Origin: Paracoccaceae bacterium
Lineage (GTDB): Bacteria > Pseudomonadota > Alphaproteobacteria > Rhodobacterales > Rhodobacteraceae
Length of the DNA stretch: 38,445 bases
Direction of reading: 5' to 3'
Assembly: GCA_015487165.1 (NCBI GenBank)
Contig: WFQE01000074.1
Coordinates: forward strand, 1 to 38,445
Shown: positions 1-38,445 of the stretch, one piece after another
Position numbering within the stretch: the first letter of the stretch is position 1
How the letters are laid out: each line of letters opens with the position of its first letter
Notes under the pieces: model-generated
Told to the model about the DNA's origin: nothing
Seen by the model: only the letters and a program-made list of their open reading frames with translations
Database searches by the model: none
Position numbers and translations under genes: made by a program

Positions 1-638
1 CCCGAGGCGACGGCCTCCAGTTCGGCGTTCAGCTGCTTTTCGGCCGATGCGGCCGAGCCCGACAGGAACAGATCTCCTACCGGGCCTTCGATGGCATTTT
101 CCCAAAACCGCCGGCGGTCCACCGTCTTGCGGATTGATTCTGCCACCTGGTCGCGGAAGCGGCCGACGAATTCGGCCAGCCTGCCATAGGCGGGCGGCAG
201 CAGGCTTTCGATGCGGGCGCGCAGGATGCGGGCGATCACGGGCGCCGCCCCGCCCGAGGAAATTGCCACCACCAAGGGCGAGCGATCAACGACCGACGGC
301 GTGATGAAATCGCAATATTCAGCCACATCGGCCACATTCGACAAAACGCCGTGTTCCTGTGCTGCGGCGTGCAAGGCCGCGTCGCGCGCCTCATCTTCGG
401 ATGCGCCATAGGCGATGGCCGCGCCCTTGATGTCGTTGCCCGACACGGGGCGGGGGATGTGGGTCAGGTTCTCGTGCCCCTCAAGCGGGTGGAATTCCTC
501 GCTGAGGGTGTCGTTATACACCTCGACCAGCGCGCCGGCCTCCAGCGCGCGTTCCGCACGCCGCGCCGCGATGGTTCCGCCGCCGTCGATGACGACGCGT
601 TTGCCCCGAATGTCGAGGAATATGGGAAGGTAGTCCAT
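1..638 (-). CDS. cysG: siroheme synthase, N-terminal part (precorrin-2 dehydrogenase / ferrochelatase domain), cut by window edge
   Basis: Reading the minus strand from the ATG at 638 gives a protein that begins MDYLPIFLDIRGKRVVIDGG and stays open to base 1, so about 212 residues are present and the C-terminal end is missing. The start, the GGG nucleotide-binding turn near residue 20 and a SPLVVAISSGGAAPVIAR segment are those of CysG/Met8-type enzymes, which oxidise precorrin-2 to sirohydrochlorin and insert iron. Full CysG carries a C-terminal uroporphyrinogen-III methyltransferase domain, which cannot be seen here. Siroheme is the cofactor of DsrAB, encoded divergently 1.7 kb away, so the location makes sense. 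It is the last visible gene of a four-gene unit, starting 11 bases after its neighbour. Fused or stand-alone form cannot be decided. Confidence 0.93.
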   Translation of the reverse strand, partial: MDYLPIFLDIRGKRVVIDGGGTIAARRAERALEAGALVEVYNDTLSEEFHPLEGHENLTHIPRPVSGNDIKGAAIAYGASEDEARDAALHAAAQEHGVLSNVADVAEYCDFITPSVVDRSPLVVAISSGGAAPVIARILRARIESLLPPAYGRLAEFVGRFRDQVAESIRKTVDRRRFWENAIEGPVGDLFLSGSAASAEKQLNAELEAVAS

Positions 639-649
639 GTGCTCGGCCT

Positions 650-901
650 CTAATCGTCTGTTTTCGGGGCTTTTTCCCGGCCCCATTTTGCCATTTCCTC
701 GCCCAGCCGCGTTGCGCTTTCGGGATCAATATCGATGATCGTCAGCCGCCGGCCCTCGCGCCAGATCATGCGCAGCATGTTTAGGCCGTTGTGAAAATCG
801 ACATTTTGCAGCCGAACCCTGCGCCCAAAGGGCAGGATGTGTTCGGACAGTTCGGTTATGGTTTCGGTTTCATTTTCGTTTTCGTTATCCATGTCAGCCA
901 T
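650..901 (-). CDS. small unknown protein, 83 aa, acidic N-terminus
   Basis: I do not recognise the family by name. The reading frame starts at an ATG whose codon is 899-901 and overlaps the end of the upstream gene by 8 bases; stop at 650, 11 bases before cysG. The product begins MADMDNENENETETITELSE, a low-complexity D/N/E/T stretch, followed by a compact basic part (FGRRVRLQNVDFHNGLNMLR, residues 26 to 45) and a segment ending RRLTIIDIDPESATRLGEEM, residues 52 to 71. It has no cysteine, no membrane segment and no signal peptide, so it is probably a soluble cytoplasmic protein. The strict coupling to a second tiny gene, a dioxygenase and cysG argues that it is real and works with them. The next ATG (890-892) is a possible alternative start. 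Confidence 0.7.
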   Translation of the reverse strand: MADMDNENENETETITELSEHILPFGRRVRLQNVDFHNGLNMLRMIWREGRRLTIIDIDPESATRLGEEMAKWGREKAPKTDD

Positions 902-1091
902 ATCGCAACCCACGTGTAAATGCGGCCTCAAGCCGCCATTCCCATTTTCGCGGAGTATCCCGATAATCGGGCTTGAGGTCGAATTCCAGAAACATCTGGC
1001 CCGACTCGCCCGCATGGGCGACAAGTTTTTCCAGTTCCTCGAAGGTGGTTACCTCGGGGTGGGCGATGATAAGATCACTCAGCTTTGCCAT
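894..1091 (-). CDS. small unknown protein, 65 aa
   Basis: Not recognised by name. I chose the ATG at 1091 because GGGAAG lies about 6 bases upstream on the minus strand; the in-frame TTG at 1097 sits directly on that site and would overlap the stop of the dioxygenase gene. The protein starts MAKLSDLIIAHPEVTTFEEL and ends RLEAAFTRGLRYG; it is amphipathic, with one tryptophan pair (KWEW), no cysteine and no membrane segment. Its 3' end overlaps the next gene by 8 bases, a sign of translational coupling. The separate frame, good ribosome site and tight packing support a genuine gene. Function unknown; a soluble helper of the neighbouring dioxygenase or of siroheme/DsrAB maturation is only a guess from location. 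Confidence 0.72.
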   Translation of the reverse strand: MAKLSDLIIAHPEVTTFEELEKLVAHAGESGQMFLEFDLKPDYRDTPRKWEWRLEAAFTRGLRYG

Positions 1092-1093
1092 GT

Positions 1094-2017
1094 TCAACTT
1101 CCCTTTACTCTGTTGTGGAACCTGACGCGAAACAGCAGGCGGCGGCTTTCCGCGCTGGCGTCAGGGTCGAATCCGGTTCGATTATGCAGCACGTTGTTGC
1201 ACAACACACCCTGTCCGGCCTTCATGCGGACTGTCAGCATCATGGGGTCATCCCCGTTAAGTATCTCCGTCAGCGCACGCACCGCAGCAGTGGTTTCCGG
1301 CGTGTCGCGCCAGCTTATCGAGCGGGTGCGCGCAGTATACCGCATCACCAGGCTGCCGTCCGGGTCGATCGAAAAGACCGGCCCGATGCTGACCGGGCGC
1401 AGCGTGCCGTCGGGTTCGCGGTTTTCGGGAATCGTCATTGCCTCGGGGTGCATGAGGGCCTTGATGTGCGCCGGATCGCGGTCGCGCAGGCGAATATAGG
1501 CAATTTCGGGGTCCAGCAACTGGTTGACGCCGCCATCCTCGGCCGGGCGCACGCAATGCAGCACCATTGCGCGGATGCGCTCATCCGGGCCGTTGTAATA
1601 GCCGTCGGTATGCCAGTTGATCGGACGGCGGGTGTAAGGGATGTATCCCCGCTGGCGTTCCGCCCTGCTGACTTGCAGGGCAACGATTCCCATCTCGCCT
1701 GCTGATCGATGACGCTCGGCGATTCGCAGGCCCATGGATTCGGCAAATGATCTGAGTTGCGCCCGAACCGAGTCGGAATCAGTGTTTGTGGCATCTGTTT
1801 CATAGAGGACCAGATTCGTTTTTCGGCAAGAATCTGCCAATTTTCGGCATTCAGATTCAGTCGGATTCGAGAGGTCGGATATGGTTACGGGCTGGGCCTG
1901 TAAAAACCGAGAATAATTGTCGAGTTTTTCCTCTCTCCAGGCAAGATATACCTTGTCATTTTGCAATGAAAACGGGCTATCAATATGATCTTGTGCGATT
2001 TTATCGGCCGTATGCAT
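1094..2017 (-). CDS. TauD/TfdA-family Fe(II)/2-oxoglutarate-dependent dioxygenase
   Basis: A 307-residue protein with the iron facial triad of the TauD/TfdA family: His136-Thr-Asp138 in NWHTDGYYN, and distal His278 in CNNVLHNRTGF, followed by an arginine-rich strand (RRLLFRVRF, near 292-300) that would hold 2-oxoglutarate. Members hydroxylate carbon next to sulfonate, amine or similar groups; for taurine this releases sulfite. The substrate cannot be read from sequence. The start ATG at 2017 has GGAGAAG upstream. It is the first gene of a unit running into two small genes and cysG, and it is divergent from dsrA, sharing a 282-base regulatory gap. That context suggests a role linked to sulfite, sulfonates or siroheme rather than random placement. 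The N-terminal 80 residues are less conserved in character. Confidence 0.85.
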   Translation of the reverse strand: MHTADKIAQDHIDSPFSLQNDKVYLAWREEKLDNYSRFLQAQPVTISDLSNPTESECRKLADSCRKTNLVLYETDATNTDSDSVRAQLRSFAESMGLRIAERHRSAGEMGIVALQVSRAERQRGYIPYTRRPINWHTDGYYNGPDERIRAMVLHCVRPAEDGGVNQLLDPEIAYIRLRDRDPAHIKALMHPEAMTIPENREPDGTLRPVSIGPVFSIDPDGSLVMRYTARTRSISWRDTPETTAAVRALTEILNGDDPMMLTVRMKAGQGVLCNNVLHNRTGFDPDASAESRRLLFRVRFHNRVKGS

Positions 2018-2109
2018 ATTGATCTTCTCCGTTTGTCAACCGTGTGTCTCGGGGTGCCTGTGCCCTTACACCTACCCGAAATGACGCAGGGGCGAAAACC
2101 GGACACGTT

Positions 2110-2139
2110 TTGCTTTACATTCGCATATACTAATATATA
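2110..2139 (+). promoter_or_regulatory. predicted dsr promoter with overlapping ArsR-type operator
   Basis: TTGCTT (2110-2115), 18 bases, then TATATA (2134-2139) resembles a sigma-70 promoter reading towards dsrA. Its spacer holds a palindrome, ATTC-GCATATAC-TAAT at 2119-2134, matching its own reverse complement at 12 of 16 positions. This is one base away from ATTC-N8-GAAT, the operator known for the persulfide-responsive repressor SqrR. A repressor here would block RNA polymerase directly. The leader to dsrA would be about 155 bases. The rest of the 2018-2299 gap shows only the hairpin listed next. The site could also influence the divergent dioxygenase operon. Confidence 0.5.
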
Positions 2140-2154
2140 AAACTCAACATGGGA

Positions 2155-2180
2155 AACACCAATTTGGTTTGGTCGGTGTT
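2155..2180 (+). promoter_or_regulatory. inverted repeat in the dsrA leader
   Basis: AACACC (2155-2160) and GGTGTT (2175-2180) are perfect complements enclosing 14 bases; an inner ACCAA-T-TTGGT palindrome lies at 2158-2168 and competes with it. It lies downstream of the predicted promoter, so it could fold in the 5' leader or be a second protein-binding site. Short and unproven. Confidence 0.25.
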
Positions 2181-2299
2181 ATGATAGGCGCCACGGGTAC
2201 CGGATCAATAATGGCCTTCAGGGCTTCGTTTCGATGGCCCGATATTCCAAAGGCAGTCCGCACGGCCGTGACTGTTTGTAACAAGAGGGAGACAATGTC

Positions 2300-3598
2300 A
2301 TGAAAGATGGCGAAACGGCAGACAAGAAGGTAGCTGAGGGTCAACACCCGACACCGATGCTGGACGAACTCGAGGGAGGCAACTGGCCGAGTTTTGTCAC
2401 CGGTCTGAAGCGCCTGCGCGATTCCAAGGGTGAACGCTACGCCCCCATGATGAACGACCTCCTGGGACAGCTTGAGCATTCCTACGAAGAGCAGATGGGT
2501 TTCTGGAAAGGCGGCACGCTTTCGGTATTCGGATATGGTGGTGGCATCATTCCGCGTTTCTCGGAAGTGGCCGACCAATATCCGGAATCGAAAGAATTCC
2601 ACACCCTTCGCGTGATGCCGCCCCCGGGGTTCCATTACACAACCGAAGTTCTGCGCAAGATGTGCGACATCTGGGAACGTCATGGCTCGGGCCTGATCGC
2701 GTTCCACGGACAGTCGGGCGACATCATGTTCCAGGGCTGCACGAGCGAAGCCACCCAGGCCGCGTTTGACGAGCTGAATGAGCTGGGCTTTGACCTTGGC
2801 GGTGCGGGCCCCGCGCTGCGGACTGCAATGAGCTGCGTGGGACAGGCACGCTGCGAGCAGTCCTGCTATGACGAAGGCAAGGCGCATCGTCGGGTTATCA
2901 ACAAGTTCCTCGACGAAATGCACCGGCCGGCGCTGCCCTACAAGTTCAAGTTCAAGTTCTCGGGCTGCGGCAATGACTGCGTGAACGCCATCCATCGCGC
3001 CGACTTTGCGGTGATCGGCACCTGGCGCGACGACATCAAGATCGACCAGGAAAAGGTCAAGGAGCATGTCGCCAATGTGGGCCGCAAATACACCATCGAC
3101 ACGGTGGTCAACATGTGCCCGACGCGCGCGATTTCGCTGAATGACGACGACACGCTGGAAATCGACAACAAGTCTTGCGTACGCTGCATGCACTGCATCA
3201 ACGTCATGACCAAGGCTCTGTCGCCTGGCGACGACCGCGGGGCCTCGATCCTGATCGGCGGCAAGCGTGCGCTGAAGGTTGGCGACATGATGGGCATCAT
3301 GATCAAGCCCTTCATCAAGCTCGAAACCGAAGAAGACTGGGAGGAGCTGGAAGACTTTGCAGAGGCTTGCATCGAGTTCTTCGCCGACAACGCGCTTGAG
3401 CACGAGCGTATCGGTGAAACCATCGATCGCGTGGGCCTGCCGGCCTTCCTCGAGGCTGTCGGTGTCGAGGCCGATCCGAACATGGTCAATCATCCGCGGA
3501 CGTCCTGCTATGTGCGTACCGACGACTTTGATGAAGAAGCGGCCAAGTGGTTCGAGCGCAAGGCGCTTGATGCCGGCATGACCGTGGCGTCAGAATAA
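2300..3598 (+). CDS. dsrA: reverse-type dissimilatory sulfite reductase, alpha subunit
   Basis: The 432-residue product carries the siroheme-[4Fe-4S] cysteines C179, C185, C223 and C227 (C-X5-C and C-X3-C) and an inserted ferredoxin domain with C273, C293, C296 and C299. This is the pattern of DsrA. With DsrB it forms the cytoplasmic alpha2beta2 enzyme that in sulfur oxidisers releases sulfite from DsrC-bound persulfide sulfur. GGGAG stands about 9 bases upstream of the ATG; an earlier out-of-frame ATG at 2295 hits a stop immediately. It heads the operon that runs to dsrN. The gene set around it (dsrEFH, dsrL, no dsrD) marks the oxidative direction. Length is normal for the family. Confidence 0.98.
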   Translation: MKDGETADKKVAEGQHPTPMLDELEGGNWPSFVTGLKRLRDSKGERYAPMMNDLLGQLEHSYEEQMGFWKGGTLSVFGYGGGIIPRFSEVADQYPESKEFHTLRVMPPPGFHYTTEVLRKMCDIWERHGSGLIAFHGQSGDIMFQGCTSEATQAAFDELNELGFDLGGAGPALRTAMSCVGQARCEQSCYDEGKAHRRVINKFLDEMHRPALPYKFKFKFSGCGNDCVNAIHRADFAVIGTWRDDIKIDQEKVKEHVANVGRKYTIDTVVNMCPTRAISLNDDDTLEIDNKSCVRCMHCINVMTKALSPGDDRGASILIGGKRALKVGDMMGIMIKPFIKLETEEDWEELEDFAEACIEFFADNALEHERIGETIDRVGLPAFLEAVGVEADPNMVNHPRTSCYVRTDDFDEEAAKWFERKALDAGMTVASE

Positions 3599-3617
3599 GC
3601 AGAAAACTGAAGAGGGG

Positions 3618-3641
3618 GCTTCCCCGCCGCGTGCGGGGAGC
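3618..3641 (+). promoter_or_regulatory. intercistronic hairpin between dsrA and dsrB
   Basis: TCCCCGC (3621-3627) pairs perfectly with GCGGGGA (3633-3639) around a five-base loop, extended by GCT/AGC with one bulged T. No T-run follows, so it is not a simple terminator; an mRNA processing or stability element is more likely. dsrB has its own GGGAG site after it. Confidence 0.5.
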
Positions 3642-3665
3642 TTCTTCCCAAGGGAGAACAGCGAT

Positions 3666-4748
3666 ATGAGCGAAGTGAAAGAAACGCCCCGCGAGGCGAT
3701 TGAATCCGGCGTCCCGGATCACCTGCAATACATGCACCCGATGCTGAAGCGCAATCTGGGCAAATGGGCCTGGCACGAGCGCCCCCGTCACGGTGTGCTG
3801 CGTCACGTCACCAAGGACGGCGAAGACGTCTTTACCGTGCGCGCCGGCACCCAACGTCAGATGGATGTCTATACCATACGCAAGCTGTGTGACATTGCCG
3901 ACGAGTATGGTGACGGCCATGTGCGTTTCACCACCCGTTCGAATATCGAGTTCATCGTGGAAGACCAGGCCAAGGTCGATCCTCTGATTGAAGAGCTTCA
4001 GGCGAATGGTTTCCCTGTTGGCGGCACCGGAGCGTCGGTTTCCATGATCTCCCATACGCAGGGCTGGTTGCACTGCGACATTCCTGGGACCGATGCCTCC
4101 GGCGTTGTCAAGTCGATGATGGACATGCTCCACGAGGAATTCGTCAACGAAAACATGCCCAACCGCGTGCGTATTACGACCTCGTGCTGCCAGATCAACT
4201 GTGGTGGCCAGGGCGATATTGCGATCAACGTGCAGTACACCAAGCCGCCCAAGATCAACCACGATCTGGTTGCCAATGTGTGTGAACGCCCCGCCGTTGT
4301 GGCCCGTTGCCCGGTTGCCGCCATTCGCCCGGCGATCGTTGACGGCAAGCCTTCGCTGGAAGTCGATGAAAAGAAATGCGTCTGCTGCGGTGCCTGCTAT
4401 CCGCCGTGCCCGCCGATGCAGATCAACGGCAAGGAAAGCACCAAGATCGCCATCTGGGTTGGCGGCAAACACTCGAACGCGCGTTCGAAGCCGACCTTCC
4501 ACAAGCTGGCCGTTGCCAACCTGCCCAACAACCCGCCCCACTGGCCGGAAGTTGCGGATGTGGTGAAGAAGATCATCACCGCCTACAAGGAAGACGCGCA
4601 ACACTGGGAGCGCATGGGTGAGTGGATCGAGCGGATCGGTTGGAACCGTTTCTTCGATCTGACCGGACTGGCCTTTACCAAGCACCACCTGGATACCTGG
4701 ACCGGTGCCCGCAAGACCCTGAACATGTCTGCGCATGTGCGCTTCTGA
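3666..4748 (+). CDS. dsrB: reverse-type dissimilatory sulfite reductase, beta subunit
   Basis: The 360-residue product has the DsrB siroheme/cluster cysteines: C137, the C174-C175 pair and C179 in the TTSCCQINCGGQGDI stretch. Its ferredoxin domain has C215 and a CVCCGACYPPC run starting at C238. DsrB holds the catalytically active siroheme in characterised enzymes and forms the active site with DsrA; DsrC docks its C-terminal arm between the subunits. The ATG has GGGAG upstream. It lies 67 bases after dsrA, the gap being occupied by a hairpin. Nothing is truncated and the key residues are present. Confidence 0.98.
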   Translation: MSEVKETPREAIESGVPDHLQYMHPMLKRNLGKWAWHERPRHGVLRHVTKDGEDVFTVRAGTQRQMDVYTIRKLCDIADEYGDGHVRFTTRSNIEFIVEDQAKVDPLIEELQANGFPVGGTGASVSMISHTQGWLHCDIPGTDASGVVKSMMDMLHEEFVNENMPNRVRITTSCCQINCGGQGDIAINVQYTKPPKINHDLVANVCERPAVVARCPVAAIRPAIVDGKPSLEVDEKKCVCCGACYPPCPPMQINGKESTKIAIWVGGKHSNARSKPTFHKLAVANLPNNPPHWPEVADVVKKIITAYKEDAQHWERMGEWIERIGWNRFFDLTGLAFTKHHLDTWTGARKTLNMSAHVRF

Positions 4749-4760
4749 GGAGTGAGAACC

Positions 4761-5153
4761 GTGAAATTCGGAGTCGTCGTCAGCGAAGGGCCTTACACCC
4801 ACGAAGCCTCGGATACGGCCTACAACTTTGTAAAGGCCGCTATCGAGGCGGGGCATGAGGTTCCCAGGGTGTTCTTTTATCACGACGGGGTGAATGTCGG
4901 CACGCGCCTGACAGTCCCCCCGCAGGATGATCGCAATATCCAGGAAAACTGGTCAGCCATTGCCAAGGAACATGGCATCGATCTTGTCGTCTGCATCGCC
5001 GCGGCCCAGCGCCGCGGGATCCTGGACGAGAACGAAGCCAAGCGCCAGGGCAAGGATGCCGACAATATCGCCGAAGGCTTCCGGATTTCCGGTCTCGGAC
5101 AACTGATCGAAATGGGCATCCAGACAGATCGTCTGATGATGTTCGGCGACTGA
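4761..5153 (+). CDS. dsrE: sulfur relay protein DsrE (persulfide carrier subunit)
   Basis: I start this gene at the GTG at 4761, with AGGAG 8 bases upstream, not at the earlier in-frame GTG at 4752 that overlaps the ribosome site. This gives 130 residues, the usual length. Cysteine 78 in IDLVVCIAAAQRRG falls at the same number as the essential Cys78 of Allochromatium vinosum DsrE. DsrE, DsrF and DsrH form a cytoplasmic hexamer; DsrE receives sulfur from TusA and hands it to DsrC. It lies 12 bases after dsrB, so it is co-transcribed and probably translationally coupled. DsrEFH is a marker of sulfur oxidisers, absent from sulfate reducers. Confidence 0.97.
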   Translation: MKFGVVVSEGPYTHEASDTAYNFVKAAIEAGHEVPRVFFYHDGVNVGTRLTVPPQDDRNIQENWSAIAKEHGIDLVVCIAAAQRRGILDENEAKRQGKDADNIAEGFRISGLGQLIEMGIQTDRLMMFGD

Positions 5154-5165
5154 GGAGGATCTGTG

Positions 5166-5576
5166 ATGGAAGATGGAATCAAGAAATTCCTCTACGTGAA
5201 CCGCAAGGCGCCCTACGGGACGATCTATGCCCTGGAAGCCCTCGAAGTGGTGCTGATCGGCGCGGCCTTCGATCAGGATGTCAGCCTTGCCTTCCTCGAT
5301 GACGGGGTGTTCCAGCTGACCAAGGGCCAGAACACTGACGGTATTGGCGTCAAGAACTTTTCTCCCACCTTCCGGGCGCTGGGCGACTATGACGTGAACA
5401 AGCTTTATGTCGAGCGCGAGTCCCTTGAAGAGCGCGGCCTGACCGAGGACGACCTTCAGGAGATCATGTATGAGGATGAAGATGACGACTGGGCCGAAAA
5501 GCCTTCGATCCGCATCATCAGCCGGGCGGAAATGGCCGACCTAATGCATGACCAAGACGTTATCCTGAGCTTCTGA
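5166..5576 (+). CDS. dsrF: sulfur relay protein DsrF (structural subunit)
   Basis: ATG at 5166 follows a GAGGAG site; the in-frame GTG at 5163 is too close to be preferred. The 136-residue product starts MEDGIKKFLYVNRKAPYGTI, a typical DsrE/TusC-family fold start. It contains no cysteine at all, in line with DsrF being the non-catalytic partner in the DsrE2F2H2 complex. Residues 88-105 are strongly acidic (LTEDDLQEIMYEDEDDDW), perhaps a docking surface. It sits 12 bases after dsrE and 14 before dsrH. Confidence 0.96.
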   Translation: MEDGIKKFLYVNRKAPYGTIYALEALEVVLIGAAFDQDVSLAFLDDGVFQLTKGQNTDGIGVKNFSPTFRALGDYDVNKLYVERESLEERGLTEDDLQEIMYEDEDDDWAEKPSIRIISRAEMADLMHDQDVILSF

Positions 5577-5590
5577 GGGAAGGAAAGATC

Positions 5591-5899
5591 ATGTCCACAT
5601 TGCACACCGTGAACAAGTCGCCGTTCTCTACCCAGTCGCTGTTGAGCTGCATCAACCACGCCAAGGATGGCGATGCGATTCTGATGATCGAGGATGGTGT
5701 CTATGGTGCCGCGGCCGGAACCGGCGTTGCAAGCGTCGTGGCCGAAAAGGCCGGGGCCATCAAGTTTTACGTTCTGGCGCCGGATCTGGCGGCCCGCGGC
5801 ATCGACACTTCGCGCCTTCTGGATGGCGTCGAGGCGGTGGATTACGCCGGCTTTGTCGCCCTGGCCGCCGAACATGACCGGGCGCAGGCCTGGCTTTGA
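5591..5899 (+). CDS. dsrH: sulfur relay protein DsrH
   Basis: A 102-residue TusB/DsrH-family protein. Cys20 in LLSCINHAKDGDAILMIEDG is at the position of the conserved Cys20 of A. vinosum DsrH. It is the third component of the DsrEFH hexamer, which shuttles persulfide between TusA/DsrE2 and DsrC in the cytoplasm. A GGGAAGGAAAG ribosome site precedes the ATG and the gene lies directly after dsrF. A 48-base gap follows before dsrC, the first sizeable break since dsrB. Confidence 0.96.
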   Translation: MSTLHTVNKSPFSTQSLLSCINHAKDGDAILMIEDGVYGAAAGTGVASVVAEKAGAIKFYVLAPDLAARGIDTSRLLDGVEAVDYAGFVALAAEHDRAQAWL

Positions 5900-5947
5900 G
5901 ATTGCAACCGATCCGTATGGGGGATCACTAACCGAAAGGAAAAGGAA

Positions 5948-6280
5948 ATGTCCTACGAAGTAAACGGTCAGACCGTCGAGCATGACGAGGAAGGGTACAT
6001 CACCAACCTCAACGACTGGTCCAAGGAACTGGCAGAAGTCATCGCCAAGCAGGAAGAGATCGAAATGACCGACGAGCACTGGGCCGTGGTCAACTTCCTG
6101 CGTGACTACTACGAGGAATATCAGATCGCTCCGGCGGTGCGCGTTCTCATCAAGGCCATCAAAAAGCAGATGGGCCCGGAAATCGGCAACAACAAGTACA
6201 TGTACGAGCTGTTCCCGTATGGCCCTGCCAAGCAGGCCTGTAAGATCGCTGGTCTGCCCAAGCCTACCGGCTGCGTCTGA
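5948..6280 (+). CDS. dsrC: DsrC, sulfur-carrying substrate protein of DsrAB
   Basis: The 110-residue protein ends in the flexible arm CKIAGLPKPTGCV, with C98 and the penultimate C109 eleven residues apart, the two redox cysteines needed for persulfide and trisulfide chemistry. This separates true DsrC from TusE-like relatives that lack the upstream cysteine. DsrC takes sulfur from DsrEFH, presents it to DsrAB for oxidation to sulfite and exchanges electrons with the DsrMKJOP complex. AAGGAAAAGGAA just before the ATG should give strong translation, fitting its usual high abundance. A hairpin follows the stop. Confidence 0.98.
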   Translation: MSYEVNGQTVEHDEEGYITNLNDWSKELAEVIAKQEEIEMTDEHWAVVNFLRDYYEEYQIAPAVRVLIKAIKKQMGPEIGNNKYMYELFPYGPAKQACKIAGLPKPTGCV

Positions 6281-6288
6281 TCGCGCCG

Positions 6289-6320
6289 GTCTCTGAGAAA
6301 ACAAAAACCAGTTCAGAGAC
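6289..6320 (+). promoter_or_regulatory. intercistronic hairpin between dsrC and dsrM
   Basis: GTCTCTGA (6289-6296) is perfectly complementary to TCAGAGAC (6313-6320), with a 16-base A-rich loop. It starts 9 bases after the dsrC stop and ends just before the dsrM ribosome site (GGGAGGAG). No T-run, so probably a 3' stabiliser or processing site that lets dsrC accumulate above the membrane-complex genes. Confidence 0.5.
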
Positions 6321-6341
6321 ACATCACGGGAGGAGTCCGAA

Positions 6342-7064
6342 GTGTTGTCAACGCTTTACGCAGTGCTGTTTTATGTTGCCACGATCCTGCTTGTAACAGG
6401 ATTGGCGGTGAAAATCCGGCAATATGCGCGGACTCCGGCCCCGCTCAAGATACCGACGACCCCCGCCCCGACAACGCGTTCGGGGGTCTTCTGGCGCATG
6501 TTCCGCGAGGTGGTTTTCTTTGAAAGCCTGTTCAAGTCGAACAAGTGGATCTGGCTGTTTGGCTATATGTTCCACGGCGCCATGCTGCTGGTGCTCTTGC
6601 GGCACCTGCGCTATTTTACCCAGCCGGTCTGGTGGTGGGTCGAACTGATTCAGCCCTTCGGCATCTACGCGTCCTTTGCCATGGCTCTTGGCCTGCTGGG
6701 CCTGTGGGCACGGCGCTTTCTGGTCGAGCGGATCCGCTATATCAGCAACCCGTCCGATCACCTCATGTTGGCCCTGTTGCTGGGTATCGTGCTCAGCGGC
6801 ATGAACATGAAATTCCTTACGCCGACCGACATCATCAGCGTGAAGGTGTTCTTCCTGGGGCTCTTGCGCTTTCAGATCAACGAGTTGCCCGATACGCCGG
6901 CGTTGCTGGTCCACCTGGGTCTTGTCGCAACCCTGATGATCATCTTCCCGATCTCCAAGCTGCTGCATGCGCCAGGCGTCTTCTTCAGCCCGACGCGGAA
7001 CCAGGTCGACAACCCCCGCGAAAAGCGGCACCTCGCCCCCTGGGCGGCGGAACTGGAAAAATAA
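6342..7064 (+). CDS. dsrM: DsrM, membrane cytochrome b subunit of DsrMKJOP
   Basis: Starts with GTG at 6342 after AGGAG. The 240-residue product is an integral membrane protein with about five hydrophobic helices (around residues 3-22, 70-90, 105-125, 142-160 and 185-205) and several helix histidines (for example in YMFHGAMLLVLLRHLRYF) suited to ligate heme b, as in the related NarI family. With DsrK it forms the quinone-reactive half of the complex that handles DsrC electrons. The C-terminus is cytoplasmic and charged. It lies 15 bases before dsrK. Confidence 0.95.
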   Translation: MLSTLYAVLFYVATILLVTGLAVKIRQYARTPAPLKIPTTPAPTTRSGVFWRMFREVVFFESLFKSNKWIWLFGYMFHGAMLLVLLRHLRYFTQPVWWWVELIQPFGIYASFAMALGLLGLWARRFLVERIRYISNPSDHLMLALLLGIVLSGMNMKFLTPTDIISVKVFFLGLLRFQINELPDTPALLVHLGLVATLMIIFPISKLLHAPGVFFSPTRNQVDNPREKRHLAPWAAELEK

Positions 7065-7079
7065 GGGAGGTAGGGGAAC

Positions 7080-8663
7080 ATGGCACCGCTCGACGATAGC
7101 GCAAAGAAGAAACCCGCAGAAATGATGGATGTGCGCGGGCCCGATGGTGACCCGCTGGAAATTCCCAAGTTCGCTTGCGAGGCAATGCGCGAAAGCGAAC
7201 CCTACCCGGCCTATCCCGAACACAACCTCAAGCTGGGCTTTCCGGGCGAGCTGATCGACAACTGGCAGGAAGTTGCCATTGCCAAGATCGGCGAGTTGGC
7301 GAAAAAGAACCGGGCCTTTCAGGTCTATCTGGATGCCTGTGTGAAATGCGGGGCCTGCACCGACAAATGCCATTATTTCCTTGGCTCGGGCGACCCCAAG
7401 AACATGCCGGTCGCGCGTCAGGATCTGCTGCGCAGCGTTTACCGCCGCTATTACACCTTTGCCGGTAAATACTTTCCCTGGCTGGTTGGCGCGCGTGATC
7501 TGACCAAGGAAGTGCTGGATGAATGGTATGCCTATTACCACCAGTGCAGCCAGTGCCGCCGCTGTTCGGTGTTCTGCCCCTATGGCATTGATACTGCCGA
7601 AATTTCCATGGCCGCACGCGAGATCATGGACAGCATCGGGCTTGGCCAGAAATACTGCAACGAGATCATCGGCAAGGTCAAGGATGTGGGGAACAACCTT
7701 GGTCTTCAGGAAAAGGCGCTGGCAGCGACGCTGGAAGGCCTGGAAGAGGATATCGAGGACGATACCGGCGTCAGCGTCCGCATTCCGCTTGACGAAAAGG
7801 GTGCCGATATCCTGCTGGTTACCCCTTCTGCCGACTTCTTTGCCGAACCCCATATCGAAGGCTTGATTGGCTATGCCAAGGTGTTCCACCAGGCCGGCGT
7901 AAGCTGGACGCTTTCGTCCTATGCTTCAGAGGCGGCAAATTTTGGTCTGTTCATCGGCTCTTATGAAAACATGCGTGATGTGTCGTTGCGCATCCGCAAG
8001 GCGGCCGAGGATCTGGGCGTCAAGAGGATCATCTTTGGCGAATGCGGCCATGCGTGGCGTGTTGCTTACAGTTTCCTCAACACTCTGGCGGGACCGTTCG
8101 ACTTTCTGGATCAGAACTATCCGATCCCGCAGCATATTCTGGAATTCACCTGGAACGAAATCCAGAAGGGCACGCTCAAGCTGGACAAGTCCCGCAATGA
8201 CCACATCAGGCTGACCTATCACGACAGCTGCAACGTGGCGCGGGCCTCGCGCATGGGCGACAAGCCGGGCGGCCAGTTCGAGATCCCGCGCAACGTGCTC
8301 AAGGCCGTGTGCAACCACTATTACGACATGGACCGCGACACCATCATGGAAAGCACCGTTTGCTGCGGTGGCGGTGGCGGTCTGTTGACCGACGAGATCA
8401 TGGACCTGCGGGTCAAGGGAGCGGGCCCTCGGATGAAGGCCCTGAAACAGGTGACCGACGATTTTGGTGTCACCCACATGGCGGCCATCTGCGCGATCTG
8501 CAAGACGCAGTTCTCGAAGGTGATGCCGAAATACGGATACGGCATGGATTCCATCCTGTCGGTTCACCAACTGGTATCGAACGCCATCATCCTTGATGGC
8601 CAGGAAGATGGAGAGGATGCGGCGCCCCAAGGGGATGCGGCAGCAGCGGAGGCAAACCAATGA
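7080..8663 (+). CDS. dsrK: DsrK, HdrD-like iron-sulfur subunit of DsrMKJOP
   Basis: The 527-residue protein has two N-terminal [4Fe-4S] motifs (C87/C90/C93/C97 and C156/C159/C162/C166). Its C-terminal CCG domain, with C384, C428-C429, C471 and C474, is the non-cubane [4Fe-4S] catalytic site of heterodisulfide-reductase-like proteins. DsrK oxidises or reduces the cysteine pair of DsrC at the cytoplasmic face of the membrane. The last 20 residues are an Ala/Asp/Glu-rich tail. Its stop overlaps the dsrL start (ATGA at 8660-8663), so the two are translationally coupled. Confidence 0.97.
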   Translation: MAPLDDSAKKKPAEMMDVRGPDGDPLEIPKFACEAMRESEPYPAYPEHNLKLGFPGELIDNWQEVAIAKIGELAKKNRAFQVYLDACVKCGACTDKCHYFLGSGDPKNMPVARQDLLRSVYRRYYTFAGKYFPWLVGARDLTKEVLDEWYAYYHQCSQCRRCSVFCPYGIDTAEISMAAREIMDSIGLGQKYCNEIIGKVKDVGNNLGLQEKALAATLEGLEEDIEDDTGVSVRIPLDEKGADILLVTPSADFFAEPHIEGLIGYAKVFHQAGVSWTLSSYASEAANFGLFIGSYENMRDVSLRIRKAAEDLGVKRIIFGECGHAWRVAYSFLNTLAGPFDFLDQNYPIPQHILEFTWNEIQKGTLKLDKSRNDHIRLTYHDSCNVARASRMGDKPGGQFEIPRNVLKAVCNHYYDMDRDTIMESTVCCGGGGGLLTDEIMDLRVKGAGPRMKALKQVTDDFGVTHMAAICAICKTQFSKVMPKYGYGMDSILSVHQLVSNAIILDGQEDGEDAAPQGDAAAAEANQ

Positions 8664-10609
8664 ACGATCTTTCACCCGAACAAAAACCGACTTTCCGCCG
8701 CTTCAGAGAAGGGGAGACGCCCAAGGATTGGGATCTGGAAGAAAAGATCTTTCAGCAGGACCATTCGTATAAATGTCCGACCTATGTCGCCAAGACGCCG
8801 CCTTGCCAGGGTTCCTGCCCGTCGGGCCACGAAATCCGCGGCTGGCTGGCAATCGCGCGTGGCATGGACAAGCCGCCTGTCGAGGGGATGACCTGGCAGG
8901 AATGGGCCTTCCAGCGGATGATCGATGCCAACCCGTTCCCGGCCACCATGGGCCGCGTGTGCCCTGCGCCGTGTGAATCGGGCTGTAACCGGAACCAGGT
9001 TGACGAATATGTCGGCATCAACGGTGTCGAACAATATGTCGGCGACTGGGCCAATGAACATGACCTCAAGGCGCCAGAACCCGGCCCCGACACCGGCCGC
9101 AAGATCGCGGTCATCGGTGGCGGCCCGGCCGGTCTGGCCGCGGCGTTCTTCCTGCGCCGTCAGGGCCATGGCGTGACCCTGTTCGAGGCGAACGAGAAAC
9201 TCGGCGGCATGATGCGCTATGGCATTCCGGGTTACCGGACGCCGCGTGACATGCTAGACAAGGAAATCGGGCGCATCATCGACATGGGTGTCGATGTTCA
9301 CACCAATACCCGCGTTGGCGTGGATGTTTCCGTCGAAGAGCTGGAAAACGCATTTGACGCAATCTTCTGGGCTCTTGGGGCGCAGAAGGGTCGGGACCTG
9401 CCGATCAAGGGGTGGGAAGGCACCGACAACTGCATCAGCGGGGTCGAATTCCTGGATGCCTTCAACAATGGCTATGTGCTGGGCACCGCGAAAAAGGTTG
9501 TCGTGGTCGGCGGTGGTGACACCTCGATCGACGTTGCCTCGGTTGCGCGCCGTCTGGGCCATATCACCGAAGTGGCCGTCACCGACCATGGCGATGGGAC
9601 GGTTCTGGATTTCACCGGCAAGGATGTTGCCCACAGCCTGCGCCGCGAGGGCATCGAGGTTGTGCTGACGTCACTGTTCCCGGTCGAGGAGATGACCGCC
9701 GCCGAGCATGAACGCGAGGACGCCAAGCGCGAGGGGGTCGAAATTCGCGGAAGCGTCATGCCGCTCGAGGTCGTCAAGGACGAAACCGGCAAGGCGATCG
9801 CCCTGAAAATGTGCGAATGCAAGATGAAGGGCAATGCTCCCGAACCCATCGAGGGCACCGAGTTCACCCTTGAATGCGATATCATCGTATCCGCGATTGG
9901 CCAGTATGGCGATCTGGAAGGTATCGAAGATCTGGATAACGGCCGCGGGTTCATCGACATCGAGAACGGCTATCACGTCAAGGGCAAGGCCAAGCATTTT
10001 GCAGGCGGTGACATCGTGCGCCCGCATCTGCTGACCACGGCAATCGGCCACGGCCGCGTTGCTGCCGAGGCAATCACCGATTACCTGGACGATGGCGAAA
10101 TCGAAAAGCGTCCGCGCGTTGACGTGCATCACTTCAACCTGCTGGAAGAGTTGAACCGCCGCGGCAAGGAACTGGAAGAGTACAACCACCAACAGGTGCG
10201 CGGCACTTCGGACGCCAAGTTCGCGATCCACAATTTTGAAGACCGTTCTGACAGCCAGATCATCCCGCATAACGAGCTGTTCAAGGGGCATTTCAATTTC
10301 GTGCCACGCGAGCGCCGGGACGAGGTGCGTATCGAGGGCGATGCGGTTCTTGGCAACTTCGAGGAACGCATCATTGCCTATTCCGAGGAACAGGCCCGCA
10401 AGGAAGGCGAGCGCTGCATGTCCTGTGGCATGTGCTTTGAATGCGACAACTGCGTGATCTACTGCCCGCAGGACGCCGTGCATCGGGTGCCGAAATCGGA
10501 ACGCGCCGTGGGCCGGTATGTCTATACCGACTATACGCGCTGCATCGGCTGCCATATCTGCGCCGATGTCTGCCCGACCGGCTATATCAAGATGGGTCTT
10601 GGGGAATAG
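8660..10609 (+). CDS. dsrL: DsrL, NAD(P)H:acceptor oxidoreductase working with DsrAB
   Basis: A 649-residue iron-sulfur flavoprotein of the GltD type. Order: N-terminal cysteine cluster region (C39, C49, C53, C101, C105, C109); FAD-binding IAVIGGGPAGLAAAF near 149; NAD(P)-binding VVVVGGGDTSIDVASVAR near 280; a linker after about residue 480; and a C-terminal ferredoxin domain with two cysteine clusters (CMSCGMCFECDNC and CIGCHICADVCP). DsrL is the likely electron acceptor of DsrAB in oxidisers, passing electrons to NAD(P)+. Having both linker and ferredoxin domains matches the DsrL-1 layout of sulfur oxidisers, but the subtype needs a tree. The gene is coupled to dsrK by a 4-base overlap. Confidence 0.96.
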   Translation: MNDLSPEQKPTFRRFREGETPKDWDLEEKIFQQDHSYKCPTYVAKTPPCQGSCPSGHEIRGWLAIARGMDKPPVEGMTWQEWAFQRMIDANPFPATMGRVCPAPCESGCNRNQVDEYVGINGVEQYVGDWANEHDLKAPEPGPDTGRKIAVIGGGPAGLAAAFFLRRQGHGVTLFEANEKLGGMMRYGIPGYRTPRDMLDKEIGRIIDMGVDVHTNTRVGVDVSVEELENAFDAIFWALGAQKGRDLPIKGWEGTDNCISGVEFLDAFNNGYVLGTAKKVVVVGGGDTSIDVASVARRLGHITEVAVTDHGDGTVLDFTGKDVAHSLRREGIEVVLTSLFPVEEMTAAEHEREDAKREGVEIRGSVMPLEVVKDETGKAIALKMCECKMKGNAPEPIEGTEFTLECDIIVSAIGQYGDLEGIEDLDNGRGFIDIENGYHVKGKAKHFAGGDIVRPHLLTTAIGHGRVAAEAITDYLDDGEIEKRPRVDVHHFNLLEELNRRGKELEEYNHQQVRGTSDAKFAIHNFEDRSDSQIIPHNELFKGHFNFVPRERRDEVRIEGDAVLGNFEERIIAYSEEQARKEGERCMSCGMCFECDNCVIYCPQDAVHRVPKSERAVGRYVYTDYTRCIGCHICADVCPTGYIKMGLGE

Positions 10610-10611
10610 GC

Positions 10612-11049
10612 ATGAAACGTCTGCTGGCTTTACTTCTGATTGTCACGGGTCTGGCCTCGGCACCCCTTCATGCCGGCAGCGACCTGTGGCCGAACATTCC
10701 CAAGGCCACCGGCAAGCCGCACCCCGAGGGCAACCTGTTCTGGCGCAAGAACCACATGAAGCTGCTTGTGCATGATCGTGACCTGACCATGCGCAAGGGT
10801 GACCGGAATATCCGTGCCAGCCTGAAAGAGTGCATTCAGTGCCATGCCGTCAAGGACGAGCAGGGCCAGGCGGTCGGGGTTGATGATCCGCGGCATTTCT
10901 GCCGGGCCTGCCACGACTTTGCGGCGGTCAAGGTCGATTGCTTCATGTGCCACAACTCCAAACCCGAGGAATCGTCTCAGGCGCTTCTTGACCGGCGCCT
11001 GCCGGACACCAATGAACTTGCCGCCTATCTGAAGGAGGCCGCGCAATGA
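10612..11049 (+). CDS. dsrJ: DsrJ, periplasmic triheme cytochrome c
   Basis: ATG at 10612, two bases after the dsrL stop; 145 residues. An N-terminal signal/anchor (MKRLLALLLIVTGLASAPLH) sends it to the periplasm. Three heme c motifs are visible: C74-C77-H78, C97-C100-H101 and C110-C113-H114. Oddly, these six are the only cysteines. A. vinosum DsrJ has a further cysteine (Cys46) implicated as axial ligand of one heme; near the comparable place, before the RKNHMKLL block, this protein has His37. DsrJ couples the periplasmic side of DsrMKJOP to DsrO. Its stop overlaps the dsrO start. Confidence 0.95.
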   Translation: MKRLLALLLIVTGLASAPLHAGSDLWPNIPKATGKPHPEGNLFWRKNHMKLLVHDRDLTMRKGDRNIRASLKECIQCHAVKDEQGQAVGVDDPRHFCRACHDFAAVKVDCFMCHNSKPEESSQALLDRRLPDTNELAAYLKEAAQ

Positions 11050-11807
11050 AACTGCCGGCGTTGAAATTCAGCAAGAAGCCGTCCGAAATGAACCGTCGCG
11101 ATTTTCTGCGCAGCGGTGCGGCGTTGGCGACAGTGACCATCGCACCGGGCGTGACCCTCATGGCGTTTGGCGGCAAGGAAGCCAGCGCCAATGCCGATCC
11201 CGGTAAACGCTGGGGCCTGCTGATCGACGTGAACAAATGTTCCAAGGATTGCAGTGCATGTGTGTCGGCCTGTTCGCAGGAAAACGGCTGGAAACTGCCC
11301 GAAAATCCGGAAACAGACGCCCAGTGGATCCGCAAGGTCGATCTGACCGATAACGCAACCGGGCGCGAGGTCTCCTTGGTCGCAATGTGCCAGCACTGCG
11401 AAGAACCACCCTGTGTCGATGTTTGCCCTACCGGCGCATCCTTCAAGCGCGACGACGGTATCGTGCTGGTTGACAAGCATATCTGCATCGGCTGCCGCTA
11501 TTGCATGATGGCGTGTCCCTACAAGGCGCGTTCGTTCATTCACGAAAACATCGTTGACGAACAAAAGACCTGGGCCCCGCGCGGCAAGGGAACCGTGGAA
11601 AGCTGCACCCTGTGTGTGCACCGTGTCGATGCCGGTGGTACACCCGCCTGTGTCGAGGCCTGCACTGCCACGGGCAATGGCGCCATGATCTTTGGTGATC
11701 TCAAGGATCCCGAAAGCGAGATTTCCAAGGCGCTGGCAAAATATCCGTCAACCGCCCTGCGCGATGACCTGGGGTTGAACCCCGGCGTGCGCTATCAGAA
11801 TCTTTAA
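11046..11807 (+). CDS. dsrO: DsrO, periplasmic iron-sulfur subunit of DsrMKJOP
   Basis: The 253-residue protein has a Tat signal (NRRDFLRSGAALATVTIAPG, starting near residue 16) and four cysteine clusters of the NrfC/ferredoxin type: CSKDCSACVSAC, CQHCEEPPCVDVCP, CIGCRYCMMACP and CTLCVHR with a downstream CVEAC. It therefore folds in the cytoplasm with its clusters and is exported. It should relay electrons between DsrJ and the membrane protein DsrP. ATGA overlap with dsrJ; dsrP follows after 12 bases. Confidence 0.96.
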   Translation: MKLPALKFSKKPSEMNRRDFLRSGAALATVTIAPGVTLMAFGGKEASANADPGKRWGLLIDVNKCSKDCSACVSACSQENGWKLPENPETDAQWIRKVDLTDNATGREVSLVAMCQHCEEPPCVDVCPTGASFKRDDGIVLVDKHICIGCRYCMMACPYKARSFIHENIVDEQKTWAPRGKGTVESCTLCVHRVDAGGTPACVEACTATGNGAMIFGDLKDPESEISKALAKYPSTALRDDLGLNPGVRYQNL

Positions 11808-11819
11808 GGGGGCAGGAAC

Positions 11820-13019
11820 ATGGAACGCATGATCTATCGGGAAATTCCGGCCAACCGGACGATATTGCAGGCTGCAGTTCTGCTGGGGGTCTTTATCCTG
11901 GCGGCCGCCGGTGCCGTGTTCTACATGGAAGAACATGGCCACATTGTCACCGGCATGAACAACCAGATCGTCTGGGGGCTGCCCCATGTCTTTGCGATCT
12001 TTCTGATCGTTGCCGCGTCGGGCGCGCTGAACATCGCCTCGATTGCCAGCGTGTTTGGCAAAACGCCTTACAAGCCTCTGTCGCGCCTGTCGGCCTTGCT
12101 GGCAATGGCCCTTCTGGCGGGTGGCCTTGCGGTTCTGGTGCTTGATCTGGGCCGCCCTGATCGCCTGATCGTTGCCATGACCAAGTATAATTTCAGCTCG
12201 ATCTTTGCGTGGAACATCTATCTGTATAACGGGTTCTTCGCGATTGTGGGCGTATATCTGTTTACCCAGATGGCCCGCGGGATGCCTGCAAAAGCCGTCA
12301 AGACAGCCGGTTTCGTGGCCTTTGTCTGGCGTTTGGCGCTGACCACCGGCACGGGGTCGATCTTTGGCTGGCTGGTTGCGCGTTCAGCCTATGAATCCGC
12401 CATCATGGCGCCGCTGTTCATCGTGATGTCCTTTGCCTTTGGGCTGGCTGTGTTCATCCTTGTGCTGACCTTCACCACAAGGGTCACCGACCGCAAGCTT
12501 GGCCCCAAGTTGCTGCGGCGCCTTGGCCGCCTGCTGGGCATATTCGCGGCGCTGGTGCTGTATTTCACCGCCGTTCAGCATCTGACCAGCAACTATTGGG
12601 CCCGCAATGGCGGGATCGAAAGGTTCATCCTGTCTGACGGGGGGATCTATACAACCCTGTTCTGGGTCGGGCAGGTCATTATCGGCGGGCTGATCCCGAT
12701 GGCATTGGTCTTTCACCCGACCGGCGGGTCAAAACCGGCCTCGATCATTCTGGCCTCGGTGCTGGTCGTGCTGGGCGGGTTCGCGCAGGTCTATGTTATC
12801 GTCATTGGTGGACAGGCCTTCCCGCTGGATACCTTCCCGGGCTTTACCGCCAGTTCCAGCTTTGCCGACGGTGTGGTGCACAACTATTCGCCCAGCCTGC
12901 CCGAGTTTCTGCTTGGCATGGGCGGCGTTGCCCTGGCGCTTGCAATCACGGGTTTTGGGATGAAGGTGTTGCGCATCTTGCCGACAAACCTGTCGGATGC
13001 GAATGTAGGACAACAGTGA
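11820..13019 (+). CDS. dsrP: DsrP, NrfD-like membrane subunit of DsrMKJOP
   Basis: A 399-residue, very hydrophobic protein with about ten membrane helices, of the NrfD/PsrC family. These subunits exchange electrons with the quinone pool and partner an NrfC-like iron-sulfur protein, here DsrO. A GGGGGCAGGA ribosome site precedes the ATG. It completes the five-subunit complex. Its TGA is followed within three bases by a perfect hairpin, the largest structural break in the operon. Confidence 0.95.
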   Translation: MERMIYREIPANRTILQAAVLLGVFILAAAGAVFYMEEHGHIVTGMNNQIVWGLPHVFAIFLIVAASGALNIASIASVFGKTPYKPLSRLSALLAMALLAGGLAVLVLDLGRPDRLIVAMTKYNFSSIFAWNIYLYNGFFAIVGVYLFTQMARGMPAKAVKTAGFVAFVWRLALTTGTGSIFGWLVARSAYESAIMAPLFIVMSFAFGLAVFILVLTFTTRVTDRKLGPKLLRRLGRLLGIFAALVLYFTAVQHLTSNYWARNGGIERFILSDGGIYTTLFWVGQVIIGGLIPMALVFHPTGGSKPASIILASVLVVLGGFAQVYVIVIGGQAFPLDTFPGFTASSSFADGVVHNYSPSLPEFLLGMGGVALALAITGFGMKVLRILPTNLSDANVGQQ

Positions 13020-13021
13020 AT

Positions 13022-13042
13022 CCGGGCGCGTCTGGCGCCCGG
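13022..13042 (+). promoter_or_regulatory. perfect hairpin directly after dsrP
   Basis: CCGGGCGC (13022-13029) and GCGCCCGG (13035-13042) form an 8-bp all-GC stem with a five-base loop, beginning 2 bases after the dsrP stop. No T-run follows, so it may attenuate transcription or protect the 3' end of the dsrA-P message before the last two genes. Confidence 0.5.
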
Positions 13043-13063
13043 CACACGGAGTCAGGACAAGCC

Positions 13064-14107
13064 ATGCAGCAAGCACACCCGTTTTCGCGATTCGTTGCCA
13101 TTCTCGGCCGCGGCAAGACAAAACAGCGTCATCTGACACTGGAAGAATCGCGCGAGGCCATGTCGATGATCTTGCGGGGCGAGGCGCTGCCCGAACAGAT
13201 TGGCGCCTTTCTGATGCTGCTGCGCCTCAAGGAAGAGGCCCCCGAGGAAATCGCGGGCTTTACCCTTGGCGCGCGCGAAACATTCGATTTGCCGGAAAAC
13301 ATCCCCGAGATTGATCTCGACTGGTCGTCCTATGCCGGCAAGCGGATTCAGCTGCCTTGGTTCCTGCTGTCGGTTCTGGCGTTGTCCAATGCCGGCTATC
13401 GGGTTTTCATGCACGGTACCGAGGGGCACACGCCAGGGCGTGTCTATACCAGCGAGGCACTCGCGCGGTTGGGCTTTCCGTCCGCCGGTAGCCTGCAAGA
13501 GGCGGCCAATCACATAAACGCCCGCAATTTTGCCTATGTTCCGCTTGAGGTTCTCAGCCCCAGGCTGCGCGAGATGATCGATTTGCGCCCGATCCTGGGC
13601 CTGCGCTCGCCAGTGCATTCGTTCTCGCGGATGCTCAATCCGTTCAATGCGCCGACGATGATGCAGGGGATTTTCCACCGTGGTTTCATGGATATCCACG
13701 CAGGTGCAGCGCAAATACTGGGGCAGCCCCGCATGGCGGTCTTCCGCGGCGAAGGCGGCGAGATCGAGCGCCGCCCCAACAAGCCCACTGTCGTCTGGAC
13801 AACCCTTGGCGATGCCGAGCCGTCGTCTGAAACATGGCCCGCATTGCTGGCTGATCCGCACCAGGAGGCCGATGAAAACATGCAGATCAATGATCTGATC
13901 GACATGTGGAGGGGCACTGCCGACAACCCCTATGCCGAGGCCTCGATCACCGGCACGCTGGCGATCACGCTGCGGACCATGGGCAAGGCCGACAGCATCG
14001 AGGAAGCGCAAGCGCAGGCCGAACATCTGTGGGCGGCGCGGGACAAGGATTATCTGCCCCTGAAAGGAACCGGCGATGTCCCGCTTTCTGATCGCCGCAG
14101 CGCATAA
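13064..14107 (+). CDS. TrpD2/YbiB-like 'glycosyl transferase family' protein
   Basis: I use the ATG at 13064 (AGGA 7 bases upstream) because the longer reading from GTG 13016 runs through the hairpin; this gives 347 residues. The helical N-terminal domain (LTLEESREAMSMILRGEALP, residues 25 to 44) and overall layout are those of anthranilate phosphoribosyltransferase (TrpD). The glycine-rich PRPP-binding motif of TrpD is not there, replaced by AGKRIQLPWFLLSVLALS. It should therefore belong to the non-tryptophan branch (TrpD2/YbiB), some of which bind nucleic acids. Such genes occur near siroheme and nitrite-reduction genes, as far as I recall, so a link to siroheme enzymes is plausible. Its end overlaps dsrN by 32 bases. 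Function not established. Confidence 0.8.
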   Translation: MQQAHPFSRFVAILGRGKTKQRHLTLEESREAMSMILRGEALPEQIGAFLMLLRLKEEAPEEIAGFTLGARETFDLPENIPEIDLDWSSYAGKRIQLPWFLLSVLALSNAGYRVFMHGTEGHTPGRVYTSEALARLGFPSAGSLQEAANHINARNFAYVPLEVLSPRLREMIDLRPILGLRSPVHSFSRMLNPFNAPTMMQGIFHRGFMDIHAGAAQILGQPRMAVFRGEGGEIERRPNKPTVVWTTLGDAEPSSETWPALLADPHQEADENMQINDLIDMWRGTADNPYAEASITGTLAITLRTMGKADSIEEAQAQAEHLWAARDKDYLPLKGTGDVPLSDRRSA

Positions 14108-15461
14108 ATCCTCGGGCAAGACAGTCGTATCCACGGGGCTGGCCCGCGCACTTGGCGAATATGGCCGCAAGGTGCAGACCTTCAAGAAGGGGCCGGATTA
14201 TATCGACCCGATGTGGCTGTCAGCCGCCAGCGGGCGGTCGTGCTATAACCTTGATTTCAACACGATGGGCCGGGACGAACTGCGCGACTTTTTCGCAAGC
14301 CGTTCCGTGGGTGGCGATCTTTCGCTGATCGAGGCCAACAAGGGGCTGTTCGACGGTGTTGATCTGAAAGGCACTGATTCCAACGCGGCGCTGGCCAAGC
14401 TGTTGAAGGCGCCAGTTGTTCTGGTGGTCGATACCGGCGGCATGACGCGGGGGATTGCCCCGCTGCTTTGCGGCTATACGCGGTTCGACCCGGACGTGAA
14501 CATTGCCGGTGTGATCCTCAACAAGGTTGGCGGTCCACGTCACGAAGCCAAGCTGCGCGCCGCAGTCGAAACCTATACCGACCTGCCGGTTCTGGGCGCG
14601 GTTTGGCGCAACGGCGAACTTGAAATAGGCGAACGCCATCTGGGCCTGACGACGCCGGCGGAAACCGGCCATGTGCGCCGGATGATCGAGATCTTTGGCC
14701 GGGTGATGGCCGATTCGGTGGATCTGGCGCGTCTGGCGGCACTGGCCGATCGCGCGCCAGGCCTTGAGGCGGGCACGCACGCGACCACAGGGGGGGGTGG
14801 TCCCTCACCGAAGGGTGGTGCCGGCAAGATCCGTATCGGTATCGCTCAGGACACGGCCTTTGGTTTCTACTACCCCGATGACCTGGAGGCCTTTGCGGCC
14901 GAGGGTGCAGAGCTCGTGCCTTTTGATACGCTCAATGATGTCGCTCTGCCCGATATTGATGGTCTGTTCATTGGTGGGGGGTTTCCCGAAACACAGGCCG
15001 AGGGCCTGTCGCGCAACAAGCCCATGCGTGAGGCGATCAGACAGGTGATCGAGGCCGGCATGCCCGCTTATGCCGAATGTGGCGGGTTGATGTATCTGTG
15101 TGAAAGCCTGTCCTGGAACGGCCGGCAATGGCCCATGGTTGGCGTGGTGCCGGGCAGGGCCGAAATGTGTGAACGTCCGCAGGGCAGGGGGTATGCGCGG
15201 TTTGAAAACACCGATCTGCACCCGTGGGAAAGGCCCGGTGGCGAAGTGCAGGCACACGAGTTTCACTATGCCAGAATAGCTGACCTGAAAGGCGATGTGC
15301 GATTTGCCCGCAATATCCGTCGGGGTGCTGGTGTTGACGGCCAGCATGATGGCATCGTGGTGCATAACCTGCTGGCCGGATTCTGCCACTTGCGCACCAG
15401 CCGGGCCAACCCCTGGGTTCGCCACTTTGTCGATTTCGTCAGACGCCACCGGCAAAAATGA
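14076..15461 (+). CDS. dsrN: DsrN, siroheme amidase (CbiA-like glutamine amidotransferase)
   Basis: A 461-residue cobyrinate a,c-diamide synthase homologue. The N-terminal ATPase domain starts with SRFLIAAAHKSSGKTVVSTG, a modified P-loop, and the C-terminal half is a class I amidotransferase with its nucleophile cysteine in YAECGGLMYL. In sulfur oxidisers DsrN is held to amidate siroheme to the siroheme amide used by DsrAB. AAGGAAC lies just upstream of the ATG inside the preceding gene (32-base overlap). A Gly/Pro linker near residues 235-250 (TGGGGPSPKGGAG) joins the two halves. It is the last gene of the operon and is followed at once by a terminator. dsrR and dsrS, found after dsrN in Chromatiaceae, are absent. 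Confidence 0.93.
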   Translation: MSRFLIAAAHKSSGKTVVSTGLARALGEYGRKVQTFKKGPDYIDPMWLSAASGRSCYNLDFNTMGRDELRDFFASRSVGGDLSLIEANKGLFDGVDLKGTDSNAALAKLLKAPVVLVVDTGGMTRGIAPLLCGYTRFDPDVNIAGVILNKVGGPRHEAKLRAAVETYTDLPVLGAVWRNGELEIGERHLGLTTPAETGHVRRMIEIFGRVMADSVDLARLAALADRAPGLEAGTHATTGGGGPSPKGGAGKIRIGIAQDTAFGFYYPDDLEAFAAEGAELVPFDTLNDVALPDIDGLFIGGGFPETQAEGLSRNKPMREAIRQVIEAGMPAYAECGGLMYLCESLSWNGRQWPMVGVVPGRAEMCERPQGRGYARFENTDLHPWERPGGEVQAHEFHYARIADLKGDVRFARNIRRGAGVDGQHDGIVVHNLLAGFCHLRTSRANPWVRHFVDFVRRHRQK

Positions 15462-15487
15462 AAACCCCCGCCTTTCGACGGGGGTTT
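15462..15487. terminator. bidirectional terminator between dsrN and tusA
   Basis: AAACCCCCG (15462-15470) and CGGGGGTTT (15479-15487) form a 9-bp perfect stem with an 8-base loop. A flanking T or A run on either strand makes it work for both converging units. It begins directly after the dsrN stop. Confidence 0.85.
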
Positions 15488-15511
15488 GAATATTCGTGAC
15501 AGGAAGTCAGG

Positions 15512-15736
15512 TCAGACGCGCTTGATTTCAAAGCGGTAAACATTGCCTTCATTGGAAGAGCTGACCAACTCGTTACCCGTCTGGTTGCAGAACGCGGCAA
15601 AGTCGGCAACCGATCCCGGATCGGTGGATGTCACCACAAGGATCTCGCCCTGCGGCACCGATTTCAGGGCCTTCTTGGCCTTGAGGATCGGAAGCGGGCA
15701 GTTGAGCCCTTCTGCGTTCAGTACATGTTCAGCCAT
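15512..15736 (-). CDS. tusA: TusA, sulfur carrier protein
   Basis: The ATG at 15736 gives 74 residues with Cys13 in the signature N-CPLPILKAKKAL of TusA; an AAAGGGAAAG ribosome site precedes it. TusA carries persulfide sulfur in the cytoplasm and in oxidisers passes it to DsrE. A second cysteine, C50, is not part of the signature. A longer frame upstream lacks family character. It lies 43 bases after dsrE2 with a short GCCGC-TAA-GCGGC hairpin between (15767-15779), and both genes run towards dsrN. The rhodanese often found with this pair is absent. Confidence 0.95.
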   Translation of the reverse strand: MAEHVLNAEGLNCPLPILKAKKALKSVPQGEILVVTSTDPGSVADFAAFCNQTGNELVSSSNEGNVYRFEIKRV

Positions 15737-15779
15737 TCGTCTTTCCCTTTTCCTTTGAATGGTTCTGCCGCTAAGCGGC

Positions 15780-16292
15780 TCAGATATAGAGGTTGATGTC
15801 CGACTTGGTGGCGGTTTCCATATAGGTTGCCGCGCCACCGATCTCGATGCCGTCAATCATGTCTTCCTGTTTGAGCTCGAACAGGTCCAGCGTCATCTGG
15901 CAGGCAATAATGCGGATATCCAGATCGACCGCAGCTTCGCGCAGCTCGGGGATCGAGGCCACACCCTTTTTCTTGATGAGGTTTTTCATCATCGTCGTGG
16001 CCATCCGGTCCACACCAGGGATGACCGACACGATATTGGGCATCGCCATGTGCATGCCCATCATCGGCATTTCCATCGCCGGGTTGCCCAGTGTCGAGAT
16101 CTTGAGATCAAGATCCTTTTTCAGCAGTGCAAGGCCGTAGAAGGTAAAGAACATCGTGACATTGATGTCCATCGCCGCCGCAGTGGTGGCCAGAATGAAC
16201 GGGGGATACGCCCAATCGAGCGTGCCCTTGGTCACGATGATAGACATGCTCTTGGCGTTGTCCATTTCCTCGTGGGTTACGTTGTCCGGCAT
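15780..16292 (-). CDS. dsrE2: DsrE2, membrane-linked DsrE-family sulfurtransferase partner of TusA
   Basis: A 170-residue protein of the DsrE/F/H-like 'DsrE2' family. It has one cysteine, C131 in IRIIACQMTLDLFELKQEDM, the typical active-site context, and hydrophobic, methionine-rich stretches (residues 28-55 and 72-92) that would place it at the membrane. GGGAAGAGAC lies before the ATG. The tusA-dsrE2 pair is known from many sulfur oxidisers with dsr or sHdr genes as an early sulfur-trafficking step. It is divergent from the ArsR gene, from which a 220-base regulatory gap separates it. Confidence 0.93.
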   Translation of the reverse strand: MPDNVTHEEMDNAKSMSIIVTKGTLDWAYPPFILATTAAAMDINVTMFFTFYGLALLKKDLDLKISTLGNPAMEMPMMGMHMAMPNIVSVIPGVDRMATTMMKNLIKKKGVASIPELREAAVDLDIRIIACQMTLDLFELKQEDMIDGIEIGGAATYMETATKSDINLYI

Positions 16293-16326
16293 GTCTCTTC
16301 CCTCCTGACCGCTGTGAAGGTGGATT

Positions 16327-16357
16327 ATGATACTTTCACTTATTAGAAATATTGAAT
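16327..16357 (-). promoter_or_regulatory. predicted dsrE2-tusA promoter with overlapping ArsR-type operator
   Basis: On the minus strand TTCAAT (16356-16351), 18 bases, then TATCAT (16332-16327) forms a promoter 35 bases before the dsrE2 ATG. The palindrome ATTA-GAAATATT-GAAT at 16342-16357 overlaps its -35 and spacer; it is one base off the SqrR consensus ATTC-N8-GAAT and has the same spacing as the dsrA site. It could also control arsR. In the remainder of the 16293-16512 gap I see only AT-rich sequence. Confidence 0.55.
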
Positions 16358-16512
16358 ACTAAAAATGCCCTTGCCGGTCAAGGAAGGCGGTTCCCGAAAC
16401 GGTGATATGTGAATGACGGGGCTGAAATATTGCTGGAATGGTATGTATAACCATGTGTTTTCCTGATAAATGTCCGAAAAACTCCTATCGAACACAATAG
16501 AGAGAGCAACAG

Positions 16513-16833
16513 ATGGCCGACTCGGGAACCATGGATATCTCGGAACTCAAGGATAACGCCAGCAAGGCCAGCGCATTGCTAAAGGTCATGGCGAACCAGT
16601 CGCGGTTGATGATTCTGTGCAACCTTCTCGAAGGTGAAAAATCCGTGCAGGAACTTCAGGGCCATGTGGGGTTGAGCCAGTCCGCGCTGTCGCAGCAGCT
16701 TGCTATCTTGCGGGGGCAACATCTGGTCAAGACACGTCGGGTTGCCCAGTCTGTCTATTATTCCCTCGCGAGCCCCGAGGCCGAGACGCTGATCGCGACC
16801 CTGTACCAGATATACTGTGCCGACCAGAAGTAA
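16513..16833 (+). CDS. ArsR-family repressor, probable persulfide sensor (SqrR/BigR/SoxR type)
   Basis: A 106-residue winged-helix protein; recognition region QGHVGLSQSALSQQLAILRG, residues 50 to 69. It has exactly two cysteines, C36 (LMILCNLL) and C102 (IYCADQK), 66 residues apart. This is the same spacing as C41 and C107 of Rhodobacter capsulatus SqrR, which form a tetrasulfide bridge with reactive sulfur species and then release DNA. No metal-binding CxC of ArsR/SmtB sensors is present. It stands between two sulfur units and near SqrR-like palindromes, so it probably represses dsr, dsrE2-tusA and the transporter gene until sulfide or polysulfide appears. RBS AGAGAG. Confidence 0.88.
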   Translation: MADSGTMDISELKDNASKASALLKVMANQSRLMILCNLLEGEKSVQELQGHVGLSQSALSQQLAILRGQHLVKTRRVAQSVYYSLASPEAETLIATLYQIYCADQK

Positions 16834-16966
16834 GATCGGCACGGCTTGCCCGGTCGGGCGACCGAGAGCACCCGAGATTTTTTCCAAAGGGTTTCCACCA
16901 TCCCCCTGATGTCTGCCATCAGGCGGCTCAGCGCCACCGATGGTGTAGCAACCTGTGCACAAAATC

Positions 16967-17004
16967 TTGTAGCCATTCCGGACGCAATATAATATGCCAA
17001 TATT
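16967..17004 (+). promoter_or_regulatory. predicted promoter of the YeeE-type gene with AT-rich palindrome
   Basis: TTGTAG (16967-16972), 17 bases, then TAATAT (16990-16995) is a good sigma-70 match. A perfect inverted repeat AATAT-GCCA-ATATT (16991-17004) covers the -10 and likely start. It does not fit ATTC-N8-GAAT, so ArsR binding is less certain than at the other two sites. The upstream half of the 16834-17082 gap shows nothing convincing. Confidence 0.5.
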
Positions 17005-17082
17005 TGATTATGTTTTCGCGCGGGGCGAAAACACGCCACCGGACAGAATAATACCGGGGCGGGGCGACAAGGGGGGAAACGC

Positions 17083-18177
17083 ATGATCGACGCATGGAAA
17101 GAGATCGTGATCGAGTCACCGGGTTTTTACATTGCCTGGGGTGGGCTTCTGATCGGTCTGGCTTTTGGATACATCGTGCAGCGCACCAATTTCTGCACCA
17201 TGGGTTCCATTTCCGATATCCTGTCGTTTGGAGATTACGGGCGTTTCCGGGCCTGGCTGCTTGCCGGCGCAGTGGCCATTCTTGGCGTGGCGCTGTTGCA
17301 GAACATGGGCGTGATGAATGCGGCCGATTCGATGTATCTCAACCCCAATCTGGCCTGGGCTGCGAATATTGCCGGTGGCCTGATATTTGGTTTCGGAATG
17401 GTGTTTGCCGGCGGCTGCATGAGCAAGAACCTCGTGCGTGCTGGTTCGGGGGACCTGCGCTCGGTCTTTGTGCTGATCGTGACGGGGATCTTTGCCTATA
17501 TGACGATCGGCGGCCTGCTTGGCCCCCTTCGGGTTGCGGTTTTCGGGCCGGGAACGACCGATCTGGGCGAGATGGGGCTGGAAACACAGGGAATTGGCGA
17601 GATTGCCGCAAATCTGGTCGGGATGGACGCCAACACAGGTTATCTTGCCGCCGTGGCCGTCATTGTCGGTGCAATCCTGATTTTCTGCTTCAAGGATGCC
17701 GGTTTTCGCGCCTCGCGCCGCAATATCATCGCCGGTATCGGAATCGGCTTGTGCGTTACGGCCGGCTGGTTTCTGACCGGACTGGCGCAGGATGAATTCG
17801 CGGATGTGCCTGTCGCGCTGATCTCGCTCAGCTATGTGCGGCCCAGTGGCGACACGCTGGATTATCTGATGCGCTTTACCGCCTATGGCTGGCCCGGCTT
17901 TGGTGTGGCAACGACTTTCGGCGCGCTGTTGGGCGCCTTTATCGGGGCGATCACATCGGGTGGTTTCAGCGTCACGACATTTGCCGACAAGGGCGACACG
18001 TTGCGCAACATGTTCGGGGCCGCGTTGATGGGCTTTGGCGGCGTTCTGGCGCTTGGCTGCACGGTGGGGCAGGGCATGACCGGGTTTTCAACGCTGGCGG
18101 TCGGGTCGGTTCTGGCCTTTGCCTCGATCGTGATTGGCGGGGTGCTGGGCATGAAGGCCATGGAGGCTTTTGCCTGA
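17083..18177 (+). CDS. YeeE/YedE-family sulfur compound transporter
   Basis: A 364-residue membrane protein with roughly ten helices. The conserved cysteines of this family are visible: C38 in RTNFCTMG, C112 in AGGCMSKNLVR and one in LGCTVGQGMTGF near residue 325. In the thiosulfate channel YeeE they pass the ion through transient S-S contacts; relatives (PmpA/PmpB, SoxT) sit with sulfur oxidation genes. Thiosulfate, polysulfide or sulfite could be the substrate. GGGGGGAAAC precedes the ATG. It directly follows the ArsR gene, which may mean import or sensing of the inducer. It is a single long protein, not the split two-gene form. Confidence 0.9.
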   Translation: MIDAWKEIVIESPGFYIAWGGLLIGLAFGYIVQRTNFCTMGSISDILSFGDYGRFRAWLLAGAVAILGVALLQNMGVMNAADSMYLNPNLAWAANIAGGLIFGFGMVFAGGCMSKNLVRAGSGDLRSVFVLIVTGIFAYMTIGGLLGPLRVAVFGPGTTDLGEMGLETQGIGEIAANLVGMDANTGYLAAVAVIVGAILIFCFKDAGFRASRRNIIAGIGIGLCVTAGWFLTGLAQDEFADVPVALISLSYVRPSGDTLDYLMRFTAYGWPGFGVATTFGALLGAFIGAITSGGFSVTTFADKGDTLRNMFGAALMGFGGVLALGCTVGQGMTGFSTLAVGSVLAFASIVIGGVLGMKAMEAFA

Positions 18178-18203
18178 CGCCAATACCCCTGCGGCAAAAG
18201 ATC

Positions 18204-18231
18204 AAGGGCGGCAGGTTTCCCTGTCGCCCTT
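18204..18231. terminator. bidirectional terminator between transporter gene and mrp
   Basis: AAGGGCGGCAGG (18204-18215) pairs with CCTGTCGCCCTT (18220-18231), 12 bp with one G-U pair and a four-base loop. It lies between two convergent genes, with T-rich sequence to the right and A-rich to the left. Confidence 0.8.
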
Positions 18232-18260
18232 TCTGTAGTCTTTCAGCGTGGTGAGGGCGA

Positions 18261-19352
18261 TTACCCCTCGGGCATGAGCTGTGCCGCGACCTTGAGCGCC
18301 ATCTTGCGATAGATTTCGGCATGCGGGCCGTCAGGCTGGGAAACCACGATCGGCGTGCCGTCATCCGAGTTGCGGCGAATATCCATATGCAGCGGAACCG
18401 CACCCAGGAACGGAACCTGCAACTTGCGCGCCTCGTCTTCGGCGCCACCATTGCCGAAGATGTGCGAGCTTTCCCCGCAATGGGGGCAGATGAATGTGGA
18501 CATGTTTTCGACAATGCCAAAGATTGGCACATCCACGTTCTTGAACATCTTGAGGCCCTTGCGCGCGTCGATCAGCGCCAGATCCTGCGGCGTCGAGACA
18601 ATCACCGCCCCGGTCAACGGAACCTGCTGCGCCATCGTCAGCTGGGTGTCGCCCGTGCCCGGCGGCATGTCCAGAACCAGCACGTCAAGATTGCCCCAGT
18701 CCACCTCGTGAACCAACTGCATCAAGGCGGAAACAACCATCGGGCCACGCCAGATGACAGGCGATTCTTCATCCATCAACATACCCATCGACATGACTTC
18801 GATGTCAAAGGCCTCAAGCGGCTTGATGCGGTCGTCAACGATTTCGGGCCGGGTTTCGACCCCCAGAAGGCGCGGGATTGAAGGGCCATAGACATCGGCA
18901 TCCAGCAGGCCGACCTTCATGCCCAGCCCTCGCAGCGCCAGCGCCAGGTTGACCGCGGTCGTCGATTTGCCGACGCCGCCCTTGCCCGAGGCCACCGCCA
19001 GAATGGTTTTTACCCCGGGGATCGAGCCCTGCTTGGGCCGCAGGTCGGGGCCTGGGGCGCGTTCTTTCTTGCGGGTCAGCTTGGGGGGCTGTTGTGTCGG
19101 GTCGAACTGTTCGGCACGTTCTGCGGTAAGGGCGACGAGAACGCTGTCAACACCGTCGATCGAGGCAACAACCTTTTCGGCCTGCTCGCGCAGCGGCTGC
19201 AGATCACCGGTATAGCCCTCGGGCACGGTGATCGAAAAGATGACCTTGCCCTCGTTCACCACAATATCCGAAATCAGCCCAAGCGAGACAATATCCCCCT
19301 TCAGGCCTGTGGCGGTCACCGTTTTAAGTTTTTCAAGAATCTTGTCTTTCAT
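18261..19352 (-). CDS. mrp: Mrp/ApbC/NBP35-type iron-sulfur cluster carrier ATPase
   Basis: The 363-residue product has an N-terminal MIP18/DUF59-like domain (residues 1-75), a charged linker (near 85-112), a deviant Walker A motif ASGKGGVGKSTT near residue 121 and the FICPHCGESS cysteine pair that holds a bridging [4Fe-4S] cluster in the dimer. Such proteins deliver clusters to apo-enzymes. Almost every Dsr protein here needs many clusters, but the gene is also a common chromosomal housekeeping gene, so the placement may be coincidence. It is transcribed away from cbbR, or co-transcribed with it across a 92-base gap. Confidence 0.95.
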   Translation of the reverse strand: MKDKILEKLKTVTATGLKGDIVSLGLISDIVVNEGKVIFSITVPEGYTGDLQPLREQAEKVVASIDGVDSVLVALTAERAEQFDPTQQPPKLTRKKERAPGPDLRPKQGSIPGVKTILAVASGKGGVGKSTTAVNLALALRGLGMKVGLLDADVYGPSIPRLLGVETRPEIVDDRIKPLEAFDIEVMSMGMLMDEESPVIWRGPMVVSALMQLVHEVDWGNLDVLVLDMPPGTGDTQLTMAQQVPLTGAVIVSTPQDLALIDARKGLKMFKNVDVPIFGIVENMSTFICPHCGESSHIFGNGGAEDEARKLQVPFLGAVPLHMDIRRNSDDGTPIVVSQPDGPHAEIYRKMALKVAAQLMPEG

Positions 19353-19444
19353 GGATTCGTCCCAGTCCTGCTATTTCATGCATAGATTAGAATGTTTTTA
19401 AATGTAAGACAAGCAAGGTGGCCCGTTGGTGTCACGCGCGGCCG

Positions 19445-20374
19445 TCAGTCGGGGATCCTGGGCAGATAGCTGCCCTTCTTGGCAATCACGAATCGGCGGA
19501 ATTTTTCCGTGACCGCGGTCAGGGGCATGTCGCGCCGGTGCATCAGGAACCATTGCCGAATGATCGGCACGCCGGGCGCCTTGATCTGGACAAGCCGCCC
19601 GTCTGCCAGCTCGTTGGCGACCGTATGGCCGGAAATGAATGCAATCCCCAGGCCGGCAATGACTGCCTGCTTGATGGTCTCGTTGGTTCCCATGCCGACG
19701 GTTTCATAGGGTCGCCCCTCGCCCAGCCGGTCGAGAAGGCGCTCCATAAGGATGCGCGTGCCCGAGCCACGTTCGCGCACAAGAAAGGTTTCGCCCAGCA
19801 GGTCATCGGGCAAAACGTCGCGCCCCGTGGCCAGTCTGTGACCTTTCGGCGCAATGAAGATATGCGGATGCGGGCCCAGAATTTCGGCCGTGACGATGGG
19901 CGATCGCGGCGGCCGCCCCATGATTGCCACATCGACCGCGCCCTCCATGACATGGGTGATAATCTCTTCGCGATTGCCGATCCGCAGGCCGACCTGGATG
20001 TTGGGGTTTTCCTCTTGAAACATCGAAACCAGTTGCGGTGCAAAATACTTTCCGGTGCTGACAACGCCAATCGCCAGATAGCCCAACTTGCCTTGGCGGA
20101 TGGATTTAACCTTTTCGTAACAATTTGTTAGCGACGCCTCGATCTGTTTGGTGCTGCGGAACACTTCTTCACCCGGCGAGGTCAGGCTGGTCTTGCCGTC
20201 ATTGCCGCGCATCATCAGGCGCACACCAAGATTTTCTTCCAGCAGCTTGAGTTGCGTCGATACCGCAGGGGGGGTCAGCCCCAGTACCTCGGCCGCGGCG
20301 GTGAGCGAACCATTTTCGGCGATGGCAACAAGGGCGCGGAGTTGCTTGAGGGTGATGGCGGATTCGTTGGTCAT
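19445..20374 (-). CDS. cbbR: CbbR, LysR-type activator of the Calvin cycle operon
   Basis: A 309-residue LysR regulator. The N-terminal helix-turn-helix (AAAEVLGLTPPAVSTQLKLL, about residues 26-45) is followed by an effector domain starting LAIGVVSTGKYFAPQLVSMF, a stretch typical of CbbR. It is divergent from cbbF, the classical arrangement. CbbR activates cbb genes in response to metabolites such as RuBP or NADPH, depending on species. Only AGAAAAAT is seen before the ATG, a weak ribosome site, in keeping with a low-level regulator. Confidence 0.95.
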   Translation of the reverse strand: MTNESAITLKQLRALVAIAENGSLTAAAEVLGLTPPAVSTQLKLLEENLGVRLMMRGNDGKTSLTSPGEEVFRSTKQIEASLTNCYEKVKSIRQGKLGYLAIGVVSTGKYFAPQLVSMFQEENPNIQVGLRIGNREEIITHVMEGAVDVAIMGRPPRSPIVTAEILGPHPHIFIAPKGHRLATGRDVLPDDLLGETFLVRERGSGTRILMERLLDRLGEGRPYETVGMGTNETIKQAVIAGLGIAFISGHTVANELADGRLVQIKAPGVPIIRQWFLMHRRDMPLTAVTEKFRRFVIAKKGSYLPRIPD

Positions 20375-20475
20375 AAATTTTTCTAAAAGCGTTTGTGATT
20401 TTTTTCAATTTCCTTTTTGTCACGGAACCGTCAAATCAGGGCCAGACATCGCATGACAACCAGAGGATCGCCCTT
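20375..20475. promoter_or_regulatory. cbbR-cbbF divergent control region
   Basis: A short AT-rich gap between the divergent regulator and the cbb operon must hold both promoters and the CbbR sites. LysR-like T-N11-A and TNA elements occur (for example TAA at 20384 and TGA at 20396), but none fits the usual TNA-N7-TNA spacing exactly, so I do not mark an operator. Confidence 0.45.
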
Positions 20476-21495
20476 ATGGTCAAACCCGTCGAGTTGGCTC
20501 AGTATCTGGCAGACCACCCTGAAATCCCCAAGGATCTGGGTGATGCCGTTCTGGCCATGACCGAGGTCGGAAAAAGACTTTCCCACAAGATCGCCCGCGG
20601 TGCGCTGGAAGGTGCCATGGGGCAAGAGGTTGGCCACAACACCGATGGTGACGGACAGAAGGCGCTGGACATCATCGCTGACGAGATGTTCTTTGACGCG
20701 CTGCGCGACACGGCTGTGCGCTGGTATGCCTCGGAAGAGCGCGAGGATGTGGTCGAGATCAACCCCGACGGCCATCTGGCACTGGCAACCGACCCGCTGG
20801 ATGGTTCTTCCAACATCGATGTGAATGTATCCATCGGCACGATCTTTTCCATCTTCGAGGCCAAGGACGACCCGGTGGCCAGCTTTCTGCGCCCCGGCAC
20901 CGAGCAGATCGCCGCCGGCTATATCATCTATGGCCCGCAGACCGGGCTGATGGTGACCTTCGGCAATGGCACGCTGTCGTTTATCCTTGATCCCGATCGG
21001 GGCGAGTTCGTTCTGGTCAACGACAAGGTACGCGTTCCCGAGGCCAGCCGCGAATTTGCGATCAACGCATCCAACTATCGCCACTGGACCAAGCCGATCC
21101 GCGCCTATATCGACGATTGCCTGGCTGGCGAGACCGGCCCGCGGGGCAAGAATTTCAACATGCGCTGGGTGGCATCTCTGGTGGCGGAAACGCACCGCAT
21201 CATCAGCCGCGGCGGTATCTTCCTTTATCCGTCCGACGCCCGCAAGGGGTATGAACACGGCCGACTGCGCATGGTCTATGAATGCGCCCCCATCGCGATG
21301 CTGGTCGAACAGGCCGGCGGGTTGGCCACCGATGGCTGCGACCGGCTGCTGGAACAGACGGTCAAGACATTGCACGGCCGCACGCCGCTGGTGTTTGGCA
21401 CGCCCGAAAAGGTGAACCGCGTGGCCACCTATCACGACCTTCCCGAAAACGAGACCTCGGCCCTGTTCAGGGAACGCGGTCTGTTCAGAGACTGA
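20476..21495 (+). CDS. cbbF: fructose-1,6-bisphosphatase, class I
   Basis: ATG at 20476 follows AGAGGA; the longer frame upstream lies in the control region. The 339-residue protein has the metal-binding class I signature [20 protein letters not shown] and [20 protein letters not shown]. It removes phosphate from fructose-1,6-bisphosphate in RuBP regeneration; in such operons the enzyme often also acts on sedoheptulose-1,7-bisphosphate, not provable here. It is the first gene of the operon, 10 bases before cbbP. Confidence 0.96.
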
Positions 21496-21505
21496 GGATC
21501 ACGAC

Positions 21506-22378
21506 ATGAGCATCAAACACCCGATCATCTCGGTTACAGGGTCTTCTGGGGCCGGCACATCCACCGTCAAGCATACCTTCGACCAGATCTTTCGTCGCGA
21601 GGGGGTCAAGGCCGTGTCGATCGAGGGTGACGCCTTTCACCGCTATAACCGCGCCGAAATGAAGGCCGAGCTCGAACGCCGTCTTGCCGAGGGCGACCAT
21701 TCCTTCAGCCATTTTTCCTACGAGGCGAACGAGCTGAAAGAACTGGAAAACGTTTTCCGCATCTACGGCGAAACCGGCAAGGGCCACACGCGCACCTATG
21801 TGCATGACGAGGAAGAGTCGAAAAAATACGGCGTTCCGCCCGGTGAATTCACGGATTGGCGCGATTTTGAGGATGACTCTGACGTGCTGTTCTATGAGGG
21901 CCTGCATGGCGCGGTAAAAACCGACGACATCAAGATCGCCGATTACGCTGACCTCAAGATCGGGGTGGTGCCGGTCATCAACCTTGAGTGGATTCAAAAG
22001 ATCCACCGCGACAAGGCGCAGCGTGGCTATTCGACCGAGGCGGTGACCGATGTCATCCTGCGCCGCATGGATGCCTATGTGAAATGCATCTGCCCGCAAT
22101 TCACCCAGACCGACATCAACTTTCAGCGCGTGCCTGTGGTTGACACCTCGAACCCCTTTGTCGCCCGCTGGATCCCGACACCGGACGAGAGCCTCGTGGT
22201 CATCCGCTTTGCCAACCCGCGCGGCATCGACTTTCCCTATCTGATCTCGATGATCGACGGCAGCTGGATGAGCCGCGCCAATTCCATCGTGATCCCCGGC
22301 AACAAGCTGGATCTTGCCATGCAGCTGATCCTGACGCCGCTGATCTTCCGCCTGATCGATAACGCCCGTCGCGCATAA
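21506..22378 (+). CDS. cbbP: phosphoribulokinase
   Basis: The 290-residue protein has a P-loop GSSGAGTSTVKHTFD at residues 12-26 and the proteobacterial (class I) phosphoribulokinase core with DAFHRYNRAEMK and FYEGLHGAV. It makes ribulose-1,5-bisphosphate from ribulose-5-phosphate and ATP, the reaction unique to this cycle along with RubisCO. The bacterial form is usually an octamer activated by NADH; it lacks the N-terminal redox cysteines of plant enzymes. The ATG follows GAGG with 10 bases to the preceding stop; cbbT follows after 12. Confidence 0.97.
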   Translation: MSIKHPIISVTGSSGAGTSTVKHTFDQIFRREGVKAVSIEGDAFHRYNRAEMKAELERRLAEGDHSFSHFSYEANELKELENVFRIYGETGKGHTRTYVHDEEESKKYGVPPGEFTDWRDFEDDSDVLFYEGLHGAVKTDDIKIADYADLKIGVVPVINLEWIQKIHRDKAQRGYSTEAVTDVILRRMDAYVKCICPQFTQTDINFQRVPVVDTSNPFVARWIPTPDESLVVIRFANPRGIDFPYLISMIDGSWMSRANSIVIPGNKLDLAMQLILTPLIFRLIDNARRA

Positions 22379-22390
22379 AGGACGACACTG

Positions 22391-24364
22391 ATGACCCAAG
22401 CCAACGAAAAGATGATGGCCAATGCAATCCGCGCGCTTGCGATGGATGCGATTCAAAAGGCCAATTCCGGCCACCCCGGCATGCCGATGGGCATGGCCGA
22501 TGTGGCGACCGTGCTGTTCAACCGCTTCATCAATATCGACCCTTCGGCCCCGAAATGGGCCGATCGCGACCGTTTCGTGCTGTCGGCCGGGCATGGTTCG
22601 ATGCTGCTGTATTCAATCAACCATCTGCTCGGCTACGGCGACATGGACATGGACCAGATCCGCAACTTCCGCCAGCTGGGCGCACGCACGGCGGGCCACC
22701 CGGAATATGGCCATGCGGATGGGATCGAGACCACCACCGGCCCGCTGGGGCAGGGGCTTGGCACCTCGGTCGGCATGGCGCTGGCCGAGCGCATGATGAA
22801 CGCCCGTTTCGGTGACGAACTGGTCGATCATTACACCTATGTCATTGCCGGCGACGGCTGTTTGATGGAGGGTATCAGCCATGAGGCCATCGACCTGGCC
22901 GGTCATCTGGGTCTGGGCCGCCTGATCCTGCTGTGGGATGATAATGGCATCACCATCGACGGCAGCACCGACATTTCCACCTCCACCGACCAGCTTGCAC
23001 GTTTCGAGGCCGCTGGCTGGCACGTCGCCCGCATCGACGGCCATGATAACGAGGCCATTGCCGGTGCCATCGAGGACGCGCGCGCCGATGGCCGCCCGTC
23101 GCTGATTGCCTGCAAGACAATCATCGGCTTTGGCGCCCCCAACAAGCAGGGCACCTCGGCCACACATGGTGCTCCCCTGGGTGATGAGGAAATCGCCGCT
23201 GCGCGCAAACAGCTGGGCTGGGATTACCCTCCCTTCGAGGTGCCCGAGGCGGTCTATGCCGACTGGCGCGCGATTGCCGCCCGCGGCGCCGAGGCACGTG
23301 CCGCATGGGAGGCCCGCCTTGCCGCGTCACCCAGGGCCGCAGAGTTCAACGCCGCCCTCGATGGCAGCGCCCGGAACGGGCTGGCCGATGCCATGGCCGC
23401 CTACAAGGCACAGCTGGTTGCGGATCAGCCCAAGGTGGCCACTCGCAAGGCCTCGCAGATGGCGCTTGAGGTGGTCAATGCCACCGTGCCCACCATGGTT
23501 GGCGGCTCGGCCGACCTGACGGGTTCGAACAACACGAAAACCGGCGGCATGAACGCCGTCACCCGCGAGGATTACAGCGGCAACTACATCAATTACGGCA
23601 TCCGCGAATTTGAAATGGCCGCGGCCATGAACGGGATCAGCCTGCATGGCGGCCTGCGCCCCTATGGCGGCACCTTTCTGGTCTTTGCCGATTATGCGCG
23701 CCCGGCGATGCGCCTGTCGGCGCTGATGGAACAGCCCGTCACCTATGTGATGACCCACGACAGCATCGGCCTTGGCGAAGACGGCCCGACCCACCAGCCG
23801 GTGGAAACCATTGCGTCCTTGCGCGCCATGCCCAACCTGAATGTGGTGCGCCCGGCCGATGTGGTGGAAACCGCCGAGGCGTGGGAACTGGCCGTTGCAT
23901 CCGACAACACACCCTATGTGCTGTGCCTGTCGCGGCAGGGCTTGCCCTGTGTGCGCGATGACGTGTCCGAGAACCTGACCGCCAAAGGCGCCTATGTGCT
24001 GCGCGAGGCCGACGGCGCGCGCGACGTCACGCTGATCGCCACCGGATCCGAGGTATCGCTGGCCCTTGAGGCCGCCGACAAGCTGGCCGCCGAAGGCATC
24101 AAGGCCGCGGTCGTTTCCGCCCCCTGCCTGGAGTTGTTCGAGCAGCAGGATGCCGCATACCGCGATACGGTTCTGGGGGCGGCTCCCCGCGTCGTGATCG
24201 AGGCCGCCATCCAGATGGGATGGGACAGGTATATCGGCCAGAACGGCGCCTTTATCGGCATGTCCGGCTTTGGCGCCTCGGCGCCGGCCCCCGCCCTCTA
24301 TGAACATTTTGGCATCACGTCTGACGCCGCCGCAAAGGCAGCGAAAGCGTTGATCGGTAAATAA
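22391..24364 (+). CDS. cbbT: transketolase
   Basis: A 657-residue, full-length transketolase. It has the thiamin diphosphate motif [20 protein letters not shown] and continues with DNGITIDG near residue 185. The pyrimidine domain around 360-500 ([20 protein letters not shown]) and the histidine-rich active site segment [18 protein letters not shown] are present. It transfers two-carbon units between sugar phosphates in RuBP regeneration. Position and tight spacing place it in the cbb operon; it may be the cell's only transketolase or a second copy. Confidence 0.97.
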
Positions 24365-24385
24365 GTACAAGGACGAGAGACACCC

Positions 24386-25387
24386 ATGACACTCAAGGTT
24401 GCTATCAACGGTTTTGGCCGGATCGGTCGCTGCGCGGCGCGTCTTATCGTGGAATCCTACAAGGGCGAGATGGAGCTGGTTGCGCTCAACGCCTCGGGGG
24501 GCGCTGAAACGCTTGCGCATCTGATGAAATACGATTCGGTTCACGGCCGGTTCAACGGTGCGGTCGAGCCCGAGGGTGACAATCTGCGGATCAATGGCAG
24601 CACGGTGCGGGTGACCGCTGAACGTGACCCTGCGCAGCTGGACTGGGAAGGTGTCGATCTGGTGCTGGAATGCACGGGGGTGTTCAACTCGAAAGAAGCG
24701 GCGTCGGCGCATCTCGAGCGCGGCGCAAGCAGGGTGATCTGTTCGGCTCCGGCAAAGAATGCCGACAAGACCGTTGTTTACGGTGTGAACCATGACGTGA
24801 TTACCGCGCAAGATACGGTTCTTTCGGCTGCCAGCTGCACCACCAACTGCCTCGCCCCCGTCGCCAAGGCCCTGCACGATGCCATCGGTATCGAAAAGGG
24901 CTTCATGACGACGATCCATGCCTATACCGGCGACCAGCCCACGCTGGACCGTCGCCACAAGGATCCGTATCGCGGGCGTGCTGCCGCGATGTCGATGATC
25001 CCGACCACGACCGGTGCCGCCAAGGCGGTGGGCCTTGTCCTGCCCGAGCTGAACGGCAAGCTGGACGGTGCCGCGATCCGCGTGCCCACGCCAAATGTTT
25101 CCTGTGTCGATCTGACTTTCACGCCTTCGCGCAAGACCACGATCGAAGAGGTCAACGCCGCCGCACAGGCTGCGGCACAGGGCATTCTGAACGGCGTTCT
25201 TGCCTATGACGAAGACCCCACCGTCAGCACCGATTACAACCACACGACAGTGGCCTCGACCTTTGCCGCGCCGCAGACGCGCATTCTGGATGGCGATCTG
25301 GTGCGGGTGCTCAGCTGGTATGACAATGAATGGGGCTTTACCAACCAGATGCTGAAAACCGCGCTGGTCGCGGGGGGGACGATCTGA
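24386..25387 (+). CDS. gap: glyceraldehyde-3-phosphate dehydrogenase, probably NADP-accepting
   Basis: A 333-residue GAPDH with Rossmann start INGFGRIGRCAARL and catalytic ASCTTNCLAPV. Two places that set coenzyme choice differ from NAD-specific enzymes. After the second strand it reads LNASGGAETLAHL, so the aspartate that usually follows Asn and repels NADP is Ala36. In the loop usually written LDLPHKD it reads LDRRHKD, two arginines in place of Leu-Pro. Both changes favour NADP(H), as expected of a Calvin-cycle enzyme, but the coenzyme must be measured. It overlaps pgk by one base (TGATG). Confidence 0.95.
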   Translation: MTLKVAINGFGRIGRCAARLIVESYKGEMELVALNASGGAETLAHLMKYDSVHGRFNGAVEPEGDNLRINGSTVRVTAERDPAQLDWEGVDLVLECTGVFNSKEAASAHLERGASRVICSAPAKNADKTVVYGVNHDVITAQDTVLSAASCTTNCLAPVAKALHDAIGIEKGFMTTIHAYTGDQPTLDRRHKDPYRGRAAAMSMIPTTTGAAKAVGLVLPELNGKLDGAAIRVPTPNVSCVDLTFTPSRKTTIEEVNAAAQAAAQGILNGVLAYDEDPTVSTDYNHTTVASTFAAPQTRILDGDLVRVLSWYDNEWGFTNQMLKTALVAGGTI

Positions 25388-26589
25388 TGACCATTCACTC
25401 GATCACAGAGGTGAATGTTCGGGGCAAGCGCCTGGTGATCAGGGCCGACCTGAACGCGCCCACGAAAGATGGCAAGGTGACCGATGCCACCCGCATCACC
25501 CGCTTTGCCGAAGGGCTGAAGCCGCTTCTCGACGCTGGCGCCCGCGCCGTGGTGCTGTCGCATTTCGGCCGCCCCAAGGGGCAGGTCGTGCCAGAGATGT
25601 CACTGGCACCCATCGCGCCCGAACTTGCCAAGGCGCTGGGTGTTGATGTGACATTCGTCGATGACTGCATCGGTGAAAAGGCCGAACAGACAGCGGCGGC
25701 GCTGCAGGACGGGCAGGTCATGCTATGTGAAAACCTGCGCTTTCACCCGGAAGAAGAGGCCAATGATATGGGTTTCGCCGCCCAGCTTGCCCGCCTTGGC
25801 GACCTCTACGTCAATGACGCCTTTTCCTGCGCCCATCGCGCGCATGCCTCGACTTCGGCGATTGCCTCGATCCTGCCGGCCTATAGCGGCCCCCTGATGG
25901 ACGAGGAGATCACCGCCCTGACCAACGCGCTGGAAAACCCGCAACGCCCGGCTGTCGCGGTTGTCGGCGGGGCCAAGGTTTCAAGCAAGATCGCGGTTCT
26001 CAAGAACCTGGTGAACAAGGTCGATCACGTCATCATCGGCGGCGGCATGGCCAATACGTTTTTCTTTGCCGACGGCCATAATATCGGCAAGTCGCTGTGC
26101 GAAGAAGACCAGGTCGAAACCGTGCGCGAGATCCAGGCGCTGGCCCAAAAGGCCGGCTGCGAACTGGTTCTGCCGATCGATATCGTTTATGCCTTCAAGT
26201 TCGCCGACAACGCCCGCAGCTTTATCGCCGATGTGGACCAGTGCCCCGATGACGGAATCATCCTTGATGCCGGCCCGAAATCGGTGGTCCGTTTCCGCAG
26301 CGTGCTGGCCGGTGCGCATACGATCCTGTGGAACGGCCCGCTTGGCGCCTTCGAGATGCGCCCCTTCGAGCAGGCAACCAAGCAGGTCGCCCTTGAGGCC
26401 GCCGAGCTGACCCGCAGCGGGTTGGCAATTTCGGTTGCCGGTGGTGGCGACACGGTGGCAGCATTGAACATGGCCGGTGTGGCCGAGGATTTCACCTATG
26501 TCTCGTCCGCTGGCGGGGCTTTTCTTGAATGGCTTGAGGGCAAGGAATTGCCGGGACTCGCGGCGCTCGATCGCGAACAGGCGGCATAA
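25387..26589 (+). CDS. pgk: phosphoglycerate kinase
   Basis: Starting at ATG 25387 the protein has 400 residues: N-domain with VIRADLNAP and HFGRPKG, C-domain with the nucleotide-binding [12 protein letters not shown] and [10 protein letters not shown], and the hinge [10 protein letters not shown]. It phosphorylates 3-phosphoglycerate, the product of RubisCO, and feeds the neighbouring GAPDH. The TGATG overlap with gap implies coupled translation; cbbA follows after 14 bases with GGGAGAACAGG as ribosome site. Length and motifs are normal. Confidence 0.97.
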
Positions 26590-26603
26590 GGGAGAACAGG
26601 AAA

Positions 26604-27653
26604 ATGGCACTGATTACGCTGAGACAACTTCTCGATCACGCAGCCGAAAACGGCTATGGCGTGCCCGCGTTCAACATCAACAACATGGAACAGGGCCTTG
26701 CCATCATGAAGGCTGCGGCCAAGGCCGATGCGCCGGTCATCTTGCAGGCCAGCCGCGGCGCGCGTTCCTATGCGGGCGACATCATGCTGCGCCACATGGT
26801 GCAGGCCCTGGCCGAGATGTATCCGCAGATCCCGGTGGTCATGCATCAGGACCACGGCAACAACGAACAGACTTGCCTTTCGGCGATTCGTCACGGATTC
26901 ACCAGCGTGATGATGGATGGCTCGCTCGAGGCCGACATGAAGACGCCGTCATCCTATGAATACAATGTCGAGATCACCGAGCGCGTTGCCCGCATGGCCC
27001 ATTGGGTCGGTGCCAGCGTCGAGGGCGAGCTGGGCGTACTGGGTAGCCTGGAAACCGGCGAGGCCGCCAAAGAGGACGGTTCTGGCGCCGAGGGCAAGCT
27101 GAGCAAGGAAGATCTGCTGACCGATCCCGATCAGGCCAAGGATTTCGTCGAAAAGACCAAGGTTGACGCGCTGGCCATCGCCTGCGGCACCAGCCACGGC
27201 GCCTACAAGTTCAGCCGCAAGCCCACCGGCGACATTCTGGCCATCAGCCAGATCGAGGCGATCCACGCCAAGATCCCGCATGTGCATCTGGTGATGCACG
27301 GTTCCAGCTCGGTGCCGCAATATCTGCAGGATCTGATCAACGAATTCGGTGGTGACATGCCGCAGACCTATGGCGTGCCCGTCGAGGAAATCGAGCGCGG
27401 CATCAAGTCGGGCGTGCGCAAGGTGAATATCGACACCGATTGCCGCATGGCCATGACCGGCCAGTTCCGCAAGGTGGCGCAGGAAAACCCCGCGCAGTTC
27501 GACCCGCGCAAATTCATGATTCCCGCGATGGACGAGATGGAGAAACTCTGCCTCGACCGCTTCGAGCGTTTCGGCACCGCCGGAAATGCCTCGAAAATCA
27601 AGGTCATCGATATCGATGACATGGCCAAGCGTTACGCAGACGGAACGCTGTAG
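26604..27653 (+). CDS. cbbA: class II fructose-bisphosphate aldolase
   Basis: A 349-residue zinc-dependent aldolase. Visible are [17 protein letters not shown], the zinc/catalytic block [29 protein letters not shown] and the [17 protein letters not shown] active-site strand. It condenses triose phosphates to fructose-1,6-bisphosphate, and in autotrophs also makes sedoheptulose-1,7-bisphosphate. The enzyme belongs to the Calvin-cycle subtype of about 350 residues. A long hairpin follows the stop, separating it from cbbM. Confidence 0.96.
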
Positions 27654-27662
27654 ACGAAAAAG

Positions 27663-27702
27663 GAAACGGCGCTTGCCCCTTCCACAGACCAAGCGCCGTT
27701 TC
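27663..27702 (+). promoter_or_regulatory. 13-bp perfect hairpin between cbbA and cbbM
   Basis: GAAACGGCGCTTG (27663-27675) and CAAGCGCCGTTTC (27690-27702) pair without mismatch around a 14-base loop. Only a weak A-rich stretch follows, no T-run. It could partly terminate or, by shielding the message, allow cbbM to be expressed at a different level from the upstream genes. The cbbM ribosome site AAGGAGAG comes 16 bases later. Confidence 0.65.
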
Positions 27703-27731
27703 ACTGAAAACCAACCCAAGGAGAGACCCCC

Positions 27732-29120
27732 ATGGACCAGTCAGACCGTTATGCCGATCTGAGCCTGAATGAAGCCGATCTGATCGCCGGTGGCAAGCAC
27801 GTTCTTGTCGCATACATCATGAAACCGAAGCCCGGTTTCGGAAATTACCTGCAAACAGCCGCACATTTCGCCGCCGAAAGCTCGACCGGCACCAATGTTG
27901 CCGTATCCACCACCGATGATTTCACCCGTGGCGTTGATGCCATCGTCTATGAGATCGACGAGGAAAAGGAGATCATGAAGATCGCCTATCCCGTTGATCT
28001 GTTTGACCGCAACATCATCGACGGCCGTGCAATGATCGCGTCGTTCCTGACCCTGACCATCGGCAATAACCAGGGCATGGGCGATGTGGAATACGCCAAG
28101 ATGCATGACTTCTGGGTGCCGCCCGCGTATCAGCGCCTGTTCGACGGGCCTTCGTCCACGATTTCCGATCTGTGGCGTGTGCTGGGCCGCCCTTATCAGA
28201 ATGGTGGTTTCATCGTCGGCACCATCATCAAGCCCAAGCTGGGCCTGCGCCCCAAGCCCTTTGCAGATGCCTGCTATGATTTCTGGCTGGGTGGCGATTT
28301 CATCAAGAATGACGAACCGCAGGGCAACCAGGTCTTTGCCCCGCTCAAGGAAACCATCCGCCTTGTTGCCGATGCCATGAAGCGCGCGCAGGACGAAACC
28401 GGCGAGGCCAAGCTGTTTTCGGCAAACATCACTGCCGACGACCATCACGAGATGGTTGCACGCGGCGAGTTCATCCTTGAAACCTTTGGCGAGAACGCTG
28501 ACCACGTTGCCTTTCTGGTTGATGGCTATGTTGCCGGCCCGGCGGCGATCACCACTGCGCGCCGCACCTTCCCGCGCCAGTACCTGCACTATCACCGCGC
28601 GGGCCACGGTGCCGTGACCTCGCCCCAGACGCAGCGCGGCTACACCGCCTTTGTGCTGGCCAAGATGGCCCGCCTGCAAGGCGCCAGCGGTATCCATGTG
28701 GGCACCATGGGCTATGGCAAGATGGAGGGCGAGCCCGCCGACAAGATGATCGCCCACATGATCACCGAAGACAGCGCGGACGGCCCGTTCTATCACCAGG
28801 AATGGTATGGCATGAACCCGACCACGCCGATCATCTCGGGCGGCATGAATGCGTTGCGGATGCCGGGCTTTTTCCAGAACCTCGGCCATTCCAACCTGAT
28901 CCTGACGGCCGGCGGCGGCAGCTTTGGCCATATCGACGGCGCGGCCGCGGGCGCGACCAGCCTGCGCCAGGCCGAACAGTGCTGGAAGGAAGGCGCGGAT
29001 CCGATCGAGTTCGCCAAGGAACACAAGGAATTCGCCCGCGCGTTCGAAAGCTTCCCGGGTGATGCCGACAAGCTGTATCCCGGCTGGCGCGAGGCGCTGC
29101 GGATCAACTCGGCCGCCTGA
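27732..29120 (+). CDS. cbbM: ribulose-1,5-bisphosphate carboxylase/oxygenase, form II
   Basis: The 462-residue product is a form II RubisCO. It starts [20 protein letters not shown] as form II enzymes do and has the signature GGDFIKNDE, where K192 is carbamylated and D194/E195 bind magnesium, plus catalytic K167 in TIIKPKLGL. Numbering is one ahead of the Rhodospirillum rubrum enzyme. No small subunit gene and no cbbQ/cbbO activase genes are seen. Form II suits high CO2 and low oxygen, such as sediment or symbiotic settings. The gene is flanked on each side by a strong hairpin. Confidence 0.98.
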
Positions 29121-29131
29121 TTACGACGAAC

Positions 29132-29155
29132 GGGGTGGGCAGAGATGCCCGCCCC
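29132..29155 (+). promoter_or_regulatory. hairpin between cbbM and rpe
   Basis: GGGGTGGGC (29132-29140) pairs with GCCCGCCCC (29147-29155), 9 bp with one G-U pair and loop AGAGAT, starting 11 bases after the cbbM stop. No T-run. With the hairpin before cbbM it brackets the RubisCO cistron. Confidence 0.55.
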
Positions 29156-29182
29156 ATCCCGATACCCCTGAAGGAGGCCATC

Positions 29183-29878
29183 ATGGCATTCGACCGTTCC
29201 GTAAAGATCGCACCATCCATCCTGTCAGCCGATTTCGCCAATTTCGGCGCCGAGATCCGCGCGATCGAGGACCAGGGCGCCGACTGGGTGCATGTGGATG
29301 TCATGGACGGGCATTTCGTCCCCAACCTGACCTTTGGCCCTCCGGCGGTTGCCGCTTTTCGCCCGCATGTCAAAACCTTCATGGACGTGCATCTGATGAT
29401 CGCACCCGTCGATCCCTATATCGAGGCCTATGCCAAGGCAGGCGCCGACATGATCACGGCCCATCTCGAGGCCGGCCCCCATATCCATCGCACAATTCAG
29501 GCGATCAAGGCCCAGGGCGTCAAGGCCGGTGTCAGCCTTAACCCTGGCACCCCGGCCGAGGCCATCGAATACCTTCTGGACATGGTGGACATGGTTCTGG
29601 TGATGACCGTCAACCCCGGCTTTGGCGGACAGAAATTCATTCACTCGGGCATTGAGAAGACCCGCAAGATCCGCCAGATGATCGGCGATCGGCCGATCCA
29701 CATCCAGATCGACGGCGGCGTGACCCCGGAAACCGCCCCGCTGGTCGTCGAGGCCGGGGCCGATGTTCTGGTCGCCGGTTCGGCCGTGTTCAAGGGGGGC
29801 TCGGTCGACAACCCGCAGGTTTACGGCGAAAACATCCGCGCCATCCGTGCGGCCGCCGAAGCCGCGCGCACGGGCTGA
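29183..29878 (+). CDS. rpe: ribulose-phosphate 3-epimerase
   Basis: I start at ATG 29183, where AAGGAGG stands 8 bases upstream; the longer frame reads through the hairpin. The 231-residue TIM barrel has [14 protein letters not shown], the metal/catalytic [31 protein letters not shown] and [10 protein letters not shown]. It interconverts xylulose- and ribulose-5-phosphate for phosphoribulokinase. cbbY follows after only three bases. Confidence 0.97.
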
Positions 29879-29881
29879 ATC

Positions 29882-30580
29882 ATGACCCCGCGCGCGCTGA
29901 TATTCGACGTTGACGGCACCCTGGCCGAAACCGAAGAGGCCCATCGCCAGGCGTTCAACGATACCTTTGCCGAATTCGGACTCGATTGGCACTGGGGCCG
30001 CGACCTTTACCGCGAATTGCTCAAGACCACCGGCGGCAAGGAACGGATGCGCGCCTATGCCGCCAACCACCTGAAAATTGACCCGGCCGAAATTCCGGTG
30101 GTCGAGATCCACAAACGCAAGACCGCCCGCTATGGCGAGCTGATCGCCCAGGGCAACGTGCCTCTGCGCCCGGGCATATCCGAGCTGTTGCATGATGCCT
30201 CGCATCACGGGGTGCGGCTGGCGGTTGCCACGACGACCAACCTGCCCAATGTCGATGGCCTGATCCGCGCAACCCTTGGCGTACCCGCCGAAGAGCTGTT
30301 CGAGGTAATCGCCGCCGGCGACATGGTCAGAAACAAGAAACCCGCGCCCGATGTCTATGAACTGGCGCTGGATGGGCTGGGCCTGCCGGGTGCCGATTGT
30401 CTGGCGTTCGAGGATTCCCTCAACGGGCTGAATTCGGCGCAGGCGGCAGGTATCCCCTGCCTTGTCAGCCCCAGCGCCTATACCGATCGCGATGATTTCA
30501 GCGCGGCGGAATTCGTGATCGACAGTTTTGAACGGATCAGCCGAATCGATAAACTGAACACACTGCTTGTTCCTGCGTGA
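29882..30580 (+). CDS. cbbY: CbbY, xylulose-1,5-bisphosphate phosphatase (HAD family)
   Basis: A 232-residue HAD hydrolase with the nucleophile motif FDVDGTLAETEEAHRQAFN (Asp9 and Asp11) and a later FEDSLNGLNSAQAAGIPCLV motif. CbbY enzymes remove phosphate from xylulose-1,5-bisphosphate, a misfire product that blocks RubisCO. This is a repair function that matters here since no activase genes are nearby. It lies three bases after rpe. The sequence TLAETEEAHR is the CbbY form, unlike phosphoglycolate phosphatase. Confidence 0.94.
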   Translation: MTPRALIFDVDGTLAETEEAHRQAFNDTFAEFGLDWHWGRDLYRELLKTTGGKERMRAYAANHLKIDPAEIPVVEIHKRKTARYGELIAQGNVPLRPGISELLHDASHHGVRLAVATTTNLPNVDGLIRATLGVPAEELFEVIAAGDMVRNKKPAPDVYELALDGLGLPGADCLAFEDSLNGLNSAQAAGIPCLVSPSAYTDRDDFSAAEFVIDSFERISRIDKLNTLLVPA

Positions 30581-30598
30581 CCCTGAAAGGAGAACGAC

Positions 30599-31156
30599 AT
30601 GGCTGCCATTCCCCCGGTTTGCGATTTTGGCTGGAAAGCCCCCGATTTCACCCTGCCCGGCACCGACGGCAAGGTTTACACCCTGGATGACATTCGCGGC
30701 CCTAACGGCACGCTCATCATGTTCATCTGCAATCACTGCCCCTATGTTCTGGCGGTGCTCGATCGCATCATTCGCGATGCTCGCGACCTGCAGGCGCTGG
30801 GAATCGGCGTTGCGGCGATCAGTTCCAACGACGCGATCAGCTATCCGCAGGACAGTTTCGACAACATGAAGAAGATGGCCGAGGAACGCGGCTTTCCCTT
30901 CCCTTACCTTTATGATGAAAGCCAGGATGTGGCGCGCGCCTATGATGCGGTCTGCACCCCCGATTTCTTTGGCTTCAACGCCGCAGACGAGTTGCAATAT
31001 CGCGGGCGTCTGGATGAATCCCGCAAAGAGGCCGCGGCCCCCGATGTGCGTCGCGACCTTTTCGAGGCGATGAAGCAGGTTGCGGAAACCGGCCGTGGCC
31101 CGGCGGATCAGATCCCCTCGATGGGATGCTCGATAAAATGGAAGGACGCGCCATGA
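30599..31156 (+). CDS. thioredoxin-fold protein (AhpC/TSA-like) with CxxC motif
   Basis: A 185-residue cytoplasmic protein. The start APDFTLPGTDGKVYTLDDIR is a typical peroxiredoxin/thioredoxin-fold opening. A redox pair C44-N-H-C47 in FICNHCPYV sits at the thioredoxin position, and a third conserved-looking cysteine lies in SMGCSIKWK at the C-terminus. C8 and a cysteine in AVCTPDFFG are further candidates. It could be a thiol reductase or a thiol peroxidase. It is held in the cbb operon, 18 bases after cbbY (AAAGGAGAA site) and overlapping gph by four bases, which suggests redox protection or control of Calvin-cycle enzymes; this is inference only. Confidence 0.85.
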   Translation: MAAIPPVCDFGWKAPDFTLPGTDGKVYTLDDIRGPNGTLIMFICNHCPYVLAVLDRIIRDARDLQALGIGVAAISSNDAISYPQDSFDNMKKMAEERGFPFPYLYDESQDVARAYDAVCTPDFFGFNAADELQYRGRLDESRKEAAAPDVRRDLFEAMKQVAETGRGPADQIPSMGCSIKWKDAP

Positions 31157-31827
31157 AAAAGCCCGTCATATTCGATCTCGACGGCACGCTGGTGGATTCG
31201 GCGCCCGATATTCACGCGGCCACCAACGCCTTGCTGCGGGCAATGGGCTATCAGCCGCTGTCCCCTGAAAGCGTCCGTGGCTTTATCGGCAACGGTATCC
31301 CCAAGCTGGTGGAACGTGTGATGCGGGCCAGCGACATCGAATTCACCATCGCCCGCCACAAGGGGCTTTGCGACCAGTTCGAGGCCCTTTACGGCCAGCG
31401 CCCGGCCGTCAAGTCGGCGCTGTATCCGGGTGTGCGGGAGGCACTGGAAACATTGCGGGCGCAAGGCAGGCGTCTGGGAATCTGCACAAACAAGAATCTC
31501 GACCTGACCCTTCAGATCATCGAGGCGCTGGAAATCGCCCCCCTGTTCGACGCGGTGATCGGTGGCGACAGCCTTGACGTCAAGAAGCCCGACCCAGCCC
31601 CGTATTTCGAAACGCTCCGCCAGTTGGGGGTGGATGCTGCGATCTATGTGGGCGATTCAGAAATCGATGCGGCCACCGCCAAGGCCGCCAGGGCCCCCTT
31701 TGCCCTGTTCACCGAGGGCTATCGCAAGGCGGCGGTTGCCGCGATCCCCCATGATTTCGCGTTTTCCGACTATGGCCGGCTGGTCCCCATGATCGACGCG
31801 ATCGAACAGCAGGAAAGCGCGGCCTGA
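31153..31827 (+). CDS. gph: phosphoglycolate phosphatase
   Basis: The ATG at 31153 overlaps the stop of the preceding gene (ATGA); the in-frame start at 31126 lies inside that gene and is less likely. The 224-residue HAD protein has FDLDGTLVDSAPDIHAATNA (Asp8/Asp10), GNGIPKLVERV and YVGDSEIDAATAKAARAPF, the Gph/CbbZ pattern. It removes the 2-phosphoglycolate formed by RubisCO oxygenation, so it is the photorespiration-entry enzyme and ends the operon. A GC hairpin follows. Confidence 0.94.
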   Translation: MKKPVIFDLDGTLVDSAPDIHAATNALLRAMGYQPLSPESVRGFIGNGIPKLVERVMRASDIEFTIARHKGLCDQFEALYGQRPAVKSALYPGVREALETLRAQGRRLGICTNKNLDLTLQIIEALEIAPLFDAVIGGDSLDVKKPDPAPYFETLRQLGVDAAIYVGDSEIDAATAKAARAPFALFTEGYRKAAVAAIPHDFAFSDYGRLVPMIDAIEQQESAA

Positions 31828-31831
31828 AAAT

Positions 31832-31847
31832 CGGGGGCCAGCCCCCG
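31832..31847 (+). terminator. terminator-like hairpin after the cbb operon
   Basis: CGGGGGC (31832-31838) and GCCCCCG (31841-31847) form a tight all-GC inverted repeat directly after gph, followed by C-rich sequence and the repeat listed next. There is no classic T-run; I take it as the 3' end signal of the cbb operon in this lineage. Confidence 0.55.
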
Positions 31848-31855
31848 CACCCCCG

Positions 31856-31877
31856 GCGTATTTGTGCAAAGAAGAAA
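31856..31877 (+). repeat. intergenic repeat, copy 1 (GTATTT..TGCAAAGAAGAA element)
   Basis: This 22-base element matches the minus-strand copy at 33468-33489 in 19 of 22 positions. It sits downstream of gph in the sense direction. I remember similar hairpin-plus-GTATTT elements after many genes in Rhodobacterales genomes, which supports the assignment of the host. Confidence 0.6.
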
Positions 31878-31878
31878 A

Positions 31879-32604
31879 TCAGACGCCGAACACCTGATGC
31901 GCGAAGGCGGGGTAGGGGTCGGCGATTTCCTGCGCAATGGGGCCGCGCAGAAGGGCCAGTGTCGGGGCATCGGGCAGCGGCGTCTCAACGATGTTGTCGG
32001 CAAGATCGAATGCAAAGCCGGTGTTCTCGTGCACTTCATCAAGGCTGTGGCCCGGATGGATCGAGGTCAGGCGAAAGTGCGCCTTTTTGCGGTCGAACAT
32101 GAACACGCAGCGCCCCGTAACCAGCGCATAAGGCCCGCCGGGGCGGTGGATTTCCGGCGGGCTGGTGCCCGGCGCGCTGATGAAATCCACCTGATCGACA
32201 AGCGTGCGGCGGGTGTGTTCCTCGCGAAACAGGATCACGCGCGGCACCAGATAATACAGCATGGCCGAGCCGAACGACCCCGACCAGCGCACATGGTGGC
32301 GGGGATAATCCCCGATGCCGACAAGGTTGATATTGGCATGTCCGTCGATCTGACCTCCCGACAGAAAGAACGCCCCGATACGCCCCTGCGCGGCGCGGTC
32401 GAACAGCTCTCCCGCGCCGTCATTGAGGGTTTGCAGGTTGCGGCTGTTCAGCACGGTGACCTGCGTCTTGCCCTCTGACAGGCTGCGTTGCAGCAGCGCG
32501 GCCGAGCCGGGGATGGGTGAGGAAACGCCCACGGCAACATGGTCGATGCCCTCAAGCATGCGGGCGATGGTGAAGATCAGCAATTCCTGGGGCTTGCAGT
32601 CCAT
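31879..32604 (-). CDS. CoA-transferase-fold protein, beta subunit (family I, IpdB/GctB-like)
   Basis: A 241-residue protein of the family I CoA-transferase beta type, with VAVGVSSPIPGSAALLQRSL as glycine/proline loop and GGQIDGHANINLVGIGDYP further on. Where glutaconate CoA-transferase has its catalytic Glu (VESG) this protein reads VLNSRN (residues 51-56), so the usual acyl-CoA transfer glutamate seems missing. Ring-opening hydrolases such as IpdAB share the fold and lack it. Substrate unknown. Its ATG follows immediately on the stop of the alpha gene, and both subunits must form one enzyme. Confidence 0.85.
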   Translation of the reverse strand: MDCKPQELLIFTIARMLEGIDHVAVGVSSPIPGSAALLQRSLSEGKTQVTVLNSRNLQTLNDGAGELFDRAAQGRIGAFFLSGGQIDGHANINLVGIGDYPRHHVRWSGSFGSAMLYYLVPRVILFREEHTRRTLVDQVDFISAPGTSPPEIHRPGGPYALVTGRCVFMFDRKKAHFRLTSIHPGHSLDEVHENTGFAFDLADNIVETPLPDAPTLALLRGPIAQEIADPYPAFAHQVFGV

Positions 32605-33417
32605 CTATACAGTCACTCGTTTTTGCGTCCGGGCCAGCCAGCCGGCAAAGCTTTCCGCATCCCGCGAGGCGGCGGCATATCGCGCCAGTTCCTCGTTATC
32701 GGGGTCATGGCAGCCTTGCAGCCCCAAAGGCCAGCTGCCCGCCCGTGCATGTGCAATGGCGGTTATGTATAGCGCCGGGATGGTTGCCGGCGCTCGCAGT
32801 TCATCGCGCATCAAGTCGGTATCGGTGATTTCCTCGACCGTCACGAATGTCTGGCGGGCGGCATGTGCCATGGTCATCAGCTCGCGCATGTTGCCGATCC
32901 AGACATTGCCGTGCCGGTCGGCAAGCGGGGCGTGGAACAGGGCGATGTCGGGGGTGATTGCGGGCAGTAGAACGATAGGGTCAGGGTCGTCGGACATGGG
33001 GTTGTCGATCACCTTGTAGTCGGGGCGGTGTTTCAACAAGTCCGATCCGATCAGCCCGCGCATAGGCATGAAGGGAATGCCCTTTTCTCCCGCCTGCAGT
33101 CCCGAGACCAGTGCGGGGCAGGTGCTGTCGCGCAGGGTGATGCTGCCTGCCTTGACCGTCTCGACAAAACGCCCCGCCTGGCCGTGTTCGTCCAGTGTCA
33201 CGCCTGCACATTCCATCACGGAAACGCAACCCGCGCCGATCAGCATGTCGGCCTGTATGCCGCTGGTCGGGATGGCAATCAGATGCAGATTTCGCGCCTT
33301 GCGATCGATCAGGGCGCACGTTGCGGCCAGCGCGACCCCGCTGCGCGACGGTGGTATCGCCACCTTGGCGCCATCGGGTATCCGGTTGGCAAGTTCCCTG
33401 ACGGAAATCTCGGGCAT
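32605..33417 (-). CDS. CoA-transferase-fold protein, alpha subunit (family I, IpdA/GctA-like)
   Basis: A 270-residue partner of the gene after it, with IPDGAKVAIPPSRSGVALAA near the start and AGEKGIPFMPMRGLIGSDLL near residues 128-147, typical of family I alpha chains. GGAGGAA lies just before the ATG. The gene pair stands alone: no thiolase, ligase or regulator is next to it. It runs towards the cbb operon and is bracketed by the two copies of the intergenic repeat. I cannot name the substrate; a steroid- or aromatic-ring degradation product is possible by family only. Confidence 0.85.
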   Translation of the reverse strand: MPEISVRELANRIPDGAKVAIPPSRSGVALAATCALIDRKARNLHLIAIPTSGIQADMLIGAGCVSVMECAGVTLDEHGQAGRFVETVKAGSITLRDSTCPALVSGLQAGEKGIPFMPMRGLIGSDLLKHRPDYKVIDNPMSDDPDPIVLLPAITPDIALFHAPLADRHGNVWIGNMRELMTMAHAARQTFVTVEEITDTDLMRDELRAPATIPALYITAIAHARAGSWPLGLQGCHDPDNEELARYAAASRDAESFAGWLARTQKRVTV

Positions 33418-33467
33418 TCATTTCCTCCGGCCGAAACTATCTGTCAGCCGGGGAAAAATGCCAAGGG

Positions 33468-33489
33468 CTTCTTCTTTGCAAAAATACTC
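33468..33489 (-). repeat. intergenic repeat, copy 2, inverted
   Basis: Read on the minus strand it is GAGTATTTTTGCAAAGAAGA with two more bases, 19 of 22 identical to copy 1. It lies just downstream of the adenosyltransferase gene in the sense direction, so each copy follows the 3' end of a gene on its own strand. Confidence 0.6.
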
Positions 33490-33519
33490 ATTTGTCCCGC
33501 TTGAAAGCGGGCCAGCCGC

Positions 33520-34092
33520 CTAGCGGTTTGCGCCCGGCTGCCACAGAACGTCATCGGCACCGTTTCCGTTGGCCACGCGGGCTGCGACAAAGAACCAGTC
33601 GCTGAGGCGGTTGAGGTATTTCACCGCCGCGGGGTTGACCGGTTCGGATTCTGCCAGCTCTACCGCCAGACGCTCGGCCCGGCGGGCAACGGTGCGGCAC
33701 AGATGCATATGCGCCGCCAGCGCGCTGCCGCCGGGCAGGACAAAGCTGCGCAGCGGCGCCAGATTTCTGTTCATCTGGTCGATCTCGTCTTCCAGGCGTG
33801 TGACCTGCGCGTCATTGACCCGCAAGGGGGGCGTTTCGGCGGTTGCATCATCAGGCGATTCCGGGCGGCAGAGATCGGCGCCCAGATCAAACAGGTCGTT
33901 CTGGATCAGCGACAGGCGCGTATCCATCTCGCCCTTGGCATGCCGGCGGGCCATGCCCACGCAGGCATTGGTTTCGTCCACCGTCCCATAGGCGGCAACG
34001 CGAGGCGCGTGTTTTGCAACGCGGGTTCCGTCACCAAGTGCGGTTTCGCCCTTGTCGCCAGTGCGCGTGTAGATGCGGTTGAGAACGACCAT
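33520..34092 (-). CDS. PduO-type ATP:cob(I)alamin adenosyltransferase
   Basis: The 190-residue protein has the PduO/MMAB signature near the N-terminus, IYTRTGDKGETALGDGTRVA, and the downstream VDETNACVGMARRH and RRAERLAVEL motifs. It moves the adenosyl group of ATP to reduced cobalamin, making coenzyme B12. It is often annotated cobO although that name belongs to another fold. It is coupled to the HIG1-domain gene (3 bases between), a neighbourhood I recall as common in Rhodobacterales. Link to the sulfur genes is not evident. Confidence 0.94.
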   Translation of the reverse strand: MVVLNRIYTRTGDKGETALGDGTRVAKHAPRVAAYGTVDETNACVGMARRHAKGEMDTRLSLIQNDLFDLGADLCRPESPDDATAETPPLRVNDAQVTRLEDEIDQMNRNLAPLRSFVLPGGSALAAHMHLCRTVARRAERLAVELAESEPVNPAAVKYLNRLSDWFFVAARVANGNGADDVLWQPGANR

Positions 34093-34095
34093 GGG

Positions 34096-34302
34096 TTACC
34101 CCATCTGGCGACGGATCAGCACGAACAGCAGTATCAGGAGAATGGCAACCGCCTGTGCGGCCACGCGAATACGCATGACTTTGTTGCCGTATTTCCTGTT
34201 GAAGGCGCCACCCTTGAGGAATGTGCCCAGTCCGAACAACAGCACGAAACCGACCAGCAGCACGGCGCCGACGGCGAGAAGAAAGAGCGGATCATTGGCC
34301 AT
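34096..34302 (-). CDS. small HIG1-domain twin-transmembrane protein
   Basis: 68 residues with two membrane helices (about 5-28 and 45-65) joined by the basic loop KGGAFNRKYGNKVMRIRV, the HIG1/twin-TM pattern. HIG1 proteins associate with respiratory complexes, chiefly cytochrome oxidase, in mitochondria and alphaproteobacteria. GGGAGG precedes the ATG. It forms a two-gene unit with the adenosyltransferase. Confidence 0.88.
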   Translation of the reverse strand: MANDPLFLLAVGAVLLVGFVLLFGLGTFLKGGAFNRKYGNKVMRIRVAAQAVAILLILLFVLIRRQMG

Positions 34303-34333
34303 GACAGCCTCCCATTATGCGAACCTTGCAGGT

Positions 34334-35167
34334 TCAGTCTGACGCCAAGATCATGTCTGACAGGCGTGTTGGCAAGAGGCGCCGGATCAGATTCGCGCCA
34401 TAAGTGGGCACGGTGACAAAGTATCGCGCATGCGGGCGCGGTGATTCCAGCGCGTGAATCAACTTTTTCGTTACTGCCGAGGGGGGCAGTTCGAACCGAT
34501 CCTTCTGGTCACCTGCATCATACAGCCGTTTCAGCAGCCTGTCGCGGTACAGATCGGCAAGCGCCGATTCTTCCCAGCGTATCCAGCGTTCGAATTGCTT
34601 GCGGGCGTTAAGACGAAAATCGGTGGTGATGGGGCCGGGTTCGATCAGCGCGACATGAATGCCGGCGCTGTGCAGTTCCATGCGCATGACGTCGCTAAGC
34701 CCCTCAAGCGCATATTTGGTGGCCACATAGGCCCCGCGCCACTGCATCGGAATCAGGCCCAGAACCGACGAACACTGCACAATCCGCCCATGGCCCTGCC
34801 TGCGCATCGCCGGGATCAGGCGGTTGGTCAGATCCTGCCAGCCAAAAAGATTGGCCTCGAATATCGCGCGCAAGGCATCGCGGGGCAGGTCTTCGACCGC
34901 GCCGGGAATGGCATAGGCGCCATTGTTGAACAGCGCGTCCAGCGTGCCGCCCGTGCGTTCCAGAACCTTGTCTGCCGCCGCGGCGATCGAGGTTTCGTCC
35001 TCGTAATCCAGCTGCAGGCTTTCCAGCCCCTCGGCGCGCAGGCGTTCGCAATCGGATTCCTGCCGACATGTAGCAAAGACCCGCCAGCCGCGTCTGGCAA
35101 GCGCATGTGCGGCGTCGTATCCGATGCCGGATGAACAGCCGGTGATGAGGATGGATTTTCGCGTCAC
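34334..35167 (-). CDS. short-chain dehydrogenase/reductase (classical SDR)
   Basis: I start at the GTG at 35167, with AGGGAAG 6 bases upstream; the longer frame would run into parC's leader. The 277-residue product has the classical NAD(P) motif ITGCSSGIG (residues 8-16), NNGAYAIPG (81-89), active-site Ser133/Ser134 and Y147-x3-K151. The Arg35 after the second strand suggests NADP. Substrate unknown; generic oxidoreductase. It is divergent from parC, the starts being about 110 bases apart. Confidence 0.92.
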
Positions 35168-35278
35168 CTGTATCTTCCCTTGTTTTTCGGGTTTGTATCC
35201 GTCGGAAAGCAGGGGCACAACCTGCACATGCGGCAATTCCCGCTGGACCGGAATCCGCGCACATATTACACCCCCCAC

Positions 35279-37519
35279 ATGGCTGATACCTTTGACACCG
35301 ACATCCCCACCGGCGGCAGCACCGTTTCCGAGCCCCTGCGCCGCGCCATTGGCGAGCGCTATCTGCAATATGCGCTGTCCACCATCATGCACCGCGCGCT
35401 GCCCGATGCGCGCGACGGGCTGAAACCCGTGCATCGGCGCATCCTTTACGCCATGCGCGAGTTGAAACTTTCCTCAACTGGCGCCTTTCGCAAATCGGCC
35501 AAGATCAGCGGCGACGTGATGGGTAATTATCACCCCCATGGCGATCAGGCGATCTATGACGCACTGGCGCGGCTGGCGCAGGATTTCAACGTCCGCTACC
35601 CGCTGGTGGACGGGCAGGGCAATTTCGGCAATATCGACGGCGACAACCCGGCCGCCGCGCGATATACCGAGGCCCGCCTGACCGCTGCGGCCGAGGCCCT
35701 GATGGAAGGGTTGGCAGAAAACGCTGTCGATTTTCGCGACAACTATGACGGATCCCTGCAAGAGCCGGTGGTTCTGCCGGCAGCGTTTCCGAACCTGCTG
35801 GCCAATGGCTCCAGCGGGATTGCGGTGGGCATGGCGACCAACATTCCGCCCCATAATCTGGGCGAGCTGATCGATGCCTGTCTGCACATGATCAAGGTGC
35901 CGAATGCGCGTGACGAAACCCTGCTGGAATATGTTCCCGGCCCCGATTTTCCCACGGGCGGCGTGATTGTCGAACCCCGCGAGAACATCCTGAACGCCTA
36001 TCGCACCGGACGCGGGTCGATCCGCCTGCGCGCGCGCTGGCACAAAGAGGATCTTTCCCGCGGCCAGTGGCAGATCGTCGTGACGGAAATTCCCTATCAG
36101 GTGCAGAAATCGCGCCTGATCGAAAAAATTGCCGACCTCATCCAGCAGAAAAGGATCCCGATCCTTGGCGACGTCCGCGACGAAAGCGCCGAGGATGTGC
36201 GCCTGATTCTGGAACCCCGGGCCAAAACCGTCGATCCCACCGTGTTGATGGAAACGCTGTTCCGGCTGTGCGATCTGGAAATCCGCTTTTCCATGAACAT
36301 GAATGTGCTGATCGACGGGCTGACGCCCAAGGTTTGCAGCCTGCGCGAAATCTTGCGCGCCTTTCTCGACCACCGGCGCGAGGTGTTGCAGCGGCGCTCG
36401 CGCCACCGGCTGGACAAGATCGACCACCGGCTTGAGGTGCTTGAGGGGTATATCATTGCCTTTCTCAACCTTGACCGCGTGATCGAGATCATCCGCAACG
36501 AGGACGAGCCCAAGCCCGTGATGATCGCCGAATTCGACCTTACCGACATGCAGGCCGAGGCGATCCTGAACATGCGCCTGCGGTCCCTGCGCAAGCTGGA
36601 AGAAATGGAACTCAAGCGCGAGCATGAATCCCTGCTCATCGAACGGGCCGAGCTTGAGGATCTGCTTGCCGACGAGGGCCTGCAATGGAAACGCATCGCA
36701 CAGCAGCTGCGCGAGACCCGCAAGAAATTCGGCCCCGACAGCCCCGGCGGCGCGCGCCGCACCGAACTGGCCGATGCCCCCGAATTCGAGGATGTGCCCC
36801 TTGAGGCCATGATCGAAAAAGAGCCCGTCACCGTTGTCTGTTCGCGCATGGGCTGGATTCGCGCAATGAAGGGGCATATCGCGCTGGACAGTACGCTCAA
36901 GTTCAAGGATGGCGACGAGGGGCGGTTCATCCTGCATGCCCAGACCACCGACAAGCTGATCCTGTTCGGCTCCAACGGGCGGTTCTATACCATTTCGGTT
37001 GCGTCATTGCCCGGCGGGCGCGGCATGGGCGAACCCGTGCGCCTGATGATCGATCTGCCCAACGAGGCCGAGATTGTCGATCTGTTCCTGCATGTGCCGG
37101 GGCGCAGGCTGCTGGTCGCGTCCAGCGCCGGCGACGGCTTTGTCGTGGCCGAGGATGACGTCATCGCCCAGACCCGCGGCGGCAAGCAGGTGCTGAACGT
37201 CAAGCCCGGTGTGCGGGCGCTGGCCTGCAAGCCGGTGCAGGGCGATCACGTCGCCTGTGTCGGCGAAAACCGCAAGGTTCTGGTCTTTTCGCTGGACGAG
37301 CTGCCCCAGATGGTGCGCGGCAAGGGGGTGCGCCTGCAACGCTACAAGGACGGCGGATTGTCGGATTTCACCACCTTCAATCTGGCAGATGGTCTGTGCT
37401 GGAAGGATCCTGCCGGGCGTACACGCACCCAGACTGATCTGGCCGAATGGCTGGGCAAACGGGCCACCGCAGGGCGCATGGCGCCGCGCGGGTTTCCGCG
37501 CAACAACCGGTTTACATGA
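35279..37519 (+). CDS. parC: DNA topoisomerase IV subunit A
   Basis: The ATG at 35279 gives 746 residues. The breakage-reunion domain is clear: [18 protein letters not shown], the quinolone-pocket helix [15 protein letters not shown] (Asp89-Gln90) and catalytic Tyr129 in AARYTEARL, followed by a coiled-coil tower and a shorter C-terminal wrapping domain. The length and the GNIDGD insertion fit alphaproteobacterial ParC rather than GyrA. No clear ribosome site precedes the ATG; in-frame starts upstream exist (35180, 35228) but lack family sequence. ParC decatenates daughter chromosomes together with ParE, not in this window. Confidence 0.95.
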
Positions 37520-37592
37520 TGTCCGCGCGTGTTGCGGCATTGGCGGTGTTGCACTAATGCTGGTCGCAAGCGGCGCAATATGGGGTGGGCGA

Positions 37593-38168
37593 ATGACGGT
37601 ATTGGCAAGATATTTCAGGATGGCACTGGCCGGTGCGCTGGTCCTTGTTCTGGCCGCCTGCGTCAAGCCCGAGCCCCAGGTCGATCGCAAGCCTGACCCG
37701 ATCGGCGATTTCAAGCTGGGCTATGCCATCGTCGTGGCCAAGGATGCACAAAGGGGCCCGCTGTCACGCAAGGCCTCGGAGCAGGAGCTTGTGAACGCCA
37801 TTCAGTCCGAACTGAAACGGGTGTTCGGGCGATACGAGGGCAAGCGATATTACCACATTTCCGTAACTGTCGATGCCTATGTTCTGGCCATGCCGGGGAT
37901 ACCCATCGTCGCATCCCCCAAATCCGCGCTGATCTTTACCGTCCGCATCTGGGACGATGCGAAACAGAAACAGCTTTTCGACAAACCCAAGCAGTTCACG
38001 ATCATCGAAAAGATCTCGGGAAAATCGCTGTTTGGCTCTGGCCTCACCCAGACCAAAGAGGAACAGCTGGCAGGTCTGACCCGGTCGGCGGTCAAGCAGA
38101 TCGAGAAATGGATGCGTGAAAATGAATCCCTGTTCCAGGATCCCGACAAAACTGCATCTGACACTTGA
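37593..38168 (+). CDS. predicted outer-membrane lipoprotein, function unknown
   Basis: From ATG 37593 the 191-residue protein has a lipoprotein signal with lipobox L20-A21-A22-C23 in LVLAACVKPEP. ATG 37620 is an alternative start that keeps the lipobox. The mature part is a mixed domain with basic central strands (VDAYVLAMPGIPIVASPKSA) and a C-terminal helix; no catalytic motif is seen. The family is one I know only as a hypothetical of Rhodobacterales next to tuf. Position 2-22 hydrophobic, rest soluble periplasmic. Confidence 0.82.
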   Translation: MTVLARYFRMALAGALVLVLAACVKPEPQVDRKPDPIGDFKLGYAIVVAKDAQRGPLSRKASEQELVNAIQSELKRVFGRYEGKRYYHISVTVDAYVLAMPGIPIVASPKSALIFTVRIWDDAKQKQLFDKPKQFTIIEKISGKSLFGSGLTQTKEEQLAGLTRSAVKQIEKWMRENESLFQDPDKTASDT

Positions 38169-38193
38169 TTTTTGCAGCCAAGCCGTCTAGGCA
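38165..38193 (+). promoter_or_regulatory. possible tuf promoter
   Basis: TTGATT (38165-38170), 17 bases, TAGGCA (38188-38193), then a GC-rich stretch GCGCGCG of the type found downstream of -10 in stringently controlled promoters of translation genes. It overlaps the lipoprotein stop. The -10 match is poor, so this is tentative. Confidence 0.35.
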
Positions 38194-38210
38194 GCGCGCG
38201 TTATCAATCT

Positions 38211-38227
38211 GGCCCCGTTTCGGGGCC
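38211..38227 (+). terminator. hairpin between lipoprotein gene and tuf
   Basis: GGCCCCG (38211-38217), TTT, CGGGGCC (38221-38227), then CTTT: a compact 7-bp GC hairpin. It may end the lipoprotein transcript or sit in the tuf leader. Confidence 0.5.
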
Positions 38228-38249
38228 CTTTGGATGAGGCGCCCGGAAA

Positions 38250-38445
38250 ATGGCAAAGGAAAAGTTTGAACGCACGAAACCGCACGTAAACATTGGCACG
38301 ATTGGCCATGTTGACCACGGGAAGACGACGCTGACGGCGGCGATCACGAAGCAGTTTGGCGACTTCAAGGCGTATGACGAGATTGACGGCGCGCCTGAAG
38401 AGAAGGCGCGCGGGATCACGATCTCGACGGCGCATGTCGAATACG
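38250..38445 (+). CDS. tuf: elongation factor Tu, N-terminal part, cut by window edge
   Basis: The first 65 codons are present: [20 protein letters not shown], then VDHGKTT (the P-loop, residues 19-27), and EEKARGITI of switch I before the edge. EF-Tu brings aminoacyl-tRNA to the ribosome. The codon choice (AAG, ACG, GGC) differs slightly from the neighbours, as usual for highly expressed genes. Alphaproteobacteria often have two tuf copies; which one this is cannot be told. Confidence 0.97.

Follow-up and report, generated by a model that had tools for sequence, protein, structure and literature searches.

A conserved candidate operator shared by dsrA and dsrE2-tusA in Rhodobacteraceae, and its putative ArsR-type repressors

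Genes and palindromes of the window

The window analysed here is a stretch of 38,445 nt from a Paracoccaceae bacterium (GCA_015487165.1, contig WFQE01000074.1). It carries dsrA on the plus strand (2300..3598; NCBIfam TIGR02064 dsrA, 560.3 bits, above cut-off) and, on the minus strand, tusA (15512..15739; Pfam TusA PF01206, 78.7 bits) and dsrE2 (15780..16292; NCBIfam NF047629 SulfCarrDsrE2, 227.5 bits, above the cut-off of 210). Two plus-strand genes follow, arsR (16513..16833) and a gene for a YeeE/TsuA-like (SoxT-like) membrane protein (17083..18177; NCBIfam TsuA, 107.8 bits, below the cut-off of 400), and then an apbC/Mrp-like iron-sulfur carrier gene on the minus strand (18261..19352; NCBIfam PRK11670, 357.8 bits, above 348; Pfam ParA, 344.4 bits).

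The product of arsR is a two-cysteine ArsR-type regulator that a tree places in a dsrE2-linked clade. It has an ArsR/SmtB winged-helix domain, with HTH_5 at 45.3 bits (Pfam cut-off 22) and HTH_metalloreg at 83.7 bits (NCBIfam cut-off 55), and matches HlyU, SqrR, BigR and YgaV in the PDB. Cys36 and Cys102 align with the SqrR chains (PDB 6O8N is SqrR; PMC9774590) and with a SoxR-like set; both sensing cysteines are thus present in this protein, which an earlier, sequence-only reading had taken for the likely repressor. It is solely from membership of the SqrR/SoxR/BigR family that we infer persulfide control of the regulon.

The same reading had pointed to two palindromes, both of which are found in the sequence as claimed: ATTC-N8-TAAT at 2119-2134 and ATTA-N8-GAAT at 16342-16357, each one base from ATTC-N8-GAAT, the deduced SqrR site (PMC9774250). 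The first is the core of a putative operator upstream of dsrA (TTTACATTC-N8-TAATATATA, 2114..2139, plus strand) and the second of a putative operator of dsrE2-tusA in the gap between dsrE2 and arsR (TTTAGTATTC-N8-TAATA on the minus strand, 16337..16363). Taken from a single sequence, the palindromes are at chance level, and conservation is the actual evidence for them. Matches with at most one mismatch are not in excess in the window (12 against 16.4 expected, with at least 12 in 89 of 100 shuffles). By 3000 shuffles of each region, one or more such matches would arise with a probability of 0.136 upstream of dsrA and 0.177 between dsrE2 and arsR.

Conservation of the motif in relatives

De novo motif discovery in 47 dsrA upstream regions (51 before removal of near-copies) gave a logLR of 695 against 83-91 for shuffled regions. 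For dsrE2, 43 upstream regions (49 before removal of near-copies and of four Hyphomicrobiales rows, L227, L230, L233 and L234) gave 411 against 82-91. The two separately learned motifs are the same, RYATTC-N8-TAATRT, and their matrices correlate at r 0.762, a value reached in none of 1000 column permutations. The outer columns are palindromic, as for a dimer (11/5000 and 31/5000 permutations as high), and the family motif has the 4-8-4 layout of the window's sites, with a right half that reads TAAT more often than GAAT. These operators look to be of the SqrR/SoxR kind, judging from the genes that other places of this type precede (sqr-like, rhodanese, TauE, HlyD-type, MBL and DsrC-like).

With the 99% level of the null as threshold, cross-detection succeeds in 41 of the 47 dsrA regions for the dsrE2 matrix and in 25 of the 43 dsrE2 regions for the dsrA matrix. 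In the window, the dsrA site reaches 19.0 under the dsrE2 matrix, above that level (14.4); the dsrE2 site has only 3.7 under the dsrA matrix, below the corresponding 6.4, and is therefore among the misses of that matrix. With up to three mismatches, the motif occurs upstream of dsrA at 52 of 80 loci, 47 of them in L039-L097, where it lies 131-195 bp before the gene. Since 20 shuffles per dsrA region gave a mean best of 4.2-6.5 mismatches and a lowest value of 3, a lone three-mismatch site is not decisive.

The dsrA operator is found in 46/46 Rhodobacteraceae-type genomes and the dsrE2 operator in 41/44, by a matrix whose training set included these very sites and with near-copies left among the genomes (such as the window and G394); the cross-detection counts above are their out-of-sample counterparts. 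Five Hyphomicrobiales-labelled or similar entries were dropped from the 50 whole genomes (L055, L058, L059, L065 and L070; L058 is titled Alphaproteobacteria only and was grouped by judgement), and the dsrE2 counts are without G394 and G411. Three dsrE2 regions fell under the threshold: G402, with unknown bases inside the site, and G409, with a trimmed region, look like technical misses, and G412 is a miss. The sequence-only reading had named beforehand a lack of conservation in dsr-bearing relatives as grounds for its rejection; in related dsr-bearing Rhodobacteraceae the sites are kept and the motifs stand far above their shuffles.

That reading had also called for a motif scan of the window and of related genomes. 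In the organism's own 3.4 Mb genome, a motif-derived pattern with one mismatch allowed found four places against none in the control, at dsrA, dsrE2, an sqr-like gene and a DUF302 gene. A second pattern found 26 places (27 matches) in the genomes of 14 relatives, against one in the control: eight at dsrA, three at rhodanese genes, one each at dsrE2, apbC, TauE, HlyD-type, MBL, DsrC-like and fatty acid hydroxylase genes, two without a Pfam match and six without assignment. Because both patterns had been modelled on the dsrA and dsrE2 sites, the independent share is 2/4 in the own genome and 17/26 in the relatives. Genes of the sqr, rhd, TauE, RND and YeeE types are named as targets of such regulators in section 2.1 of PMC12423496. 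The exact pattern TTTANATTC-N8-TAATA has a single match in the own genome, the dsrA site; with two mismatches it has 10 against 9 in the control, so this looser pattern carries no weight apart from that exact match.

Two weaker related sites in the window are candidates on sequence grounds. A possible third operator upstream of the YeeE/TsuA-like gene (16991..17012, minus strand), a variant of ATTC-N8-GCAT type in relatives, was proposed from the matrices and de novo motif discovery, and is the second-best separate place in the window with the dsrA matrix (6.2 bits) and the third with the dsrE2 matrix (12.8). The de novo motif from 27 YeeE/TsuA upstream regions (logLR 260 against 66-76 shuffled) resembles the operator matrix at r 0.55, reached by 6/500 permutations. 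With a common matrix, 5/27 of these regions exceed the null's 99% level, and in two of the five the match is the dsrE2 site close by. The window's own site scores 10.3, below 13.0.

The same two approaches suggest a fourth candidate (19375..19398, minus strand), which lies behind a LysR-type gene in the intergenic gap, 23-46 bp upstream of apbC. Across the dsr loci of 50 relatives, the dsrA matrix gave only six matches above 11 bits away from dsrA, all before an apbC-like gene. With the common matrix, half of the apbC upstream regions (8/16) exceed the null's 99% level, and several relatives have an exact ATTC-N8-GAAT there; the window's site scores 10.9, below 12.1. The regulon seems wider than first drawn, taking in apbC, the YeeE/TsuA-like gene and sqr. 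Within the window, a place inside a TauD-like gene (1947) gets as high a score from the dsrA matrix as the apbC site does (5.3).

Repressors and rival readings

In the tree, the dsrE2-linked ArsR clade comprises 23 rows (support 96/92), and a second SoxR-like clade lies besides the SoxR clade. Cys36 is present in 23/23 linked ArsRs and Cys102 in 17/23, six being without the second cysteine, as is the case for the orthologue of Maritimibacter sp. HL-12. Among 22 loci of relatives with an ArsR of at least 54% identity, dsrE2 adjoins in 21, and the 22nd (L146) ends at a contig edge. Three genomes in a 100-genome sample of the family, G064, G069 and G070, showed the clade, and all three have dsrA; G069 and G070 are identical to G441 and G443.

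One unlikely explanation is that the ArsR beside dsrE2 is the sole repressor of dsrA, dsrE2-tusA and their neighbours in this organism. Its gene adjoins two of the sites, both cysteines are present, and the linkage to dsrE2 and the presence of dsrA in all three clade carriers of the family sample speak for it. Against it, 23 of 46 genomes have no ArsR of the linked clade (searched in the genomes of 50 of the 80 dsrA loci), and these keep the dsrA operator in 23/23 and the dsrE2 operator in 20/22 cases. A match to the SoxR of the window organism's genome is present in 21 of these 23 genomes, and in 39/45 relatives overall, by sequence match with sox neighbours as no criterion. Ruegeria marina and Jhaorihella thermophila are among the carriers of dsr without the linked ArsR, and the cultured Marimonas lutisalis GH1-19 has it together with SoxR. 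Two of the genomes without a linked ArsR, G404 and G417, have no ArsR of such kind at E 1e-9 or better and keep both sites, which weighs against repressors of this family as readers of the sites in general; our guess is that these genomes are incomplete. The claim that the neighbouring ArsR represses dsrA is therefore not supported as it was put, and SoxR is an equal candidate. The claim that one operator type joins dsrA, dsrE2-tusA and the arsR neighbourhood fared better: a common conserved motif, kept also where the linked ArsR is missing, supports a shared regulon.

In genomes with the linked ArsR the dsrE2 site strays from the dsrA-type consensus (median score 2.5 vs 13.7 in those without it, Mann-Whitney p 5.7e-5), and the dsrA site does not (p 0.51), as if different proteins had shaped the two sites. 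This shift likewise counts against a sole ArsR, although it loses its significance when relatedness is taken into account: on the DsrA tree there were three supported independent pairs, never the opposite way, at score cut-offs (8 and 10) chosen after the shift had been seen, and the sign test was not significant. Operator divergence was thus rejected as proof of two regulators.

The shift would also fit two separate look-alike circuits, with SoxR alone acting on dsrA and the linked ArsR acting only on dsrE2-tusA, the YeeE/TsuA-like gene and itself. The recognition helices differ (consensus GLgQStvSQQLAiLRG vs RQAAVSQQLARLR), and the frequent match to the SoxR of the window organism's genome agrees with this arrangement, which we nevertheless consider improbable: the dsrE2 matrix recognises most dsrA regions, as given above, and in Hyphomicrobium sHdrR binds fragments bound by SoxR (PMC12423496). 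De novo discovery in 20 intergenic regions between soxS and soxV gave a motif unlike the operator matrix (166/500 permutations as high), which also tells against SoxR as reader of one of two such circuits. Seven of the 20 regions have a match above the null's 99% level; given the unlike motif, these regions were rejected as proof of SoxR binding, and SoxR as reader of the dsrA site remains putative.

The overlap with a predicted promoter core, claimed for both palindromes, held in part. Of the 38 dsrE2 sites scored (from 43 regions), 31 have a TTGAC at a distance of 12-19 bases upstream of ATTC, so part of the conservation at dsrE2 may be promoter; the same element was found at 0/47 dsrA sites, and a consensus promoter scan named no sigma-70-like promoter at either site of the window. 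The dsrE2 count is what favours reading the conserved element as a promoter, or as the site of an unrelated regulator, instead of a SqrR-family operator. We hold this to be very improbable, as the TTGAC spacing varies and TTGAC is missing from that range at dsrA, the element is palindromic, and several of its further places lie at genes of the classes that SqrR-family repressors target. That the palindromes are mere chance, as the window statistics taken alone would permit, can be set aside in view of their conservation at corresponding positions in relatives and the genome-wide specificity of the motif patterns.

Proposed regulon and known systems

To our knowledge, little is known of how sulfur oxidizers switch the reverse-Dsr pathway, and dsr genes are not known to belong to the SqrR regulon. 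Among the matches listed from the open-access literature (titles and abstract starts), none reported that dsr genes are controlled by a regulator of SqrR/SoxR type. The target list in section 2.1 of PMC12423496 has sqr, sox, pdo, rhd, shdr and transporters but does not mention dsr.

From the sites, their conservation and common motif, the cysteines and the gene linkage, we infer that the sites probably serve as operators for ArsR repressors with two cysteines, of the SqrR/SoxR/BigR family, in a sulfur-oxidation regulon that includes reverse dsr. The putative regulon would comprise dsrA, dsrE2-tusA, probably apbC and the YeeE/TsuA-like transporter, and the sqr-like gene located elsewhere in the genome. 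Without sulfur, a repressor dimer would sit on RYATTC-N8-(T/G)AATRY, over or beside the promoter. Oxidation of sulfide or thiosulfate would raise the cellular level of sulfane sulfur; the two cysteines, which in the window's ArsR are Cys36 and Cys102, would become joined by a polysulfide bridge, and the dimer would leave the DNA, allowing transcription. The operator would be independent of the adjacent ArsR, with SoxR-type repressors the most likely readers in many species; in lineages like that of the window, the additional dsrE2-linked paralogue may read at least the dsrE2-tusA site and its neighbours. Such a scheme suggests that reverse-Dsr sulfur oxidation may be turned on by sulfur itself in these bacteria.

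A broader evolutionary reading, to which we give somewhat less than an even chance, is that a persulfide-responsive regulon spans the reverse Dsr of the Rhodobacteraceae, that a dsr-dedicated repressor clade arose inside it while the dsrE2 operator drifted along, and that one branch of the clade lost the second cysteine; members of that branch would then have to sense differently or stay locked on DNA. If the proposed regulon is real, one motif would predict a sulfur regulon over dozens of genomes, and the switch would be directly testable in cultured strains.

Among known systems, BigR, the repressor of the Blh operon, belongs to the same subfamily and provides the best NCBIfam model for the window's ArsR (NF040642, 95.2 bits), which falls below the curated equivalog cut-off of 155 and is therefore not classed as BigR. 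Another ArsR of the own genome (C146, L002) is encoded next to a gene for a Blh-like persulfide dioxygenase (408.9 bits against a cut-off of 625), before which no such operator was found (score -4.4). Nor was the window's ArsR accepted as SoxR: it adjoins dsrE2-tusA and not soxS/soxV/soxT, and it falls in a clade apart from the genome's own SoxR, another gene on C296. In Hyphomicrobium denitrificans, SoxR and sHdrR are homologous two-cysteine repressors that control cytoplasmic sulfur oxidation and overlap in what they bind (PMC12423496, PMC10451225), and the YeeE-like SoxT1B passes a signal to SoxR (PMC11582611). A YeeE/TsuA-like gene adjoins arsR here as well, although the oxidation system there is sHdr and here reverse Dsr. 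SqrR, the sulfide-responsive ArsR-type repressor of Rhodobacter capsulatus, differs in that it sits in the SoxR clade of the tree and not in the dsrE2-linked clade, and its deduced site ends in GAAT where the motif described here more often ends in TAAT. It resembles the system proposed here in its two aligned sensing cysteines, in the sqr-like gene among the putative targets and, in part, in its deduced site, of which the 4-8-4 layout recurs here.

Putative operator sites upstream of dsrA and dsrE2

The sequence-only reading proposed that two palindromes, at 2119-2134 upstream of dsrA (2300-3598) and at 16342-16357 upstream of dsrE2 (15780-16292) and tusA (15512-15739), form a shared operator, with the linked arsR gene (16513-16833) encoding the repressor of both (genes assigned by NCBIfam/Pfam). 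Both palindromes were present, and each differs by one base from ATTC-N8-GAAT, as claimed. By window statistics alone they are ordinary: ATTC-N8-GAAT with at most one mismatch occurred 12 times across the window against 16.4 expected, and the chance of at least one match was 0.136 in the dsrA upstream region and 0.177 in the dsrE2/arsR region. The case for operators depends on relatives.

When the dsrA regions of GTDB loci (best 80 of 239) were compared, TTTACATTC-N8-TAATATA stood conserved against diverged flanks in near relatives and was found with no more than three mismatches in 52 of the 80; 47 of these 52 fall within loci L039-L097, with the site 131-195 bp upstream of dsrA. Shuffled dsrA regions gave mean mismatches of 4.2-6.5 and a minimum of 3. 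Separate de novo searches, with dsrE2 upstream regions obtained by whole-genome searches, returned TACATTCgatTATt.taATgTATA for dsrA (47 regions, logLR 695 vs 83-91 shuffled) and tTTtgTATTCAAtaATt.tAATAc for dsrE2 (43 regions, logLR 411 vs 82-91 shuffled). Agreement between the two (r 0.762) was reached by 0 of 1000 permutations. The other gene's motif detected 41/47 dsrA and 25/43 dsrE2 regions, the window's own dsrE2 site being among those of the 43 missed by the dsrA matrix. Across 50 dsr loci (593,729 bases), the dsrA matrix had 83 scores over 11 bits in the 300 bp preceding dsrA, counting both strands and with the matrix trained at those sites, and only six elsewhere. All six precede an apbC-like gene.

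Further candidate sites and their setting

The window's apbC-like gene (18261-19352) also has a candidate site. The dsrA matrix ranked the place at 16988-17014, upstream of the YeeE/TsuA-like gene (17083-18177), second among the window's separate places; the dsrE2 matrix put it third. Scored with the common matrix, both of these window sites fell under the null's 99%, so their support comes from position and conservation. Relatives conserve the variant CAtATTCA.AtATTAGCATaTt upstream of YeeE/TsuA (27 regions, logLR 260 vs 66-76), whose similarity to the operator was reached by 6/500 permutations. The apbC motif aCATTCAttgATTAGAATGTAa is itself weaker (16 regions, logLR 113 vs 60-62) but resembles the operator more closely (0/500 permutations).

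In the window's own genome, a 3.4 Mb draft in which the window is one entire contig, RYATTCNNNNATNNTAATA with at most one mismatch gave four matches (control 0). Two of them lie at dsrA and dsrE2, the genes from which the pattern was derived, so the independent matches are only two. One (C92:7483, 23.6 bits) lies within ~20-44 bp of a sqr-like gene; this gene scores 102.7 bits with the type III SQR model, under the cut-off of 525. The other (C245:22921) lies ~27 bp upstream of a DUF302 gene of unassigned role, a candidate member of the putative sulfur regulon. In 14 relatives, RYATTCNNNNATNNNAATRT without mismatches matched 27 times, at 26 places spread over 11 genomes (control 1): dsrA 8, rhodanese 3, one each of dsrE2, apbC, TauE, HlyD-type, MBL, DsrC-like and fatty acid hydroxylase genes, two genes without a Pfam match and six unassigned. 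The strict pattern upstream of the DsrC-like gene is in relative G398 (L287). Several of these gene kinds are named targets of sulfane-sulfur-responsive ArsR regulators in PMC12423496 (section 2.1).

The window DsrA shares 99% identity with the protein from a Paracoccaceae MAG (JAUZRU010000015.1). Directly after the sulfur genes, 19445-29878 holds a LysR-type gene and then a Calvin-cycle run (FBPase, PRK, transketolase, GAPDH, PGK, aldolase, RuBisCO large chain, epimerase).

ArsR paralogues as candidate readers of the dsrA site

Among PDB chains, the window's adjacent ArsR matched HlyU, SqrR, BigR and YgaV; it carries both Cys36 and Cys102. Its clade numbers 23 rows (support 96/92) and is separate from SoxR, and its relatives adjoin dsrE2 in 21/22 loci, the 22nd being interrupted by a contig end. 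Six of the 23 (L162-L167, Maritimibacter and Sinisalibacter type) have IYAPDP or IYVPDP in place of the window's IYC and so lack the second sensing cysteine, yet retain gene and operators. The own genome also encodes a separate SoxR, adjacent to genes resembling soxS and soxV, and a BigR-like protein whose gene adjoins a persulfide-dioxygenase-like gene. In Hyphomicrobiales-type MAGs (L227, L230, L233, L234) an ArsR likewise lies near tusA-dsrE2; L227, L230, L234 and L168 (from the genome of L233) fall in a different clade, so this linkage may have arisen twice.

Control of dsrA and dsrE2-tusA by the linked ArsR alone, as first proposed, ranks second. Among 46 Rhodobacteraceae-type genomes, 23 with a linked ArsR (window included), the dsrA operator was found in 23/23 with and 23/23 without it and the dsrE2 operator in 21/22 and 20/22, counts made with a matrix trained on the same sites and including near-copy genomes. 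Both operators are thus kept independently of the linked ArsR. Where the linked ArsR is present, the dsrE2 site departs further from the dsrA type (p 5.7e-5), with no such shift at dsrA (p 0.51); on the DsrA tree the dsrE2 shift gave three supported independent pairs and none opposite, which was not significant. SoxR is another candidate reader of the dsrA site, the own genome's SoxR having a match in 39/45 relatives (18/22 with and 21/23 without linked ArsR). Against it, the soxS-soxV intergenic regions of 20 loci (e.g. L188, L189) yield another conserved motif, tc.CTTGAcctATTCACAtATT, which shares words with the dsr operator without a significant match.

Given this independence and the differing soxS-soxV motif, a common operator read by more than one ArsR paralogue is most likely. 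By analogy with relatives, a polysulfide bridge would form in the repressor, the bridged form would release DNA, and the YeeE-like protein may feed the signal to it, as the YeeE-like SoxT1B passes signal to SoxR (PMC11582611). R. capsulatus SqrR lies outside the linked ArsR clade. Reading by several paralogues has a parallel in Hyphomicrobium, where PMC12423496 and PMC10451225 report overlapping binding by SoxR and sHdrR.
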